This document shows, piece by piece, positions 1 through 64,000 of a DNA stretch of 64,000 bases. Within the stretch, counting starts at the first letter, position 1. Every line of letters starts with the position of its first letter. Below the pieces are notes generated by a model. That model was not told the origin of the DNA. It made no database searches and saw only the letters and a list, made by a program, of their open reading frames with translations. Made by a program: the position numbers and the translations under genes. Source of the DNA: an uncultured Oscillospiraceae bacterium (GTDB lineage Bacteria; Bacillota; Clostridia; Oscillospirales; Oscillospiraceae); NCBI GenBank assembly GCA_947626265.1, contig CANQRM010000002.1, positions 1 to 64,000 of the forward strand, written 5' to 3'.

Positions 1-127
1 CGGCTCAGTACAAGGCTGAACTGGGCTTTTGATCCTTTGGTTGCTTCCTCTTGTCTACTTCCCCTTGACTACTGCACATTGAGGGAGGTTTTGCTATCTG
101 ACGCGCGGCGAAACGGGCCGCCCTATG

Positions 128-338
128 CCAGTCCGACGCCCGGCGGGAGCCGGCAGTGTCACGGCCTCACGGCTCGTGAGCGCAGCGTAACAAGTGAGCC
201 GGGATACTGTCGGGCCCGTCCGGGCTATTCCAGCCTGTCCCAGGGCGGCTGAGCCCGGCAGTATGCCTACTGCTAAAGTTCGCTTCGCTCACCAACCGCA
301 TTCGGCACACTGCCGGTTCTCACCGCCCGTCAGTCTGG
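128..338. repeat. MITE-like inverted-repeat element, copy 1
   Basis: This 211-bp block recurs at 5951-6190. Its left end (ccagtccgacgcccggcggg) and right end (reading back from 338) are imperfect inverted repeats sharing the core ccggcagtgt. The first 100 bases, from 132 to about 230, match copy 2 almost base for base, including a nested hairpin at tcacggctcgtga. No open frame with coding character runs through it. Together with 1-127, in which I recognise nothing, it makes up the gene-free first 359 bases. The structure suggests a non-autonomous palindromic mobile repeat; the family is not identified. Confidence 0.6.
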
Positions 339-359
339 CACACTCACCCAGCGCCGGAT

Positions 360-1028
360 TTACAGCCTTATCTCCACCGGCATATTCAACGTCATACTCT
401 CCGGCGTCACCTTGCAGTCGTAGGCCAAGATATGCACCCCCGCGGCATGGGCCGCCCGGAGGGCGGCGGCAAAGGCCGGGTCCGTCTCCTCATTGGGGGC
501 AAAATACCGGACGTTCTCCATCTGGATGACGAACAGCACATAGGTCTCCCCCGGGAAGGCGGCCAGCTCCCGCAGATGCTTCGTGCCCCTCGCCGTGGGC
601 GCGTCCGGGAACAGCACCACGCCGTCCCGCTCCAATGTTACGCCCTTTACTTCTAATAGCGCCAGCTCCGGGGTAAACGCCGCAATATCGAATCGGCTGT
701 CACCCACGGTATACTCCGGCCGTATCTCCGTCCCCGCCGGGAACAGATGCCCCGCCCGGAGCCATTCCAGGGCCGCGGCATTGGGGGCCTGGCTGTCCAT
801 GTTGATGAGCCGCTCTCCCTTTCGCACCGCCACCAGGTCATACCGGGTCTTCCGGGCGGGGTTCTGTCCCTCCGCCAGGTATACCGCCGCCCCGGGCACC
901 AACAGCTCCCGGCACCGGCCCGTGTTCTTCACGTGGACCGTCTCCACGCGCCCCGCCAGCTCCACATGGGCGATAAATCGATTGGGCCGGTCGATGAACC
1001 GGCCCTCTTTTATACTGTCGTACTTCAT
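360..1028 (-). CDS. sfsA: Sugar fermentation stimulation protein SfsA
   Basis: The 222-residue product matches the SfsA family in length and in its landmarks: an N-terminal OB-like part with [12 protein letters not shown], then the nuclease-like core with [20 protein letters not shown] and a late LFVIQME. SfsA is a small DNA-binding protein with a PD-(D/E)XK-like fold and no settled biochemical role. I start at the ATG at 1028 because upstream codons belong to another gene in another frame. That ATG overlaps the stop of the ABC ATPase gene by four bases (ATGA), so the two are probably translationally coupled and share the transporter mRNA. An sfsA at the end of a peptide transporter operon is unusual and may be a chance union. 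Confidence 0.93.
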
Positions 1029-1786
1029 GACCTTACTGCCCGCAGCAGCTTTTGGGTGTACTCGTGCTTCGGGTGGTCGTACACCTCGTCCACCGTGCCG
1101 GACTCGATGATGCGCCCCGCCTGCATGACCATGACCCGGTCGCATATGGAGTAGACCACGTTCAGGTCGTGGCTTATGAAGAGGTAGCTCAGGTCCAGCT
1201 CCCGCCTGAGGTCCCACAAAAGGTCCAATATCTGCGCCTGGATGGTCACGTCCAGGGCGGATACCGGCTCGTCGGCGATGATGAACCGGGGCCGCTGGAT
1301 GAGGGCCAGGGCGATGGACACCCGCTGGCGCTGGCCGCCGGACAGCTCCCGGGGTTTATTGTTTACATAATCTTTTTCCAGTCCCACCCGTTCCATCATG
1401 TCCAGCACCCGGCGCTTCCGCTCGGGGGCGTCATACTTGCCGAAGATGCGCAGGGGCTCCTCCAGTATCCAGCCCACGGTCCGGGCCGGATTCAGGCTGG
1501 AAAAGGGGTCCTGAAACACCATCTGGGGCCGCTTCGTGAAATGGCGTATGTCCCCTGTGATCTCGTGCTGGGGCAGCATGCCCAGAATGGCCTTGGAGAG
1601 CGTGGACTTCCCGCAGCCGGACTCGCCTACCAGGCCCACGATCTCTCCGTGGTTAACATAAAAACTAACGTCGTGGACCGCCTCATACCCGCTCCGCCGG
1701 CCGAATACGGTGGCGTCGGAGTAGCGGACGGTGAGGTGCTCCACCTCCAGGACCCGCTGTTCAGTTGTGGCGGGGGCCTCATTCAT
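1025..1786 (-). CDS. Peptide-type ABC transporter ATPase (DppF/OppF-like)
   Basis: This is a 253-residue ABC ATPase of the oligopeptide/dipeptide/nickel class. It has Walker [10 protein letters not shown] near residue 55, the Q-loop QDPFSSLNP, the signature LSGGQRQR, Walker B FIIADEP and the switch His in FISHDLNVV. The C-terminal tail [11 protein letters not shown] is the start of the oligopeptide-type C-terminal extension, without the cysteine cluster of some relatives. The ATG at 1786 is chosen because the longer frame runs back into the preceding gene; the two genes overlap by eight bases. It should pair with the second ATPase (1779-2567) under the two permeases. The substrate cannot be read from the sequence. 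Confidence 0.93.
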
Positions 1787-2567
1787 GGTGCTTCCTCTTT
1801 TTGGGGATGGCGGCGATGAGCCGCTTGGTGTACTCGTCCTGGGGGGCGTTGAAGATATCGTCGGTGCTCCCCCGCTCCACGATCTTGCCCCGGTACATGA
1901 CCGCCACCTGATCGCACAGCCGCCGCACCACGGAGAGATCATGGCTTATGAGCAGGATCGCCACACCGAACTGCTCGCTCACACCCCGTAAAAGCTCCAG
2001 TATCTGGGCCTGGACGGTCACGTCCAGGGCCGTGGTGGGCTCGTCACATATGAGGAGCTTGGGGTGTATGACCATGGCGGAGGCGATGACGGCCCGCTGC
2101 CGCTGGCCGCCGGAGAGCTGATGGGGGTATTTTTCGTATGTCCGCTCCGGGTCGGGCAGGCCCACCTGGTCCATGGCCTGAAGGGCCATGCGCCTGATCT
2201 CGGCGGCGGAGAGGTCTGTGTGGATGCGCAGCACCTCCTCCACCTGCCGGCCCACCCGCATGAGGGGATTCAAGCTGGTCATGGGCTCCTGGAACACCAC
2301 GCCGATGTCCTTGCCCTGGACCGAGCGCAGCTCGTTCCGGGAGCAGGCCAGAAGGTCCCGGTCCTCAAAGAGGACCTGGCCGGTCATATTCACGTTCCAC
2401 CGCTCGATGAGGCCGGACAGGGCCATGGCGGTGACGGTCTTGCCGGAGCCGGACTCCCCCACCAGCCCCAGCCGCTGGCCGGGCTCCATTTGAAGGTCCA
2501 CGCCCCGGACGGCCTCCTTGCCGGTGGAGAGGAACGTCACATGCAGGTCACGGATGTCAAGAAGCAT
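1779..2567 (-). CDS. Peptide-type ABC transporter ATPase (DppD/OppD-like)
   Basis: The 262-residue product has Walker [11 protein letters not shown]-loop QEPMTSLNP, signature LSGGQRQR, Walker B LLICDEP and H-loop LISHDLSVV, in the order and spacing of DppD/OppD. It ends in [14 protein letters not shown], typical of this class. A TTG six bases further upstream is also in frame, but a GGGAGG eight bases before the ATG at 2567 fits that ATG and lies too close to the TTG. The gene overlaps the permease gene upstream and the second ATPase downstream, as expected for one operon. It powers import by the two permeases on the cytoplasmic face. Confidence 0.93.
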
Positions 2568-3363
2568 GGTCAACGCCTCCCATCCCCTCGCTGAGAAGCC
2601 CGAAGCCCAGCACCAGCAGTATGATGGCCGCCCCGGCGCTGAGGGCGTACCAGGGCGCGGTGAGAAGGTACCCCTGGGCCTCGTTGAGCATCCGGCCCAG
2701 GCTGGCGTCCGGGGGCTGGACCCCCACGCTCAGATAACTCATGGACGCCTCCGCCAGCACGGCGTTATTGAACCCTATCGCCACGTTGGGCAGCAGCACG
2801 GGCACGATGTTGGGCAGGATGTGCAAAAACAAAATGCGCATGTCCCCCGCCCCCATGAGCCGGGCGCTGGCCACATAGTCCAGGGCCTTCTGCCGGGCCA
2901 CCTCCGCCCGGACCACCCGGGCGAAGCTGGGGATGAACAAAAGCCCCAGGGCCAGGATGATGTGGTACTTCCCCGAGCCGAAGAGCGCCACCAGCACCAG
3001 GGCAAGCAATATACTGGGGAAAGCCGCCAGGGCGTCGTTGAGTCGCATGACCACCTCGTCCAGCCACCCGCCGTAGTAGCCCGTGAGCCCGCCGATGATG
3101 AGCCCGGCGGTGAGGCCTATGGCCACCGTGGCGGCGGCGATGACGGCGGTGGCGCCGGCCCCCTCCACCACCCGGGAGAAGATGTCCCGGCCGAAGTTGT
3201 CCGTGCCCAGAAGATGCCGAAAGCTGGGTGAGAGCATCTTGGCCTTCCCGTCCATGGCGTTGGGGTCATAGGGGGTCCAGACCATCCCCACCAGGATGAT
3301 GGTCACCATGATGGCGGTGATGACCGCCCCCGCTTTGAAGTTTTTGTTGTGCCGCAGGTCCAT
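2557..3363 (-). CDS. Peptide-type ABC transporter permease (DppC/OppC-like)
   Basis: A 268-residue inner-membrane permease. It has a short N-terminal membrane helix (AGAVITAIMVTIILVGMVW), a linker with HLLGTDNFGRDIFSRVV that is diagnostic of the DppC branch, and then five more predicted helices. The EAA coupling loop reads around residues 170-190 (ARVVRAEVARQKALDYVASA). The family is normally 270-300 residues, so this is complete. A good ribosome site (GGGGTGA) precedes the ATG. It lies three bases after the DppB-like gene and overlaps the next ATPase gene by eleven bases. Confidence 0.92.
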   Translation of the reverse strand: MDLRHNKNFKAGAVITAIMVTIILVGMVWTPYDPNAMDGKAKMLSPSFRHLLGTDNFGRDIFSRVVEGAGATAVIAAATVAIGLTAGLIIGGLTGYYGGWLDEVVMRLNDALAAFPSILLALVLVALFGSGKYHIILALGLLFIPSFARVVRAEVARQKALDYVASARLMGAGDMRILFLHILPNIVPVLLPNVAIGFNNAVLAEASMSYLSVGVQPPDASLGRMLNEAQGYLLTAPWYALSAGAAIILLVLGFGLLSEGMGGVDHAS

Positions 3364-3366
3364 ATC

Positions 3367-4308
3367 TCACCCCAGCCTTACTCGGGGATCTATGTATTGC
3401 GTGAGTACGTCCGCTAAATAATTCATAAATACCACGATGAACGCGATGATGACCACGATGCACTGCACCACGGGATAGTCCCGGTTGCCGATGCTGGCAA
3501 GCAAGAGCCGGCCCAGCCCCGGCAGGGCGAACACCTGCTCCACGATGATGGACCCGGCCACGATGTCCGCCAGCGTCATGGCCACGAAGGTGACCACGGG
3601 CAGGATGGCGTTTCTGAGCACATGGAAACGCAGCACGCCCCAGCGGGAGTTGCCCCGGCTGTAGGCCGTGCGCACATAGTCCATCTGCATCTGGTTCAAA
3701 ATGGACGAGCGCAGCAGCTTCGTCACCATGGCCGCCTTGGGGATGGCGATGGCCAGCGCCGGGAAGAAGAGATAGCCCAAAAACCCCCAGAAACTCTCCC
3801 GGGGGCTTATGAACCCGCCCGGCACGAATAATTTCAGTACCAGGCCGAACACGTATGTAAAGAGGATGCCCAGGAAGAACGGGGGAATGGCCATGAACAC
3901 TTGGTTCATGGCCACGAATACCCGGTCCAGCCGTCCGCCCTGAAAGCGCGCCAGCGTGATGCCAAGAGGGACGCTGATGGCGATGACCATGAGCCAGGCC
4001 ATGAGGGAGAGCCCCGCCGTGACGGCGCCCTTCCCCTCCAGGACCTTTTCCACGCCCATGCCATAGCTGTAGCTGTCGCCCATATCCCCGGTGACGAACC
4101 CGGTGAGCCAGTCGAAGTAACGCACGAACACGTTCCTGTCCAGTCCCATCTCGTGCCGCAGGGCCTCCGCCCGCTCCGGGGTGTAGTCGGTGCCCAGGAG
4201 CTTGGTGACGGGGTCCGCGGGGATGATCTGGAAGGCCAGGAAGGCGAGCAGGGATATGAGGAGCAGGGTGACGACTAAAACTCCTGTTTTTTTCAGTACA
4301 TACTGCAA
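3367..4308 (-). CDS. Peptide-type ABC transporter permease (DppB/OppB-like)
   Basis: This 313-residue permease begins with a membrane helix (KTGVLVVTLLLISLLAFLAF), followed by the periplasmic segment with LGLDRNVFVRYFDWL and a six-helix core. The coupling motif around DYVRTAYSRGNSRWGVLRFHVLRNA matches DppB. The frame has no ATG at its head; a TTG at 4308 lies four bases after AAGGAA and is the likely start. Only eight bases separate it from the binding-protein gene upstream. It pairs with the DppC-like permease to form the channel. Confidence 0.92.
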   Translation of the reverse strand: MQYVLKKTGVLVVTLLLISLLAFLAFQIIPADPVTKLLGTDYTPERAEALRHEMGLDRNVFVRYFDWLTGFVTGDMGDSYSYGMGVEKVLEGKGAVTAGLSLMAWLMVIAISVPLGITLARFQGGRLDRVFVAMNQVFMAIPPFFLGILFTYVFGLVLKLFVPGGFISPRESFWGFLGYLFFPALAIAIPKAAMVTKLLRSSILNQMQMDYVRTAYSRGNSRWGVLRFHVLRNAILPVVTFVAMTLADIVAGSIIVEQVFALPGLGRLLLASIGNRDYPVVQCIVVIIAFIVVFMNYLADVLTQYIDPRVRLG

Positions 4309-4316
4309 ACTTTTCC

Positions 4317-5843
4317 TTACGCGGTCTTATAGACCGTGGACATGTCCATGACGTACAGGGGATAGAACTGATACCCCTGCACATTGGGCTGGGTCACCAC
4401 GAAGTCCGCCAGGTCCTGGATGTATACGTTGGCGGCCGACTCGGTGAGGATGGTCTCGCACTCCTTGAATTTCGCGGTCTGCTCCGCGTCATCCGTGGTG
4501 GCCAGCGCCGCGGCGTAGGCCGCGTCATAGTCGGCGTTATCGAAGCCTATGAAGTTCTTGGCGTTGGAGCTTTCGAACCGGGCCAGCAGCGCCGAGGCCG
4601 TGAGGGTGGAGGCATCCATGCCGTGGAGGGTGGCCTCGAAGTCCCGGCCCTGGTAGACGTCGGAGTACCAGGCGCTGTTTTCCATCTGCTCGATCTTCGC
4701 GTTCACCATGCCGGTCTGGCGCAGCAGCTCTACCACCGCCTGGGCGGTGTTCACGTGGGGCGTGTAGGCCGCCACCACGTCGATGGTGAACTCCAGGGGC
4801 TTGGCGGCGCTGTAGCCGGCCTCGGTGAGCAGCTCCTGAGCCCTGGCGATGTTGAACTCGTAATAATCCGTCAGGGCGTCGTCAAAATACTTGCCGAAGG
4901 CGGGGTACATGCTGCTGCCCAGGGCCGTGCCGTGGCCGTCCCCGGCCAGGTCGATGACCATCTGCTTATCGACGGCGTAGCACAGCGCCTGCCGGACCCG
5001 GATGTCATCGAAGGGGGCGCGGGCGTTGTTGAGGTAGAGCGCCTGCACCAGGTTCATGCTCCCCTCCAGCACGCTGAGGCCGGATAGCTCCGCCACCTGG
5101 CTTGCCTCCAGATGGGCCGCCATGTCGATGGCGCCGGAGCGGAGGCTCATGACCATGGTCTGGCCGTCCTCAATGACCTTGAAGGTCACCCTGGCGGACT
5201 TGGCCGGCTCCCCCCAGTAGTCGTCGAACCGCTCCAGGACGATGTTCTCCTGGACGGAGCGGGAGACGTACTTGAAGGGTCCGGTGCCTATGATGCCGTC
5301 TGCCGGGTCGCTCCCCTCGGGGATGACGGCGGCGGTCATGTAGGCGATGAACTCCGCGTCGGGCGCGGAGAGGGTGACGACCACGGTGCGGTCGTCGGGG
5401 GCCTCCACGGCGGATATGCCCGCCAGGGTGGCCATCAGGGGCTCCCCGGTCTCAAGCCCGGCAGCGCGGGTCAGGGAATAGACGACGTCCCCGACCGTGA
5501 CCTCGTTGCCGTTGTGGAACCGCACGCCCTCACGGAGGGTGAAGGTGTATTCATCGGCGGTGTCGTTAACGGCGTAGCTTTCGGCGACGGCGGGGACGAG
5601 ATTTCCTTGTGTATCGGGCTTTACCAGCCCTTCATAGATGTTGAAAAGGACTTCTCTGGTTCCTGCCAGCGACGAAGATACGTGCGGGTCAAGACTGCTG
5701 TCCAGGTCTGAGGCGATGCCCACGGTGATGGAACCGTTGACATCGGCCGGGGAGCCGGCGGCGAATGCTGACTGGCCGCCTCCCACGAGGAGTGCCGCCG
5801 TCATAAAGACTGCCGTTGCAAGAGCGAGAATACGATCTTTCAT
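4317..5843 (-). CDS. Extracellular solute-binding protein, family 5 (peptide-type)
   Basis: A 508-residue substrate-binding protein of the SBP_bac_5 class. Family marks are the segment SLDPHVSSSLAGTREVLFNIYEGLV, the run PAVAESYAVNDTADEYTFTLREGVRFHNG, and late YLNNARAPFDDIRVRQALCYAVD. The first 28 residues form a signal peptide ending AFA/AGS. No cysteine follows, so it does not look like a lipoprotein, which is unexpected for a Gram-positive binding protein. The start is the ATG at 5843, which has AAGGAG about ten bases upstream; the longer frame is not supported. As first gene of the operon it captures the substrate, probably a peptide or a peptide-like or chelated solute, for the DppBCDF-like importer. 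Confidence 0.93.
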   Translation of the reverse strand: MKDRILALATAVFMTAALLVGGGQSAFAAGSPADVNGSITVGIASDLDSSLDPHVSSSLAGTREVLFNIYEGLVKPDTQGNLVPAVAESYAVNDTADEYTFTLREGVRFHNGNEVTVGDVVYSLTRAAGLETGEPLMATLAGISAVEAPDDRTVVVTLSAPDAEFIAYMTAAVIPEGSDPADGIIGTGPFKYVSRSVQENIVLERFDDYWGEPAKSARVTFKVIEDGQTMVMSLRSGAIDMAAHLEASQVAELSGLSVLEGSMNLVQALYLNNARAPFDDIRVRQALCYAVDKQMVIDLAGDGHGTALGSSMYPAFGKYFDDALTDYYEFNIARAQELLTEAGYSAAKPLEFTIDVVAAYTPHVNTAQAVVELLRQTGMVNAKIEQMENSAWYSDVYQGRDFEATLHGMDASTLTASALLARFESSNAKNFIGFDNADYDAAYAAALATTDDAEQTAKFKECETILTESAANVYIQDLADFVVTQPNVQGYQFYPLYVMDMSTVYKTA

Positions 5844-5893
5844 GGTATTTTCTCCTTTTTGGCTCCCATATTCAGTTTTCTCTTGGCGGGAAG

Positions 5894-5922
5894 AGCATAG
5901 CACATTCTCCCCGCCCGGTCAA
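5894..5922 (-). promoter_or_regulatory. Promoter of the transporter-sfsA operon
   Basis: Read on the minus strand this is TTGACC (5917-5922), a 17-base spacer and TATGCT (5894-5899), a good sigma-A promoter. Transcription would start about 45 bases before the binding-protein ATG. It sits between that gene and repeat copy 2, which begins only about 30 bases further upstream. Confidence 0.7.
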
Positions 5923-5950
5923 GTGGAAAAGAGCGCAAGGCCGCCCCGCG

Positions 5951-6190
5951 TCAGTCTGACGCCCGGCGGGAACCGGCAGTGTCACGGTCTCACGGCTCGT
6001 GAGCGCAGCGTAACAAGTGAGCCGGGATACTGTCGGGCCCGTCCGGGCTATACCGACATTCTCTATGGGCGGCCTCGCCCGACAGGGCCCCTCCCGCTAA
6101 AGTTCACTTCGTTCACCGAGCGCGTGCGGGGCACTGCCGGCTCTCGCCGCCCGTCGGATGGCCGGCTCCCGCCGGGCGTCGGAATGGCGA
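5951..6190. repeat. MITE-like inverted-repeat element, copy 2
   Basis: Second copy of the block at 128-338. The left end has gtctgacgcccggcgggaac and the right end carries its inverse. The piece 6161-6183 is the exact reverse complement of 132-154 in copy 1, so this copy keeps a longer right terminus. The centre (6050-6120) has diverged from copy 1. It fills most of the roughly 415-base gene-free stretch between the binding-protein gene and the lipoprotein gene; the rest is a promoter and a terminator. Confidence 0.6.
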
Positions 6191-6213
6191 GGCGGCCTCG
6201 CCCGCATGAAAAA

Positions 6214-6244
6214 GCCCCCTCGGCCAATGGGGCTCCGAGGGGGC
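6214..6244 (-). terminator. Rho-independent terminator after the DUF4358 gene
   Basis: A perfect 10-bp stem (gccccctcgg / ccgagggggc) with an 11-base loop, followed on the minus strand by TTTTT. It lies 16 bases past the stop of the lipoprotein gene. Confidence 0.85.
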
Positions 6245-6259
6245 TTTAATAGGGGGCGA

Positions 6260-6739
6260 TTATTTCAGATATCCATCCACCACGGCCTGGGCCGCGGCGG
6301 CGTCGTCGGCCACCACAAAGATGACGGTCTGGCCGCTGACAGTGACGATGGCGCTGTCCAGCCGGGGGATGGCCTCGGGCACATAGCTCTCCAGCACGGA
6401 TTTCTGGTCGCTGACCCGCTGCTGGCAGAGGGCGGACACGTTCTTGGCGGCGTCGGCGCTGGCCGCCTTGGCTACAAAGATCTCCTCGCCGGTGGAGGTG
6501 TTGGCGTACAGCACGCAGCTTTCCACATCGCTGGGTTCATAGCGGTAAAGGCCCGCCGCCACGCCGGCGGCCACGACATACGGGCTCATATCCGTCGTGA
6601 AAGCCGCGCTGGCCGCAAGGTCCTTGGCCAGGGCCTCGATGTCGATGTCCTTGGCCTTGCCGCCGCCGCAGGATGCCAGGCACAGGATGAGCGCCAGCAC
6701 CAAAAGGCAGATGCCGAGTTTCTTGAGTGTCTTAAGCAT
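6260..6739 (-). CDS. DUF4358-type lipoprotein
   Basis: A 159-residue secreted lipoprotein. The N terminus is a basic start and hydrophobic run with the lipobox LASC, cysteine at residue 24, so it should be lipidated and held on the outer face of the membrane. The rest (DIDIEALAKDLAASAAFTTDM..., then AKNVSALCQQRVSDQKSVLESYVPE) follows the pattern of the DUF4358 family common in Clostridia. Its function is unknown. It lies 34 bases behind the SGNH-hydrolase gene and is probably cotranscribed with it. Confidence 0.75.
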   Translation of the reverse strand: MLKTLKKLGICLLVLALILCLASCGGGKAKDIDIEALAKDLAASAAFTTDMSPYVVAAGVAAGLYRYEPSDVESCVLYANTSTGEEIFVAKAASADAAKNVSALCQQRVSDQKSVLESYVPEAIPRLDSAIVTVSGQTVIFVVADDAAAAQAVVDGYLK

Positions 6740-6773
6740 ACGTTTTTTCCTTCCTTGTCTTTCTCTTTATCCT

Positions 6774-7661
6774 TCAGGCCCCGGCACCCTCTGCAGAGTC
6801 CGTGGCCGCCGGGGGCATGGGGATAGGGCTGTTCTCCGGCACAGGCATGGAGCCGGTGGGGATGTAATGGGTCTTCATATACTCGAACCACAGGTCATAG
6901 TGGGCGAGGGTGAAGTGGGTGCCGTCGTTGGTCACGTCCGCGGGCAGGTACCCCTCCTCGTCGCAGAGCACCGAGTAGGCGTTCAGGTACCACACCTGCC
7001 GCTCCTTGGCAATGGCCTTCACCATCTCGTTGTAGGACTGGACAAGCTCCCGGGTGAAGGAGGAGCTGTTGGAGCTCTTCCACCGGCTCACCGGCGTGGC
7101 GCTGACGAGATATATGATGGCGTCCGGGTGGTCGGCCTGCAGCTTGTCGATGAGCATGTTGTAGGCCTCCCGCAATGCGGTGCGGTCGTAGCTCATCTCG
7201 TTGTTGCCGAAGCCCACGTATATCTTCCCGTAGTTTCCGTCCGCCATCTGCTCGGCGTAGGGCATGGCCGACAGCACGGTCAGGCCGTCGTCCATGAACC
7301 ACTGGCTCTTGTCGTCGGGGAACAGGTCCTCGTGGTCATATACCCACAGGCCGCTGAGCACGGAGTTGCCCAAAAAGGCCGCGTCTTCAAAGTACTCCTT
7401 CCCCACCGGCACGGCCTGCTCGGGGATGTCCGGGCCCGGCCAGGGAGTGGCCGTGGGCTCCGGGGTCTCGGTGGGTACGGCCGTGGGCTCCGGGGTGGGG
7501 GTGGCGCGGCTGAACAGGCCGGACAGGCTGAAACCGGCGCCGCCGGACTCTCCGCTCTCGGCGGATGCGGGGGCCAGAGCTCTCACGCCCATGACCAGCG
7601 CCGTCGCCAGCAGTATCACGCTCAGCGCCAGAAATACCAGCGCACGGGTCCTGTACTTCAT
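6774..7661 (-). CDS. Membrane-anchored SGNH/GDSL-like hydrolase
   Basis: The 295-residue product has one N-terminal membrane helix (about residues 8-28), a Pro/Thr-rich stalk (ATPTPEPTAVPTETPEPTAT) and an extracellular SGNH-type domain. Visible blocks are FLGNSVLSGL (block I, with GNS replacing GDS), GFGNNEMSYD (block III-like) and NDGTHFTLAHYDLW near the end, which supplies the Asp and His. The start is the ATG at 7661, which has GGAGAA just upstream; a TTG further out would overlap that ribosome site. An esterase acting on cell-wall or surface polymers is plausible. The pairing with a DUF4358 lipoprotein supports a surface role. Confidence 0.75.
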   Translation of the reverse strand: MKYRTRALVFLALSVILLATALVMGVRALAPASAESGESGGAGFSLSGLFSRATPTPEPTAVPTETPEPTATPWPGPDIPEQAVPVGKEYFEDAAFLGNSVLSGLWVYDHEDLFPDDKSQWFMDDGLTVLSAMPYAEQMADGNYGKIYVGFGNNEMSYDRTALREAYNMLIDKLQADHPDAIIYLVSATPVSRWKSSNSSSFTRELVQSYNEMVKAIAKERQVWYLNAYSVLCDEEGYLPADVTNDGTHFTLAHYDLWFEYMKTHYIPTGSMPVPENSPIPMPPAATDSAEGAGA

Positions 7662-7733
7662 AATTTCTCCCAAAGGCGGTCAGGCCCGCCGGCGCGGAAA
7701 ATCGCGCGGCTTGTCATTTTATGTCTACCTGAA

Positions 7734-7762
7734 ACTATAACACGTTTCCCCATATAATGCAA
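7734..7762 (-). promoter_or_regulatory. Promoter of the SGNH-DUF4358 pair
   Basis: On the minus strand: TTGCAT (7757-7762), 17-base spacer, TATAGT (7734-7739), about 70 bases before the hydrolase start. It diverges from the recJ promoter. Confidence 0.65.
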
Positions 7763-7890
7763 TAGCAACCTGCAAAATCCGGCAAAAGGAAGTTTTTCCG
7801 CCCCGGTCTGCAGCATGCGGCGAAAGGGGTTAAAAATTATGGAAACACATCCCCGCCTCCGGCGCCCAGACCCGAAAGGAAGAAACGCGA

Positions 7891-7919
7891 TTGCAATGTG
7901 TCTTGGTTTGGCGTATAAT
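7891..7919 (+). promoter_or_regulatory. Promoter of the recJ-rel operon
   Basis: TTGCAA (7891-7896), 17-base spacer, perfect TATAAT (7914-7919). The recJ ATG follows at 7951 with ggaaaagg as ribosome site. Confidence 0.75.
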
Positions 7920-7950
7920 CATATAAATATATTATTGGAAAAGGTACGGC

Positions 7951-9933
7951 ATGAAAAATACGGTTTGGAATATCCCGGACGAGGCGCCCATCCCCGAGGC
8001 GCTGGTCCGGGCGGGATGCACGCCGCTTCTGGCGGCGGTGCTGGCCGGGCGCGGCATCGTCACGGCGGAGGACGCCGCCGCCTTCCTGGCGGAGGGCCCC
8101 TTCGAGCCCGAGGACCCCATGGCCCTGCCCGACATGGCCGCGGCCGTGGCCCGGCTGCGGCTGGCGAAGGAGCGAAACGAGACGGTGGCGGTCTACGGGG
8201 ACTACGACGTGGACGGCATCACGGCTTCCTGCCTGCTGGCGGACTGGCTGCGGAGCTGGGGGGTCAGGACGGAGGTCTACATACCCGACCGGCTGGAGGA
8301 GGGCTACGGCGTCAACGCCGCCGCCATCGACAAGCTGAAGGAAAAAGGCGTGAGCCTCATCGTCACCGTGGACTGCGGCATCACCGCCGTGGCGGAGACG
8401 GCCGCTGCCGCCGCCCTGGGGGTGGACATGATCATCACCGACCACCACGAGTGCCAGGAGGAGCTGCCCGCGGCCATAGCCGTGGTGGACCCCAAGCGGG
8501 ACGAGGCCTGCCCCTGCCGCCACTTGGCGGGCGTGGGCGTGGCGTTCAAATTGGTCTGCGCCCTGGCGGGCGACGGGAAGGCCATGCTGGAAAAATACGC
8601 GGACCTGGTGGCCGTGGGCACCATCGCCGACGTCATGCCCCTGACCGGGGAAAACCGGCGCATCGTGAAGCAGGGCCTTCAAAAGCTGCGCACCTCCCCC
8701 CGCCCCGGCCTCGCCGCGCTGATGGACCAATCCGGCGTGGCGGTGGAGCGGCTGGGCGCCAACGCGGTGGGCTTCACCCTGGCCCCCCGCATCAACGCCG
8801 CCGGCCGGCTGGGCCGGGTGGCGGACGCCGCCGCGCTCATATTGGACGATGACCCGGCCATGGCCGCCGCCCATGCCGAGGCGCTGTGCGACATGAACCG
8901 GATGCGCCAGCAGCTGGAAGCGGATATCTGGGACCAGGCCGCGGGGATGCTGGCCGGCCACAGGCCGGGCCAGCCCATCGTCCTGGCCCGGGAGGGCTGG
9001 CATCAGGGGGTCATCGGCATCGTGGCCTCCCGGCTCTCCGACGCCTGGCAGGCTCCGGCGGTCATGATCTCCCTGGACGGGGACAGGGGCAAGGGCTCCT
9101 GCCGCAGCTGGGGCGGGTTCAACCTTTTCGACGCCCTGGCCGCCTGCGGGGATAAGCTGGACTCCTTCGGCGGCCACGCCCTGGCCGCGGGGCTCAACAT
9201 CCGCCGGGAGAACATCGACGCCTTCCGGGACGCATTGTGCGAATACTACGCCGCCCATCCCCCCGCGGGGGAGGAGGGCGTGAGCCCCGACCTTCTCATC
9301 GCCGACGCCTCCCTGCTCTCCATGGAGTGCGTGGAGAGCCTGGACCTTCTGGAGCCCTGCGGCAACGGCAACCCCCGGCCCCTTTTCTGCCTCAGGGACG
9401 CGCGCCTCACCGGCGCGGTGCCCATCGGGAACGGCCGGCACACCAAGCTGCAGCTGGAGCGCTTCGGCCGCCGGTGGGAGGCCGTGTGGTTCTCCAGGAC
9501 CCCCCAGGACCTGGGCGTGCTGCCCGGGGACCGGGTGGACGCCGCGTTTCATCTGCAGGTAAGCGACTTCCGGGGCCGCCGCAGCGTGCAGCTGGTGATG
9601 GCCGCCCTGCGGCCGGTGGACATGGCCGCCCGCTGCCGGGACATCCTCGCCGGCGGGCCCATCGGGGATTACCGCCTGACCCGCCCGGAGATATCGGACC
9701 TGTGGCGGAGCCTGAAGGCCCAATGCCCCTGCAGGGTGCGTATCTCGCGTCTTAATAAGCTGGACGGACGGCTGGAGAGTGCCCAGATCGCCTTAGGTCT
9801 CCGGGTATTCGCGGAGCTGGGTCTGGCCAACGTGCGCTTCACCGACGAGGATATGGACCTCTCCCTGGCCGCCTGGCAGGAGAAGACGGACCTCAGCAAC
9901 TCCCCCGCCTGGCAGGCTCAGTCGGAGCAATAA
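7951..9933 (+). CDS. recJ: Single-stranded-DNA-specific exonuclease RecJ
   Basis: The 660-residue product is RecJ, the 5'-3' single-strand exonuclease of recombination and mismatch repair. The DHH phosphoesterase motifs are clear: YGDYDVDGITASCLL near residue 88, VDCGIT, TDHHE near 164, and HLAGVGVAFK. The DHHA1 domain shows SRLSDAWQAPAVM and the GSCRSWGGFNLFDAL segment with a C-terminal GGHALAAGL. The C-terminal OB domain follows (around DRVDAAFHLQVSDFRGRRSVQLV). At 660 residues it lies between the E. coli (577) and long Firmicutes forms. It is the first gene of an operon with rel, dtd and an MBL hydrolase, a common Clostridia order. Confidence 0.96.
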   Translation: MKNTVWNIPDEAPIPEALVRAGCTPLLAAVLAGRGIVTAEDAAAFLAEGPFEPEDPMALPDMAAAVARLRLAKERNETVAVYGDYDVDGITASCLLADWLRSWGVRTEVYIPDRLEEGYGVNAAAIDKLKEKGVSLIVTVDCGITAVAETAAAAALGVDMIITDHHECQEELPAAIAVVDPKRDEACPCRHLAGVGVAFKLVCALAGDGKAMLEKYADLVAVGTIADVMPLTGENRRIVKQGLQKLRTSPRPGLAALMDQSGVAVERLGANAVGFTLAPRINAAGRLGRVADAAALILDDDPAMAAAHAEALCDMNRMRQQLEADIWDQAAGMLAGHRPGQPIVLAREGWHQGVIGIVASRLSDAWQAPAVMISLDGDRGKGSCRSWGGFNLFDALAACGDKLDSFGGHALAAGLNIRRENIDAFRDALCEYYAAHPPAGEEGVSPDLLIADASLLSMECVESLDLLEPCGNGNPRPLFCLRDARLTGAVPIGNGRHTKLQLERFGRRWEAVWFSRTPQDLGVLPGDRVDAAFHLQVSDFRGRRSVQLVMAALRPVDMAARCRDILAGGPIGDYRLTRPEISDLWRSLKAQCPCRVRISRLNKLDGRLESAQIALGLRVFAELGLANVRFTDEDMDLSLAAWQEKTDLSNSPAWQAQSEQ

Positions 9934-9976
9934 ATTTACCCCTGTCTGTACATAAAACAAGGAAGAGAGTTTTATT

Positions 9977-12166
9977 ATGACAGAATTTTCCCCGGACATT
10001 GCCTTCGAGGCGCTGGCCCGCGTCCTGAAGGAGAACAGCCCCAACGCGGACCTGGACCGCATCCGCGGCGCCTTCGACTTCGCCGTGAAGGCCCACGACG
10101 GCCAGATGCGCCGGGACGGCACGCCCTACGTCACCCACACCATCGCCGCGGCCACCATCGCCGCCGAGATGGGCCTGGATGACGAGTCCGTCATGGCCGC
10201 GCTGCTGCACGACACGCTGGAGGACACCGACACCACCCACGACCAGCTGGAGGCGGAATTCGGCGCCGACGTGGCCGACATCGTGGAGGGCGTCACCAAG
10301 CTCACCCGGGTGCAGTACAGCACCATGGAAGAGGCCCAGATGGAGAACCTCCGCAAGATGCTCATGGCCATGGCCAAGGACATCCGGGTCATCCTCATCA
10401 AGCTGGCGGATAGGCTGCACAACATGCGCACCATGAGCTTCCAGAGCCCGGAAAAGCAGCTCTCCAAGTCCCGGGAGACCATGGAGATATACGCCCCCAT
10501 CGCCCACCGCCTGGGCGTGGAGAAGATGAAGGACGAGCTGGAGGACCTGGCGCTTCTGTACCTGGACCCGGTGGGGTACCAGGAGATCACCAACATCCTG
10601 GACAAGCGCCGGGACACCCTGGAGAAGTTCCAGGCGTCCATGGAGGAGCGCATCAGCCAGCGCATGGAGAAGGAGGGCATCGCCTGCACCGTCTACGGCC
10701 GGCTGAAGCACATTTACAGCATCTACCGGAAGATGTACACCCAGCACCTGGGCGTGGAGGAGATATTCGACCTGTGCGCCTTCCGGGTCATCGTGAACGA
10801 CCTGGCGGACTGCTACAATGTTCTCGGCATTATCCACGAGATGTTCCGCCCGGTGCCGGGCCGGTTCAAGGACTATATCTCCACCCCCAAGCCCAACAAC
10901 TACCAGAGCCTGCACACCACCGTCATCGGCACGGAGGGCATTCCCTTCGAGGTGCAGATACGCACCTGGCAGATGCACGTCACGGCGGAATACGGCGTGG
11001 CGGCCCACTGGAAGTATAAGTCCGGCGGCATAGGCAGCAAGGACGGCGACGAGGAGAAGTTCGCCTGGATACGCCGTCTTCTGGAGAGCCAGCAGGACGC
11101 GGACGCCCAGGACTTCTACCACGATCTCAAGGTGGACCTTTTTGACGACGAGGTGTTCGTCTTCACCCCCAACGGGGACGTGAAGAGCCTCCCCGCCGGG
11201 GCCACGCCCATCGATTTCGCCTACGCCATCCACTCCGCCGTGGGCAACTCCATGACCGGAGCGAAGGTCAACGGCCGCATCGTGCCCATCGCCTACCCCC
11301 TGCAGAACGGCGACATCGTCTCCATCATCACCTCCCACTCCGCCGCCGGCCCCAGCCGGGACTGGCTGAACATCGCCCGCTCCGGCGAGGCCCGCAGCAA
11401 GATACGCCAGTGGTTCAAGAAGGAGCGCCGGGAGGAGAACATCGTCCAGGGCCGGGATATGTTCGAGTCCGAGGCCCGGCGGGTGGGCCTTTCCATGGCC
11501 GACGTCACCGACCCGGAGATACTGCCCCACATCTTAAAGCGTATGGCCGTCACGGAGCTGGACGACGTGTTCGCCTCCATCGGCTACGGGGGCATGACCG
11601 CCTCCCACGCCGTGGGCCGCATCCATGACGAGATAGTCCGCAACCGCACCGCCGTGCGCAAGACGGAGATCGACAAGATGCAGGAGCGGGCCGACCGCCG
11701 CCAGCAAAAGGCGCTCAAGGCCGTCCAGGGCGTGCTGGTGGAGGGGCTGGACAACTGCCTCATCAAATTTTCCCGCTGCTGCACCCCCGTGCCCGGGGAC
11801 CCCATCATCGGCTTCATCACCCGGGGCCTGGGCGTGTCCATCCACCGGAAGGACTGCGTAAACTACCGCCGGGACGAAAACTCGGGCCGGTGGATCAACG
11901 TCTCCTGGGCCGACCACATCACCGACAGCTACGCCGCGGATATCTACATCACCGCCGACGAGCGGGGCGGCCTCGTCATGGACATCGCCACCGTGCTCAA
12001 TTACCTGAACGCCAAGGTCCGCTCCCTGAACGCCCGGGACGTGGGCAAGGGCGTCTCCACCGTGGTCATCACCCTGGAGATACAGGACGCCAAGGAGCTG
12101 CAGGGCATCATCAACCGCCTCCAGGGCGTCCGGGGCGTTCGGGATGTCAACCGGGGAGGGCTGTGA
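9977..12166 (+). CDS. rel: Bifunctional (p)ppGpp synthetase/hydrolase Rel
   Basis: A 729-residue long-form Rel/RelA/SpoT protein that makes and degrades (p)ppGpp in the stringent response. Domains in order are an HD hydrolase domain with HTIAAATIAAEMG and ALLHDTLEDT (about residues 50-80), the synthetase domain with AFRVIVNDLADCYNVLG and FKDYISTPKPNNYQSLHTT (about 270-320), a TGS domain (VFVFTPNGDVKSLP...DFAYAIHS, about 390), a conserved-cysteine region (FSRCCTPVPGD) and a C-terminal ACT domain. The intact HD motif suggests active hydrolysis. It follows recJ by 43 bases. Confidence 0.96.
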   Translation: MTEFSPDIAFEALARVLKENSPNADLDRIRGAFDFAVKAHDGQMRRDGTPYVTHTIAAATIAAEMGLDDESVMAALLHDTLEDTDTTHDQLEAEFGADVADIVEGVTKLTRVQYSTMEEAQMENLRKMLMAMAKDIRVILIKLADRLHNMRTMSFQSPEKQLSKSRETMEIYAPIAHRLGVEKMKDELEDLALLYLDPVGYQEITNILDKRRDTLEKFQASMEERISQRMEKEGIACTVYGRLKHIYSIYRKMYTQHLGVEEIFDLCAFRVIVNDLADCYNVLGIIHEMFRPVPGRFKDYISTPKPNNYQSLHTTVIGTEGIPFEVQIRTWQMHVTAEYGVAAHWKYKSGGIGSKDGDEEKFAWIRRLLESQQDADAQDFYHDLKVDLFDDEVFVFTPNGDVKSLPAGATPIDFAYAIHSAVGNSMTGAKVNGRIVPIAYPLQNGDIVSIITSHSAAGPSRDWLNIARSGEARSKIRQWFKKERREENIVQGRDMFESEARRVGLSMADVTDPEILPHILKRMAVTELDDVFASIGYGGMTASHAVGRIHDEIVRNRTAVRKTEIDKMQERADRRQQKALKAVQGVLVEGLDNCLIKFSRCCTPVPGDPIIGFITRGLGVSIHRKDCVNYRRDENSGRWINVSWADHITDSYAADIYITADERGGLVMDIATVLNYLNAKVRSLNARDVGKGVSTVVITLEIQDAKELQGIINRLQGVRGVRDVNRGGL

Positions 12167-12167
12167 C

Positions 12168-12614
12168 ATGCGCGCCGTCGTGACAAGAGTGAAAAGCGCC
12201 TCCGTGGAGATAGAGGGGGCCATACACGGCGAGATAGGTCAGGGCTTTCTGGTGCTGCTGGGGGTCCACGTGGACGACGGCCCCGCGGAGGCCGTGAAAA
12301 TAGCCGACAAGATATGCGGCCTGCGCATATTTGAAGACGCCAACGGCAAGATGAACGTGAATCCCACCGACGCCGGGGCCAATAATCTGCTCATCATCAG
12401 CCAGTTCACCCTCTTCGCCGACTGCCATAGCCGCCGCCCCGGCTTCACCATGGCCGCCCGGCCCGAGCAGGCCATCCCCCTCTACGAACAGGTCATCGCC
12501 CTGTGCCGGGAAAAGGGCTTTCATGTCCAGACCGGCGTCTTCGGCGCGGACATGCAGGTCCGCAGCCAGAACGACGGCCCGGTGACCATCCTCTTAGACA
12601 CAAAGGAGCTGTGA
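12168..12614 (+). CDS. dtd: D-aminoacyl-tRNA deacylase (Dtd)
   Basis: The 148-residue product removes D-amino acids wrongly attached to tRNA. Family signatures are the N-terminal MRAVVTRVKSASVEIEG, the SQFTLFADCHSRRPGF segment with the catalytic SQFTL, and the cross-dimer Gly-Pro motif FGADMQVRSQNDGPVTILL. I start at the ATG at 12168, one base after the rel stop, because GGGGAGGG lies eight bases before it; a longer frame inside rel is not needed. It probably relies on translational coupling to rel. Confidence 0.95.
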   Translation: MRAVVTRVKSASVEIEGAIHGEIGQGFLVLLGVHVDDGPAEAVKIADKICGLRIFEDANGKMNVNPTDAGANNLLIISQFTLFADCHSRRPGFTMAARPEQAIPLYEQVIALCREKGFHVQTGVFGADMQVRSQNDGPVTILLDTKEL

Positions 12615-12618
12615 CGCC

Positions 12619-13218
12619 ATGCTTATAAAGTGCCTCACCGTGGGCCCCATCGAGACCAACTGCTATATCGTCACCGACGAGAACACCCTCCAATGCGCCG
12701 TCATCGACCCCGGCGACGAGTCCAACACCGTCATGGACTATCTGGAGGACAACCACCTGACCGCGAAATACATCTTCCTCACCCACGGCCACTTCGACCA
12801 CACCATGGCCGTGAACGCCGTGCAGGCCGAGACCGGCGCCACCGTATGCATCCACCGGGCCGACGTGGGCGCCGGCGACTACCGCTTCACGCCCCCGGCG
12901 GGGGCGGTATACTACGGCGAGGGGGATACCTTCACCGTGGGCGCTTTGACCTTTCAGGTCCTGGAGACCCCGGGCCACACCCCCGGCGGCGTGACGCTCC
13001 TCTGCGACGGGGCCATGTTCTGCGGCGACACCCTCTTCCGGGACTCCTGCGGCCGGACGGACCTGCCCGGCGGGGACATGCCCACCCTCATGCGGAGCCT
13101 CAAAAAGCTCTCCGCCCTCCCTGGGGATTATGAGGTCTACCCCGGCCACATGGAGAGCTCCACCCTGGACCGTGAGCGCCGCTTCAACTACTACATGCGC
13201 TACGCCCTGGGGATGTGA
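12619..13218 (+). CDS. MBL-fold metallo-hydrolase (glyoxalase II-like)
   Basis: A 199-residue metallo-beta-lactamase-fold hydrolase of the YcbL/GloB-like group. Metal ligands are in LTHGHFDHT (HxHxDH, about residue 54), GHTPGGVTLLC and CGDTLF, with a late PGHMESSTL. It is shorter than true glyoxalase II and lacks its C-terminal domain. It may hydrolyse a thioester such as S-lactoylglutathione or a related low-molecular-weight thiol ester. It starts four bases after dtd and ends the recJ operon. Confidence 0.9.
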   Translation: MLIKCLTVGPIETNCYIVTDENTLQCAVIDPGDESNTVMDYLEDNHLTAKYIFLTHGHFDHTMAVNAVQAETGATVCIHRADVGAGDYRFTPPAGAVYYGEGDTFTVGALTFQVLETPGHTPGGVTLLCDGAMFCGDTLFRDSCGRTDLPGGDMPTLMRSLKKLSALPGDYEVYPGHMESSTLDRERRFNYYMRYALGM

Positions 13219-13226
13219 AAAAGAAA

Positions 13227-13371
13227 AGCCTCCCCTGTGCAAGGGGAGGTGCCGAGCGAAGCGAGGCGGAGGGGTTGTCTGACAATCCCCCAGTCAGCTT
13301 CGCTGACAGCCCCCTTTACACAAGGGGGCCTTTGTTTTTGCTTGGGTCGGCTCCCTCTGACGAGGGAGCCT
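13227..13371. repeat. Oscillospirales-type dispersed hairpin repeat
   Basis: A chain of GC-rich hairpins: gcctcccctgtgcaaggggaggt, then agcgaagcg, then cccccagtcagcttcgctga, then gccccctttacacaagggggc (to 13332), and a further ggctccctctgacgagggagcc at 13351-13371. From memory, this string of palindromes is widespread between genes of Faecalibacterium and Oscillospiraceae. Its first hairpin may also end the recJ operon, since T runs follow some stems. It encodes nothing visible. Confidence 0.6.
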
Positions 13372-13381
13372 TCTCCTTGTT

Positions 13382-13534
13382 TTATTCTTCCGCCTTGATA
13401 TACATCTCTTCCGCGTCACACTGCGCCTGTTGCAGGATATCGGCAGCCGCATCCGGCGCGCTTTCTTTCAACTCCTCCAACGCATCCGTGATGGCGTTGA
13501 ACAACATGTGATACATCTTTTCGTAGTCCGGCAT
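13382..13534 (-). CDS. Small conserved acidic protein
   Basis: A 50-residue acidic, probably helical protein (MPDYEKMYHMLFNAITDALEE then QQAQCDAEEMYIKAEE). I choose the ATG at 13534 because GGAGG lies six bases upstream; the longer frame has no such site. Similar short proteins occur next to small XRE regulators in clostridial mobile elements, but no function is known to me. It is divergent from the XRE gene at 13661 and driven by a near-consensus promoter covered by repeated operator-like motifs. Confidence 0.6.
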   Translation of the reverse strand: MPDYEKMYHMLFNAITDALEELKESAPDAAADILQQAQCDAEEMYIKAEE

Positions 13535-13547
13535 CTCGCGCCTCCAT

Positions 13548-13620
13548 ACATCAAACGTTGTATTTGAAATAAAATAATACATCGTTTGTTGTATTTTGTC
13601 AACATCATTCGTTGTATTGA
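13548..13620 (-). promoter_or_regulatory. Promoter with three direct-repeat operators
   Basis: On the minus strand TTGACA (13597-13602), a 17-base spacer and TATTAT (13574-13579) form a strong promoter for the 50-residue protein. Three copies of acatc-(2-4 bases)-cgttgtatt-like sequence at 13548-13565, 13579-13597 and 13602-13620 overlap it, one sitting between the -35 and -10 boxes. They are likely binding sites for the XRE regulator encoded just to the right. Confidence 0.6.
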
Positions 13621-13660
13621 GGCATAATAACGCCATCTACACCGAGGGGAGGGATGGCGT

Positions 13661-13870
13661 CTGTACTACAGAAGGATACGGGACCTGCGGGAGGACGCCG
13701 ACCTGACCCAGGTAAAGCTGGCCGAGCAGCTGGGCATGCACAAGACCACCTATACCAACTATGAGCAGGGCAAGCGGGAGCCGCCCTTCTCCTTCATCAT
13801 CCGCCTGGCCGATTTCTACGGCGTGAGCTGTGACTATATCGCAGAGCGGGAAAAACGCCCCAAACACTGA
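13661..13870 (+). CDS. Small XRE-family transcriptional regulator
   Basis: The 69-residue product, YYRRIRDLREDADLTQ at its head, then LAEQLGMHKTTYTNYEQGKRE and LADFYGVSCDYIAERE, is a clear lambda-repressor-type helix-turn-helix protein. No ATG or GTG opens the frame. The nearest possible start is the CTG at 13661, seven bases after GGAGGGA; an in-frame TAA lies a little further upstream. An ATG at 13654 is one base out of frame, so a single-base loss in the 5' end is an alternative reading. It likely binds the three repeats at 13548-13620 and controls both itself and the divergent small gene. Confidence 0.72.
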   Translation: MYYRRIRDLREDADLTQVKLAEQLGMHKTTYTNYEQGKREPPFSFIIRLADFYGVSCDYIAEREKRPKH

Positions 13871-13874
13871 CAAG

Positions 13875-13905
13875 CAAGCCCCCGGGACTGCGTCCCGGGG
13901 GCTTG
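13875..13905. terminator. Bidirectional terminator between two XRE genes
   Basis: A perfect 14-bp stem (caagcccccgggac / gtcccgggggcttg) with a three-base loop lies between the convergent XRE genes. Its stem is shared with the hairpin at 14193-14218. Confidence 0.75.
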
Positions 13906-13910
13906 TCATA

Positions 13911-14114
13911 TCATCGTTTATCCGTAAGGCCGAGAATGTAGTCGGTGGATGTGCCGTAATACTTCGCCAGCTCTATCACGGCCCAGACCGGTATCTCATG
14001 GATGCCCTTCTCATAGCGGCGGTATACCTCCCGCTTGCAGTGCAGAACCTCCGCGATCTGTTCCTGTGTCTTGTCCGCATCCACCCGCAGGTCCTCCAAA
14101 CGCTGAAAATGCAA
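13911..14114 (-). CDS. Small XRE-family transcriptional regulator
   Basis: A 67-residue helix-turn-helix protein: LEDLRVDADKTQEQIAEVL, HCKREVYRRYEKGIHEIP, ELAKYYGTSTDYILGLTDKR. The frame starts at a TTG (14114) with GAGGTG seven bases upstream; an in-frame TGA just before it excludes a longer form. Two related 16-base motifs lie upstream at 14136 and 14169. The protein is probably an autorepressor, either of a decayed mobile element or of the neighbouring toxin-antitoxin-like locus. Confidence 0.8.
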   Translation of the reverse strand: MHFQRLEDLRVDADKTQEQIAEVLHCKREVYRRYEKGIHEIPVWAVIELAKYYGTSTDYILGLTDKR

Positions 14115-14135
14115 TGCGCATCACCTCGCGGACAT

Positions 14136-14184
14136 GCTACTATTTTGTTGCTTTTTTCATTGGAATATGCTACAATTTAGTGGC
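14136..14184. promoter_or_regulatory. Operator pair upstream of the TTG-start XRE gene
   Basis: gctactattttgttgc (14136-14151) and gctacaatttagtggc (14169-14184) share gctac-attt-gt-gc and start 33 bases apart, about three helical turns. Each is roughly palindromic. They fit paired binding sites for the XRE protein encoded immediately downstream on the minus strand. Confidence 0.45.
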
Positions 14185-14192
14185 ATTACAAC

Positions 14193-14218
14193 GCCCCCGG
14201 GACCGCAGTCCCGGGGGC
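14193..14218 (+). terminator. Hairpin with T-run
   Basis: Stem gcccccgggac / gtcccgggggc with a four-base loop, followed by ttgtctttttt. The stem repeats that at 13875-13905, so near-identical hairpins flank the XRE gene. The T-run also holds the -35 box of the next candidate promoter. Confidence 0.6.
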
Positions 14219-14247
14219 TTGTCTTTTTTCGGCATATATGGTATTGT
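14219..14247 (+). promoter_or_regulatory. Candidate promoter of the small toxin-like mRNA
   Basis: TTGTCT (14219-14224), 17-base spacer, TATTGT (14242-14247). The predicted RNA would start at about 14254, exactly at a GGTGC-TTCG-GCACC hairpin (14254-14267) that would cap its 5' end. Confidence 0.45.
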
Positions 14248-14322
14248 GCATATGGTGCTTCGGCACCAGGGCGCTGTACAACGGCAGGCGGTTAGTCACA
14301 CCTCTGTAAAGGGGGTGACGCC

Positions 14323-14403
14323 ATGCGAATTACACTACATATCGGGCCTTACAGGGTCACGATCATCGTTGTAAGAAGCAGAAACCGCCACCCTGGCCGG
14401 TGA
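14323..14403 (+). CDS. Candidate type I toxin-like peptide (26 residues)
   Basis: A 26-residue frame, MRITLHIGPYRVTIIVVR then SRNRHPGR, begins seven bases after a strong GGGGGTG ribosome site. A beta-branched hydrophobic stretch is followed by a basic tail. The coding region is enclosed by a long inverted repeat: gggcgctgt...cggttag (14269-14295) pairs with ctaaccg...acagcgccc (14433-14456). Its last codons and stop form the hairpin aaaccg-cacc / ggtg-cggttt. A consensus promoter faces it from 14469-14498. Buried start, end-to-end pairing and convergent antisense RNA are hallmarks of type I toxin-antitoxin loci, but the peptide belongs to no family I can name. Function is inferred from layout only. 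Confidence 0.5.
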   Translation: MRITLHIGPYRVTIIVVRSRNRHPGR

Positions 14404-14462
14404 CGGTTTCTATATGAAATCCTAAACCTCAGGGCTAACCGCTTGTCACAGCGCCCTTTTAT
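14370..14462 (-). ncRNA. Candidate antisense RNA (antitoxin-like)
   Basis: From the minus-strand promoter at 14469-14498 an RNA would start at about 14462 and run across the 3' half of the peptide mRNA. It would end near 14370 after the hairpin AAACCG-CACC...GGTG-CGGTTT, which is followed by CTGCTTCTT on this strand. It would be fully complementary to the mRNA's 3' inverted-repeat arm and to codons for the basic tail. Ends are estimates. Confidence 0.45.
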
Positions 14463-14468
14463 GTGTTC

Positions 14469-14498
14469 ATTATAGACCGGACCATGCCCGTCTGTCAA
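14469..14498 (-). promoter_or_regulatory. Consensus promoter for the antisense RNA
   Basis: Minus-strand TTGACA (14493-14498), 18-base spacer, TATAAT (14469-14474). Both boxes are perfect. No gene reads leftward from it, so its product is most simply a small RNA. Confidence 0.65.
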
Positions 14499-14508
14499 GT
14501 AAAATGCG

Positions 14509-14919
14509 TTACACCCTCCGAAACCGCACCGCGCCGGTGGCATGGGCCAGGGCGGTCAGGTTCTCCGCCTCCTCACTGCGGACGATCAGCATCTGCCAGC
14601 CGTCCTCCTCCGCCGGGCCAATAGCCAGGTCGCACCATACCGCGTCCGGGCCATCGCCGAAGATGAGCGTGTCCCGCTCCCCCCGGTCCTGCATGGCGGC
14701 GAGGCACGCCTCCGGCCCGCCGATCACGGCCCGCTCCCCAGGGGCGATGAAGCCCTCCGAAAGCGCCAATCCTTCCAGAGCCTCCGCCACGGTGCGGCCC
14801 TCCGCTTTGGCCACATACCGCCGCCGGACCGGCCCCTCCGCTGTCCAGGGGATGCGAGGAAAATACCGCCTGCGCAGAGCCTCCAGAGCCGGGTCGTCGA
14901 ATATCTTTTCAGTTGACAT
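14509..14919 (-). CDS. Conserved hypothetical protein
   Basis: A 136-residue soluble protein that I do not recognise. It has an N-terminal EKIFDDPALEALRRRYFPRIPW, a middle with GERAVIGGPEACLAAM and IFGDGPDAVWCDLAIGPAEEDGW, and a basic end FRRV. There is no signal peptide, membrane helix or metal motif. I start at the ATG at 14919, with GGAGAG nine bases upstream. It lies 63 bases behind asnS on the same strand with a hairpin between them. Confidence 0.65.
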   Translation of the reverse strand: MSTEKIFDDPALEALRRRYFPRIPWTAEGPVRRRYVAKAEGRTVAEALEGLALSEGFIAPGERAVIGGPEACLAAMQDRGERDTLIFGDGPDAVWCDLAIGPAEEDGWQMLIVRSEEAENLTALAHATGAVRFRRV

Positions 14920-14945
14920 AATCCATATCTCTCCTACACAGCACA

Positions 14946-14971
14946 CGAGCCCCCGCGTTTGCGGGGGCTCG
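14946..14971. terminator. Hairpin after asnS
   Basis: A perfect 11-bp stem (cgagcccccgc / gcgggggctcg) with a gttt loop, just past the asnS stop. On the minus strand no good T-run follows, so it may act as a weak terminator or an RNA 3' stabiliser. Confidence 0.5.
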
Positions 14972-14982
14972 CCTTATTTCCA

Positions 14983-16377
<1,395 letters not shown>

Positions 16378-16408
16378 AGCTTGTCCCTCCCGATGTATGC
16401 GATAAAAA

Positions 16409-16437
16409 AGTATAATGGCTGCACAGCAGCCATTATA
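16409..16437 (-). terminator. Terminator of the NlpC/P60 gene
   Basis: Stem gtataatggctg / cagccattatac with a short loop, followed on the minus strand by TTTTTT. The TATAAT in its arm doubles as the asnS -10 box. Confidence 0.8.
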
Positions 16438-16460
16438 CACAGATTATTTCAATTTTTCAA
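16432..16460 (-). promoter_or_regulatory. asnS promoter overlapping an upstream terminator
   Basis: Minus-strand TTGAAA (16455-16460), 17-base spacer, TATAAT (16432-16437). The -35 box overlaps the stop codon of the upstream gene and the -10 lies in the first arm of its terminator hairpin, so the two transcription signals share DNA. Confidence 0.6.
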
Positions 16461-17227
16461 TATTCGATGTACGGGCATTTGAGCCAGTGGGTCCAGGTCC
16501 GGTCCGCCACCCGGGTCTTTACCACGCCCCCGGCGTGGGAGATGGCCTCGATGGCCCAGCCGCCGCCGATGTACACGCCGATGTGGCCGTTCTCCGAGTA
16601 GACCAGCAGGCCCGGCACTTCCGGGAGCGTGTCGATGGGCCCCTTTTCCACGGCGTTGTCGTAAAAGCCCTGGGTGCCCCAGTCGGGCATGTCCCCGGCG
16701 TTGTACTCCACGCCTACGTTCGGCTCATACCAGCTGTAGCCTTTGATGAGCCCGGCGCAGTCCACCACCCGCCGGCCCATCCATTTTTCCCGGATGATGT
16801 CTTCGTATTCGGCCACGTCGTCGCCATACTGCTCCAGCTTGTAGGCCAAAAAGTCCTCCGACAGCACCGTGCCGAAGGTGCCCCAGACATAGCCCCACTG
16901 GTTGTCCCAGGCCATCTCGGCCCAGGCCACCAGGTCCGCGGCGGTCTTCTTCTCCGGGGTGGCGAAGATGCTGTCGTCGATGGTGTTGGAGCTGTGCTCG
17001 CCCCACTCCACGTGCACGTACTCCCCCGGCTTCCACTCGAACATGTCCGGCGGGATGGGGGTGGGCTCCGGCGTGATCGTGGGCTCCGGCGGCGGGAGCT
17101 TTTCCGCCTCTTCCCTGCCGCTGTTCACCCATATGATGGAACCCACCGCCGCCAGCAGGAGCACCAGCCCCGCCAGCAGGAATGGGCCGTAATTCGCCTT
17201 TCTTCCCGCCCTGCGGTGTGCGGCCAT
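16457..17227 (-). CDS. Membrane-anchored NlpC/P60-type hydrolase
   Basis: A 256-residue protein with a basic N terminus, one membrane helix (about 16-35), a Pro-rich stalk (PPPEPTITPEPTPIPP) and a C-terminal NlpC/P60-like cysteine peptidase domain. The catalytic Cys lies in VVDCAGLIKGYSWYE, and the His is probably in NGHIGVYIGGGWAIEA. Such enzymes cut peptidoglycan stem peptides outside the cell. An ATG with GGGAGG upstream starts the gene and a hairpin terminator ends it, so it is a single transcription unit. Confidence 0.82.
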   Translation of the reverse strand: MAAHRRAGRKANYGPFLLAGLVLLLAAVGSIIWVNSGREEAEKLPPPEPTITPEPTPIPPDMFEWKPGEYVHVEWGEHSSNTIDDSIFATPEKKTAADLVAWAEMAWDNQWGYVWGTFGTVLSEDFLAYKLEQYGDDVAEYEDIIREKWMGRRVVDCAGLIKGYSWYEPNVGVEYNAGDMPDWGTQGFYDNAVEKGPIDTLPEVPGLLVYSENGHIGVYIGGGWAIEAISHAGGVVKTRVADRTWTHWLKCPYIEY

Positions 17228-17253
17228 GTCACCGCCTCCCTTCGTCCATGCCT

Positions 17254-17281
17254 ATCATATCATAAAAGCGGTGATGCGCAA
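17254..17281 (-). promoter_or_regulatory. Promoter of the NlpC/P60 gene
   Basis: Minus-strand TTGCGC (17276-17281), 16-base spacer, TATGAT (17254-17259), about 25 bases before the start codon. Confidence 0.55.
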
Positions 17282-17314
17282 GACGGTTTTTCTTAAGATT
17301 CCCTTAATTCGATT

Positions 17315-19222
17315 TTACAGTTCCTGCCAAATTTCGGCCGATTGCATATCTTTGGGACTTTTGCGGATAATAAATCCTGCGAGACAAAAGACTGACAGGA
17401 GGATAAAGATGAAAGCAACTGGGATCGTGCGCCGTATCGACGACCTGGGGCGCGTTGTCATCCCCAAGGAGATCCGCCGCACCATGCGCATCCGCGAGGG
17501 CGACCTGACACTGATAATATTGACACCGCAGACCTTGTCCGCATGTCCTTTGGACGATTGGACGACCCGGGTCTGTAAGCTATCCGCGGTGCCGGACTTA
17601 AAATTTGCCGCGTCCTCCCCTGGGAGCATCCCTGTGCGCAGAATGCTGTCCACATCTGCCTTCAGCTCCACGTCTATGTGGTCCTCGTAAACGGTGATAC
17701 GCTCCACGATGAGGGCCAGGTCGTTCTTGTCCAGCTTTGGCTTGTGGAGGATGTCGTCGAAGATGTCCATGGCCGTCCTGGCCGCCCGATTCACCCGGAT
17801 GATGGTGTTGCGCCGGTCCGCGCTCATCTCGATCTGTGTTGTGATGGCCTCGATACGGCGGAGCAGGTCCGTCTCCATCTCGTCGTAGGTCTCCTCCAGC
17901 AGCGCCTCATTCTCCGGGTGCTTCATGATGTCCCGTATCCGCTGGCGCTTGGTGGCCTTCAGCTCCTCCTGGAGCTGTTCCCGGACCTTCTCCAGATTCT
18001 CCATGGCCGTCTCCACCCGGGATACGTCATGCTCCTCGTTCTTCAGGTCCGCGTTCAGCCGGGCCAGCATGGCGTCGGAGCTGTCCATCACCTTCTGGAT
18101 GTAGATCTTCAGTACTTCGTCCAGCTTATCTCCCCGGATGTGGTGGCTGGTGCAGCCCTTCAGGCCCCGGCGGTGATAGAGCCCGCAGCGGTAGGCCTCC
18201 TTGAGTTTGGGATTGCTCATGGCGAACATGGGGCTGCCGCAGTCCCCGCAGAAGAGGAAACCGGAGTACATATTGTCGTACTTCTTATTGCCCCGGTAGC
18301 AGTTGGTGGAGCGGCGCTGCCGGGCTTCCCGGGCCGCGGCGAAGGTGCGGTAGTCGATGATCGCCTGATGGTGGTTTTCAAAGACCAGCTGGGCTGTTTG
18401 GTCCTGGCGCATGTCCCGGCCGTTGATGAAGCGGCGTGTGAACTTGCCCTGCCGCAGGGTGCCGATGTAGAAATCATTGTCCAGGATGGTCTGGATAGTG
18501 ATGATGCTCCACTCAGGCTTCACTTCCCGGCGGTACTCGGCCCCCTCCGCCTCCTTGCGCTCCCGCTCCGCCATCCTGGGCGTGGGTATGTGCTGGTCGG
18601 TGAGATAGTTCGCGATCTTCTTGTAGCCCCAGCCGTCCAGGTAGAGCTGGAATATCTGCCGGACCACATCCGCCTCCACCGGCACCACCTCGAAGCCTTT
18701 GCCCTTGACGATGTACCCATAGGGTGCGGCGCAGATCCATTCCCCCTCCTGCTGCCGGCGGGTGATGACCGACCGGACCTTCCGGGAGGAGTCTGTCACC
18801 GGCATCTCGTTGAGGAAGAACCGCAGGATGATGTTCTCCCACTGGTCCGACTGGGGGAAGTCGATGTTGTCGTCGATGGCGATGATCCGCGCCCCCGCGT
18901 CCCGCAGGTCCTCCAGCTCCACCAGTCCCCGGCTGGTCCGCCGGGAAAACCGGGAGAAGTCCTTGACCACCAGGATGTCGTATTGGTGGCTGAGCAGCTT
19001 GGGCCGCATGGCCTGGTAGCCCTCCCGCTGGGTGAAGGTGTACCCTGACCGGTCCCGGTCCTCATACATGGTGAGGGTGCTTCCCGGGAACCGACGTCTG
19101 ACAAAGTCCTCGATGATGGACTTCTGGTTTTCGATGGACACGTTCTCCCGCCCCATGTCCTCATCCACCGATATTCGGCAGTACCCGGCGATGTCAAAAT
19201 GTTCTATCAATGTTATCACCAA
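17315..19222 (-). CDS. Large serine recombinase (integrase of the element)
   Basis: A 635-codon frame encoding the site-specific recombinase that most likely integrates and excises this element. The resolvase domain has the nucleophile in GYCRIS (Ser about residue 18) and DRDRSGYTFTQREGYQAM. A recombinase domain follows (PYGYIVKGKGFEVV..., LDGWGYKKIANYL), then a zinc ribbon (CGDCGSPMF...YRCGLYHRRGLKGC, about 325-355) and a coiled coil. It starts at a TTG with AAAGGA upstream. The gene runs through the attL junction: about the last 61 residues are read antisense to spoVT, and the stop lies in host DNA. In the excised circle the frame would instead end 27 residues after the junction, at 57961, giving about 600 residues. 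Confidence 0.93.
   Translation of the reverse strand: MVITLIEHFDIAGYCRISVDEDMGRENVSIENQKSIIEDFVRRRFPGSTLTMYEDRDRSGYTFTQREGYQAMRPKLLSHQYDILVVKDFSRFSRRTSRGLVELEDLRDAGARIIAIDDNIDFPQSDQWENIILRFFLNEMPVTDSSRKVRSVITRRQQEGEWICAAPYGYIVKGKGFEVVPVEADVVRQIFQLYLDGWGYKKIANYLTDQHIPTPRMAERERKEAEGAEYRREVKPEWSIITIQTILDNDFYIGTLRQGKFTRRFINGRDMRQDQTAQLVFENHHQAIIDYRTFAAAREARQRRSTNCYRGNKKYDNMYSGFLFCGDCGSPMFAMSNPKLKEAYRCGLYHRRGLKGCTSHHIRGDKLDEVLKIYIQKVMDSSDAMLARLNADLKNEEHDVSRVETAMENLEKVREQLQEELKATKRQRIRDIMKHPENEALLEETYDEMETDLLRRIEAITTQIEMSADRRNTIIRVNRAARTAMDIFDDILHKPKLDKNDLALIVERITVYEDHIDVELKADVDSILRTGMLPGEDAANFKSGTADSLQTRVVQSSKGHADKVCGVNIISVRSPSRMRMVRRISLGMTTRPRSSIRRTIPVAFIFILLSVFCLAGFIIRKSPKDMQSAEIWQEL
17344..17372 (+). 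promoter_or_regulatory. Sigma-G-like forespore promoter of spoVT
   Basis: GCATA (17344-17348), 17-base spacer, GATAATA (17366-17372), close to the sigma-G pattern GNATR / CATNNTA. Bacillus spoVT is a sigma-G gene. AGGAGG follows just before the spoVT ATG at 17409. The match is by eye. Confidence 0.4.
17409..17504 (+). pseudogene. spoVT: spoVT 5' fragment, interrupted by the integrated element
   Basis: The first 32 codons (MKATGIVRRIDDLGRVVIPK, then EIRRTMRIREGD) are the AbrB-type DNA-binding head of SpoVT, the forespore transcription factor. The frame is cut inside the DNA-binding domain at 17502-17504, exactly at the attL core. The remaining 148 codons lie at 58046-58492 and join in frame to give 180 residues, the normal SpoVT length. 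In the integrated state this end reads on for about 61 unrelated codons to 17690, which would not fold as SpoVT. A sigma-G-like promoter and AGGAGG remain upstream. Confidence 0.92.
17502..17527. other. attL of the integrated element
   Basis: The core dinucleotide GA (17502-17503) ends the host half (spoVT codon 32). The element half carries the arm cactgataatattgacacc (17509-17527), which is the imperfect inverse of the arm at 58019-58037. Paired across the excised junction, the two 19-bp arms are centred on GA, as expected for an attP of a large serine recombinase. Confidence 0.88.
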
Positions 19223-19302
19223 CTTCTATCCTTTAATTTTTCTGTAATTGTATCACACCCTCTGTTCTTATGCAAGTGTATGGATGGGGCGAAACGGAAA
19301 AA

Positions 19303-19330
19303 CGGGAGGACGAATCTCATCGTCCTCCCG
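19303..19330 (-). terminator. Terminator after the AlbA_2 gene
   Basis: An 11-bp perfect stem (cgggaggacga / tcgtcctcccg) with a six-base loop, followed on the minus strand by TTTTT. It separates the AlbA_2 gene from the recombinase gene. The rest of 19223-19422 shows no gene. Confidence 0.8.
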
Positions 19331-19422
19331 CTTGGTCACTTGAGTTCAATATCCTGTCCCTTATGTGGATTTGAAAGAGACTTATTCACACGTCCTGCCC
19401 CGGTACGGTATTTTTCATGTCT

Positions 19423-20880
19423 TTAGGACTTCAGCCGGTATGTCCGGGCCTTTCTCTCGCCCTCAGCCACAATGATGTCTTCCGCTATAAGCTCCCGCAG
19501 AAGCGTTTTTACCCGCGTGCTCTTCAGTCCCAGCAGTTCGACAAAGTCAGAGCTCTTGCCGCTGGCATGGTCGGTAAGATAAGCTATAATCATATCTTTC
19601 TGTACCACTGTTTTTATCGGCGCTTTTTTATCGGCGCTTTTTATCGGCGCTTTTTTATCGGCGCTTTTTTCCAGTGCCAGGGAGAGCCTGGTCCGCTCCG
19701 GCTCGAAGGTCTCAGCGATGACGGGCTCCGGCCAGCTCTGTTCCCGCCAGACACGGAGGATATTGGGGATGCCGCTGCCCGCTCGCTCGCCGATATCAAT
19801 CAGGTTAAACATTTTGAGCATGGCGCCGTTTCGCGGATCGGACACGCCGCCGCCCTTGGCCGCGGCGATCTCGATGCGAAAGCCCCCGGGGTTCGACAAG
19901 ACGATCTCGCCCCGGCGGCGGATGATGACGAGCCCCTGCCGTCCGTAGTAATCCGCGTTCACAAGGCAGTTAGCCAGCGCCTCCCGGAGCGCTTGATGTA
20001 CGGGAGTATCGTCCACCCGCAGACCACCGTCCATTTTGAACGGCACCTTCACGTCCTGCTGCAACCGGTTATACACCCGGAAATAGAAGTCATAGACATT
20101 GCCGCTCCAGTCCCCAGAGGAGGACACAATGCGGTCTGTCCAGCGGGTAGCCGGATCATATTCCTCCCGGTAGTCCAGGAAATACTGGGGAAACTCCCGG
20201 ACGATATCGTACTCATGGCCGAACATCAGAAGACCGGCGGAGGTCGGATGCTTCTTTCCGTCCCGGCCTATGCCCACGGCGCCGGTCTTCAAGAGGAAAT
20301 CTTCGTCCTCCAAGGTCTCCCATACATGGCCAGGCCGGGAGAGCTTCATACGCTGACGGTAGCTGCGCACACTCTCATCGTCAAAGACGGAAAGGTCCAT
20401 CTCCTCCAGCACCAGCATGTCCTGGGTCCTGACCGCGGCGTCCCGGACCATGGCCTGGTATTCCTCTTTGGTGCAACGGTAGTCGCCCTCGCCATTGCGC
20501 CGGTAGGTGTTGAGGGGATTGCCATCCACATAGACAGGCCTGCAGGACCGCTCCGCCCTGGGGATGCTAATGGAGATAATGTGGTCGCCATCCACCTCGT
20601 GAATGATCACATCCTTGGAGGAGAGGATGTTGACGCTGGCCTTGTTGGGGTTATTTACCAGGTCCCAGAATTCCTTGACCAGCTTTTCCGGCTCCGGCAG
20701 ATCCACCGTATGGAGGGACTTGTCCGGCCATTCCTCCACCCCCAGCAGGATAATACCTCCTAGCGTGTTGGCGAAAGCGGAGTAGGTCTCCCATATGCTC
20801 TGGGGCAGTCCCCCTAAGGCCTTTTTCGCCTCGATTCGGTTGTTCTCCCGGTATTGCTCCAAATGCGAGAAGTCGATCAT
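19423..20880 (-). CDS. AlbA_2 (Schlafen-like) ATP-binding protein
   Basis: A 485-residue protein. Its N-terminal AlbA_2/Schlafen domain has ENNRIEAKKALGGLP and SAFANTLGGIILLGVEE (about 12-50) and the late RRNGEGDYRC box. Its middle resembles the RecG-like C-terminal ATP-binding module with HQALREALANCLVNADY, RGEIVLSNPGGF and NLIDIGERAGSGIPNI. A winged-helix-like tail ends it. Proteins of this make-up are often called RecG-like or putative DNA-binding; some act in phage defence or regulation, but a role cannot be assigned here. Residues around 405-423 contain SADKKAPIK twice, from an exact 27-bp tandem repeat. Confidence 0.8.
   Translation of the reverse strand: MIDFSHLEQYRENNRIEAKKALGGLPQSIWETYSAFANTLGGIILLGVEEWPDKSLHTVDLPEPEKLVKEFWDLVNNPNKASVNILSSKDVIIHEVDGDHIISISIPRAERSCRPVYVDGNPLNTYRRNGEGDYRCTKEEYQAMVRDAAVRTQDMLVLEEMDLSVFDDESVRSYRQRMKLSRPGHVWETLEDEDFLLKTGAVGIGRDGKKHPTSAGLLMFGHEYDIVREFPQYFLDYREEYDPATRWTDRIVSSSGDWSGNVYDFYFRVYNRLQQDVKVPFKMDGGLRVDDTPVHQALREALANCLVNADYYGRQGLVIIRRRGEIVLSNPGGFRIEIAAAKGGGVSDPRNGAMLKMFNLIDIGERAGSGIPNILRVWREQSWPEPVIAETFEPERTRLSLALEKSADKKAPIKSADKKAPIKTVVQKDMIIAYLTDHASGKSSDFVELLGLKSTRVKTLLRELIAEDIIVAEGERKARTYRLKS
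19611..19664. repeat. Exact 27-bp tandem repeat in the AlbA_2 gene
   Basis: Two identical 27-bp copies (19611-19637 and 19638-19664), each itself made of a 13- and a 14-base unit of tttttatcggcgc type. They encode SADKKAPIK twice in the linker before the C-terminal domain. The T-runs and repeated units make the site prone to slippage. Confidence 0.85.
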
Positions 20881-20913
20881 GGGTATGCCTCCTCTCCCGG
20901 TGCTTATGAAGTT

Positions 20914-20942
20914 ATTTTATCATCTCTGTCAGGCAAACGCAA
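20914..20942 (-). promoter_or_regulatory. Promoter of the AlbA_2 gene
   Basis: Minus-strand TTGCGT (20937-20942), 17-base spacer, TAAAAT (20914-20919). GGAGAGGAGG lies just before the start codon. I see no gene in the remainder of 20943-21104. Confidence 0.5.
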
Positions 20943-21104
20943 GGCGCAGCCAAACAAGATGAAACTCTGAGCCCTCTAATAGTTGGCAGGGAGTACGTAC
21001 TGCATAGCTATCAAGTGTATATCAAAATATTTGGTCAGTATGTTACGAAACACGGATTCGCAAAGTATAATATATTCTTGTATGTTTCCTTCGCTGAAAT
21101 AATA

Positions 21105-22211
21105 TCAAGTTTTATCCACCTTCTTCGCTTTAGGTGAATCATCCTCATAGATCTCCACCGTCATTCGCATAAATCGAATGTCACACGTGCTACCAGACTT
21201 AATCATATGTTCTGGTGCATTACTTCTTATGCACACATAATTATGAAACATCATCACCCAAAGATACTTTTTCAGAATGTATTCCCGCAGTTCTGCATCT
21301 TTAGTCCCCTGCAGACTTGATACATCTAAATCACTATATTGACCATATTCCTTAAGTTTTTCGATAATCTGATTCTTATGCTGCTCAAGCAATTTCATTT
21401 GGTCAGGGCTAGTGGCACATACTCTTTGGTAGTCTTCAGGTGATATCTCCTTTAGAACAGCAAGTAGTTGTTCAATTGTAGTTCTATCCAGCATATTATC
21501 TATGCAAGAACAGTAGAAATAGTTTAAACTCACCGTCCCATCAGACCAGGTCAAGAGAACATTGTCTCTCCAGCGTAAATAGAATTTTTCCTTTTCAACT
21601 GCTGGCATAATGGAATTGCAAAATGCAAGTTCTTCATCTGTAATATAGACGCCAGAATGTGCGCGTCGTTCAATGTCACAAGCTTTTTTTAAATCGTCTT
21701 GATCCACAAAATGAGGCTGCAAAATGTAATTCATGGCGGCTTTTCCAAAAATAATTCTTGGGTAGATCGCTGTGTTCTCTAATTCAACGACATCAATCAG
21801 GCCTTGACCAAAAACGAAATCATCATTGAACGAAAGGCTCCCAATCGTCACGCCGCCTCGGAGAAAGAGCCCATATTTCAAAATAATATTCCGCTGAATA
21901 TCAGCAACGATAGTCAAAAACGCCAAAAATCGCGGATACTCTATTTGTCCACCGCCTGTTTCCATACAAAGCAGAACATTGTCAGAGAAAACCTTTGTTC
22001 TAATAGATAACTTTCCTAATTCCCCTCCAACAATCGATGTTCTGATGCTCTGTATGTAATAATTCGTATTAGAGATCGCCTCGTATATGGTATGCAGATA
22101 CTCCATCACCTTATCAGAATGCTCGCGAAAATACTCTTTGTATCCCAGCAAGTCAAAATAGGCGATATAGTATTCTTTGAGCGGTTCTGGTCCTCTATTC
22201 TCTTGTGCCAT
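21105..22211 (-). CDS. Class III nucleotide cyclase-like protein (predicted)
   Basis: A 368-residue protein of a family usually left hypothetical. The N-terminal half has the layout of a class III cyclase fold: YYIAYFDLLGYKEYF, with a metal-ligand-like Asp20; KVFSDNVLLCM, with a second Asp (77) where cyclases have GD; and LFLRGGVTIGSL (about 116-126) in place of the usual HxG strand. A helical C-terminal half (about 200-368) has no known match. Uridylate and cytidylate cyclases of Pycsar defence share this fold, but no Pycsar effector lies beside it. AAGGAG precedes the ATG. The assignment is a motif-level inference. Confidence 0.5.
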   Translation of the reverse strand: MAQENRGPEPLKEYYIAYFDLLGYKEYFREHSDKVMEYLHTIYEAISNTNYYIQSIRTSIVGGELGKLSIRTKVFSDNVLLCMETGGGQIEYPRFLAFLTIVADIQRNIILKYGLFLRGGVTIGSLSFNDDFVFGQGLIDVVELENTAIYPRIIFGKAAMNYILQPHFVDQDDLKKACDIERRAHSGVYITDEELAFCNSIMPAVEKEKFYLRWRDNVLLTWSDGTVSLNYFYCSCIDNMLDRTTIEQLLAVLKEISPEDYQRVCATSPDQMKLLEQHKNQIIEKLKEYGQYSDLDVSSLQGTKDAELREYILKKYLWVMMFHNYVCIRSNAPEHMIKSGSTCDIRFMRMTVEIYEDDSPKAKKVDKT

Positions 22212-22375
22212 CGTAATTTTCTCCTTTTCCGTATCATCTATGTTTTAGATTGCGTCTTTCATGTTTCGTACCTATCATGACTTTCATTAACGGATAAGAA
22301 CATCATATAGAATCAGCCCAAAATAATCAAGAGAATATGTAAGACCGGGCAGGGGTATCCCGCCCGGTCCTCGGT

Positions 22376-22582
22376 TCAGCCCCGGTTGTGCCGCAGAAGG
22401 GCAAGGGTGCTGTCGTACAGCGGCTCCTGCCCGGAGCGGAACACCACCGGGGTCAGCTTTTGCCTGGCCAGCGACTGGATGATGCCGGGAAGCTCGGCCA
22501 TGCACTGATCGTTTGATTGATCTTCTTTCGTCAGCCAGATCGCCGCGATGTCATTTGCGGGACCGGTCTGAACGATCTCCAT
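22376..22582 (-). CDS. Small conserved protein of the mobilization module
   Basis: A 68-residue protein (MEIVQTGPANDIAAIWLTKE then LPGIIQSLARQKLTPVVFRSG, ending ALLRHNRG). It is preceded by GGGGGG and lies about 100 bases downstream of parB on the same strand. The alternation of strands and helices suggests a small alpha/beta fold. Similar short proteins accompany relaxase genes in clostridial elements, to my recollection; the function is unknown. A hairpin (gaccgggc / gcccggtc, 22344-22367) follows and may end the mobilization operon. Confidence 0.6.
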   Translation of the reverse strand: MEIVQTGPANDIAAIWLTKEDQSNDQCMAELPGIIQSLARQKLTPVVFRSGQEPLYDSTLALLRHNRG

Positions 22583-22678
22583 GGACAGCCCCCCTTCCTC
22601 GCATACGGTCCGTCACCGGGATTATGGCCCGGCAGGGCGGGCGATATACCGGATATGCCATGTTCGCGCCTCCGGGAT

Positions 22679-23605
22679 TCAGCGGGCGTCCCTGTCCCGC
22701 TGGCGGCGGAGATATTTGGCGTAATACTCGCAGGCCTTGACGATGAACTCCTCCCGGTGTTTGGCGTCGTAGTCCTCCGGCACCGCGCCCCGGAGCCGCT
22801 CCCAAGGCACACGCACTGCCTCCCGCTGGTTGGGCTTTTCCCGGGCCATCATCTCCACGGTCAGCTCCCGCGTCAGCCGGCCCGCCTGGCTTTCCTCTTT
22901 CAGGTGGTACGCCTGCCCCACGGAGGGGGTGCAGGCGTTGACCTCCATCGCCTCGAGCACCCAGCGCTGCTCCTCCGGTTTCAGATAGGACAGGCTCACC
23001 GCGGGCGTGAACGCGATCCGCCCCTGGTCCACCATGTCCAGCAGCTCCGGGAGGAGATAGGTGAGGCGGATGAAGCGCTGGATTTGTCGGCTACTATCAT
23101 CCCCGTTTTCTGCCATTTGGTCCCTTGACCACTTCTGGCCAACTTGGCCAGAAGTTTGTCCCTGATGATTCAAAGCTTCTAATTTCATTTTGTAGGCAAA
23201 TGCCTTCTCGCTGGGGAGGATGTGCTCCCGCTGCAAATTGGCGTCCACCATGGCGATCACCGCTTCGTCGTCGGTCATTTCCCGGACGATCACGGGCATG
23301 GTCTCCAACCCAAGGCGCCGGCACGCTTCCAGCCGCCGGTGGCCGGAGACCAGCTCATAGCCTCCCTCCTCCAGCGGCCGTGCAAGGCCCGGCGTGATGG
23401 AGCCGAACCGGCGGATGCTCTCCGTCAGCCGGTCCATCTCCTCCCCTTCCAGGTTCTTGAACGGGTGGTCTTTGAATGGGCGCAGTTCCTCCAATGGAAT
23501 GATCCGCACCCGCTCCAGCTGCCGGTCGTCCCGCTCCTCCTGGGTCGTAAACAGATCGTCCAGCGGTGTCAGCATGCTTGCCACCGATTTTTGTTGTCTG
23601 CTCAT
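22679..23605 (-). CDS. ParB/Spo0J-family partition-like protein
   Basis: A 308-residue ParB-family protein. The ParB N-terminal nuclease/CTPase-like domain shows IPLEELRPFKDHPFKN, MDRLTESIRRFGSITPGLARP and YELVSGHRRLEACRRLG. VDANLQREHILPSEKAFAYKMKLEAL and a helix-turn-helix region with LTYLLPELLDMVDQGRIAFTPAVSL follow. There is no ParA partner nearby. In integrative elements such ParB-like proteins sit with relaxase genes and may help keep the excised circle or act in transfer regulation. Its ATG overlaps the relaxase stop (ATGA). Confidence 0.88.
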   Translation of the reverse strand: MSRQQKSVASMLTPLDDLFTTQEERDDRQLERVRIIPLEELRPFKDHPFKNLEGEEMDRLTESIRRFGSITPGLARPLEEGGYELVSGHRRLEACRRLGLETMPVIVREMTDDEAVIAMVDANLQREHILPSEKAFAYKMKLEALNHQGQTSGQVGQKWSRDQMAENGDDSSRQIQRFIRLTYLLPELLDMVDQGRIAFTPAVSLSYLKPEEQRWVLEAMEVNACTPSVGQAYHLKEESQAGRLTRELTVEMMAREKPNQREAVRVPWERLRGAVPEDYDAKHREEFIVKACEYYAKYLRRQRDRDAR

Positions 23606-24999
23606 CGTACAGCCTCCCTTCTCCTGTTGCTGTTCCTGTCGTTTCGCTCCTGTCCGGGCGTCCGCCCGTGGCGCATGTCCCGCTCCACATGGAGCTGCCG
23701 CTTCATTTCCCCGCTCGCCGCCAGGATGTCCCAGGCCGTCCGGTTCTGATCGCGCAGCACCTTGATCTGGGTGGTAAGCCTGTCCCGTCTGGCCGTCAGG
23801 GCCTTCCTCTCCTCCGGGTCCGAACAGCGCCGCAGCCGGTTCCGCACCTTCTCCCGCTGGGCGGTGAGCCCGGCGACCTTTTCGCCTGTCACCTGGATGA
23901 ACGTCTCCACGTCCGGCACGGTCTTAAGCCTGTACTGGGCCAGAACCTTGATGCGCTTGGCATATACGTCCAGTTTCCGGCAGGCCTCCCGCATCTCCGG
24001 GCTCAACGGCTGCTGCTTTGGCTTGTGCCGGTCAAACACCCCCAGCAGATAACAGTAGTGATAGCAGAGCGCCATGAAGCCCGTGACCTTTTTGGCCTTT
24101 TTGAAACTGCCGTGCATCCGCATGGGCTGGGCCGGTATAGTTATCACCTTCCGCTGGGCCGGCCGGTATCTCTCCTGCTGACGGCACCGCACCTTCCCGC
24201 CTGCATCGGCCCACACCCGCTCCATCACCTGGGGGAAGTCATAATCCTCCCCAAGCCGGAACATCCGGGTGCTGCGGTCGCTGCCGATCGGGCGGATAGT
24301 GGCGTACTTCCGGTTGGGGCCCGCCTGCACGATATACCCCAGGCGCTTCATCTCATCCACGAACTCCTGCCGGCTGATGCTTACGGCAGCGGCTTCGTCG
24401 ATAGCCTCCCGCATGAGGTTGTACCGGGTGGGCAGGCCCTCCTTCTCGGCCAGATAGATGTTCCGGGGCGTTCGGTTCTGGGGTTTTTCGATGACCGTGA
24501 GACAATGCTCGGCGCAGAGCCTGTCCGACAATTCCCGGAATCGGTAATAGGCCCGCTTGTTGCAGTCGAATTTCTTTCCGTCCCAGAGGCCCACGGAGTT
24601 GACGACGAAATGGTTGTGATAGGTGCCGGTGTTGAAGTGGGTGGCCACCAGCACCTGGTAGCCGTCGCCCCACATTTGCCGGGCCAGCTCCACTCCCAGC
24701 TGATGACACAGCTCCGGCGTGACCTCGCCGGTCTTGAAACTCTGATAGGCGTGATAGGCCACGTTGCCGCCGGTCTTGCCGAAACGGCTCTGCACCGCCG
24801 CCATCTCCTCATAGGCGGTGGCGGCCTCGCAGTTCACGCCGGTGACGAACACGGCCGACTCCTCCCGGACCTTCTCCCCGTTGGCAGCGTAGTGGAGCAC
24901 CGCCTTCAGGTTTTTCAGCTCCGTCTTTTCCGGGTCTCTTGCGTAGTCCAGCACCCGGACCAGCTTATCCTTCACCGGCCATATCTTCGTCACGCCCAC
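23602..24999 (-). CDS. Relaxase/mobilization protein (MobA-like)
   Basis: A 465-residue relaxase that would nick oriT and lead single-strand transfer. The N-terminal domain has GVTKIWPVKDKLVRVLDYA, the Tyr/His-rich NVAYHAYQSFKTGEVTPE and the triad-like HFNTGTYHNHFVVNSV (HxxxxxxHNH, about 130-145), typical of the MOBP group. A Lys/Arg-rich coiled coil closes it. I take the GTG at 24999 as start since GGGGAG lies upstream; it overlaps the mobC end. The order mobC-relaxase-parB on one strand forms a mobilization operon. Confidence 0.88.
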   Translation of the reverse strand: MGVTKIWPVKDKLVRVLDYARDPEKTELKNLKAVLHYAANGEKVREESAVFVTGVNCEAATAYEEMAAVQSRFGKTGGNVAYHAYQSFKTGEVTPELCHQLGVELARQMWGDGYQVLVATHFNTGTYHNHFVVNSVGLWDGKKFDCNKRAYYRFRELSDRLCAEHCLTVIEKPQNRTPRNIYLAEKEGLPTRYNLMREAIDEAAAVSISRQEFVDEMKRLGYIVQAGPNRKYATIRPIGSDRSTRMFRLGEDYDFPQVMERVWADAGGKVRCRQQERYRPAQRKVITIPAQPMRMHGSFKKAKKVTGFMALCYHYCYLLGVFDRHKPKQQPLSPEMREACRKLDVYAKRIKVLAQYRLKTVPDVETFIQVTGEKVAGLTAQREKVRNRLRRCSDPEERKALTARRDRLTTQIKVLRDQNRTAWDILAASGEMKRQLHVERDMRHGRTPGQERNDRNSNRRREAVR

Positions 25000-25291
25000 G
25001 GCCGTCGCTCCCCTCTCCCCGGCAGAGCTCCAGTATCCGGCTCTCGATGGTCCGCATTGCCACATCGATCTGGATGGGCGCCAGGGTCTTCGCATTCCGG
25101 CGGACGTTCTCCGCGGCGTTGTATATGCCGCGAAGCGCCTCCGGTCCCAGCGGCTTCACCTGGTGCCCCATGGCCAACTCCCGCAGGTATGCGGACAGAC
25201 CCAGCCCGCAAAGTCTGGCGCTGCGCTCCATCTTCCGCTTCTCCGTCTCCGTCACCCGGATATTGACGGCGGCGGTCCGTTTTCTAGGCAT
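24965..25291 (-). CDS. MobC-like relaxosome accessory protein
   Basis: A 108-residue protein with a ribbon-helix-helix head (KRTAAVNIRVTETEKRKMERSA) and the MobC pattern LGLSAYLRELAMGHQVKPLG ... NVRRNAKTLAPIQID. Such proteins bind oriT and help the relaxase. The ATG at 25291 has GGAGGG close upstream; the longer frame crosses the oriT-like site and is not used. The gene overlaps the relaxase start by 35 bases. Confidence 0.85.
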   Translation of the reverse strand: MPRKRTAAVNIRVTETEKRKMERSARLCGLGLSAYLRELAMGHQVKPLGPEALRGIYNAAENVRRNAKTLAPIQIDVAMRTIESRILELCRGEGSDGRGRDEDMAGEG

Positions 25292-25472
25292 GGCGCCCTC
25301 CTCTCCTGCCGGGGTCCCAGGGGCGGCGCCCCTGCCGGCCGCAGGCCTCCGGGTTTGTGGCAACACAAACCCTATGCTCGTTACACCTGCGTACGGTGTA
25401 GCCCCGTAGTGCCACAGGTCGCACCTTCCTGCGGCTGCCCATCGGCTGTCTCGATCTGGTTTTCCCTCTCAT
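25284..25472 (-). CDS. Doubtful small basic ORF over oriT
   Basis: A 62-codon frame with GGAGGAC upstream of an ATG at 25472 and a stop overlapping the mobC start. The product is very rich in Arg (MRGKTRSRQPMGSRRKVRP...). It spans the oriT-like repeats, so its composition may only reflect that DNA. It could be a small leader or a chance frame. Confidence 0.25.
   Translation of the reverse strand: MRGKTRSRQPMGSRRKVRPVALRGYTVRRCNEHRVCVATNPEACGRQGRRPWDPGRRGGRHA
25351..25400. other. Candidate origin of transfer (oriT)
   Basis: Just upstream of mobC. An inverted repeat gggtttgtg / cacaaaccc (25351-25372, loop gcaa) is followed by tatgctcg and a second hairpin tacacc / ggtgta (25382-25400). An inverted repeat next to a nick region, immediately before mobC and relaxase genes, is the usual MOBP oriT layout. 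The nick would fall to the right of the first repeat, but the exact site cannot be read. Confidence 0.5.
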
Positions 25473-25524
25473 TGGATGTCCTCCTTCCGAATTATTTGCT
25501 AAACAATTTCGTTTAGCTTCGTTA

Positions 25525-25553
25525 AGTATACTAAACATTTTCGCTTGTGTCAA
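25525..25553 (-). promoter_or_regulatory. Promoter of the mobilization operon
   Basis: Minus-strand TTGACA (25548-25553), 17-base spacer, TATACT (25525-25530). Motifs of the type ctaaaca-ttt-gct occur at 25499, 25531 and 25607 and flank this and the facing promoter, suggesting common control of both. Confidence 0.7.
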
Positions 25554-25584
25554 GGCTGCACCCAGGAAAAAGTTAAACAAAAAA

Positions 25585-25626
25585 GTTCATGTCACCTTGA
25601 CATGAACTAAACATATTTGCTATAAT
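25585..25626 (+). promoter_or_regulatory. Promoter and palindromic operator of the XRE gene
   Basis: TTGACA (25597-25602), 18-base spacer, TATAAT (25621-25626), both boxes perfect. A perfect palindrome gttcatgtca-cct-tgacatgaac (25585-25607) covers the -35 box. It is a likely binding site for the XRE protein encoded 30 bases downstream, giving autorepression. Confidence 0.75.
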
Positions 25627-25658
25627 CCAGGCAGATAATGCAAAAGGAGCGATCATAT

Positions 25659-26192
25659 ATGGCTATCGGCGAGAGGATACATTACTTCCGCGTCAAGCGC
25701 GGGATCACCCAAAAGCAGCTGGGCCTGGGGCTCGGTTTTCCGGAGCGGTCTGCCGACGTGCGCGTGGCGCAATATGAGTCCGGCACCCGCACTCCGAAGG
25801 CGGATCTGATGGCCGCCCTGGCCTACGGCCTGGATGTGGCGCCGGAGGCTTTGAATGTGCCGGACATAGACAGCCTTATCGGTCTGATGCATACCCTGTT
25901 CACCTTGGAGGACGTCTATGGTCTTACCGTGGAGGAGGCGGACGGAGAGGTGTGTCTACGCTTTGGCAGGGACCCGGACAACAAAACGCCCGCGGACCTT
26001 CTGACCGCCGTGAGGGAGTGGCGGCGCCAGGCGGCCAGCCTGGAGGCCGGCGAGATCACCCGGGAGGAGTACGACCGCTGGCGGCACTACTTCCCCAAGT
26101 TCGACACCTCCCAGCACTGGGTGCACGTCCCCTCCAAGCAACTGAGCGACGCTCTGACCGCTACGTTTAAAAACCGCCTGAAAGATAGATAA
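25659..26192 (+). CDS. XRE-family regulator of the mobilization region
   Basis: A 177-residue protein with an N-terminal lambda-repressor-type helix-turn-helix (IGERIHYFRVKRGITQKQLG, VAQYESGTRTPKADLMAALA, about 3-55) and a C-terminal half of unknown fold that includes LTAVREWRRQAASLEAGEITREEYDRWRHYFP. I start at the ATG at 25659 with AAGGAG nine bases before it. It is divergent from mobC-relaxase-parB and probably represses both directions through the palindrome at 25585 and the ctaaaca motifs. Confidence 0.82.
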   Translation: MAIGERIHYFRVKRGITQKQLGLGLGFPERSADVRVAQYESGTRTPKADLMAALAYGLDVAPEALNVPDIDSLIGLMHTLFTLEDVYGLTVEEADGEVCLRFGRDPDNKTPADLLTAVREWRRQAASLEAGEITREEYDRWRHYFPKFDTSQHWVHVPSKQLSDALTATFKNRLKDR

Positions 26193-26231
26193 AGAACAGC
26201 CATCCGATCAGCAAGATCGGATGGCTGTTCT
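26193..26231. terminator. Strong hairpin terminator
   Basis: A perfect 16-bp stem (agaacagccatccgat / atcggatggctgttct) right after the XRE stop, then tctc. It probably also insulates the convergent defence operon, which ends at 26307. Confidence 0.8.
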
Positions 26232-26306
26232 CTCAATACGCTTTGCCCATAGACGCGAGTACTGCTGTGTTTCCCTAAATATAAAAGGTGTTCAGTTTAC
26301 TCTGGC

Positions 26307-27401
26307 CTATTCTTGAAAATATGCCGCGATCTCCCGCATCCGTGCTGACTGCTCCACATGGAAGGGGCAGCGGCCGTCGCAGTGCCCGCAGCCCACACAG
26401 TCCGCGGCGGTCTTGGTGAGGGTATGGTAGTGCTCCGCCGCCAGGGGGTCCCCTGCCTTGGCCAGGTCATAATACTTATTGATAAGGCCCACATTCAGCC
26501 CCGCCGGGCAGGGCGCGCAGTGGTTGCAGTACACGCACCGGCCCTTGGACTCCTCTGGGGTGAGGCTAGCAATGACGGAATAATCCCGCTCTTCGTCGGA
26601 TGCGTTCAGGTATGCAACATTCCTCTTCAGCTCCTCCACATTGGCCGCCCCGGGCAGCACCGTGAGCACGCCGGGCTTATCCAGGGCGTACTGGATGCAC
26701 TGGGCCGGGGTCAGGGCCCGCTTGAAGGGGGACTGCTTCGCGTCCAGCAGCTGGCCCGCGTTGAAGGGCTTCATCACCGCGATGCCCACGCCCTCCGCCT
26801 CGCACCGGCGGTACAGGGCCTGCCGCTCCCCGTCAGAGCCGATGGCGTACTCCCCCTGGCCGTAATCATACATGGGGTTGATGGAGAACATGAGCATGTC
26901 CACGATGTCCTTGTCCAGCACGTGATGGACCGTGTCCGGGTTGTGGGAGGAAAGGCCGATGTGCCGCACCACGTCCTGGGCCTTCATGTTCAGCACATAC
27001 TGCAGCGCCCCGCTCTTTTCGTATGCCTCCACATCAGTCCGCTCGTCCAGACAGTGGATGAAACCGAAGTCGATGGTGTCTGTTTTCAGGTTGTCCAGCT
27101 GCCAGCCGATAGAGCGCTTGATGGCCTCCAGGTCGGTGGTCCAGCCGTACTCGCCCGTGGTGTAGTTGGCTCCGAAGTGGATCTGTAAGTACACGTTTTT
27201 GCGGCAGTCGGCCAGGGCCTTCCCATAGGCCGGGAAGCAGGCAGCATGGCCCGCCGCCAGGTCGAAGTAGTTCACGCCCAACTCCACCGCCGTGCGCACC
27301 GTCTCGATGATGTCCGTTTCCTTCTGCTGGCCCACCACGGCCGAGCCCATGCCGATGATGCCGATCTGTTCCCCGCCGTGGGGCAGTGTGCGATATTGCA
27401 T
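26307..27401 (-). CDS. Aldo/keto reductase with C-terminal 4Fe-4S domain
   Basis: A 364-residue oxidoreductase. The aldo/keto reductase barrel shows IGMGSAVVG, VNYFDLAAGHAACFPAYGKAL, IDFGFIHCLDE, IGLSSHNPDTV and a late VLPGAANVEELKRN. The C-terminal part has two cysteine clusters, CVYCNHCAPCP and CVGCGHCDGRCPF, for iron-sulfur centres. Such enzymes are common in Clostridia with unknown substrates. It is the last gene of the AAA/J-like/HIRAN operon, with a 24-base gap, and AAGGAGG precedes its ATG. A metabolic enzyme at the end of a defence-rich operon may be a passenger. Confidence 0.85.
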   Translation of the reverse strand: MQYRTLPHGGEQIGIIGMGSAVVGQQKETDIIETVRTAVELGVNYFDLAAGHAACFPAYGKALADCRKNVYLQIHFGANYTTGEYGWTTDLEAIKRSIGWQLDNLKTDTIDFGFIHCLDERTDVEAYEKSGALQYVLNMKAQDVVRHIGLSSHNPDTVHHVLDKDIVDMLMFSINPMYDYGQGEYAIGSDGERQALYRRCEAEGVGIAVMKPFNAGQLLDAKQSPFKRALTPAQCIQYALDKPGVLTVLPGAANVEELKRNVAYLNASDEERDYSVIASLTPEESKGRCVYCNHCAPCPAGLNVGLINKYYDLAKAGDPLAAEHYHTLTKTAADCVGCGHCDGRCPFHVEQSARMREIAAYFQE

Positions 27402-27425
27402 GTTTGCCTCCTTCTTACAAACTCT

Positions 27426-27869
27426 TCAGTCGTCCATATAAATGGAAAACGGCAGTTTAAAATTCTCTGTAGATGTCCGGGTACGGCGAAGCTCCGTGGC
27501 GTCCCTGGGCGGTTCGGGCGGCTCGTCCACATAGGCGTGGAACACCTTGCCGCAGTCCATCAGCCGGGCGATGGTCTCGTTCTTGAACCGGGTCACATAG
27601 CCCAGCTCCCTATCGTCCGATGTATATACTGAGATGGCCCACTGGTCATGCTCGTTGTCCGTATCCCGGAAAAGATGCAATTCAGTTCCCGGTGAAAGGG
27701 ATGCCAGAAGGGCCCGCCCCTCGTCGCTGTTGTCATCCACATGGAACTGCAGCCCGGCCACCGCCGTCTTCAGCACCAGGATGGACCTCTCTTTCTGCCG
27801 GAAGGCATCCCGGTCAAAAAAGCCCGAGCGCAGTCCCTGGGTCTGTTCCTGCATCGGATAGTCAGCCAT
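27426..27869 (-). CDS. HIRAN-domain protein
   Basis: A 147-residue protein whose middle has the HIRAN pattern: VAGLQFHVDDN, LHLFRDTDNEHDQWAISVYTSDDRELGYVTR, then ARLMDCGKVFHAYVDE. HIRAN domains bind 3' ends of single-stranded DNA or stalled forks and accompany helicases and nucleases. The gene overlaps the preceding coiled-coil gene by eight bases. With an AAA ATPase two genes upstream it may form a DNA-end-sensing unit. Confidence 0.75.
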   Translation of the reverse strand: MADYPMQEQTQGLRSGFFDRDAFRQKERSILVLKTAVAGLQFHVDDNSDEGRALLASLSPGTELHLFRDTDNEHDQWAISVYTSDDRELGYVTRFKNETIARLMDCGKVFHAYVDEPPEPPRDATELRRTRTSTENFKLPFSIYMDD

Positions 27870-28770
27870 GGGCCTCTGCCTCCTCCATCAGCGCGGCGAT
27901 CTTCTCCTCAAGCGCCGCCTTCTCCCGCTCATACCGTTTGGCCCGGAGCCGCAGCTCAGCCAGATACTCCTCCGTTTTCTCCTTGTTCTCCATGGTCTCC
28001 ACCGCATTAAAAGGGAAACTCTGCCGGATCTTTTCGATCTCCGCCTCCACGCCCTTGCGCTGCTCGTCATAGGAGCGGATGGTATCCAGAACCACGCTAT
28101 CCTCCTCCAGGGGGACGAACTGCTCATAGAGCTTCTTTGCCAGCAGGTAGTCAGTGGTCAAAGCCGAAGCGATCTCCCCATAATCCGAGCGGCGCTCCGC
28201 CGCTGTCCGCTCATGCCGCGCCTCCACCAGACCGGCGCTGGTGTCCTCCGGGGAGAACAGGGCGTCATAGATGACTTTCATGGCCTCCACGTCCTGCATC
28301 TTGTAGGCCTCGACCGCCTTCTCATAGAGTTCCCGCTGAACCTCGGTCAGGTCCTTGTTCATGGCGGGATGGAAGTTGGTCGTGATCTCCCGATACTGCC
28401 GCTGGAGGGTATGCATCTGTTCCTCCGTCAGTTGGGGTAGCTCATGAAGTGTCATGTCGGCGCTCTCCACAGCCGCGATGCGCTCCTGCTTTTCCTTCAC
28501 CAGGATGGCCTCGATCTTCTCCATATCGATGGGCTCCCGGCGGTTGACGGCGGCCTGCATGAGTTCCATCTTCCGCTTGAGCATAGCAAGCTCCAGCTCC
28601 GCCTCCAGGACGGGCTGCTCCATGACACCGATGGTGTCCATGTACTTCTTCCGCAGCTGAGGCGCCTGCACATAGAGAAGGTCATCCCGGTTGGCATACA
28701 TACCTACCAGCGCCATGCGGCTGCTGGCCACCTCTCGGGTCAGCCAATCATAAAAGGTCTGCTGCCGCAT
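27862..28770 (-). CDS. Coiled-coil protein with J-domain-like segment
   Basis: A 302-residue, mostly helical protein. The segment QLTEEQMHTLQRQYREITTNFHPAMNKD...LYEKAVEAYKMQDVEAMKVIYDAL resembles a J-domain in which HPD is replaced by HPA, so Hsp70 stimulation is doubtful. A long coiled coil (about 235-300) ends it. The ATG at 28770 has GGAGG six bases before it and overlaps the AAA stop by one base. It is probably a partner of the AAA ATPase. Confidence 0.6.
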   Translation of the reverse strand: MRQQTFYDWLTREVASSRMALVGMYANRDDLLYVQAPQLRKKYMDTIGVMEQPVLEAELELAMLKRKMELMQAAVNRREPIDMEKIEAILVKEKQERIAAVESADMTLHELPQLTEEQMHTLQRQYREITTNFHPAMNKDLTEVQRELYEKAVEAYKMQDVEAMKVIYDALFSPEDTSAGLVEARHERTAAERRSDYGEIASALTTDYLLAKKLYEQFVPLEEDSVVLDTIRSYDEQRKGVEAEIEKIRQSFPFNAVETMENKEKTEEYLAELRLRAKRYEREKAALEEKIAALMEEAEAHG

Positions 28771-30323
28771 CACGCACCTCCTATGGCCGCTGTGACGTCA
28801 GCCGCCGTGATGCTCTCCAGGTCCGCGTCGGAGATGTCCGCCTGCCTGGCCAGCCGGTCCGCCTGGACGTTGATGGCCTTCTCAAAGATGTTCCGGGCCG
28901 TCCGGGCGTTGCCGAATTTCTCGTTGCGTGCCTCGTACAGGGCGTCGAACTTCTCCCGCAGCAGCGCCGCCGCGTCGGGCGCCAGGGTATAGCCGTTGGT
29001 GGTGCAGAACCGCTCAAAAATGGCGATCAGCTCCTCACCGCAGTAGTCGGGAAACTCAAAATATTTGCTGAACCGGGAGGACAGGCCGGGGTTGGAGTCG
29101 ATAAACTTGTGCATCAAGTCGGTGTACCCCGCCACGATTACCACCAGCTCGTCCCGGTGATCTTCCATGGCTTTCAGGATGGTCTCGATGGCCTCCTTGC
29201 CATAGCTGTCGTCGGTCCCGCCGGCCAGGGAGTAGGCCTCGTCTATGAACAGCACACCGCCCATGGCCTGCTGGATGACCTTCTGGGTCTTGATGGCCGT
29301 CTGGCCCAGATACCCGGCCACCAGGGCGCTGCGGTCTGTCTCCACCAGCTGGCCCTGGGGCAGAATGCCCATGTGATAATAGAGCTTTGCCACCAGCCGG
29401 GCCACCGTGGTCTTGCCGGTGCCGGGGTTGCCGGTGAATACCAGGTGGTAGGAGATAGTGGGCACCTTCATGCCCCGCTGCTCCCGGATCTTCGCCACCT
29501 TGATGAAGTTCATCAAGCTGTGTACATCCTGCTTGACGCTCTCCAAGCCTACCAGGCCGTCCAGCTCCGCCAGCAGGCTCTCCATGGTCTCGTTGTCGTT
29601 CGCCGGGGGCGCATTGACTGTCGGGGCCTCCTCCGGGGGCGCCGCTTGGGTGTTGACCGCCTTATCCGTCTCGTTGTCATTGTCCACGGAGAAACGCAGT
29701 GTTACCGTGATGGGCTCGCTGCTATTTCCGGCAGGTTTAGACGGCTCCGTCTCTTTTGCTCCAGCCTGTATCTTCGCGTTTCGTGCGGCGGCTGCTAAGG
29801 CGTCATTTTGCAGATAGCTCTCCGTGTTTTTCGCCGTGATGCGGTTTTTGTAATCCGGCGTCGCCGGCGCCCGCAGTCCTGCCGCCGAGGCATAGCGAAT
29901 GAGGCTCTCCATGATACCGGACAGCACACCTGCCTCCTCCACGGTAAAGTCCCCGTTGATCATGGCGGAGCCCACCAGCAGGATATTGAGCTGCTCCAGC
30001 ACATCCATGGCGTCCGCCGAGCCGTTCTTCTTATCCCGCTCCACCAGCTTCACGAAAAAGTCCGGCACCTTCAGCTGCCGCTCCGGGTCCCCGCAGCAGC
30101 CCATGGCCGTCACCACCTGCTCAATGGTGTATGTTGTGCCGGAAAGGACGGAGAGCGCCGCGGCATAGTCGGGAGAGTACAAGAGGTTGCTCCCCCAGAC
30201 CTTCAGCGCAGCCGCTATGTACCAGGCTTCCACCGCTTCCCGGACATCCTCCCCCGGCAGCGCCTTGCTGACCATCTGCTGCAGCTCGTCATATTCTCTT
30301 TTCAGCTCAGTATATTTGTCCAT
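28770..30323 (-). CDS. CbxX/SpoVK-type AAA ATPase with TerB-like head
   Basis: A 517-residue ATPase. The first 150 residues are helical and look TerB-like (LNILLVGSAMINGDFTVEEAGVLSGIMES). A Pro/Ala/Asn linker follows. The AAA core (about 250-515) is of the CbxX/CfqX type: LDGLVGLESVKQDV, Walker A GNPGTGKT (298-305), GQTAIKTQKVIQQAMGGVLFIDEAYSLAGG as Walker B, sensor VIVAGYTDLM, arginine finger region LSSRFSKYFEFP, and NARTARNIFEKAI. Such hexamers remodel protein complexes. Here it heads a module with the J-like and HIRAN proteins, 11 bases after the cysteine desulfurase gene, and its GC content is much higher than that neighbour's. Confidence 0.85.
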   Translation of the reverse strand: MDKYTELKREYDELQQMVSKALPGEDVREAVEAWYIAAALKVWGSNLLYSPDYAAALSVLSGTTYTIEQVVTAMGCCGDPERQLKVPDFFVKLVERDKKNGSADAMDVLEQLNILLVGSAMINGDFTVEEAGVLSGIMESLIRYASAAGLRAPATPDYKNRITAKNTESYLQNDALAAAARNAKIQAGAKETEPSKPAGNSSEPITVTLRFSVDNDNETDKAVNTQAAPPEEAPTVNAPPANDNETMESLLAELDGLVGLESVKQDVHSLMNFIKVAKIREQRGMKVPTISYHLVFTGNPGTGKTTVARLVAKLYYHMGILPQGQLVETDRSALVAGYLGQTAIKTQKVIQQAMGGVLFIDEAYSLAGGTDDSYGKEAIETILKAMEDHRDELVVIVAGYTDLMHKFIDSNPGLSSRFSKYFEFPDYCGEELIAIFERFCTTNGYTLAPDAAALLREKFDALYEARNEKFGNARTARNIFEKAINVQADRLARQADISDADLESITAADVTAAIGGA

Positions 30324-30334
30324 GCAGCCCCTAC

Positions 30335-31456
30335 TTATTTCACTTTTCCTCCGATGACCTTCCGCAGAGTTTTCCCTATCAGCATCGCGTCTTCCTCGGT
30401 ATTATTTCTCCCCAAGGTAATGCGTACCGTCCCCAATGCATACTCCTCAGATAGTCTTATGGACTTTAAGACATGTGACAGCTGTGTATGCACACTATCG
30501 CAAGCAGCGCCAGTGGAGATACATATTCCTTGAAGATCCATCCGGTGCAAAATTGCCTCTCCATCCTTACCGCGAAAAGAGAGACTTAAAAAACCTGGAA
30601 GGTGCTCTTTGGAACCATTGCGAATAAAGTCGAGCCCTTCTAGTTCCCCGATCACGATGTCTTCATATCCTACCAGTCGTCGCGCAGTAGTTTCAATCTC
30701 CTCACAGTTTCTTTTTAATGCTACCGCCATAGCAACAATGGCTGCAACATTTTCTGTTCCAGCGCGTTTTCCTTTTTCCTGGCTGCCACCGTCCATATAA
30801 GGTGAGAAATCAACACCATTGCGTACATATAAAAAGCCAATTCCCTTTGGGCCGTTAAACTTGTGGGCTGATGCGGAGAGCAGGTCTATCTCAAGCTCAC
30901 GAACATCTATGCGTATGTGCCCAACAGCTTGCACTGCATCCGTATGGAACAATGCACCATGCGAATGTGTCACTTTGCAAAGGTCTTTAACCGGCTGGAT
31001 ACTGCCGATCTCGTTATTGGCAAACATGATTGAGACAAGTCGTGTGTTGTCAGAAATACACCCTTCCAGGTTCTCAGAGGTTATAGTTCCATCGGAAGTG
31101 GGCCACAAGTATGCGACTGGATATCCAAGGCGCTCGATAGCCGCGCAGGAGTTCAGTACAGCATGGTGTTCAAAGGCCGAGGTGATCATCGCTCGTTTAT
31201 CAGGATCAGAAAACGCCGATGCCTTAATCGCCCAGTTGTCGCTTTCAGTTCCCCCGGAAGTAAAATATATTTCCTCCGGCAAAGCACCAATACAAGAGGC
31301 GATGGTCTCCCTCGCCTCTTGTATTGCTTTTTTTGGCTGTCGGGCAAAGGAATACGGCTGGGAAGCGTTGCTGTATTCAGAAAGCAAATACGGTCTCATC
31401 GCCTCATATGCCGATTCATCCAGCGCAGTTGTCGCAGCATTATCTGCGTAAACCAA
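30335..31456 (-). CDS. Cysteine desulfurase (IscS/DndA-like)
   Basis: A 373-residue class V aminotransferase-fold enzyme that takes sulfur from cysteine. Marks are YADNAATTAL, FTSGGTESDNWAIK, the cofactor lysine in SASAHKFNGPKGIGF (Lys199), RAGTENVAAIVAMA and the catalytic cysteine in ISTGAACDS (Cys319). It begins at a TTG five bases after GGAGAGG and follows brxL by 17 bases. DndA/IscS enzymes feed sulfur to DNA phosphorothioation. Placed beside a PAPS-reductase-like BrxP, it is the likely sulfur donor of this cluster rather than a housekeeping Fe-S enzyme, since no iscU or mnmA is nearby. Confidence 0.92.
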   Translation of the reverse strand: MVYADNAATTALDESAYEAMRPYLLSEYSNASQPYSFARQPKKAIQEARETIASCIGALPEEIYFTSGGTESDNWAIKASAFSDPDKRAMITSAFEHHAVLNSCAAIERLGYPVAYLWPTSDGTITSENLEGCISDNTRLVSIMFANNEIGSIQPVKDLCKVTHSHGALFHTDAVQAVGHIRIDVRELEIDLLSASAHKFNGPKGIGFLYVRNGVDFSPYMDGGSQEKGKRAGTENVAAIVAMAVALKRNCEEIETTARRLVGYEDIVIGELEGLDFIRNGSKEHLPGFLSLSFRGKDGEAILHRMDLQGICISTGAACDSVHTQLSHVLKSIRLSEEYALGTVRITLGRNNTEEDAMLIGKTLRKVIGGKVK

Positions 31457-31473
31457 AACAACCTCTCCTCAAA

Positions 31474-32937
31474 TTATAGTGTACATTTAACTTCCGGGAT
31501 TTTTTTGCTAGGAACATTATATTCTTTAGGATCAATAATGCAGAGCTGCTTATATATCACACCACGCATTTCCATAGCAGGATTAAGACAATAATGAATA
31601 AAATCCTGAACATCGATATCATTTGCAGATTGAACATGGGGAAATAGCAACTTCATAAATGCGGTACACAAGCGCTTTATGGCTGTTATATGTCGCTTGT
31701 CAGCATTAGATGGATAGTGAAGTAACTCATCAACGATGGCCGCATAACTCAGGTCACTACGCAATTCATGCAAAACCTCTGCAAAGTATTCTGTGTTGAT
31801 CGCCCATCCATGTGCAATCATTCCTGTCGTCATTCTAGGTATTTCCCATCCAGGAATAAATCCATGAAAGCGATCCAGTGTTGCTGACTCGCCAAACACA
31901 TCGCTAATATGAGCGACCATGTTCTTATTTATATCAAAGCGATCAGCATCTATATTTCCTAAAACAATAACACCTGCGTCGGCCGTGAGCATAGCATCAA
32001 AGCCCTTGATTTCACCAAACTCCATATAATGCTTAAGGGCCTGTTGAATCTGACCTGGCTGTTCAAACGTAATAGACTGGACCTCATCAAACCCAACGTA
32101 ATCAAACCGAGTTAAAAGCCCTCCAGTTTTCTTTGCGTTGTCGTAGATGAGCGAAGCCCTGGAAACCGTACCGCCACTTATCAACCATCCACGCTTACTT
32201 ATCTTCTCAAATACATAGCTCTTCCCTGTTCCCTTTGGTGCCAGTTCAATAAGATTCACTCGTTTCTCTACAAAAGGAAGAAGGCGCCTCAAAAAGCACA
32301 GTTTTGTTTCTTCACTTATATTTCCATTACTATCTCTATACCCATCTGGGTTGTAGTCAACAGCGCTAATAATAGTATCAATCCATTCATGAATATCAAA
32401 TCCGCTTCTTGCCTTTCTATAAAAGTCCAAGTTAACCTTATATGGACAAAAGGGCTTATAGCCTATCATGCTTATAACACCCTTGGGCCTCGATGGAGTA
32501 CCTTCCATCATCCAGGTGAGAGTAATAATGCCCCAGTTCTCACTTTCGCGCAAGAGTGTGTCTTGCCATTCCTCTGCGACTTCATATGAAACAACACCTG
32601 CGGCACCGCCGCGAGAACCACCAAAGTCTGGCAACTCAAACATGGTCTTACCCGACTTTACATCTACAGAGACACGTACTCGCGCGAGAAACTGGACAGT
32701 CTCTCCGTTAACCATTTGGAATTTAAATTGCTCAAAGTCCTCACGGTTGGGAATGTAGCGTTTAATATACCGTCGCACACTGTCGTAATCCACGTCCCCT
32801 TCCTCATCCGAAAACTTCATAATAATCCAGTCTCGCATATATGAGGGAATGCTGAGATTAGAAAAGTATTCGCTTCGTTGAGGATCTTTTAAAACTACCA
32901 TATCAGCAAAAATCTCTTTAATTTTATCTTCAAGCAT
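31474..32937 (-). CDS. brxL: BrxL-like AAA protein of the BREX system
   Basis: A 487-residue protein resembling BREX BrxL: N-terminal MLEDKIKEIFADMVVLKD and SIPSYMRDWIIMKF, a middle with NLIELAPKGTGKSYVFEKIS (Walker A about 232-240), SGGTVSRASLIYDN, FDYVGFDEVQSITF (Walker B), and MLTADAGVIVLGNID followed by ATLDRFHGFIPGWEIPRM. BrxL forms DNA-binding ring complexes needed for phage restriction. The C-terminal Lon-protease-like domain of longer BrxL proteins is not visible, so this is a short form. It follows the small Zn-ribbon gene by 15 bases and is AT-rich like the rest of the BREX block. Confidence 0.85.
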   Translation of the reverse strand: MLEDKIKEIFADMVVLKDPQRSEYFSNLSIPSYMRDWIIMKFSDEEGDVDYDSVRRYIKRYIPNREDFEQFKFQMVNGETVQFLARVRVSVDVKSGKTMFELPDFGGSRGGAAGVVSYEVAEEWQDTLLRESENWGIITLTWMMEGTPSRPKGVISMIGYKPFCPYKVNLDFYRKARSGFDIHEWIDTIISAVDYNPDGYRDSNGNISEETKLCFLRRLLPFVEKRVNLIELAPKGTGKSYVFEKISKRGWLISGGTVSRASLIYDNAKKTGGLLTRFDYVGFDEVQSITFEQPGQIQQALKHYMEFGEIKGFDAMLTADAGVIVLGNIDADRFDINKNMVAHISDVFGESATLDRFHGFIPGWEIPRMTTGMIAHGWAINTEYFAEVLHELRSDLSYAAIVDELLHYPSNADKRHITAIKRLCTAFMKLLFPHVQSANDIDVQDFIHYCLNPAMEMRGVIYKQLCIIDPKEYNVPSKKIPEVKCTL

Positions 32938-32952
32938 CTCTTTAACTCCCCA

Positions 32953-33153
32953 TCATAGAAATAAAGTGCAGCCCTGTTCCTTAAACTCTTGGATTTTCTC
33001 CTTTAAATCTTGAACTGAGCAACCAATGTATTGAGCTAGACAGTCCAAACAATATAAATCTTCAGCATCCACATCAATCAGCTTTTGGGTCAACGCAACT
33101 TCGTCCCTTTTTAGAGGCCTTCCACAATCACAACATACTTTCTTCCTGCTCAA
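32953..33153 (-). CDS. Small Zn-ribbon protein inside the BREX operon
   Basis: A 66-residue protein with two CxxC pairs: VCCDCGRPLKRDE and LYCLDCLAQYIGC, then a helix (VQDLKEKIQEFKEQGC). It should bind one zinc ion. Its ATG overlaps the pglZ stop (ATGA), so it is coupled to pglZ. I do not know a named BREX component of this type; it could be an adaptor between PglZ and BrxL or a small regulator. Confidence 0.65.
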   Translation of the reverse strand: MSRKKVCCDCGRPLKRDEVALTQKLIDVDAEDLYCLDCLAQYIGCSVQDLKEKIQEFKEQGCTLFL

Positions 33154-35501
33154 GGGAGATCACCCTCCCCACCACCAAGTGCTGGCTTAACAGTCAATGG
33201 GTCAGCCTGAACAATAGCCCCGTCCGCAACTAGCAACACGTTATAAGTATTCGGAATAACACTTGAAAACTCGATATTCCAAATGTTCTTCTTATCGGTC
33301 AAATTACAAACTCCATCAATGCTCCCGATTTTAGCTTGCAAGCTGTTAACCGGACGGCTGAACTCAAGAATTGCTTTTACTTTCTTTGCCGATACCTTTA
33401 CAACGTCAGATTTCCATGATGCTGTCAACGGAATTTCTATGTTACTATCAAATACAACAACCGGGACAAGTCTTTCCTCTGGAGTTGCACCTCCATGGAC
33501 TTCACCATAAATAGCATTTTCATCGTCTGCACCTGCCGCAAAACCAGATTGCCTAAAGTGGTCATAATTAGTAAAAACAGCGTAATGAGTCCCATTCCTG
33601 TCTTTGACATTTACTGTATTAGTCAACAGTTCAGCAGCGTTATCAGGCAATCTACAATATCGGCCATGACTACAGATGGTGGCTCCCTTAGGAAAACTCT
33701 CACCTTCTCTTCTATGGAAGAATCGTGCTGCAAGTCTACTCGTCCCATGATCTCCTGTGACTATTACTCTCTGATACTTCTTAACCAGTTCATTGATATC
33801 CTTACTTAGCCCAGCGACAAATGCTAACTGGTCTTCAATACATGTGTAATAATCGGGGTCGTCAACAACTCCTTTATGCGCCAGTTTATCCAAACGATCC
33901 AATTTGTCATAAGGAACGTCCATCTGGTTCCATTGCTCGTTGAAGCACGTTTCTGTTGGCAATGATGCTTGCACTACCGTTGTTTCCTTTATGATTCCAT
34001 TTCCACTTGTTTTCAAGGTCCATACCAATAGAGGAAGCCACTCAGCCCCAAGAGCATCAATCCAAAGGACAAAGCTGTTGTCCACAAGCATGGAACTCAA
34101 CACCGGATATCTGTAATCATAATCATCGGGTTGTAAGCTTGCGAAATACAGCTCCTCATCTAACGGAAGAGTGTTTTCGAGTTTATATGCTTTATAGCGA
34201 GAAAAGTATCCTGCAAGGTCATCATCATATACACTTCCATCTAGATAAGCATAAAGCTCTGGGTAAACACTTGGCAGATGTTCTGAAAGTAATACTTGTG
34301 CAGCATCTTCGCGCATCCATCTCCCAACTAGACGGAGCAAGTAAATTCTATCATTCTTTGTGTTGCTAGATAGAAACTCCAAGCGTTTTTCATATACAGG
34401 TATCTCATCAAGTTCTAAATAATACTTTTCGTCCTTGAGAATTTCCATAGAATCTATTAGGTCCTGGCTCTCTTTAATCCAATGCGGATGTGTGTTATAC
34501 ACGCCAAAAATATCATGCGTAATATGATTTGGTATATCTTCAATTGACGAAGAATTATTCACGCAGTAATATAAATATGTATCGTCAGGATGCCGAGTAA
34601 TCCAGAGTATAGCCAACTGTTTTTTCCCCTGCGCTTTTGAGATCCATCTGCTCATGATATCAGTCCCTATAAATGTCTCTGAATTTAGCGCAGACAAAAT
34701 AGCTTTATCAAGAGCAAAGCCATGTAGAGAATAATCAAACAGCAACGCTTGGGCCTGCTCCGGACAATCCTCCTCCGTCAGATCGCGTGCGCCAGAAAGG
34801 CCTTCGCTGATAAAAGAAAGACGATCACGTATGACCTTAACGGTTATGTTGCCAGTGGTAGGCTGTATGGACATGTGCCTTTTTGTTAAAATCGCTTGTT
34901 CATTTAGAATCTCGACAGGCTCCGCCCAATACTCATACCATTCCTGTAATCCAGCACATATATGACCATATTTCGCTTCTAATTGTGTAGTATACTGTTC
35001 AAAATCTCCTGAAAAGACAACTATGTCAAGCTGTTGCTCATCTTCGTTTTGATCAACGCAGTCAAAGTAATGCTCTTCACGACGAATATCATCGCATAGA
35101 TGCAATGTCCTATCATGCCACTGAGCCTCACAGCCCCATAGTGGAATAAGGATCCTTCCTCTACTTGTGGCCGACACTTGACTGCCCCACAACTTAGCGA
35201 ACCGTTGAGAAGCTGCCTCGCTCTTACTGAAAAGGCGCAGATATTCACTTACTCCAGGCAGAATCAACCATCGATCCCAATATGCTTGTTCCTCCAAATT
35301 TTCATACCTTGGCATTACATCGCCTGAAGAGAACAGTTCAGCTGATGATATCATCTGAATATCGGGAATCTTCTTCAACTCAGAGAGCAACACAATATAC
35401 TGTTGAACATTCTTGACCATAATGGCTCTGCAGGGAAAACGAGACTCAATCTTCTCCTGCTTTTCATTAAGAAGACAGCTAACTGCTTGCTCAATGGTCA
35501 T
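33150..35501 (-). CDS. pglZ: PglZ-domain protein of the BREX system
   Basis: A 783-residue protein carrying the PglZ domain, an alkaline-phosphatase-like fold present in all BREX types. The metal-binding signature is seen in NSFVLWIDALGAEWLPLLVW (about 470) and RVIVTGDHGTSRLAARFFH (about 590), with a later GEVHGGATPEERLVPVVVF. The long N-terminal part is unassigned and the C-terminal beta-rich segment looks immunoglobulin-like. I start at the ATG at 35501 with GAGGTG eight bases ahead. It follows brxC by 16 bases. Confidence 0.88.
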   Translation of the reverse strand: MTIEQAVSCLLNEKQEKIESRFPCRAIMVKNVQQYIVLLSELKKIPDIQMISSAELFSSGDVMPRYENLEEQAYWDRWLILPGVSEYLRLFSKSEAASQRFAKLWGSQVSATSRGRILIPLWGCEAQWHDRTLHLCDDIRREEHYFDCVDQNEDEQQLDIVVFSGDFEQYTTQLEAKYGHICAGLQEWYEYWAEPVEILNEQAILTKRHMSIQPTTGNITVKVIRDRLSFISEGLSGARDLTEEDCPEQAQALLFDYSLHGFALDKAILSALNSETFIGTDIMSRWISKAQGKKQLAILWITRHPDDTYLYYCVNNSSSIEDIPNHITHDIFGVYNTHPHWIKESQDLIDSMEILKDEKYYLELDEIPVYEKRLEFLSSNTKNDRIYLLRLVGRWMREDAAQVLLSEHLPSVYPELYAYLDGSVYDDDLAGYFSRYKAYKLENTLPLDEELYFASLQPDDYDYRYPVLSSMLVDNSFVLWIDALGAEWLPLLVWTLKTSGNGIIKETTVVQASLPTETCFNEQWNQMDVPYDKLDRLDKLAHKGVVDDPDYYTCIEDQLAFVAGLSKDINELVKKYQRVIVTGDHGTSRLAARFFHRREGESFPKGATICSHGRYCRLPDNAAELLTNTVNVKDRNGTHYAVFTNYDHFRQSGFAAGADDENAIYGEVHGGATPEERLVPVVVFDSNIEIPLTASWKSDVVKVSAKKVKAILEFSRPVNSLQAKIGSIDGVCNLTDKKNIWNIEFSSVIPNTYNVLLVADGAIVQADPLTVKPALGGGEGDLP

Positions 35502-35517
35502 AATGTACACACCTCTC

Positions 35518-38500
35518 TCACTTTAGAAAGTCGTCACAAAACTCTGGATGTTTCTCAATGAACGCCTTAACTCGTTCACGAAGAACTCCTTGCTCCATGT
35601 TATCAGTACATTGTTTCGTAAGTTCAAGTTTCTCTCTTTTTGCTTTCTCCTGAAGCGCATGTTTGAGGATTTTTTGAAGGGTAACTAGATCTGAAGTATC
35701 CCATGAACTTAAGTCATTGCCTATTCTCATTTTTGCCTGTGCCATAACAGTCGCGCGTTCATCTTCAATTATAGCCGCATACTCTTCGCCAACTGTTTTG
35801 ACAAAGGCTGAGGTCTGCATTTTGCTATCAAACAAAATTGCCGAATCCATGCTGCTTAATACGCTAATCGCATTTTGGACATTTTGATCCAGAGCCCGGT
35901 TTCCATTCTGAACATCTATCACTGTTTTTAGAGCCTTCTGCTGTTCTTTACTAACGATCCAAGGCAATGGTATTTCGTGTGTTTTGCACCAACCTCTAAC
36001 GGTTTCCTCTCCAGACAAAGATTGCCACAACTCTTTCAGCCTTATACGGTCCCTAGCCTGGCTTATAAGACCGATCTGCGAATCTAATTCTTTTTCAAAT
36101 TGGGTCAAACTAGCATCACAACTCAAATCCTTCAGCCCAGCATAGACAGCATCTAATTCACTCTGTATATACTCAATTCCTCGCGATTCAAGAATACCTG
36201 CAAGCACTGGTTTTGGATCACGCAGGCAGTCCATCGCATTCTGCCCGTACTGAGTTAGAACCTTTATATCAGATATTCTATCATCAGAAGACATGAGAGA
36301 CGTTCCATTAACAGAAACTTCTTTTAGGATTTTTAATGCAGGATACCATTTCGCACCACTTCGTTCAATGGCAATCGTAGGAATCCGCAAAAACTGAAAT
36401 AGATTTGCCAAGTCCTTTCTCGCATCTTCTGTACTATGATATGGTTTACCTAAAATTCCATTTAGCGTGTCCAAATAGTTATAATCACTAACAACATCTG
36501 GCAGCTTTTCTTTTACCTGATCTTCAGTCCAGGTATAAATTGCTGTTTGCATAACCATATGCAATTTATCGCTTAGTTCTTCGGGCTGAACACATAATCT
36601 ACCAGCGACCTCTTGTAATTCAGGGGAAACACTAAATAGGAATTTACGAAAAGCCGCGTTCATCGTGTTTTTATCTTGAAATGCTTTTTCAAGAGTTATC
36701 CGAAGCTTTCCACGCCCGTTAAACAACTGTATCACATTGCTCATGACACTTTCCCTTTCGCTATCTTGAGCAATAAACAGTTGCAGATTATCTGCGATCT
36801 TCATCGCGGCGTTTTTAAAGTCTTCACCGCCATATTTTTCATCCGGCAAATACTTCAGGGCCCACAGAGGAGCTCCCGCTTTTGTTACGGCCTCCCGCAT
36901 GTTATGCCAACATTCCGTTTCATTTGCAATTTGTGCGTCAGTAAGATCAAGAATTCTCTTGGCATACTGTCTGAAGTTCTGAAATGTCACGGTGCCAGCA
37001 GAGAGATAGTCTGTTGTCATTATGCCCTTGCACATATTCAGAACCATAGTTTTGAGGGTGTTTTCCCCCAAAACATGGGTGCTCTGGGCATTGTCTGTCC
37101 AGCTAAAAGCACTATCTTTGTAGCAGGAAAAAACATATCCAAGAAGTACTCCGCAGGCAATGGTGTTATAATACCCAAATGGCTTATGTTGTAGTTTATC
37201 CCATAAATCACCCAGGACAACCCGTTGTCCAGACTCCATCTCACTACGTATCAAACGAGCTAACTCGCAGATCGAATCCGCCGCTTTGCCACCAGATGCG
37301 GCCGCCATTTCGTCAATAGTAGAGAAATTTATAACCCCAGCAATTGCCATACTATTAAGAACACTCTTCATCTGGGAGTTATTACTTTCTCGAGTTATGC
37401 CTGCTGTCGGCGCAGAATCATTACAGGGCTTATACGCAGTATTAGTGATAACGATGGTTTCTGGCGCATAAGGAAACAACTCTTGAAGAACATTTGTTTG
37501 AATAGTCTTACGAAGATTTGGCATTCCATATTGATTTGCGAATACCTGCCTACCATTCCAAGCAATGATCTTGCTCCCACTGACTGCGCTTCCCACCCAA
37601 GTCGCTATAACAGCATTTGCTTCCATCTTATGCTGTCCACCTGATGCAGTTTGTCCGCGCCCGAATGCAATTTCCTGCTTTGTGAGACTTGTTAGCCATT
37701 TCGTGCGCATTTCATCTGTGAAAGGAGACTTTATAAGGGCAATAGTCAAACGCGATTCGTCAGATTCAGATGCTCGCTTGGCAAGATCGCTTTGAATTGT
37801 CATATACTGGGCATCATCTTTGACAGTAACGATTAGAAGACCAAGTTTATATGGATATTTATCAAGTTCTTTAATAATTTCGTCTAAGCGCGTCTTTATA
37901 GAATTTGTTTCTGCACAACACGCACATATCTTCATACGCTTAAATGCAGCATCATTCTCATCCCAGGCCTTCTTTTCAACCTCTTGAGCAAAAATGCCAT
38001 CACGAGAAAACATCTGATATCGCGTGTATTTCTTATCATTTGCGTCATATCTAAGTTTAAATTCATCACCGTTACCGCCATGGAATGGCATCTGCAGGCG
38101 AACAACACCGTTTGCAGCCTCATCACGGAGTATAATCTTACACTCTTCAAGCGTTGTCAGAAGATCGCCGACCTGCGATTTTGACATGACGCCCGAAAGG
38201 CACATTTCCAGACACTCAGCTGTCGCAGATATACCACCATGTGCTTTTATTCCTCCGTATACTCCTTTAGTCGATGACATAACCGCTAAAAGAAGCATAG
38301 CTATTTTGAACACTCGGTGAGCATTTTCATCACTTTCAACTAAATGACGACTTTCTTCATAATGATGAATATACTCAGCAGCCTTTGTGTCCTTATCACG
38401 AAAATCACTTTCTCTTGTAAAGAAATAGTCCCACAGCCAGTCAGGGGTCAACCAGCAAGCTTGGTCATCAGGACCATACTTATTTATATATCCGACAAAG

Positions 38501-39717
38501 CCAAGCTCACTATCGGACTGATCCTTCATAAAGCGGAACATAGTTCTCTGTGCTGCCGCATAGCTTTCAGCCACACGTGACAATAGGCGAATTGTCATTG
38601 GATGCATGGGACAAAGCATTTCAATTTGTTCGCTGATTTTATCATCTATACCAGACATATCTGGCAAGAACGGTTGAATAAGCTTTATTACTCTTGTTTT
38701 ATCTTCTTTCCATATCCCCTCCATCCCATTTCGAGTAGTAATTGAACCAGCAATCAAGTCAAAGGCTGCATCAGGACTAACATGAAATTCAACCTGATGG
38801 AACCGGTTAGTTATCATCTGATAGCGATCTTTTCCCATACTATCCACCATCTCCTGAGAGCGATGGACAATATAGAGCATAAATAACGGTTTTTCTTTAC
38901 AGAATTCAGATATTTGCTGCATGACCGTATGGTCATCGCTATTTGTCACATATTCGGTAAACTCATCCCAAATGAAGAATATACCACTCTTTGAAAGATT
39001 ATTACCATCGATCACATCACCAACCCAATCTTTAAAGGTTTTTAAGTTATTGACCAGCCCATAGCCTTTTTGTCTAACAACAGTCGCAACTGCTTTTAAG
39101 GCAGATAAATCACCACTTTCTACCTTTTGTCTCAATTCTTTGACAGTACTATAATCATCACTAAGAATGGTTGTCTCTAAGACATATTCCCAATTAATCG
39201 ATGGATCTTCCAGCTTTTCCTTTATAGCATTAATCAGAGAACTACTACCCAAATAGGCTTTGTCCCCATATTTTTCAATTAATGCATCTTGAATTGCTTT
39301 CTCCGCTTCAAGCAACAGCATATCTCCGGAGCGGATTCCTGTACAGCCCGTTTTCCAGATAACGAGGTAATCTCCATTCTTGCGGCATTTTGCAAACCTA
39401 TTTCTGTATTTTGACAAACGTCCAGACGCTGCCAAAAAGGCATCTATAACCTCAGGCTTTTCCTCCACAAGGTGTTTCACAAACAGGCCTGCATAGCTCT
39501 TTCCTGTTCCATATGAACCATGAACCCAAAAGGAGCGACGAAGATCTGGCGCCTCATTTCCCAGCGATTCACATAGATGTTCAACAAGCTTATCCATGTC
39601 TTCGCCAACAATATACTCACGCCACAAATTGGCATTGCGCTTATCAGCAGCTAAATCTACGACAGATTCAAATGCAGGATTGATCTCTAAGTAATTGCTG
39701 TATTTTACTTTAGGCAT
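35518..39717 (-). CDS. brxC: BrxC-like large P-loop ATPase
   Basis: A 1399-residue ATPase. The N-terminal P-loop domain has FWVHGSYGTGKSYAGLFVKH (Walker A 67-74) and a Walker B-like SGIFFIWDEFTEYV (about 255). The remainder is a long, mostly helical body with coiled coils near the C terminus. Size, position between the PAPS-reductase gene and pglZ, and the P-loop match BrxC/PglY of BREX. The ATG at 39717 has AAGGAG nine bases before; an in-frame GTG is too close to that site. The protein probably acts as a DNA-associated motor or scaffold of the modification complex. Confidence 0.87.
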   Translation of the reverse strand: MPKVKYSNYLEINPAFESVVDLAADKRNANLWREYIVGEDMDKLVEHLCESLGNEAPDLRRSFWVHGSYGTGKSYAGLFVKHLVEEKPEVIDAFLAASGRLSKYRNRFAKCRKNGDYLVIWKTGCTGIRSGDMLLLEAEKAIQDALIEKYGDKAYLGSSSLINAIKEKLEDPSINWEYVLETTILSDDYSTVKELRQKVESGDLSALKAVATVVRQKGYGLVNNLKTFKDWVGDVIDGNNLSKSGIFFIWDEFTEYVTNSDDHTVMQQISEFCKEKPLFMLYIVHRSQEMVDSMGKDRYQMITNRFHQVEFHVSPDAAFDLIAGSITTRNGMEGIWKEDKTRVIKLIQPFLPDMSGIDDKISEQIEMLCPMHPMTIRLLSRVAESYAAAQRTMFRFMKDQSDSELGFVGYINKYGPDDQACWLTPDWLWDYFFTRESDFRDKDTKAAEYIHHYEESRHLVESDENAHRVFKIAMLLLAVMSSTKGVYGGIKAHGGISATAECLEMCLSGVMSKSQVGDLLTTLEECKIILRDEAANGVVRLQMPFHGGNGDEFKLRYDANDKKYTRYQMFSRDGIFAQEVEKKAWDENDAAFKRMKICACCAETNSIKTRLDEIIKELDKYPYKLGLLIVTVKDDAQYMTIQSDLAKRASESDESRLTIALIKSPFTDEMRTKWLTSLTKQEIAFGRGQTASGGQHKMEANAVIATWVGSAVSGSKIIAWNGRQVFANQYGMPNLRKTIQTNVLQELFPYAPETIVITNTAYKPCNDSAPTAGITRESNNSQMKSVLNSMAIAGVINFSTIDEMAAASGGKAADSICELARLIRSEMESGQRVVLGDLWDKLQHKPFGYYNTIACGVLLGYVFSCYKDSAFSWTDNAQSTHVLGENTLKTMVLNMCKGIMTTDYLSAGTVTFQNFRQYAKRILDLTDAQIANETECWHNMREAVTKAGAPLWALKYLPDEKYGGEDFKNAAMKIADNLQLFIAQDSERESVMSNVIQLFNGRGKLRITLEKAFQDKNTMNAAFRKFLFSVSPELQEVAGRLCVQPEELSDKLHMVMQTAIYTWTEDQVKEKLPDVVSDYNYLDTLNGILGKPYHSTEDARKDLANLFQFLRIPTIAIERSGAKWYPALKILKEVSVNGTSLMSSDDRISDIKVLTQYGQNAMDCLRDPKPVLAGILESRGIEYIQSELDAVYAGLKDLSCDASLTQFEKELDSQIGLISQARDRIRLKELWQSLSGEETVRGWCKTHEIPLPWIVSKEQQKALKTVIDVQNGNRALDQNVQNAISVLSSMDSAILFDSKMQTSAFVKTVGEEYAAIIEDERATVMAQAKMRIGNDLSSWDTSDLVTLQKILKHALQEKAKREKLELTKQCTDNMEQGVLRERVKAFIEKHPEFCDDFLK

Positions 39718-39737
39718 GATCACTTACTCCTTCCAAT

Positions 39738-42083
39738 TCACTCTTCTGCCAAGTCTAGGACATCTAATGATGTGTAGTTCTCAAGTATGATATTATCAAG
39801 ATTTGCCACAAAAGAAACTCGAATATACTTGGGAAATTGTACAGCCAATCCTTGAACTGCCTCACGAAAGCTGTTTATCTCTATCGCATATATATCCGAC
39901 GGCGATATGCCTGTTGAGGAAGGATTGCTATGAGCATTAACCATCTCAGAGAATGTAAAGCTCCGCCGACCGGTTCTTTCACCATATTGATATATTGTAT
40001 ACAACAGTGCCACGGCATGAGGATAGTCCCATCCGGCTCTGAAATATGAATATGTATTCTTGCTTAATTCTATCGCAATTCCTTGTTTGAGTCCATCTCC
40101 AATTGGAGAATAACGAAGGGTCTCAGCAAGGGCTGTTACTGCATTTTCTCTGCTTGAAAGCGATCCGTTATCACCCAGCATAACAACAAGGTCGCCTTTT
40201 TCATAGGTAGCCCCAATTTCTGCGTTCAAACAATACCACCTGCTGATTGTAGAATTATAGGCCAGATTAGCCCATACAATTGCCCACATTAAAGGGTTAT
40301 ATGGTCCCATCTCAGTAAGCTTCATGCCAAGTGGTGTTAAAGAAAGCGCCCTATCCTTTGTGTTACTCTCAATAAGGCCAGCCTCTTTTAGCCATACTTT
40401 TAGTGCATCGTATTGACGGTTACCCAGAACACCCATTTCAAAGCAATGAATGCCCTCAGTCATGAAATGTTCCATCCATGACTGACGAAGCCCAAAATGT
40501 TGATATGGGTTTAGTCCTTTCATATCCATACCGTTACCTCCAACATTTGTTGTACTCAGAGATTTTGCCAATAGACAGCTCTTATCTGTGAATGTAAGGC
40601 AATTAGCGCAGTGCAAACACAATGATTGTCTAATCAAGATGCTTTCCTCAGGTTGAATTGTGTATGCACCTGTCGGGCATTGAACAACACAAGCGCGACA
40701 CCCCTTACAATATGCAACCTTATACGCGACGCCTCTCAAATGTGCTATAACAAATCTATCCATCTTAGAGAACGGTCCATATGATACTCTAAGAACACTA
40801 TCACTCTGGTTGATATGATACTCATAATTATTGCCATATATATTTTGGACGCCTGATATGTCGTTCTGTTCTGTGATAGTACCCAAAACAGGAGCGACGG
40901 AAAGCCATTGCTGTGAAGGATAAATAATAGAAAAGGAAATTCTATTATTCTGAATTTGCTCGCTTACACGATTACCGCCATTAGGTAATCCTCTTCCGCC
41001 CATACGTGCTTTCCAACCGCCATCTTCAATATACTTTTTAACTTCTTTATCTGGGCGGTTAAGCTTAGCATATTCTTCGACTTTCTGAAGCAATGGCTGC
41101 ATTTCATCATGATAGTAAGAATTGGCAATACCATCCCACCAATCCGATGAAAGAGGACACACCATACACCCCACACGAAATAGTCCAAGTCTATAAGCCT
41201 TATTAAAAAGAATTGATTGCTTGAGAATGTAACAATACAGCTCTGCGGTATTCCATACTTTAAGCGGACTGATATTAATTTGACTTATGTTTTTTGCACC
41301 AACACTTACATCAGAGTATTTTGCTCTGCGGGCGCTCTCTTCAGATCGAACGCCATCAAGCACTACAGCTTTTGCATTATAATTTCCCAATATTTCACGT
41401 AACTTAATGATAGTTGGCGCAGATTTATGAACTACACAGCACCATCTCATTCTTCGTCCAGGAGGACCAAATTCATTCCAGGATTCAACAGGGTCCATGT
41501 GAGATTTGGCTTCCTCAAACCGAAGCAATGGCCAGTGTTTTTTTGCTGCATCTACAGATTCTAGGGTATCAGATAACTCCATTCCAGTATTGCTAAAAAC
41601 TACGTAAAAGTCATTTGGGGCAAGAGCTTTGGCAGTAATATCTAAAAGTGCTAGAGAGTCTTTACCTCCAGAGAATGCACATATAAAGGAAAAGCCTTGT
41701 TTATGGTACTTTAGGAATTGTTCTTGTATAAACTCGATAGCTCTTTGCTCCAGGCTCATCATAATAGCCTGATTGACCTGATATAACCGATCTGTGTCAA
41801 CTGCTTGAAGCTTTAACCTTTCCTCTGTAAGGCGCTTGATAACCGGTTTAGAATAAAACCCTCCGCCGAGCGCTTCGGCAACACAGACTCCATTAAGAAT
41901 GTATCGTCTAATACCCTCTGCCCATAATATTGGTCTATCCGTATCTTTCGGATAATCCCAATACTTGTCCATGCCGAAGAAATCTAATTCCTCATGAAAT
42001 ACTGGACGAATTTCTTTTTGGATTTTAGCATCAACCGTCAAATGGAAGATGCCATATTCCTTTGTCCATTCATAACCATACAT
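39738..42083 (-). CDS. brxP: BrxP-like PAPS-reductase-family protein
   Basis: A 781-residue protein. After an N-terminal domain, the PAPS-reductase/adenine-hydrolase-like core shows the PP-loop FICAFSGGKDSLALLD (SGGKDS 138-143), VLDGVRSEESARRAK and a cysteine-bearing GLFRVGCMVCPLSSDWW. A ferredoxin-like insert CKGCRACVVQCPTGAY with LCLHCANCLTF suggests a 4Fe-4S centre. The C-terminal 230 residues, beginning FGLRQSWMEHF, resemble DUF4007. This is the hallmark of type 4 BREX and a relative of DndC/SspD of phosphorothioation. It is the probable sulfur-insertion enzyme. I start at the ATG at 42083; an upstream TTG has no ribosome site. Confidence 0.88.
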   Translation of the reverse strand: MYGYEWTKEYGIFHLTVDAKIQKEIRPVFHEELDFFGMDKYWDYPKDTDRPILWAEGIRRYILNGVCVAEALGGGFYSKPVIKRLTEERLKLQAVDTDRLYQVNQAIMMSLEQRAIEFIQEQFLKYHKQGFSFICAFSGGKDSLALLDITAKALAPNDFYVVFSNTGMELSDTLESVDAAKKHWPLLRFEEAKSHMDPVESWNEFGPPGRRMRWCCVVHKSAPTIIKLREILGNYNAKAVVLDGVRSEESARRAKYSDVSVGAKNISQINISPLKVWNTAELYCYILKQSILFNKAYRLGLFRVGCMVCPLSSDWWDGIANSYYHDEMQPLLQKVEEYAKLNRPDKEVKKYIEDGGWKARMGGRGLPNGGNRVSEQIQNNRISFSIIYPSQQWLSVAPVLGTITEQNDISGVQNIYGNNYEYHINQSDSVLRVSYGPFSKMDRFVIAHLRGVAYKVAYCKGCRACVVQCPTGAYTIQPEESILIRQSLCLHCANCLTFTDKSCLLAKSLSTTNVGGNGMDMKGLNPYQHFGLRQSWMEHFMTEGIHCFEMGVLGNRQYDALKVWLKEAGLIESNTKDRALSLTPLGMKLTEMGPYNPLMWAIVWANLAYNSTISRWYCLNAEIGATYEKGDLVVMLGDNGSLSSRENAVTALAETLRYSPIGDGLKQGIAIELSKNTYSYFRAGWDYPHAVALLYTIYQYGERTGRRSFTFSEMVNAHSNPSSTGISPSDIYAIEINSFREAVQGLAVQFPKYIRVSFVANLDNIILENYTSLDVLDLAEE

Positions 42084-42129
42084 GATAGCATCTTCTCCCG
42101 TCAATGATTAATAATGCAAGATACCCAGA

Positions 42130-44919
42130 TTACAATTTTACAATAACATGTTGTCCATCAGCATCCCATGCATAACGATCATCATTTGCCAATGCTTTTG
42201 GCATATTCGATATTAATTCGTTTCTAGCAATCAATCCACGATCAACTAATAGCTGACGCAATTGCTCTGTCTCAAAGCTTCGTTGCTCAATATTTCCATC
42301 AAGGATCACAGCGGCAACTGCATCAGCAAAAGTCTGGACTTCACTATCAATTTGTACAATCATTGCATCAAGGGTATCCCCAGCCATGCTATCAAGACGA
42401 GAAATGGTCCTCGCGCCAAGCTGCGCGCTGTAATGTCTCAATATGCTCTGCAAAAGCAACGCTGTCCATGACCTACCCCCTGGCAATGAAGGTAACATAG
42501 CATACCACCACGGTTGAACATCTCTTATCACTACATGATCACCCATATCTTCAAACAATAAGTCCATCGAGTTTCTGACTTGTAAAAGCCACTCATTGTC
42601 AATCCCAATGCTCTCTGCTGTTATATACGTTGTTTTGGGATCATGCTCGTAAAATAAGAATGTAGGTTTTGTATAAACCTGCATCATTCCGCGAAGATTT
42701 CCAGTCTTTAACTTAACTTGCTTCATATAAGAAACCAAGTCGTCTTCCTGAAAGAAACCTCCTCGTTCTCTTGCAAAATTAAGCATTACATCATAGATTG
42801 TCCCAACAGATGATTCAGCATGGGAAATATGAGTTTTATTCTGAAAGCTATAGCGTTTGTTGTTATACTCCACTTTTTCAAATAGATATTGTGCGAAATC
42901 ATATACCTTTTGCTTGTCATCAATATCATTATCGTTTAAAAACATCTGCATATCAGCATGAACATAATCATAAAGCTGCTGTGCAGAAACATACCCGTCA
43001 TTCTTTATCATTAGTTTGTCCAGGATAGCACTGAACTGTTCTGCGCCCATTTCAAAATCTACGAGCGCATCTCTATGAATAATACGGCCGGATAGCTCCA
43101 TAATATTCTCTGAATTTTGCACAGCTCTTCTCACAGAAGCCACACTGAAATTCGTATCCTGGGCAAGCTCTTCAAATGTTGCGCCGTTTAAATCATATTT
43201 TAATATGTTTTCTTCAACGTTCTCAATGAAAGAAGTATCTTCTTTAATTGTTGAATCTGCCGGGGCCTCATCAAGAAGATAATACTTGTTTTCTTCATGG
43301 TTTATAATATGAACGCCAAATAACATGTGTTTGGCTTTCTTATGCCTGTTTATTCCCTCACATGCATATGCAATCGTCTCTCGGACAACATTTACTGGGT
43401 CCTGGGCGTTAAAAGAGTATAGATTCTGTTTAACAATTTCATTATAGATTTGTGATATAGTGAGCGGCTTCTTAGCTTGTTGCAGAACGACCGTTATTGC
43501 TTCCGTAATGGTACCAGTATTAGAGACAGGAACACTCTTAGGAACTTCTACACGCAGATACTGTTTATATTCCTGTAGTAACCGAACAGCCGTTTTCCGA
43601 AACTCATCGCCCTTAATTACCTTATCGGCCCAGGCTTCGGCACGCGCAATAGCCTTCTCGTCTTTGATCGTGGCAATCGGCTTCGATAAAATGCCCCGCC
43701 CTACAAGCAATTTATTTAGGCTTTTATAATATGCCCTAATAGTAATGAAATCGCTATCGGGATAGTTTTCAGCCATCCATTGGAAAAACGCTTCGTCATC
43801 TGCAGATGTTTTGTTCTCTATAGCAGGAGTTTGATCTTGATCCCCATCTTTCAAAGTCATTTGTTGGGACGCCTGACCCTTGGTGGTAGACTTACTCTTT
43901 GTCCACCAAACCTGTTTTCCCGGAAAAGCATTACAACCGTCCGGCTTAAAGTGTAGTATGTAACCTTTCCACTTACATTCGTTTATGAAGCTTTCCAACT
44001 CATGGCCACCAACAATCCAAAGGCAACCATCCGCTCTTCGATTATCACGGTAGGTAATATCCTTTGCATGCAGTTGAGAGAGGATCCAGTCCTCATTCTT
44101 CGCAGTCGTCAAGGCATCTATTTTAACATCTTCTTCATCTGCCAAATCGTTTTTGAAGCAGATGATTAGGTTCTCATAATCAACGCGACAATTGTCTAGC
44201 AGCGTTTTTAAATCTGCAATGAGATTTGCCGTGCTCTTCATTGTCTCAACACAATATAGATTGTTTATAATCGCAGGTTTGGACATATACTGTGCTGATG
44301 ATACGCTGTGGATAATATGATTCTCAAGATCCTTTAGCATGGCATCAAAATCACCTGGATAATCATCAGCCAACTTTTCACATGCAATAACATATAGATC
44401 CCGCCAGCTTGTGGCAGGGAAGCGTTCGCCAAAGTAAGAAATCGAAATTGGTTCCCTTTTGATAAAGCTTGTGTCCTGCGAAAAATCCAGCTCAATGGTG
44501 TCCTCTATAGATCGAGTTTGAGCAGCATCCTCTGAATGCTTGTCTTCCTCCTCTATTCTATTATCAGAATAAACTTGCCTTGCGGTAGATGGCTCATCGC
44601 GAAGACTCGCAGTTGAATTTGTCTCTATCTTATCGCTATTGTTTACCTCTTTAGTGTACCTATGAAACAGTTGGGCAACTTCCGTTATGCTCCGATAATT
44701 TTGCCTATGAATAAATCTAAAAATGCGGTCAGAATTAACAGCACGAACGATCCCGGCTGTTACAACGGGATCGGTCACTTCAAATATCGGCCCTTTAAAG
44801 AGGTTTTTCTTGTGTGACAGCTCTTCTACATCTGCTAGTGCGATATAATAATCAGATAGGCGTCCAGGGACTGCATGGGCAGAAAGCCACTCAGAAAACA
44901 GTTCTTCTCTTGTCTTCAT
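42130..44919 (-). CDS. Large HARE-HTH domain protein heading the BREX cluster
   Basis: A 929-residue protein I cannot name. A region at about 495-580 (TITEAITVVLQQAKKPLTIS then QIYNEIVKQNLYSF, ...YYLLDE) matches the HARE-HTH/HB1 winged-helix pattern of proteins thought to sense modified DNA. A second winged-helix-like stretch (GATFEELAQDTNFSVASVRRAVQNSENIMEL) follows. An acidic, repeat-free linker lies at about 105-165. No nuclease motif is evident to me. It is the first gene after the BREX promoter, 46 bases before brxP, and just as AT-rich. It may recognise the BREX mark or regulate the operon. Confidence 0.6.
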   Translation of the reverse strand: MKTREELFSEWLSAHAVPGRLSDYYIALADVEELSHKKNLFKGPIFEVTDPVVTAGIVRAVNSDRIFRFIHRQNYRSITEVAQLFHRYTKEVNNSDKIETNSTASLRDEPSTARQVYSDNRIEEEDKHSEDAAQTRSIEDTIELDFSQDTSFIKREPISISYFGERFPATSWRDLYVIACEKLADDYPGDFDAMLKDLENHIIHSVSSAQYMSKPAIINNLYCVETMKSTANLIADLKTLLDNCRVDYENLIICFKNDLADEEDVKIDALTTAKNEDWILSQLHAKDITYRDNRRADGCLWIVGGHELESFINECKWKGYILHFKPDGCNAFPGKQVWWTKSKSTTKGQASQQMTLKDGDQDQTPAIENKTSADDEAFFQWMAENYPDSDFITIRAYYKSLNKLLVGRGILSKPIATIKDEKAIARAEAWADKVIKGDEFRKTAVRLLQEYKQYLRVEVPKSVPVSNTGTITEAITVVLQQAKKPLTISQIYNEIVKQNLYSFNAQDPVNVVRETIAYACEGINRHKKAKHMLFGVHIINHEENKYYLLDEAPADSTIKEDTSFIENVEENILKYDLNGATFEELAQDTNFSVASVRRAVQNSENIMELSGRIIHRDALVDFEMGAEQFSAILDKLMIKNDGYVSAQQLYDYVHADMQMFLNDNDIDDKQKVYDFAQYLFEKVEYNNKRYSFQNKTHISHAESSVGTIYDVMLNFARERGGFFQEDDLVSYMKQVKLKTGNLRGMMQVYTKPTFLFYEHDPKTTYITAESIGIDNEWLLQVRNSMDLLFEDMGDHVVIRDVQPWWYAMLPSLPGGRSWTALLLQSILRHYSAQLGARTISRLDSMAGDTLDAMIVQIDSEVQTFADAVAAVILDGNIEQRSFETEQLRQLLVDRGLIARNELISNMPKALANDDRYAWDADGQHVIVKL

Positions 44920-45022
44920 TTGGCTTTCACCACCCCCTATAACTGCTACTCCATACCTCGACACAGTATCTGCCCAGATGCATATCGTCAATTTGCCTAT
45001 AGCAACCCTATTATAATTAATA

Positions 45023-45050
45023 ATTATATCATGAATACACAGTTTTTCAA
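45023..45050 (-). promoter_or_regulatory. Promoter of the BREX operon
   Basis: Minus-strand TTGAAA (45045-45050), 16-base spacer, TATAAT (45023-45028). The untranslated leader to the HARE-HTH ATG is about 95 bases. The surrounding 44920-45074 is very AT-rich and holds no gene. Confidence 0.6.
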
Positions 45051-45074
45051 TCTTTTGTTTATTGTTTCACCGTT

Positions 45075-48000
45075 TTACCCCACCATCAGCTTATTGGTCT
45101 TCTTCAAATACTTCGCCGGGATGGGGGCGTCCAGCTTCCACGTGATGTTCATGGGCCGGGAGCCCTCATGCTTGACATAGCTCGCCGTGCCGAGATACGT
45201 ATACACCGCCGCAGTGTTCAGTATCCGGTCCGACTTAAACTCCCGGACGAACAGCAGCACACGGCTCCCCTGCTCCCGATGGTGTATATACCGCTGGCCG
45301 GTAGGCGAGTTCTCCGCCGTTGTGCTCTGGCTCTGCCAATGGAACAGTTCGCTGTTGATGGAGTAGTCGTTGTACATTGTGGTCGGCGAATAGTCCTTGT
45401 CGGCCTTGTTGAGCGTCACAAAGAACACATCCAGCTTCTTCTCCGGCAGCCACTTCACGCCCTCACGCACAGTCACCGGCTTCATAAAGTCCAGCGCCAG
45501 CAGGATCTGGTCGCGGGTATATGTACAGTGCAGGTCCAACGGACAGTTGAAGCCCACATCCACCGGCGCGTCGATGAAGTCGATATGATCATACTGATAC
45601 TTCAAAAGCTCTATGAGCTCGCCCAGCATGACCGGCGAATCCGCGAGGGCGCAGAGATTGGCCCGTACCTCCTCGCTGTTCCAGTCCTCCGCCGCCTTCA
45701 GCCAGATGCTCACATAGAACATCTGCATCATGCGCCGCTCGACGGGCGCCATTGCCGCCACATCCACATCGCCTATCCGCGGCAGCACCTCCAGCAGGAA
45801 GACTATCCACCGGCGGGAATCGATCGTCGCCAGCCGCGGGAAGGCCTTTTTCATGGTCTTCTCCGCAGGCTCTGTGAAATCCTCCATCACATCCGCCCGC
45901 GCGCACAACCGGGAGAAGGTCTCAAATTTATAGATGGAGCGCGGGTCGATATGGTAATGGTCCAGGAAGTCGGCCAAGGTCAGAGGCCGTCCCGTATCCT
46001 CCTCAAAGCTGGCAATCCGGGCGATGAGGCCGGCACTGTTCCCATAGGACGCCCGGATGTTATCCAGGATATATTTCGCCGCCTTCTTTTCCAGCTGGAC
46101 GTAGCAGCCCTTGGGGAGTGAGACGAACCCATCCTTGATCTCCCGGCTAACGCTTCGCGTCGTATTGGAAAGCAGTGCCGAGAACTTGTCCTCAAAATTA
46201 TATTTCCTGTTTGCCTGGCCAATGAAATCCAGCACGGTCAGGCATTCCTTATTCTCCGCCAGGCGAAGGCCGCGGCCAAGCTGCTGCAGGAAGATGGTCA
46301 GCGACTCGGTGGGCCGCAGGAACAGCACCGTGTTGACCTCCGGGATGTCCACGCCCTCGTTGTAGATATCCACCACGAAGATAAATCGGATCTCCCCGTC
46401 AATGAGCTTTTTCTTGGCCGTCTGCCTCTCCTCATCTGGGGATCTACCGGTCAGGAATATGGACGGGATGCCGTGCTCATTGAAATAGTCCGACATGAAC
46501 TGGGCATGCTCCACCGTCACGCAGAAGCCCAGTCCCTTTACATCGTCGATGTCCGTGACGTATTTGAGCAGCGACGACACCACATGGTCCGCCCGGCGCT
46601 TGGCCACCATCCCGCTCAGGGTATAGAGGTTGGACAGCTCGTTTCTGTCATACCCGCCGGCAGACCACTTCAGCTGGTCCAGGTCCACCGTGTCCGTCAC
46701 GCCAAAATACTGGAACGGGCACAGCAGCTTCCGGTCGATGGCCTCCGGCAGCCGGATCTCTGCGGCGATGCGGTTATTGAAATACGACAGGATGCTCTTG
46801 CCGTCCATTCGCTCCGGCGTCGCGGTCAGGCCCAGAAGGATTTTAGGCTGGTAGTAGTCGAGCAGCTTCTGGTATGTCGGGGCCGCCGCATGGTGGAACT
46901 CATCGACGACGATGTAATCGTAGAAGTCCGGCGATGTCTTAATCTTGGGAGTTGAAGGTCTGGATGGAAATGAACAGATTGTCAATGCTCTCAGGCCGGA
47001 AGGTGCCCACAAACATCTCGCCGAAATTGGCATCCTTCAATACCGCCCGAAAAGTGTACAGGCTCTGCCGGAGGATCTCCTCCCGGTGGGCGACAAACAA
47101 CAGCCGGCAGGGCTTTCCCGGGTTCTGCCTGCGAAACCGCTTATAGTCCAGCGCTGAGATGACCGTCTTTCCCGTGCCCGTGGCCGCCACCACAAGATTT
47201 CTGGTGTAGCCCCGCACGGAACGCTCTGCATCCAGCTTGTCCAGGATCTCCTGCTGGTAGGAGTATGGCAGAATGTCCAGGGTATAGGCCTCGGCGTTGT
47301 TGCTGTCAAAGTACTTCTCCGCCTTCAGCGCCCGGGCCAACCGCTCCTTCTGCCCCTCATCGTAGTACTCAAACTCATTGGAGTTCCAGTAGCTCTCAAA
47401 TGTCGCGGCGATCTTGTCGATGGTCTCCGGCAGGTCGCTTTTCGTGACCTTCACGTTCCACTCCAGGCCGCTGGACATGGCGGCGTTGGACAAGTTTGAC
47501 GACCCCACGTAGGCCGTGGTGAAGCCGGTATCCCGATAGAACATATATGTCTTGGCATGCAGGCGTGTCCGCTTCGTGTCATAGCTGACCTTGATCTGGG
47601 TGTTGGGCAGCTGCCGCAGCTCCTCGATGGCCTTCACGTCGGTGGCACCCATATAGGACGTGGTAACGATCCGCAGCATGCCGCCGCGTTGGGTAACCGC
47701 GGTAAGCTCATCCATGATGAGGCGCAGGCCGCTCCACTTGATAAAGGAGACAAGCATATCGATCCGGTCGCTGGTGACGATCTCCTTTTTCAACTCGGTG
47801 TACATCTGCGGCTCATGCACCGCGCCGGTGAAAAGGGAGCTTTGCGCGATGGATGTCACAGGCCGGATGATTTCCGCTTTCTCATCCAGGGCGAGCATGC
47901 TGTTCTGCCTATCCAGGAGCGCGAGAAGTTGCTCCGCACGCTCCGCCACAGAGAGCTCATCGAATGTGCCCTCGGATGTCTCCGCGATGATCGTGGATAC

Positions 48001-48216
48001 GATGCGGTTGACCATTTCCACTTGTGAGTTTACGTCGCCGCCGTTGTCCTGGACATTCTCAAGCCCCTTCTCCACCACAGCGGCCACATACTTTGCCAGG
48101 ACCTTTGCCGCCTCCGCAGCGTCAACAGGCGCCGTCTGACTGATCTTATCTGTTGTGGCAAGCTCTCTGTCCAGCGCCTTATTGATAACCTGTTCGTATA
48201 TCCCGTTGTGCAGCAT
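45075..48216 (-). pseudogene. Frameshifted PLD-DEAD helicase (DUF3427-type)
   Basis: Two frames make one gene of about 1045 codons. The upstream part (48216-46939) has a helical head, a phospholipase-D-like domain (RLHAKTYMFYRDTGFTTAYVGSSNLS) and helicase motif I (VVAATGTGKTVISALD). The downstream part has motif II (YIVVDEFHHAA), LLGLTATPERMDG, FVVDIYNEGVDIPEV, QQLGRGLRLAENK and a DUF3427-like C terminus. The frame breaks at about 46941-46950: FNSQ ends in a stop where relatives continue into KTSPDFYDYIVVDEF. About four bases sit where a whole number of codons is expected. Intact homologues are nucleic-acid translocases, often called type III restriction-like. A sequencing error cannot be excluded. 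The start is the ATG at 48216 with GGAGG. Confidence 0.82.
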
Positions 48217-48218
48217 GC

Positions 48219-48809
48219 TCATTCCTCCGCCCGCTCCACATCCACACTCTCCACCAGCTCCCGATACCGGAAGCACTCCTTCACATGGTCGTTGACGATC
48301 CCGCAGGCCTGCAGGTGGGCGTAGACGGTCACGCTGCCAATGTACTTCATGCCCCGCTTCTTCAGGTCCCTGGCGATGCGGTCGGAGAGGTCATTGGACG
48401 CCGGGATATGCCCCAGCTCATGACCCTTGTAGAGCATCGTTTTCCCGTCGGTCCAGCCCCAGAGATAGTCGGAAAAAGTGCCGAACTCCGCCCGGATGCG
48501 CTGTACGCACCGGGCATTATTGATGACCGCCTCTATCTTCCGCCGGGAGCGGATCATGCCGGGCACGGCCATGATGCGGTCCACGTCCTTGTCGGTGTAG
48601 GCCGCCACTTTATCAAAATCAAACCCGTCAAAACAGCCGCGGAATGTCTCCCGCTTGCGCAGCACCGTGTCCCAGCTCAGGCCGCACTGCATGGCCTCCA
48701 GCATAAGGAACTCGAACTGCTTGCGGTCGTCACGGACCGGCACGCCCCACTCCTCGTCGTGGTAGCGCGTCTGCCGCTCGTTCATCAGGCACCAGGGACA
48801 TCTCTGCAT
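48219..48809 (-). CDS. tag: DNA-3-methyladenine glycosylase I
   Basis: A 196-residue Tag-family base-excision enzyme that removes 3-methyladenine. Marks are RCPWCLMNERQTRYHDEEWGVPVRDD (zinc ligand and catalytic region), MLEAMQCGLSWDTVLRKRETFRGCF, IRSRRKIEAVINNARCV and KKRGMKYIGSVTVYAHLQACGIVNDH, ending in a conserved His for zinc. It overlaps the helicase start by a few bases and is probably cotranscribed with it, linking alkylation repair to the helicase. Confidence 0.94.
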   Translation of the reverse strand: MQRCPWCLMNERQTRYHDEEWGVPVRDDRKQFEFLMLEAMQCGLSWDTVLRKRETFRGCFDGFDFDKVAAYTDKDVDRIMAVPGMIRSRRKIEAVINNARCVQRIRAEFGTFSDYLWGWTDGKTMLYKGHELGHIPASNDLSDRIARDLKKRGMKYIGSVTVYAHLQACGIVNDHVKECFRYRELVESVDVERAEE

Positions 48810-48820
48810 AGTCGTTCTCC

Positions 48821-49099
48821 TTATCCGGCCCTCACACCAGGGTACTCCACGTCCACGGCTACGCCGAACATATCCTCCACCTCGCCGGCCAGGACGATCT
48901 CCGCCGCCAGACCAGGGACAGCGGCCAGCTGCTCCGTCATATACCGGGCCGCCTCCTCATGCCGGGCGCCCGTGATGACATATATGCCATCCTTCGCCCC
49001 TATCCGGCGCAGGGGCAGGCGCGTCACCTGGTCCGGCCCGGCCTCCGCCCGCAGCGCGTCCCGCCAAACCTCGCGATAGCTTCTCAATATGATGCTCAT
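48821..49099 (-). CDS. Hypothetical protein upstream of tag
   Basis: A 92-residue protein with no family known to me (MSIILRSYREVWRDALRAEA, ...GIYVITGARHEEAARYM...AGEVEDMFGVAVDVEYPG). AAAAGGAG precedes its ATG and it ends 11 bases before tag, so it opens the tag-helicase operon. The alpha/beta alternation suggests a small compact fold. Confidence 0.6.
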   Translation of the reverse strand: MSIILRSYREVWRDALRAEAGPDQVTRLPLRRIGAKDGIYVITGARHEEAARYMTEQLAAVPGLAAEIVLAGEVEDMFGVAVDVEYPGVRAG

Positions 49100-49162
49100 A
49101 TATAGTTCTCCTTTTCATTTTACCGCAAAGCCGCTTATCCGGCAATGCCAAGTTGGCTGCCG

Positions 49163-49354
49163 TCAGTCCTCATCGTCCCACAAAAAGTCATAGAACATCA
49201 TCTCCCCGATGCTGAAGGGGCGGTCCCGCTCGGCCTTTTTCATCTTTTTGTACGTCTCGCCGTCCACCGTGATGGTTCTTTCTTCAAAGACCTTCTTCTT
49301 TCCGAACAGGCCGTATTTCTCCACCTGGACCAGCGCTCTGACCTTGTGATTCAT
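49163..49354 (-). CDS. Small conserved hypothetical protein
   Basis: A 63-residue basic protein (MNHKVRALVQVEKYGLFGKK, then TITVDGETYKKMKKAERDRP, and an acidic end FLWDDED). The ATG at 49354 has GGGAGGTG five bases ahead; the longer frame to 49492 lacks one. I recognise no family. It reads away from the iteron-like repeats at 49525. Confidence 0.55.
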   Translation of the reverse strand: MNHKVRALVQVEKYGLFGKKKVFEERTITVDGETYKKMKKAERDRPFSIGEMMFYDFLWDDED

Positions 49355-49524
49355 ATAAACACCTCCCAGTATCCCCATCCTACGCGCATCGCTGTCCCAT
49401 AAACCGGTCAGCCAAAAAGAAAGCGGGCCGCGCCCAAGGAGGCACATTTCGCGTCTCCTTCTTTTCTTATACTGCCAGGAATACGCCCACACGCAGGTAA
49501 ATGATATTGCTTGCCTGTCTCAAT

Positions 49525-49620
49525 TTGAACTATAAGCTCCTCCGTTTTGAACTATAATCACCCACCATTTGAACTATAATCTTTCGCTCTTGAACTTTAC
49601 GCCCTTCAACTTGAACTATA
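49525..49620. repeat. Five-copy 21-22-bp iteron array
   Basis: The decamer ttgaactata (one copy reads ttgaacttta) starts at 49525, 49547, 49569, 49590 and 49611. The spacing of 22, 22, 21 and 21 bases is two helical turns, so all copies face one side of the helix. Sequence between copies is not conserved. It fills most of the roughly 350-base gene-free gap before the Fic gene. It could be an operator array for the HTH-Fic protein or a replication iteron set for the excised circle. Confidence 0.8.
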
Positions 49621-49665
49621 ACAACCCTTTTGGCAAGTTCACCGGCTCCTGTCCTCCTGCGTGCC

Positions 49666-49693
49666 TTTACTTTTTTCGCGTTTATGATATAAT
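49666..49693 (+). promoter_or_regulatory. Promoter of the HTH-Fic gene
   Basis: TTTACT (49666-49671), 16-base spacer, perfect TATAAT (49688-49693), 15 bases before the likely start. The iteron array ends about 45 bases upstream. Confidence 0.5.
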
Positions 49694-49708
49694 AAGTAAA
49701 GGAACGAG

Positions 49709-50626
49709 GTGAATGATGTGCTCTCCTACGCAGGGTTGCTCCAAAAGCTACAGGAGCGTGGGCTGACCAAGACCGCCCTCGCCGCTCAGCTTGGTATATC
49801 CTCCCGGACCGTTGCCAAGATCGGCCGCGGGGAGAGGATCGCGGACCATGTGCTCAAAAAGATGGCCGCGTATCTGGACTGCTCTCCCGAGGAGCTCTGC
49901 AGGACCGTTTCTGACAACGCCCTGCTTCAGACGCTCCGGGACGAGAAGAGTGCTCATATCTCAGGCGGCATATACCATGAGCTGCAGGTGCGCATGACGT
50001 ACAACTCCAATCATATCGAGGGCAGCAAGCTCAACGAGGAGCAAACGCGACTCATCTTTGAGACCAGTACCATCGCCGTGGACAAGGCCATCCCTGTGGA
50101 TGACGTCATCGAGACAGTCAACCACTTCCGGGCCATTGACTATGTGATAGACCAGACGGAGGCGCCGCTCTCTGAAGCCATTATCAAAGAACTGCACCGC
50201 ATCCTGAAACAGGGAACCACGGACTCCACTCTGCCGTGGTTCGCTGTTGGCGAATACAAGAAGCGCCCCAACATGGTCGGTGGCCTTGAGACCGCCAAGC
50301 CAAAGGATGTTCCCGCCCGCATAAAAAAACTGCTCGACGAATATGAGGCCATCGAGGCCGTCACCATCAACGACATCATTCGGTTTCACTGGGAGTTTGA
50401 GCGCATTCATCCGTTCCAGGACGGCAACGGCCGGGTCGGCCGGCTCATCGCCCTCAAGGAGTGTCTCCGCCATGGCATCGTCCCCTTCCTCATCGAGGAT
50501 GACAAGAAGCTGTACTACTACCGGGGCCTGGCCGAATGGGAGAACGAAAGAGGCTGGCTGACCGATACCTGCCTGGACGGCCAGGACACTTTCCGCCGCC
50601 TGCTGGATATGTTTGAAATACAGTGA
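49709..50626 (+). CDS. HTH-Fic domain protein
   Basis: A 305-residue protein with an N-terminal XRE-type helix-turn-helix (LLQKLQERGLTKTALAAQLG, SSRTVAKIGRGE) and a Fic domain whose active site HPFQDGNGRVGR is intact (about residue 232). The self-inhibitory motif SNHIEG (S-x-x-x-E-G) is present before it, as in class II Fic proteins. Fic enzymes transfer AMP to target proteins. The start could be the GTG at 49709 or the GTG at 49718, which has GAGGTG upstream. The direct repeats in front suggest the protein controls its own promoter. Confidence 0.85.
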   Translation: MNDVLSYAGLLQKLQERGLTKTALAAQLGISSRTVAKIGRGERIADHVLKKMAAYLDCSPEELCRTVSDNALLQTLRDEKSAHISGGIYHELQVRMTYNSNHIEGSKLNEEQTRLIFETSTIAVDKAIPVDDVIETVNHFRAIDYVIDQTEAPLSEAIIKELHRILKQGTTDSTLPWFAVGEYKKRPNMVGGLETAKPKDVPARIKKLLDEYEAIEAVTINDIIRFHWEFERIHPFQDGNGRVGRLIALKECLRHGIVPFLIEDDKKLYYYRGLAEWENERGWLTDTCLDGQDTFRRLLDMFEIQ

Positions 50627-50668
50627 CAATAGCTGCGATCGTTCATAGGTCGCTATTGGGGGTTCTAT

Positions 50669-51434
50669 ATGAAGGAAGAATGTCTGATCTGCAAGGCGCC
50701 GCTGGAGTACCTCGAAGCGGACGTGCTCATGGAGTGCGGGATATGCCACAAGAAGGAGCTGAGCAAGACCCGGTGCGTCAACGGCCATTACGTGTGCAGC
50801 GACTGCCACACCCGGGGGCTGGACACTATCATCGGGCTGTGCATGGCCGAGACCTCAAAAGACCCCCATCGGGATCATCGAAAAAATGATGGCCATGCCG
50901 TTTTGCCATATGCACGGGCCGGAGCATCACGTGATGGTGGGTGCCGCGCTGCTGACCGCCTACAAAAACGCCGGAGGCGATATCGACCTGCACAACGCCC
51001 TGGTGGAGATGATGAACCGCGGCAAGAACGTTCCCGGCGGCGCCTGCGGCTTCTGGGGCGCGTGCGGGGCGGGAATCAGCTCCGGCATGTTCGTCTCCAT
51101 CATCTCCAAGTCCACGCCCCTGGCCGTCGAGCCGTTTGCCCTCTCCCACCAGATGACCGCAAGCTCTCTTGGCCGCATCGGCGAGATCGGCGGCCCCCGG
51201 TGCTACAAGCGGGACTCCTTCCTCTCCATCCTCACCGCCATCGACTTCGTAAAAGAGCACTTCGGCGTGGAGATGGAAACGCATGAGGTCGTCTGCGGCT
51301 ATTCTTCCCAGAACAACCAGTGCATCGGGAAACGCTGTCCGTTCTCCAAAGGAAACTATTATCCAGCCCTTAGAAGAATTTGGAAAATGAATATGTTTGA
51401 AATGAGTTTTCACCTGACCTTCTGCTGGAATTAA
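50669..51434 (+). pseudogene. Frameshifted DUF5714-type protein
   Basis: The first frame has MKEECLICKAPLEYLEADVL, ECGICHKKELSKTRCVNGHYVC (four to six Cys, metal-binding) and stays in frame to SKDP. From there the family sequence continues one base over as IGIIEKMMAMPFCHMHGPEHH...GGACGFWGACGAGISSG...SSQNNQCIGKRCPFSK. The switch lies in a run of five C at 50863-50867; four would restore the frame. The last 27 codons after about 51350 are AT-rich and unlike the family, as if the true end was replaced when the Gabija block arrived. Function of the family is unknown; a redox or Fe-S enzyme is possible from the cysteines. Confidence 0.7.
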
Positions 51435-51497
51435 ACAGTATCTTTAGTGTGGGGCAATTGAGGCATTGATAAGAAATAACACCTTTTGGAGGAAATT

Positions 51498-53249
51498 ATG
51501 AGAATCGCTCGCGTTAAAGTAACCAACTACAGGAATATTGACGGAATTGAAGCTGTTCTCAATCCTGAGTGCAACTATATTATTGGAGAAAACAACCTTG
51601 GAAAAAGTAATTTTTTGTCACTGCTAGTCACTGCTTGTAATGGCAGAGGGTTCGTTGAAACAGATTTTGCCGATTCGGAAAAGCCAATCGAAGTTGAATT
51701 AGATATTAGACTGCTTCCTAATGAACAGGGATTCTTTGGCGATAACTTTTCGCCCGATGACGCTACTCTTATAAAAATTCTATACAAACAAGCTATCACC
51801 GATGCATATCCTTCAATTGTTTGCGCTGACTCTAACGAAAGCATTCCTCCTCGTCAAATGAGAAAAATTAACTTCCTCAAGTACGAAACAACCGCTATTC
51901 CAAGCAAGGAATTACGACTGGACACAAATAAGGGTGTCGGAATTATTATGAGCACAATAATTGAAAGATTTAATGATGCTAACACCTCCTCTTTTCTCAA
52001 TGAAGAACAAATTGGTTCTCTTATTGAATTCATTAACGGATATCTTGGAAAAATACGCAGTTTCAAAGACTACTCAATTAAGGCAACCATTTCGCGTGAT
52101 TTGACCGAGATGCTCACCAGCCTGTTTTACTTGTCTGATGGTGACAGAAAAATCGAAACTACCGGCAGTGGAGTTCAATATATGGCAATGGCCTCTATTA
52201 ATATTCTGTGCCAAATTATGGAACTATATAAAAGTAAAGCAACCAACTTCTCAGATTATTTATATACTGATTCTACAGGGAAAAAACTATTGCCGCTTAT
52301 CTTATCAATTGATGAGCCAGAAGTACATCTTCATCCTTATCTTCAAAGATCTCTAATTGGGTATTACAAGCGTATACTCTGTAATAAGGATGATGAATTT
52401 GTAGAACTGCTCAAATACTTCTTTGATATTGATGGTATTGATGGCCAACTAATTATTGTAACGCATTCCACAGATGCTTTGGCTGGTGACTACCGTCACT
52501 TGATTCGCTTTTACAAAAGGAACAACATACCAACCGCGATTAGTGGCTATTCACTTCAACCGAACACCGGTACGTGTAATAATGGTCACATCAAGAGTGA
52601 AGAAGAGAAGCATTTGATTATGCATTTTCCTGAGATTAAAGAAGCTTTTTATTCAAAATGCGCTATTATAATCGAAGGCGCTACAGAATATGGCTGCATT
52701 CATGCTTTTGCTGATAAGATGGGCATATCTTTGGACGATTATGGAATCTGCGTCATTAATGCTGAAGGTGAAAAATCAATCAGGCCCACTCGCAGATTGC
52801 TTGAATTATTTGCAATTCCAAGCATAGCAATTTACGATCGTGACGTCAAAGGCGGACATGCTGTGGCACCAGATGAATTCTTCACAACAGAACTATGCTT
52901 TGAGATAGAGATAGTAAAAACATTGTATGCTGCCGGAAAAACTGATATAGTTAGAAGAATTGTAGCCAATGTAGATACGCGGGCAGAGAGGGAAGTTTTA
53001 CAGTTAGAATTCATTCAAAGCCATTATAAAAAGATGAACATTGATACGTCAAACTATTCACCAAAAAGTTTAGATGATGTAAGCGATACCGACGAAGAAG
53101 AATTTTGCGCGATGTATTCGGCATGGTATATGGCAAAGAAGAGTGTCCTTCTCGGCAGGAGTGTTGGAGAGATAATACCTGCGGAGAATATTCCATCTTG
53201 CTACCGAAGCGCAATAATAAGGGCACTGGAGGTAGCAGAAAATGCCTAG
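51498..53249 (+). CDS. gajA: Gabija endonuclease GajA (OLD-family ATPase-TOPRIM)
   Basis: A 583-residue protein with an ABC-type ATPase domain (RVKVTNYRNIDGIEAVL, Walker A GENNLGKSN 30-38, Walker B LILSIDEPEVHLHPYLQ about 270, IIVTHSTDALAG) and a C-terminal TOPRIM nuclease domain (CAIIIEGATEYG about 390, IAIYDRDVKGGH about 445). In Gabija, GajA nicks DNA when nucleotide levels fall during phage replication and works with GajB. The ATG at 51498 has TGGAGG upstream. The gene overlaps gajB by eight bases. Pairing with a UvrD-like helicase separates it from a lone OLD nuclease. It is AT-rich relative to the neighbours. Confidence 0.9.
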   Translation: MRIARVKVTNYRNIDGIEAVLNPECNYIIGENNLGKSNFLSLLVTACNGRGFVETDFADSEKPIEVELDIRLLPNEQGFFGDNFSPDDATLIKILYKQAITDAYPSIVCADSNESIPPRQMRKINFLKYETTAIPSKELRLDTNKGVGIIMSTIIERFNDANTSSFLNEEQIGSLIEFINGYLGKIRSFKDYSIKATISRDLTEMLTSLFYLSDGDRKIETTGSGVQYMAMASINILCQIMELYKSKATNFSDYLYTDSTGKKLLPLILSIDEPEVHLHPYLQRSLIGYYKRILCNKDDEFVELLKYFFDIDGIDGQLIIVTHSTDALAGDYRHLIRFYKRNNIPTAISGYSLQPNTGTCNNGHIKSEEEKHLIMHFPEIKEAFYSKCAIIIEGATEYGCIHAFADKMGISLDDYGICVINAEGEKSIRPTRRLLELFAIPSIAIYDRDVKGGHAVAPDEFFTTELCFEIEIVKTLYAAGKTDIVRRIVANVDTRAEREVLQLEFIQSHYKKMNIDTSNYSPKSLDDVSDTDEEEFCAMYSAWYMAKKSVLLGRSVGEIIPAENIPSCYRSAIIRALEVAENA

Positions 53250-55059
53250 TACTAGCCTCAAAATAATCAAAGACAAAATAGCGGCCAAGCACGAAGGCGA
53301 TGATAAACAACTTGAAGTTATTTTTTCAGATACGTCTAGACTTATGGTCGAAGCACCTGCCGGATATGGCAAAACAACAACGATGATAAGCCGACTTGCC
53401 TACTTATTCGCAACTGGTAAGATCCCTAACCCCAAACGCATTCTTGGCCTTACTTTTAGCGTAAATGCCGCATTGAAAGTCAAAAGAGAAGTTGCGGAAA
53501 AATTGCCTGCGCTGCTTGGTTCCCATAATAGTTCGCTAGCAATTAGCGAAAAGGCTACCATTACAAACTATCATGGTTTCTGTAAAGGGATACTAAAAAA
53601 ATACGGGTATCTAATTGCTGATGCTTTGCGAAAAGATATTAATTTATTCCGTGCAGTTGGTGATACCGAAATAGAAAAACTAGCCCCTCTTAAAGCAGTA
53701 TTAACTAGTAATGAAAGTATGCACCTTAAGGAAGTCGATGCAATTATCAAGGAGGCACACATTCCTAACAGCGAGGAAATCCACTTATATAACAGCATTG
53801 TCATTAAAAAGCTTCTCCCCTTGGGGTACATTACACACACTGCTATTATCTTATTTGTGTTGGAGCTATTTGAATCAAATGCTGAAGTTGCGAATTTCTA
53901 TCAGAGCTTATATCCGATAATCGTTGTGGATGAGTTCCAAGATACAAACTGTATAGCATGGTCGTTACTCGAAACAATTATCTCCGATCAGACGCAATTA
54001 CTTTTTCTCGGAGATCCACTTCAACGGATATATGGTTTCATAGGTGCACTTCCCGACATAATGTCTATTGCTTCCGAAAAATATAATATGACTAGAATTA
54101 CGCTGTCAAAGAATTATCGCTTTCGGGATAACACTGAAATGCTAAAATTGGATAGAAATATCCGCGCAAATGCCACTTCATATTTTGCTCCTGCAATTCC
54201 AGAAGATGACTTAGCTTCTCTTCCAGGATTCTGGGGAAAAACGCAGCAAGATGAAGCCGATCAAATAACTTCAAAGGTTCAGGATCTTTTGAAAGAGAAA
54301 AATTCAAAAATTGCACTATTATTCCGCAGTCGTGGAAAAAATTCAGAAAAAGTAGAAGAGCAACTTATCATCAAGAAAATCCCATATTTTTATGGAATGT
54401 TTACTGATGAAGATTTAGACTACATTGAGTTTCATAACAAGTGCCACGCAGTTTTTATAAATCGTTTTGAAAGCAATAAATCAATTAACAAAAGATCTCT
54501 TACTTCTTTTAGCAACGAAATAAAGAAACAGTACGCAGAAAAGCAAGATAAAATAGTATATTCTCTGCTCAGGTTACTTGATGCCTTTGTTGAAAAGGTA
54601 GCCATTGATTATGCTGACCTCTTGCCTGAAGATAAGTATATGTTACTTTTGGATGTTTTTGAAAATCGACAGTTGAAGCAGGCCATGGAGTATGTCGATT
54701 CACAAGTTATACTGTCCACCGTGCATGGAGCGAAGGGACTTGAATGGGACTATGTGATTCTTGGCGATATTGAACGTTGGGTGTTTCCTAGTTATTATAT
54801 CTGTAAGGCTTGCGAAAGCAGATTTAATCAACCCAATAAGGGATGCTGCATTTTACCAAGCCCATTGCCAAAGGAATTTAGAGACTTAGTATTGGATGAA
54901 TTGTCAGTCTTCTATGTCGGGATAACTCGTGCTAAAAAGCAGATCTATGTTTCGGCTAGTTCTAAACGGCTTGATTCATTTGGAAATGAAAAAGACAGTG
55001 TTTACTCGTGCATGGTTAGAATGCCCGGAGTAAAATTGGTAAAGGCCAATTCATTCTGA
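53242..55059 (+). CDS. gajB: Gabija helicase-like protein GajB (UvrD family)
   Basis: A 605-residue superfamily 1A helicase-like protein: motif I EAPAGYGKTTTMISRLAYL (about 35-53), motif Ia LGLTFSVNAALKVKREV, motif II PIIVVDEFQDTN (about 226), motif III LLFLGDPLQRIYGF, motif V STVHGAKGLEWDYVILGD (about 491) and motif VI VFYVGITRAKKQIYVSA (about 558). A CxxC...C cluster (CKACESRFNQPNKGCC) near 520 may bind zinc. GajB is activated by DNA ends and depletes ATP or unwinds DNA during infection. It completes a standard two-gene Gabija system. Confidence 0.9.
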   Translation: MPSTSLKIIKDKIAAKHEGDDKQLEVIFSDTSRLMVEAPAGYGKTTTMISRLAYLFATGKIPNPKRILGLTFSVNAALKVKREVAEKLPALLGSHNSSLAISEKATITNYHGFCKGILKKYGYLIADALRKDINLFRAVGDTEIEKLAPLKAVLTSNESMHLKEVDAIIKEAHIPNSEEIHLYNSIVIKKLLPLGYITHTAIILFVLELFESNAEVANFYQSLYPIIVVDEFQDTNCIAWSLLETIISDQTQLLFLGDPLQRIYGFIGALPDIMSIASEKYNMTRITLSKNYRFRDNTEMLKLDRNIRANATSYFAPAIPEDDLASLPGFWGKTQQDEADQITSKVQDLLKEKNSKIALLFRSRGKNSEKVEEQLIIKKIPYFYGMFTDEDLDYIEFHNKCHAVFINRFESNKSINKRSLTSFSNEIKKQYAEKQDKIVYSLLRLLDAFVEKVAIDYADLLPEDKYMLLLDVFENRQLKQAMEYVDSQVILSTVHGAKGLEWDYVILGDIERWVFPSYYICKACESRFNQPNKGCCILPSPLPKEFRDLVLDELSVFYVGITRAKKQIYVSASSKRLDSFGNEKDSVYSCMVRMPGVKLVKANSF

Positions 55060-55147
55060 ATTAATGCTATGATTTGGTTTTACACAAAGGCAGTTAACGA
55101 GCTTATATAAGCGCCCGTTTTTCGTGTAATCAGTTCTAAAACTCTTT

Positions 55148-55173
55148 GAGGGAGGCACATCTGTGCCTCCCTC
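55148..55173 (-). terminator. Terminator after tnpV copy 1
   Basis: Stem gagggaggcaca / tgtgcctccctc with a two-base loop, just past the tnpV stop. A sister hairpin follows the second tnpV. A 12-bp palindrome gcttatataagc at 55101-55112 may end gajB. Confidence 0.6.
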
Positions 55174-55176
55174 TCT

Positions 55177-55548
55177 TCATACGTATATCACTTCTTCATA
55201 GACGATCTCCCGTGCGCGGGCGGCGATGTTGTTCATCCGGCCCACCCAGGCCATCTGGTCCCTGGCCTTCAGCTCCTCTGTGACGCCCTCGCTGGCCGCC
55301 ATCTGCTCCACCAAGCGGGAATACATCTCCCTGGCCCGCTCGTCTGTATCGGCCAAGTGGGCGTTCAGCCCTCCGCTGGTCAGAAGATGGGAGAATGTGC
55401 CCCTGCGGTGATGCTTCAGGTACTCCATCCGCCGCCGGCCCCACACGCCCACAGGCCTCTCCGGCTCCTGGTGCGGCAACAGGTTCGGCAGGTAGTAGTC
55501 CCCCACCAGTGTGTAGCCGATGCCATTGATCTCTTTGTACTGTTCCAT
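55177..55548 (-). CDS. tnpV: TnpV-family transposon-encoded protein, copy 1
   Basis: A 123-residue protein of the TnpV type found in clostridial transposons: MEQYKEINGIGYTLVGDYYL, PNLLPHQEPERPVGVWGRRR, LKHHRRGTFSHLLTSGGLNAHL and a C-terminal NNIAARAREIVYEEVIYV. Its role in transposition is not established. The ATG at 55548 gives exactly the length of the neighbouring copy. It lies 115 bases before its paralogue, same strand. Confidence 0.8.
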   Translation of the reverse strand: MEQYKEINGIGYTLVGDYYLPNLLPHQEPERPVGVWGRRRMEYLKHHRRGTFSHLLTSGGLNAHLADTDERAREMYSRLVEQMAASEGVTEELKARDQMAWVGRMNNIAARAREIVYEEVIYV

Positions 55549-55633
55549 CGCGCAGACCTCCTTGTTTTTTCTTCCATCATACCAAGAAGTCCGCAACCTG
55601 TCGAATGTGTGAAGTATGCTTAATAAACTTTTT

Positions 55634-55659
55634 GGGGGAGGCACATCCATGCCTCCCCC
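55634..55659 (-). terminator. Terminator after tnpV copy 2
   Basis: Stem gggggaggca / tgcctccccc with a six-base loop, followed on the minus strand by aaaaagttt rather than a T-run. It is the counterpart of the hairpin at 55148. Confidence 0.5.
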
Positions 55660-55663
55660 CGTT

Positions 55664-56035
55664 TCATACATTTATCACCTCGTCATAGACGAGCTTTCGT
55701 GCGCGGGCGGCGATGTTGTTCATCCGCCCCTCCCAAGCTTTCCGGTCCCTGGTCTTCAGGTCCTCCGTGACGCCATCGCTGACCGCAAACTGTTTCACCA
55801 AAATGGAATACATATCCTTGGCTCGTTCATCCGCGTAGGCCAGGTGAGAGTTCAGTTGTCCGCTGGTTAAAAGATATGAGAACGTTTCTCTGTGGTGTTG
55901 CTTCAAATACGCCAACCGCCGCTTGCCCCAGATGCCCAAGGGACTGGCCTTCTCCTGGGACGGCAGCAAAGTGGGCAAGTAGAATTTCCCCACAAGCATA
56001 TAGGTGATGCCGTTGACCTCTTTGTACTTTTCCAT
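55664..56035 (-). CDS. tnpV: TnpV-family transposon-encoded protein, copy 2
   Basis: Also 123 residues and clearly paralogous to copy 1 (MEKYKEVNGITYMLVGKFYL, LGIWGKRRLAYLKQHHRETF, SYLLTSGQLNSHLAYADERA, ARARKLVYDEVINV), with about two thirds identity by eye. The two copies and their trailing hairpins repeat at a period of 487 bp, pointing to an old tandem duplication. Several 13-base repeats lie upstream and may control it. Confidence 0.8.
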   Translation of the reverse strand: MEKYKEVNGITYMLVGKFYLPTLLPSQEKASPLGIWGKRRLAYLKQHHRETFSYLLTSGQLNSHLAYADERAKDMYSILVKQFAVSDGVTEDLKTRDRKAWEGRMNNIAARARKLVYDEVINV

Positions 56036-56130
56036 TGCGCAGACTTCCTTTCTCCTCCATCATACAGGGAGATCCGCTGTCTGTCGAATGTATGAAATCA
56101 CATTGCGGCACGTTCTTTCACTTTTTCAAA

Positions 56131-56240
56131 CAAATAATCAAACAGTTTTCATGATAATGAAAGTCTCTTTGATTATTTCAAGAGTTTGTTTGCTTATTTC
56201 GTTTGATTATTTGACCTCTTTTGTTAATTTGTTAGATTAT
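56131..56240. repeat. 13-bp GTTTGATTATTTG-type repeats
   Basis: Copies at 56131-56143 (inverted), 56167-56179, 56188-56200 (gtttgcttatttc) and 56201-56213, the last two directly abutting, plus a weaker form at 56231. They lie in the AT-rich gap of about 275 bases between tnpV copy 2 and the Fic gene. An operator array or small iteron set is likely. No CRISPR-like spacing. Confidence 0.6.
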
Positions 56241-56271
56241 GATGAGCAAATAACTTTCCTCTGAAAGAAAG

Positions 56272-56289
56272 CACCCTGCCACGGCAGGG
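56272..56289 (-). terminator. Terminator of the second Fic gene
   Basis: Stem accctgcc / ggcagggt with a two-base loop, then GCTTTCTTTC on the minus strand, 20 bases past the fic stop. Confidence 0.6.
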
Positions 56290-56310
56290 TACTTTCGTAA
56301 TGCGGTTTTT

Positions 56311-57297
56311 TCACTCGCCTTTTCTATACGCCCAGTGGCTTGCCACGCGGCACTTGACCAGCGCTCCCTCCGCCGTCAGGGCCGCCAGGATACGGTTAGC
56401 CGTGGCGGGGGACACGCCGCACAGCGCACGCACATCCGCGTTGCTGATATGGTCATGGGTCCGCAGATACCCCTCGATCTTCCGCCGGCGGGCAGCGGCC
56501 CTGTCTGCCGCTTCATCGCTCATTTCATCGCTCTCATCTAGTGCCTCCATGAGCGATGACTTGATGACCGACAGCATGAACTCGATAAATGCCGTGGACT
56601 CGCCCGCGTCGTTGGAGGCGTTGATGGCGTCGTAGTAGCCCTGCTGGTTTTCATGGATGATGGACTCCACCGGCAGCCAGGCGAAGATCGGGGCCCACCT
56701 GGACAGCAACAGCGTGTGCCACAGCCTCCCGATGCGGCCATTGCCGTCGGCGAAGGGGTGGATGAGCTCCAGCTCGTAGTGGAACACGCAGCTTTTGATC
56801 AGCATATGCACGTCGCTGTCCCGGGTCCAATCCAGAAGCTTTTGCACCGACTCCGGCACATACTGGGGCAGCGTGCCCAGATGCACCACCCGCCCGGTCT
56901 GGTCCACTACGCCCACCGGCCGGGAGCGGAACACGCCGGACTCCTCCATCAGCCCCCGAGTCATCACCCCATGGGCCGTCAGCAGGTCGTCTATGGAATA
57001 GGGGTCCAGCCCGTCCAGCCGCTCGTATATCTCATAGGCGTTTTTGACCTCCGCCACATCCTTGGGCGGGGCCAGCACCTGCTTTCCACCCAGCACCGCC
57101 GTCACCTGCTCCAGGCTGAGGGTGTTCTGCTCGATGGCCAGGGAGCCGTGGATGGTGCGGATGCGATTGGCCCGGCGCAGCACCGGGTCAGCCGAGAGCC
57201 TGTCCGAGACGGAGAGCCGCCCGGCCAGCTCCGCCACCTGGGCCACCAGGTCCACGATCTTATTCGTGATCTCAAAAGGAGGCTGCTCGTTCTTCAT
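56311..57297 (-). CDS. Fic-family protein with C-terminal winged helix
   Basis: A 328-residue Fic protein. An N-terminal helical domain (IVDLVAQVAELAGRLSVSDR) has IHGSLAIEQNTLS at the place of the inhibitory motif, where the usual Gly/Asn after Glu is Gln. The active site is HPFADGNGRIGR (about residue 197). The C-terminal end carries a winged-helix (SNADVRALCGVSPATANRILAALTAEGALVK). Such proteins AMPylate partners and may regulate their own operon. The ATG at 57297 has GAGGTG four bases before. It is transcribed with the HD gene 31 bases upstream. Confidence 0.85.
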   Translation of the reverse strand: MKNEQPPFEITNKIVDLVAQVAELAGRLSVSDRLSADPVLRRANRIRTIHGSLAIEQNTLSLEQVTAVLGGKQVLAPPKDVAEVKNAYEIYERLDGLDPYSIDDLLTAHGVMTRGLMEESGVFRSRPVGVVDQTGRVVHLGTLPQYVPESVQKLLDWTRDSDVHMLIKSCVFHYELELIHPFADGNGRIGRLWHTLLLSRWAPIFAWLPVESIIHENQQGYYDAINASNDAGESTAFIEFMLSVIKSSLMEALDESDEMSDEAADRAAARRRKIEGYLRTHDHISNADVRALCGVSPATANRILAALTAEGALVKCRVASHWAYRKGE

Positions 57298-57328
57298 AGG
57301 ACACCTCACATTTCCCCTCCGGCGTCTT

Positions 57329-57817
57329 TCAAATTTGGAACACGGCCCGGGCCAAGCGTCGTCCGCTCCCGGTCCGCATGAACTTTTCCATGAACGCTCT
57401 GACAGTCTCTTTATCGTACCCGCCCTCGCAGGCATTCACGATGTAGTCTGCCTCGATCAGGATCTGATAGTCCAGTCCATCGATGTCATGGAGTGTGTGG
57501 TGGTGCCCCACCAGGTACGCCACCCGCTCGATCTGTGCCGGCGTCATGTCCGTGTCTGCCAGAAAAGCCCGAACCAGCGCAGGGCCTTCCTCCTCCTGAC
57601 GTTTCCCGCTGGCGCTGCCGTACTTCTCCCGACACAGGGGACAGGCGATGTCGTGGGTGATGGCCGACACCTCAAGGATGAACTGCGTCTCCCCGTCCAG
57701 CCCCTCCAGCTCTCCAATGGTCCTGGCATATGTCCACACGTGGGTCAGATGTTCGATGTCATGGATATTCCCATTGGAACCGCTGATCATCTTTTCCATG
57801 ATTTGAGATATCGTCAA
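57329..57817 (-). CDS. HD-domain phosphohydrolase
   Basis: A 162-residue HD-family protein: NIHDIEHLTHVWTYART, EVSAITHDIACPLCRE (HD), LVGHHHTLHDIDGLDYQILIEADYIVNA. It resembles small HD hydrolases common in Clostridia; the substrate is unknown, nucleotides being likely. The start is a TTG (57817) seven bases after GGAGGG. It is the last gene of the element before attR. The bases 57818-58018 hold no gene in the integrated form, although 57961-58042 would encode the recombinase tail in the excised circle. Confidence 0.78.
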   Translation of the reverse strand: MTISQIMEKMISGSNGNIHDIEHLTHVWTYARTIGELEGLDGETQFILEVSAITHDIACPLCREKYGSASGKRQEEEGPALVRAFLADTDMTPAQIERVAYLVGHHHTLHDIDGLDYQILIEADYIVNACEGGYDKETVRAFMEKFMRTGSGRRLARAVFQI

Positions 57818-58018
57818 GACATGCCCCTCCTTTGCTCCATAATGCTGCTCGCGTTTCCTCTGGCACCATGATCGCCAGAGTTATGTACTTCCCGCCGCCA
57901 TTATAACGCGCTTTTCTCTGAGAGACAATACATCGCTCATCTCATCGCTCGCCGTTTTCGTCACTCTCCACAAATTCTCTTTGCCAAATGCAGCATATTG
58001 CTGATAAATTCCTGTTTT

Positions 58019-58046
58019 GGCGTCAACGTTATCAGTGGTGGTGACC
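58019..58046. other. attR of the integrated element
   Basis: The element half carries the arm ggcgtcaacgttatcagtg (58019-58037), the imperfect inverse of the arm at 17509-17527. The core GA lies at 58043-58044 and host spoVT codon 33 (CCC) resumes at 58046. Confidence 0.88.
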
Positions 58047-58492
58047 CCCTCGAGATCTATACAGAGAAGGACGGGGAGGTCATCTTCAAGAAGTACTCCC
58101 CCATGGGGGAGCTGAGCTCCTTCGCCGAGCAGATATGCGAGTCCATGCACAAGGCCGCGGACTACACCGCCGCCGTGTGCGACCGGGACAGCGTCATCGC
58201 CGCCGCCGGCCAGGGCCGGAAGGAGATACTGGACCGGCACATCAGCTCTGAGCTTGAGCAGCTCATGGAGGCCCGCCGGCCCTACCGGGCGGAGCCGGGC
58301 GCCAAGGCTCTGCCCGTAACGGACGGGGAGGACGGCCCCGCCGCGGCGGTGGCCGTGCCCATCCTCTCGGAGGGAGACGTGCTGGGCTGCGTGGTGTTCC
58401 TGGAGCGGCCCGACGGCGTCAAGGCCGGCGACACGGAGCTGAAGCTGGCCACCACCGTCTCCGGCTTCCTCGGCAAACAGATGGAGTCATGA
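58043..58492 (+). pseudogene. spoVT: spoVT 3' fragment
   Basis: From GAC at 58043 the sequence continues the SpoVT frame left at 17504: PLEIYTEKDGEVIFKKYSPM, SFAEQICESMHKAADYTAAVCDRD, then the GAF-like effector domain with GRKEILDRHISSELEQLM and AVPILSEGDVLGCVVFLERP to the stop at 58490. It is 148 residues. In the integrated state it has no promoter or ribosome site of its own; a frame can be opened from a TTG at 57998 in element DNA. A hairpin terminator follows. Confidence 0.92.
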
Positions 58493-58524
58493 AAACCACC
58501 CTGCCGCATTGGCAGGGTGGTTTT
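58492..58524 (+). terminator. spoVT terminator
   Basis: Stem aaaaccaccctgcc / ggcagggtggtttt with a five-base loop directly after the spoVT stop, ending in a short T-run. It also serves the convergent small gene. Confidence 0.85.
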
Positions 58525-58539
58525 CTCATTATGGGTTTT

Positions 58540-58752
58540 TCACCATTCGTATTTTATCTCGCCCTTGTCGAAGCCATAGTCCCGCAGAAACTGCTCCAAA
58601 TCGGCGTCATTACGTATCAGCATGACCTCCACGAAGCGGCCCGTGGCGGTCTCCCGGTACCCGGCCACCTTCTCGCCAGTGCATATGCTGGCGCGGATGA
58701 CCGGCTCTTTGCCGGTCCTGTCGAACCTGGGTCCTTTCCTCTTTCCGAACAT
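58540..58752 (-). CDS. Small conserved clostridial protein
   Basis: A 70-residue protein: MFGKRKGPRFDRTGKEPVIR, ASICTGEKVAGYRETATGRF, EVMLIRNDADLEQFLRDYG. Similar short proteins are common in Clostridia and, to my recollection, are sometimes mislabelled aspartate dehydrogenase; there is no nucleotide-binding motif to support that. It ends the MATE operon, four bases after the transporter gene. Function unknown. Confidence 0.65.
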   Translation of the reverse strand: MFGKRKGPRFDRTGKEPVIRASICTGEKVAGYRETATGRFVEVMLIRNDADLEQFLRDYGFDKGEIKYEW

Positions 58753-58755
58753 GGT

Positions 58756-60129
58756 CTATCCTCCCTTGGGAAACGCCTTTTTGGCGTACCTGTGATAGAC
58801 GGCGAAGCAGAGGAGCACGTTGAGCCCGTCCGCCGTGACCTGGGCCCAGACGACGCCGTTCATGCCAAAGAGCCAGTTGAGTAAAAACAGCATGGGGATA
58901 TTGAGCCCCAGCCAGCGCACCACGCCCAGGAAGAGGGCGTGCCCGCCCTCGCCGAAGCCGTTGAACAGGTGCACATGGAAAAAGCTCAAAAACATCAGCG
59001 GCGTGGCCAGTATCCGCGCCCGCAGGAAGCCCGTGCCCAGGGCCACGGTCTCGGCGTCCCGGATGAAGACGCGCATGATCTGACCGGCGAAGAGCTCATA
59101 GAGCAAAATGCTCACCGCCGCGCAGATGAGACCGATCTTCAGGGAATAGCGCTTGACGGCATTCATGCGCTGGAAATTGCCCGCGGAGAAGTTGTAGGCC
59201 ACGATGGGCGTCATGCCGAGGCATATCCCCACGCCGGTATTGAGGGGCAGCCGCTCCACTTTGAGGACGATGCCCACCGCCGCCAGGGCCACGTCGCTGT
59301 AGGCGGACATGAGCCTGTCGATGACGATGTAATCCAGGTCGAATAAAAGCGACGTAATGGAGGAGGGCAGCCCTACCGCGAACACGGACTTCAAACTCTC
59401 CTTGGAGGGCAGCGCCGTGGGCTTTCCCAGCCGCAGGACCCGGCTGTCCTTCATCCTTTTTATCACGATGATAAAATACCCGCAGGCGATGCAGTTTGAA
59501 AGGCACGTGGCCGCGCCGGCGCCCATGATCTCATGGCCCCGGGGCAGCAGCACGAACATAAAAAGAGGGTCCAGCGCGATGTTCACGAGGCCCCCCATGG
59601 TGATGCCGAAGCCCGCCTTCCCGGACTCGCCGATGCTCCGGATGAGGGTCGCCAGGGTGTTGGACAGCACCGTGGGCACCCCGCCGCAGACGATGACGAA
59701 AAAGGCATAGGAGCTTGCAAAAGCGTAGGTATCCTCCCCCGCGCCCAGAAGGCCCATCAGCGGGCGCATGAAGGCGAGGGTGCCGAGAGAGAACGCCGCC
59801 GACACGGCCAGGGTGAGCCACACACAGAAGCTGTATACCCGCCTTGCCTCCTCCGGCTGCTGCCGGCCCAAAAGCCGGGAGATGAGCGCCCCGCCCCCCA
59901 CGCCGGCGAGGCCCGCCAGGGCCACTGTGATGTTGAAAAGGGGCAGGATGAGGGACGCCCCCGCCACCATGCAGGGGTCGTTGGTACGGCCGATGAAGAA
60001 GGTGTCGGCCATGTTGTAGATGAGCACGATGAGCTGGCTGATGACCGCGGGCAGCACCATGGTCCACACCGCCCGGGGCACGGGCATGGTCTCGAACATC
60101 TCCTCCCGGCCGGTCTTCACTTTCTCCAT
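58756..60129 (-). CDS. MATE-family multidrug efflux transporter
   Basis: A 457-residue, 12-helix MATE transporter. Landmarks are TMVLPAVISQLIVLIYNMAD in helix 1, FFIGRTNDPCMVAGASLILP, GVGGGALISRLLGRQQPEEA, and the second-half SITSLLFDLDYIVIDRLM and TGVGICLGMTPIVAYNFSAG. It exports cationic compounds by Na+ or H+ exchange. The ATG at 60129 has GGAGGTG six bases before; an in-frame GTG further out lies too close to it. It is cotranscribed with the 70-residue protein. Confidence 0.92.
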   Translation of the reverse strand: MEKVKTGREEMFETMPVPRAVWTMVLPAVISQLIVLIYNMADTFFIGRTNDPCMVAGASLILPLFNITVALAGLAGVGGGALISRLLGRQQPEEARRVYSFCVWLTLAVSAAFSLGTLAFMRPLMGLLGAGEDTYAFASSYAFFVIVCGGVPTVLSNTLATLIRSIGESGKAGFGITMGGLVNIALDPLFMFVLLPRGHEIMGAGAATCLSNCIACGYFIIVIKRMKDSRVLRLGKPTALPSKESLKSVFAVGLPSSITSLLFDLDYIVIDRLMSAYSDVALAAVGIVLKVERLPLNTGVGICLGMTPIVAYNFSAGNFQRMNAVKRYSLKIGLICAAVSILLYELFAGQIMRVFIRDAETVALGTGFLRARILATPLMFLSFFHVHLFNGFGEGGHALFLGVVRWLGLNIPMLFLLNWLFGMNGVVWAQVTADGLNVLLCFAVYHRYAKKAFPKGG

Positions 60130-60220
60130 GGCTGTCACCTCCCCCGCATACGCGCGGCCTCTATTGTATCACCGCCGCCCGCCGAGCGCAAGACGGCGAT
60201 AGGTTTCCCCCTATCCGGGC

Positions 60221-60249
60221 TTGTTAAAACCGGGACAAGGGAGTAAAAT
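60221..60249 (+). promoter_or_regulatory. Promoter of the cardiolipin synthase gene
   Basis: TTGTTA (60221-60226), 17-base spacer, TAAAAT (60244-60249), 19 bases before the ATG at 60269; AGGAGG lies between. Confidence 0.55.
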
Positions 60250-60268
60250 GGGGACAGGAGGCGATATC

Positions 60269-61792
60269 ATGAACAAGATCCTTCGACGCGTGCTCACCAT
60301 CCTCCCCGCCGTGCTGCTGCAGGCGCTGTGGCTGGCGGTGCTGTTTTCCTGGCTGAAGCCCTGGGCGGGGATCATCAGCTTTGCGCTGTCCATCCTGGCC
60401 TTTTTGCTGGTGCTGTACATCATCACGAAGCAGGACGAGGGCACCTATAAGATCATATGGCTGCTGCTGGTGCTGACCTTCCCCCTGGCGGGGGCGCTGC
60501 TGTACCTTCTCTTCGGCAACAAGCGCACCACAAAGCCCCTGCAGAAAAAGCTGGCGGAGGCCAAGCCCCTGCCGGCATGGCCGGACGACACCGCCCCCCT
60601 CTATGAGGCTCTGGCCGGGGGCGACGCCCGGGCGGCCCAGACCTTCCATACCGTGCAGGACGCCACGGGCTTTCCCCTGCATGTGAACCGCTCCGCCGTC
60701 TACTACCCCCTCGGCGACGACATGTTCCCCGTGATGCTGGAGGAGCTGGAGAAAGCGGAGAAGTTCATCTTCGTGGAGTACTTCATTCTCGAGGACGGCC
60801 TTATGTGGGATTCCATGGTGGACATCATGGCCAAAAAGGCCGCCCAGGGCGTGGACGTGCGGGTGCTCTACGACGACCTGGGCAGCATCGGCACCTACTC
60901 CTGGAAAAACGCCGGCACCCTGGCGAAGAAGGGCATACGGGTGGCCCCCTTCAACCCCCTGCTGTTCATCAAGGGCACCCTCAACTGCCGGGACCACCGG
61001 AAGATGCTGATCATCGACGGGAAGGTGGCCTTCTCCGGCGGCGTGAACCTGGCGGACGAGTACATCAACCACATAGAGCGCTTCGGCCACTGGAAGGACA
61101 TCGGCTTCAAGCTCACCGGCGAGGCTGTGGGCAATTATACCCGCATGTTCGCCGCCTTCTGGAACGCCTTCGCCCACGACGACCCGGTGCCGGATGACTT
61201 CCTCGCTCCGCCGCCCGTCCCCGCCCCCGCCCCCGGCGCGGCCCATGACGGATTGGTGCTGAGCTACTACGATTCGCCCCTCAAAAACTACGCCGTGTCC
61301 AACGAGCTGTTTATAGACCTTCTCAGCCAGGCCAAAAACTACGCCTGGTTCTACACCCCCTATCTCATGCCCGGGGACGCCCTGCTGGGGGCCCTGGTCC
61401 GGGCGGCAAGGCGGGGCGTGGATGTGCGCATCATCATGCCCGGCATCCCTGACAAGAAGCTGGTCTACCGCATGGGCCGGAGCTTCTACCCCGTGCTCCT
61501 GGAGGCGGGGGTGAAGATATATGAGTACACCCCCGGCTTCGTCCACGCCAAGGCGAGCCTGGTGGACGACGAGCTGTGCTCGGTGGGCACGGTGAATCTG
61601 GACTACCGGAGCCTCTTCCTGCACTTTGAGAACAACTCCCTGTTCTACAAGGCCTCCCTCCTCAAGGACCTGAAGGCGGACTATCTGGCCACGCTGGAAA
61701 AGTGCCGGGAGCGTACGACGGACAACATCGACAAAGGCTTCCTGCACTGGCTCACGGACGGGGTGCTTCGCATCTTCGCGCCGCTGTGCTGA
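60269..61792 (+). CDS. cls: Cardiolipin synthase
   Basis: A 507-residue phospholipase-D-superfamily enzyme that joins two phosphatidylglycerols into cardiolipin at the membrane. Two N-terminal membrane helices (about 8-28 and 32-52, plus KIIWLLLVLTFPLAGALLYLL) precede two HKD motifs: NCRDHRKMLIIDGKVAFSGG (about 247) and GFVHAKASLVDDELCSVGTVN (about 430). The family length is about 480-520. The ATG at 60269 with AGGAGG is the start; the longer frame includes promoter DNA. Confidence 0.94.
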   Translation: MNKILRRVLTILPAVLLQALWLAVLFSWLKPWAGIISFALSILAFLLVLYIITKQDEGTYKIIWLLLVLTFPLAGALLYLLFGNKRTTKPLQKKLAEAKPLPAWPDDTAPLYEALAGGDARAAQTFHTVQDATGFPLHVNRSAVYYPLGDDMFPVMLEELEKAEKFIFVEYFILEDGLMWDSMVDIMAKKAAQGVDVRVLYDDLGSIGTYSWKNAGTLAKKGIRVAPFNPLLFIKGTLNCRDHRKMLIIDGKVAFSGGVNLADEYINHIERFGHWKDIGFKLTGEAVGNYTRMFAAFWNAFAHDDPVPDDFLAPPPVPAPAPGAAHDGLVLSYYDSPLKNYAVSNELFIDLLSQAKNYAWFYTPYLMPGDALLGALVRAARRGVDVRIIMPGIPDKKLVYRMGRSFYPVLLEAGVKIYEYTPGFVHAKASLVDDELCSVGTVNLDYRSLFLHFENNSLFYKASLLKDLKADYLATLEKCRERTTDNIDKGFLHWLTDGVLRIFAPLC

Positions 61793-61800
61793 ACGATAAA

Positions 61801-61837
61801 GAAACGGGGCGCGTGCACATAGCACGCGCCCCGTTTC
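61801..61837. terminator. Bidirectional terminator
   Basis: A perfect 16-bp stem (gaaacggggcgcgtgc / gcacgcgccccgtttc) with a five-base loop and flanking T-runs, between the convergent cls gene and the small peptide gene. Confidence 0.9.
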
Positions 61838-61853
61838 TTTGCTTTCCGGGCAT

Positions 61854-62072
61854 TCAGTTGGTGAGCATCACTGATTTCGCGCCCGTGGGATCGTTGGCGC
61901 AGGTGGAGCAGTAGTAAAGGCTATCAATGACCGTGGCCTGCAGCTTCTTTATCGGTTTGTGGCATTTGGCGCAGATGACCTCCTCGTCGCTCCCGTAAAG
62001 CCCCCCGGACACGGCGTCCAGGGCCTCGTCGGCCAGCTCCTGGCTGGTCTTGTTATCTTTCTTGTCGGACAT
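61854..62072 (-). CDS. Double-glycine leader Zn-ribbon peptide
   Basis: A 72-residue protein whose head (SQELADEALDAVSGGLYG) has the pattern of a double-glycine leader of bacteriocin and RiPP precursors, with GG at residues 24-25. The remainder is a small zinc ribbon: ICAKCHKPIKKL and YYCSTCAND, two CxxC pairs. AAAAGGAGG precedes its ATG. No peptidase-transporter or modification enzyme lies in the visible neighbourhood, so it may be an orphan precursor or a small regulator whose leader-like region has another role. Confidence 0.65.
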   Translation of the reverse strand: MSDKKDNKTSQELADEALDAVSGGLYGSDEEVICAKCHKPIKKLQATVIDSLYYCSTCANDPTGAKSVMLTN

Positions 62073-62222
62073 GTTCGTGCCTCCTTTTGGTTTCTGTCTC
62101 TTTATACGGCCCAGCGAGGGAAAAGGGCTAATGGATGTGAAAAAATTTTTGTTTTCTTTTTTATTTTCTTTATTATATCACATCCTGCCGGGCCCGTCAC
62201 CCCCCATTTGCGCATAAAAAAG

Positions 62223-62249
62223 CGGGGAGGCACGAAAAGCGCCTCCCCG
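62223..62249 (-). terminator. ald terminator
   Basis: Stem cggggaggc / gcctccccg with a nine-base loop, then TTTTTT on the minus strand, 15 bases past the ald stop. In 62073-62222 I see no gene. Confidence 0.85.
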
Positions 62250-62263
62250 TCCCATATTGCCGC

Positions 62264-63385
62264 TTATTTCATCAGCGCCGCCGGGTCCGCATAGGGGATG
62301 TCCAGCGCCTCGGCCACGGCCTGGAAGGTGAGTTTGCCCTTGTAGGTATTGAGCCCGCTCATGAGGCAGGGGTCGGCGAGGCACGCCTTTTCAAGGCCCA
62401 GACGCGTGATCTGCACCCCATGGGCCAGGGTGGAGTTCACCAGCGCCTCGGTGGAGGTGCGGGGCACGCTGCCGGGGATGTTGGCCACGCAGTAGTGGAG
62501 GATGCCGTCCACCTCGTAGACGGGGTCGGCATGGGTGGTGGGGTGGCTGGTCTCATAGCAGCCGCCCTGGTCGATGACGATGTCCACCAGCACCGCGCCC
62601 TTTTTCATGAGCTTCAGGTCTTCCCGGTGCACCAGCTTCTCACACTCCCGGCCGGGGGCCAGCATGACGCAGCCGATGACCAGGTCTGCCTTCTGCAGGG
62701 CCTTCAGGAGGTTGGCCCGGCTGGAATAAAGCGTCGTTATCTGGGTGCCGAACACCTCGTCCAGATAGGCCAGGCGCTGGTGGTTGATGTCCAGCACCGT
62801 GACCCTCGCGCCCAGGCCCACCGCCATGCGGCAGGCGTTGATGCCCGCGTTGCCGGCGCCGATGATGACCACGTCCGCCTTGTCGCACCCGGGCACGGCC
62901 CCCAGCATGACGCCCCGGCCGCCGTAGGTCTTTTCCAGGTACTTAGCCCCCTCCAGCACCGCCATGCGCCCGGCGATCTCGCTCATGCAGTACAGGCAGG
63001 GCAGGCCCTTCCCCCCGGGGCCCAGGATGGTCTCGTAGGCCATGGCCGTGGTCCTGCTCTTCAAGAGCGCCTCGGTCAGCGCCTTGTCCGCGGCCAGGTG
63101 GAAATAGGTGTAGATGATGAGCCCCTCCCGGAAGTATTTATACTCGCTCTCCAGGGGCTCCTTCACCTTTACGATCATGTCCGCTTTGGCCCAGACGTCC
63201 TCCGCCCTGTCCAGCAGCTTTCCGCCCGCGGCCTCGTATTCTGCGTCCTCAAACCCGGCGCCCAGGCCCGCGCCCTTTTCCACGTACACGGTGTTGCCCG
63301 CGCGCACATACTCCCCCACGGCGTCGGGGGTCAGCCCCACGCGGAATTCGTTGTTTTTTATCTCCTTCGGCAGTCCAACGATCAT
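62264..63385 (-). CDS. ald: Alanine dehydrogenase
   Basis: A 373-residue NAD-dependent enzyme converting L-alanine to pyruvate and ammonia. The N terminus MIVGLPKEIKNNEFRVGLTP with KEIK, the segment GGKLLDRAEDVWAKADMIVKVKEP, the nucleotide-binding VVIIGAGNAGINACRMAVGLG, and the end MLAPGRECEKLV...IDQGGCYETSHPTTH are all typical. The length matches the family (about 370). It stands alone with its own terminator; GGAGGG precedes the ATG. Expression may be affected by the IS110 end about 100 bases upstream. Confidence 0.95.
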   Translation of the reverse strand: MIVGLPKEIKNNEFRVGLTPDAVGEYVRAGNTVYVEKGAGLGAGFEDAEYEAAGGKLLDRAEDVWAKADMIVKVKEPLESEYKYFREGLIIYTYFHLAADKALTEALLKSRTTAMAYETILGPGGKGLPCLYCMSEIAGRMAVLEGAKYLEKTYGGRGVMLGAVPGCDKADVVIIGAGNAGINACRMAVGLGARVTVLDINHQRLAYLDEVFGTQITTLYSSRANLLKALQKADLVIGCVMLAPGRECEKLVHREDLKLMKKGAVLVDIVIDQGGCYETSHPTTHADPVYEVDGILHYCVANIPGSVPRTSTEALVNSTLAHGVQITRLGLEKACLADPCLMSGLNTYKGKLTFQAVAEALDIPYADPAALMK

Positions 63386-63479
63386 GATAAGACCCTCCTA
63401 CAATATAGATTGCGGCAAGGGACACGGCAGCCAGCCGTGTTTTGCCAACTCAAAGCCGAAGCTGTAGAATGGGGGAGTA

Positions 63480-63671
63480 ATGGCCTGACGCATCTTACCA
63501 AGGGCTAACGCGCCCGAAATGGAGTCCGTCAGCCGCCTCTCTCATTCGCAGCATTCGATTTGCGCAGGTTGTCCCACCGTATATGCGGTGCGTTCGTGTC
63601 ACGGCCCAGGAGATTGAACAGGCAATGAGTAAAGCGGTCGCCAGTATTCTATCTTTGAGGAGGTAACAGAG
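63480..63671 (+). ncRNA. IS110 left end with candidate bridge RNA
   Basis: About 190 bases without a coding frame precede the IS110 transposase start. In IS110-family elements this left-end segment encodes a structured bridge RNA that guides recombination. Several local pairings are possible here (for example cgcccgaa / and gcgttcg regions), but I cannot fold it reliably. The true left edge of the IS is somewhere in 63420-63500 and is not marked by terminal repeats, as usual for this family. Confidence 0.4.
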
Positions 63672-64000
63672 TTGAACGCAGTCGGTATTGACGTATCCAA
63701 GGGCAGAAGCACGGTGGCTATCCTCCGCCCTATGGGAGAAGTGGTAATGACCCCCGAAGATGTAGGGCACAGTGGTCCAGAGTTGAAAGAACTGGCTCAC
63801 CGCATCCTGTCTCTCGGCGGGGATACCAGGGTGGTCATGGAGGCCACCGGCAGATACCATGAGCCGATTGCGGCCCAGTTACATGAGCACGGTATCTTTG
63901 TCAGTGTGGTAAATCCTCTCATGATCTATGGCTACAGTACCGGCGGAACGGTCCGCAAGGTAAAGACCGACGAGAAGGACGCCAGGAAGATAGCGCAATT
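63672..64000 (+). CDS. IS110-family transposase, N-terminal part
   Basis: The frame runs off the window after 109 codons. It begins at a TTG eight bases after GAGGAGG: NAVGIDVSKGRSTVAILRPM, then VVMEATGRYHEPIAAQLHEHG, VSVVNPLMIYGYS, and VRKVKTDEKDARKIAQ. The RuvC-like DEDD catalytic set of IS110 transposases is visible: Asp in GIDVSK, Glu in MEATG, and the Asp pair in KTDEKDA. The Tnp20 domain with the catalytic serine lies beyond the window. Confidence 0.88.
   Translation, partial: MNAVGIDVSKGRSTVAILRPMGEVVMTPEDVGHSGPELKELAHRILSLGGDTRVVMEATGRYHEPIAAQLHEHGIFVSVVNPLMIYGYSTGGTVRKVKTDEKDARKIAQ

Follow-up and report, generated by a model that had tools for sequence, protein, structure and literature searches.

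The locus described here raises the question of how a large mobile element came to divide the sporulation gene spoVT, and whether it can leave the gene again. In the window, that is, the whole stretch of 64,000 nucleotides that was analyzed, spoVT is found in two parts on the same strand, and the GA dinucleotides at the two junctions lie 40,541 bp apart.

The divided spoVT gene and the inserted element

The two gene parts and the junction features are the following:

17409..17504, plus strand: spoVT 5′ part, codons 1-32, from sequence matches
17502..17503, no strand: att core dinucleotide GA, left junction (TC along int), deduced from symmetry
17504..17543, no strand: element-side att arm adjoining int, 18/30 positions symmetric with the other end
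58003..58042, no strand: element-side att arm at the far end, from the comparison of ends
58043..58044, no strand: att core dinucleotide GA, right junction, deduced from symmetry
58046..58492, plus strand: spoVT 3′ part, codons 33-180 and stop, Pfam SpoVT_C

Joined in silico, the two halves read as a single SpoVT, in frame and inside the coding region of the sporulation gene. A preliminary description of this DNA had proposed such a split around a 40.5-kb element at a GA core, and both the coordinates and the intact relatives agree with it. Indeed, spoVT is uninterrupted in 15 of 34 genomes of the same genus and the junction motif is contiguous in all 15 intact loci, so that the att assignment holds. 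The approximately 215 bp located 3′ of the C-terminal half in the window match the DNA 3′ of intact spoVT in three of these loci (L018-L020, 86-88%), and the remaining 12 gave no match at 1e-5. The sites resemble those of large serine integrases in that attB differs from attP and the arms are inverted about a central dinucleotide; the core was deduced from symmetry and not from cleavage data. The 19-bp inverted arms of the earlier account are confirmed as regards their inverted symmetry, but the match is not perfect, with 13 of the 19 nearest positions and 18/30 overall being symmetric, a value reached by 2 of 10,000 shuffles. A second intact spoVT, which had been singled out as telling against a developmental role, was looked for and not found in the own assembly (96.6% complete, 77 contigs), which contains, apart from the two halves, three matches of AbrB type, all within residues 1-57, and a weak one (E 0.05) to SpoVT residues 13-72.

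The insertion is an integrative mobilizable element. It carries defence genes, as had been proposed; both BREX and Gabija genes were found inside it:

22376..22582, minus strand: conserved 68-aa protein situated roughly 3.2 kb upstream of int, with relatives near int
22679..23605, minus strand: ParB-domain protein (domain match)
23602..25095, minus strand: MobA/VirD2-type relaxase (domain match)
30335..31456, minus strand: cysteine desulfurase resembling DndA/SspA/NifS, next to the BREX genes (matches including NCBIfam)
31474..32937, minus strand: BrxL (PADLOC)
33150..35510, minus strand: PglZ of BREX type 4, over the NCBIfam cut-off (BREX_PglZ_4)
35518..39723, minus strand: BrxC/PglY (PADLOC; no NCBIfam match)
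39738..42104, minus strand: BrxP (PADLOC)
45075..48276, minus strand: type IV restriction-like protein, encoded by two frames that overlap
51486..53249, plus strand: Gabija GajA
53242..55059, plus strand: Gabija GajB

The presence together of BrxP, BrxC, a type 4 PglZ and BrxL predicts a BREX system of type 4. The 68-aa protein is perhaps a recombination directionality factor (RDF). Its relatives occur in 60 of 81 loci, with 55 copies on the int strand and five on the opposite one, at a median of 270 bp before int and up to 6.4 kb from it. The protein has no PHROG match and a single NCBIfam match, far below the cut-off; the copy of locus L040 has no Pfam match.

The integrase gene and its predicted internal attP

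Two further features concern the integrase:

17315..19222, minus strand: large serine integrase, its reading frame continuing across the att site (Resolvase, Recombinase, Zn_ribbon_recom)
57961..58041, minus strand: last 26 codons and stop that the integrase would have in the circle (PPLITLTPKQEFISNMLHLAKRICGE), separated from int and left at the far end upon integration

The Resolvase, Recombinase and zinc-ribbon domains all score over the cut-off and are uninterrupted by integration, and the enzyme is a serine, not a tyrosine, recombinase. It is located at the junction, as already described, but it does not merely abut it: the frame runs through and continues for 62 codons into host DNA, where it is antisense to spoVT together with its 5′ region. 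Judging from both element ends, rather than from a joined circle, attP would be contained within int, in most members some 25-31 codons from the 3′ end of the gene. Eighteen sense N-terminal halves of spoVT run in frame into an element-encoded tail homologous to that at the far end of the window, and the same homology was found in six further genomes with window-type ends; for this type eight loci are given besides the window, L026 having no row and L124 and L025 belonging to one genome, and the script retained only tails with an early LT. At tail codons 8-24 of 17 elements, pN is 0.298 and pS 0.841 in the integrase frame, while pN exceeds pS in the other two frames; the tail thus appears to be under protein-level constraint.

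With attP inside int, the two genes int and spoVT trade their 3′ ends upon integration, which in the common orientation would yield Int::SpoVT(33-180) and SpoVT(1-32)::Int-tail. Identity over 60 nt is lower after the core in 7/7 pairs compared, but by 1 to 22 points (in an eighth pair no core was found), and two pairs have the lower similarity on the int side when 150 nt are compared without gaps. In the AlphaFold model of the fusion (mean pLDDT 72.3, pTM 0.33) there is a confident region at about residues 590-719, corresponding to the SpoVT_C part, after low-confidence stretches, but the model is silent on function; that of the N-half::tail protein (68.8, pTM 0.35) only suggests a helix in the tail.

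The integrase belongs to a family dedicated to spoVT. Of 130 relatives found, the best 80 were retained, and 83 integrase loci, including that of the window, reach past residue 500. In 76 of these the integrase is devoid of its own stop and is fused in frame to the C-terminal (GAF) half of SpoVT; five (the window and four others) are antisense to spoVT, L051 ends at a contig end, and L102 reads a short tail-like end and may represent an attP-type junction. No stop occurs between residue ~500 and the core in 82/82 judgeable loci, though the length of the linker varies, and the SpoVT part measures 147-154 residues in 74 closed fusions. Resolvase, Recombinase, Zn_ribbon_recom and SpoVT_C were all identified in 4/4 fusions tested, three of them from named isolates. 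Most genomes compared are metagenome assemblies; named isolates with the fusion are Flintibacter muris, Agathobaculum butyriciproducens, Eubacterium sp. MSJ-21 and Ruminococcus flavefaciens FD-1, and the N-half::tail gene is present in the record of Vescimonas fastidiosa MM35. In 10 of 25 traced genomes the two spoVT halves share a contig and a strand, with 14-56 kb between them; G074 and G081 display an odd order or strand of the halves.

Eleven genomes of the genus, the own genome included, have a C-terminal part that is displaced or fused, and int is found in eight of them, as opposed to 0 of 14 intact ones. Among the three without it, the contig of G030 ends inside int, and G011 and G027 carry intact spoVT sequence; G079 has both int and intact spoVT. 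When fused and free SpoVT-C of the genus are compared for divergence, the sense hosts G004, G016 and G028 prove more distant by SpoIVA as well. Three pairs combine similar integrases with distant SpoVT-C parts (93% vs 39%, 96% vs 60% and 93% vs 62%), a pattern that points to horizontal moves of the element.

In the window and its four relatives the core reads TC, not GA, along the integrase; the element is therefore inserted inverted, with int reading antisense to spoVT. A quick tree places this clade, with one origin, among the sense integrases, suggesting that it is derived. Its integrase tail consists of 36-77 host-encoded residues with a varying end, and in the members examined the int frame, att arms, tail codons and spoVT parts are open or intact. 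The clade represents a natural case in which flipping the core dinucleotide reverses the polarity of insertion.

The excised state and the competing explanations

Direct traces of excision were sought in several collections. A joined attP pattern gave four matches in 400 family genomes, all attL; the exact pattern was absent from viral_contigs and from 143 loci, these patterns having no positive control and being such as to miss L102, and no phage or plasmid record had a match spanning attP. Excised and integrated states of one strain were not found together. G011 was discarded as a mixed case, the intact piece and the displaced half differing in sequence; this genome is only 82% complete and may lack int by chance. 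Likewise, the 4.2-kb MT839487.1 is not accepted as a circle, as it ends before the core and has no exact terminal repeat of 11-200 bases, and G074 is not taken for a circular contig either, its ends showing no overlap at six lengths tried. Two contigs of G384 break within 20 bp of the core, with ends lacking exact overlap, and might represent two states. As regards sporulation control, none of 76 regions upstream of int (180 bp) matches simple sigma-G/F or sigma-E/K patterns, and a sigma-A-like pattern precedes int in 10/76 (0.9 expected).

Spo0A_C and SpoIVA are present in 36/36 genomes examined. Since these genes are kept, the spoVT parts and the tail are intact and near-identical integrases occur in distant spoVT genes, the element is suggested to cycle through an excised state. 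Retained spoVT halves could also reflect recent insertion. The preferred explanation, which is probably correct, is that of a spoVT-dedicated integrase element with attP in int, which swaps the ends of the two genes and occasionally excises, restoring both spoVT and the integrase tail. The element would leave at times, also along the sporulating lineage, and the circle-borne int would regain its own tail, so that each state would encode a different integrase C-terminus; direction would be controlled either by an RDF distinct from the integrase, for which the conserved small ORF is a candidate, or by the swapped tail itself. Developmental, reversible excision is plausible, yet unproven. A stronger version is unlikely on present evidence: Int::SpoVT-C, with its ligand-sensing GAF half, would be excision-competent and signal-gated and the native-tail integrase integration-competent, making spoVT and int one reversible switch, with the element leaving spoVT in the forespore, residing as a circle in the spore and re-entering after germination.

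That the split is integrase-driven and similar to those by skin and SP-beta, as the preliminary description had it, is supported, and an ordinary skin-like element, in which excision is driven by a separate RDF, possibly encoded by the small ORF upstream of int, and the exchanged tails are by-products of the attP position, falls only a little short of an even chance. RDFs are reported for SP-beta (PMC5595907) and the Clostridioides difficile skin element (PMC5025042), the small protein of no known family lies near int in most loci, and the window clade persists without a fusion; however, the stop-free linker of variable length and the constraint on the tail speak against by-products. It is rather doubtful that the inverted clade has lost the regulation exerted by the fusion, the element being here a plain passenger while its relatives are developmentally switched: the flipped core, the host-encoded tail of varying end and the single origin would fit, whereas the open or intact int frame, arms, tail codons and spoVT parts would not.

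A static insertion that inactivates spoVT, in hosts sporulating without SpoVT or not at all, seems improbable. No excised junction emerged from the family genomes, viral_contigs and phage or plasmid records searched, Bacillus subtilis without spoVT still forms (defective) spores (PMC5061766), and the housekeeping-like promoter match precedes some integrases; against this stand the sporulation genes kept in every genome examined, the nearly constant SpoVT part of the closed fusions and the horizontal moves. Moreover, where a half was found without int (G027, G011 and the V. fastidiosa record), intact spoVT sequence is present too. Assembly artefact or chance similarity is hardly credible: many genomes are metagenome assemblies, two with oddly arranged halves, but the same fusion recurs in the four named isolates, and the N-half::tail gene in the V. 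fastidiosa record.

Relation to known recombination systems

The element family splits a regulator described as acting in the forespore, in gut Clostridia whose genomes keep spo0A and spoIVA and mostly have no second copy. Were excision developmental, the germ line, i.e., the spore, would itself be rearranged, unlike with skin. By the attP-in-int design the same recombinase would have two C-termini, one fused to a host sensor domain, offering a natural test of how the direction of a serine integrase is set. The literature matches listed include no report of spoVT as an insertion target, nor of a bacterial serine integrase gene that contains attP; SpoVT and AbrB are absent from the main text of PMC10083194.

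The elements skin (sigK), SP-beta (spsM), gin (gerE) and yin (yabG) likewise interrupt the coding region of a sporulation gene and carry a site-specific recombinase, and gin too is not phage-like (PMC5595907). Whereas skin and gin target sigK and gerE, which function in the mother cell (PMC5595907), the target spoVT acts in the forespore, as described in B. subtilis (PMC5061766). The predicted attP inside int, together with an excision that is here only postulated, also sets the spoVT element apart from skin-type elements. The SSV-type suicidal integrases similarly have the att site inside the integrase gene, which integration splits; these are tyrosine recombinases, said to be confined to archaea, that are divided into inactive parts (PMC8371274), whereas the bacterial serine integrase retains its three recognized domains and would swap only its tail. 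In the immunity system of mycobacteriophage BPs, attP is also within a coding gene, with different C-termini in the integrated and free states; BPs, however, shortens its repressor (PMC4557955), while here the integrase is altered and most members gain a host sensor domain. Finally, in engineered integrase-RDF fusions a protein is similarly joined to a serine integrase, favouring attL x attR (PMC5737554); unlike that known RDF, the partner in this natural fusion is the GAF half of SpoVT.

Division of spoVT by a mobile element

The preliminary description had spoVT cut into codons 1-32 and 33-180 by an element of about 40.5 kb, and both sets of coordinates, together with the 40,541 bp separating the two copies of the GA core, agree with this reading:

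17409-17504, same strand as the C-half: spoVT codons 1-32 (N-half)
58046-58492, same strand as the N-half: spoVT codons 33-180 (C-half, SpoVT-C)

The second intact spoVT that the same description had considered was not found: a search of the assembly gave no other full SpoVT, three extra matches being confined to the AbrB-type N-terminus and a fourth, weak one (E 0.05) covering residues 13-72. Among 34 genomes of the genus, spoVT is uninterrupted in 15, begins as a C-part at residue 28-29 in six, is an integrase-fused C-part in three and is cut or partial in two, while eight gave no match at 1e-15. Since about 215 bp downstream of the window C-half match the DNA downstream of intact spoVT in L018-L020 (three of the 15 intact loci), the sequence points to the C-half sitting at the native spoVT locus.

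The element encodes a relaxase along with ParB and TnpV proteins, and integrative mobilizable element is the most fitting name for it. Its defence-type genes are a BREX type 4 set, Gabija and a type IV restriction-like gene; two Fic-like genes are also present. The BREX set (BrxP, BrxC, PglZ, BrxL) and the DndA/SspA-like cysteine desulfurase next to it span 30335-42104, an arrangement that hints at sulfur chemistry. The restriction-like gene (45075-48276) consists of two overlapping frames matching successive parts of one profile, which may reflect a sequencing error, a pseudogene or a frameshift. Upstream of the integrase gene (int), positions 22376-22582 encode a small protein of no known family, with relatives in 60 of 81 loci.

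An attachment site within the integrase gene

The scan of genome_contigs for the integrase returned 152 stretches, 130 of them relatives, of which the best 80 were used; these, with three same-genus loci and the window, and minus L109 (where the match ends at residue 431), give 83 loci extending past integrase residue 500. In 76 of them the int frame stays open into SpoVT-C (a stop closes 74, and two run off the contig), and in five (the window and L036-L039) it runs antisense into the N-half; of the remaining two, L051 stops at the contig end and L102 has a short tail-like end. The same fusion occurs in L136, L137 and L144 of the viral collection and in record MT836658.1, and L147 and MT839487.1 stop short of the core. 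The 12 outgroup integrases whose ends were read (30-36% identity) end differently. By sequence, the SpoVT part of the fusion matches solved SpoVT structures, and it is predicted to fold.

At the other end of the element, 18 loci with the common orientation (int in frame with SpoVT-C) have SpoVT residues 1-32 continuing in frame into a tail that the element encodes. This tail is 25-31 residues long in 17 of these loci, where it roughly follows the consensus P(S)(Q/L)xTLTxWExFCxxMLxLAKRxGW; in L133 it is divergent, with 58 residues. In the window element, PPLITLTPKQEFISNMLHLAKRICGE is encoded at the far end, in the reading frame that would extend int in a circle. A similar tail occurs in six other genomes with window-type ends, under a screen limited to tails in which LT comes early; L026 gave none there, and L124 and L025 belong to one genome. 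Over codons 8-24 of 17 tails, the int frame has a pN of 0.298 against a pS of 0.841, and the other two frames have pN/pS values of 0.417/0.356 and 0.406/0.335, with pairs pooled and rows not independent. These in-frame tails and the constraint on the int frame indicate that int normally ends beyond attP, the junction of the circular form, so that attP lies within int and integration swaps int and spoVT at their 3′ ends.

Read along int, the common group has GA as its core and the window clade has TC, at an identical position and with matching flanks. In a quick tree the five antisense integrases form one clade (support 100) nested among sense ones. A flip of the central dinucleotide that reversed insertion polarity fits these two features.

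Movement, upkeep and possible excision

Integrase pairs that are 93-96% identical carry SpoVT-C parts that are merely 39-62% identical. Over the 60 nt flanking the core on each side, similarity is greater on the int side in seven of seven pairs compared, by 1 to 22 points (no core was found in an eighth), and over 150 nt, ungapped, two pairs reverse. Of the 25 genomes followed up, from 25 of the 80 loci, 10 have the two spoVT halves on the same contig and strand. The halves are in reversed order on one contig in G074 (L119/L120) and on opposite strands of one contig in G081 (L121/L122).

Within the genus, 11 genomes have a C-part that is displaced or fused, and int was found in eight of them (partial in G028); among the three others, the contig of G030 ends inside int, and G011 (82% complete) and G027 have none, both with an intact spoVT sequence present. 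In G027 (L116) the intact gene is followed, about 15 kb on, by a displaced C-half with a window-type end and no integrase. The other intact-spoVT genomes of the genus all lack int (14 of 14). G079, where int occurs together with intact spoVT, is an exception to the pattern. In Vescimonas fastidiosa MM35 (L170, NZ_AP023416.1), the spoVT start and about 40 preceding bases are duplicated, one copy bearing the tail after codon 32 and lying 12.4 kb before the other, intact one; no integrase is among the genes listed between them, in a table that is known to omit some genes, and the top integrase match anywhere on the record is 26% identical. In Flintibacter muris (L134, 1560-1760), unrelated sequence takes the place of roughly the first ten codons of the N-half, within an open frame of 322 codons, as if a second event had struck the gene; the 34.5 kb upstream on the contig gave no match to a pattern for the usual spoVT start.

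Pattern searches of 400 family genomes and viral_contigs, and searches of phage and plasmid records, found no clear joined attP, and no attB (the intact site) was found in the same strain as an integrated element. The integrase of L102 (G079) ends in GVDPLLKSLEDEILFC, which resembles how the distal tail begins, and an intact spoVT lies 2.9 kb further along; the integrase end may be an attP-type junction, the sole possible one found. Two contigs of G384 (L179, L181) break off on the attR side, no more than 20 bp from the att core and with no exact overlap, possibly reflecting two states in one culture. The 180 bp upstream of int at 76 loci contain 10 housekeeping-like and no sporulation-type promoter matches. 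Spo0A_C and SpoIVA occur in 36 of 36 genomes tested, two genes that are no proof of sporulation.

Comparison with known systems

SpoVT is described as a forespore product under sigma-G in B. subtilis and as essential for sporulation in B. cereus (PMC5061766); by inference, these roles may extend to gut Clostridia. Sporulation genes with intervening elements have already been described (PMC5595907); among the literature matches listed, none reports spoVT as a target or a serine integrase acquiring the sensor domain of its target. The location of att inside int is shared with archaeal tyrosine integrases, which have been called exclusive to archaea (PMC8371274), and phage BPs likewise carries attP inside a gene, in its case the repressor gene (PMC4557955).
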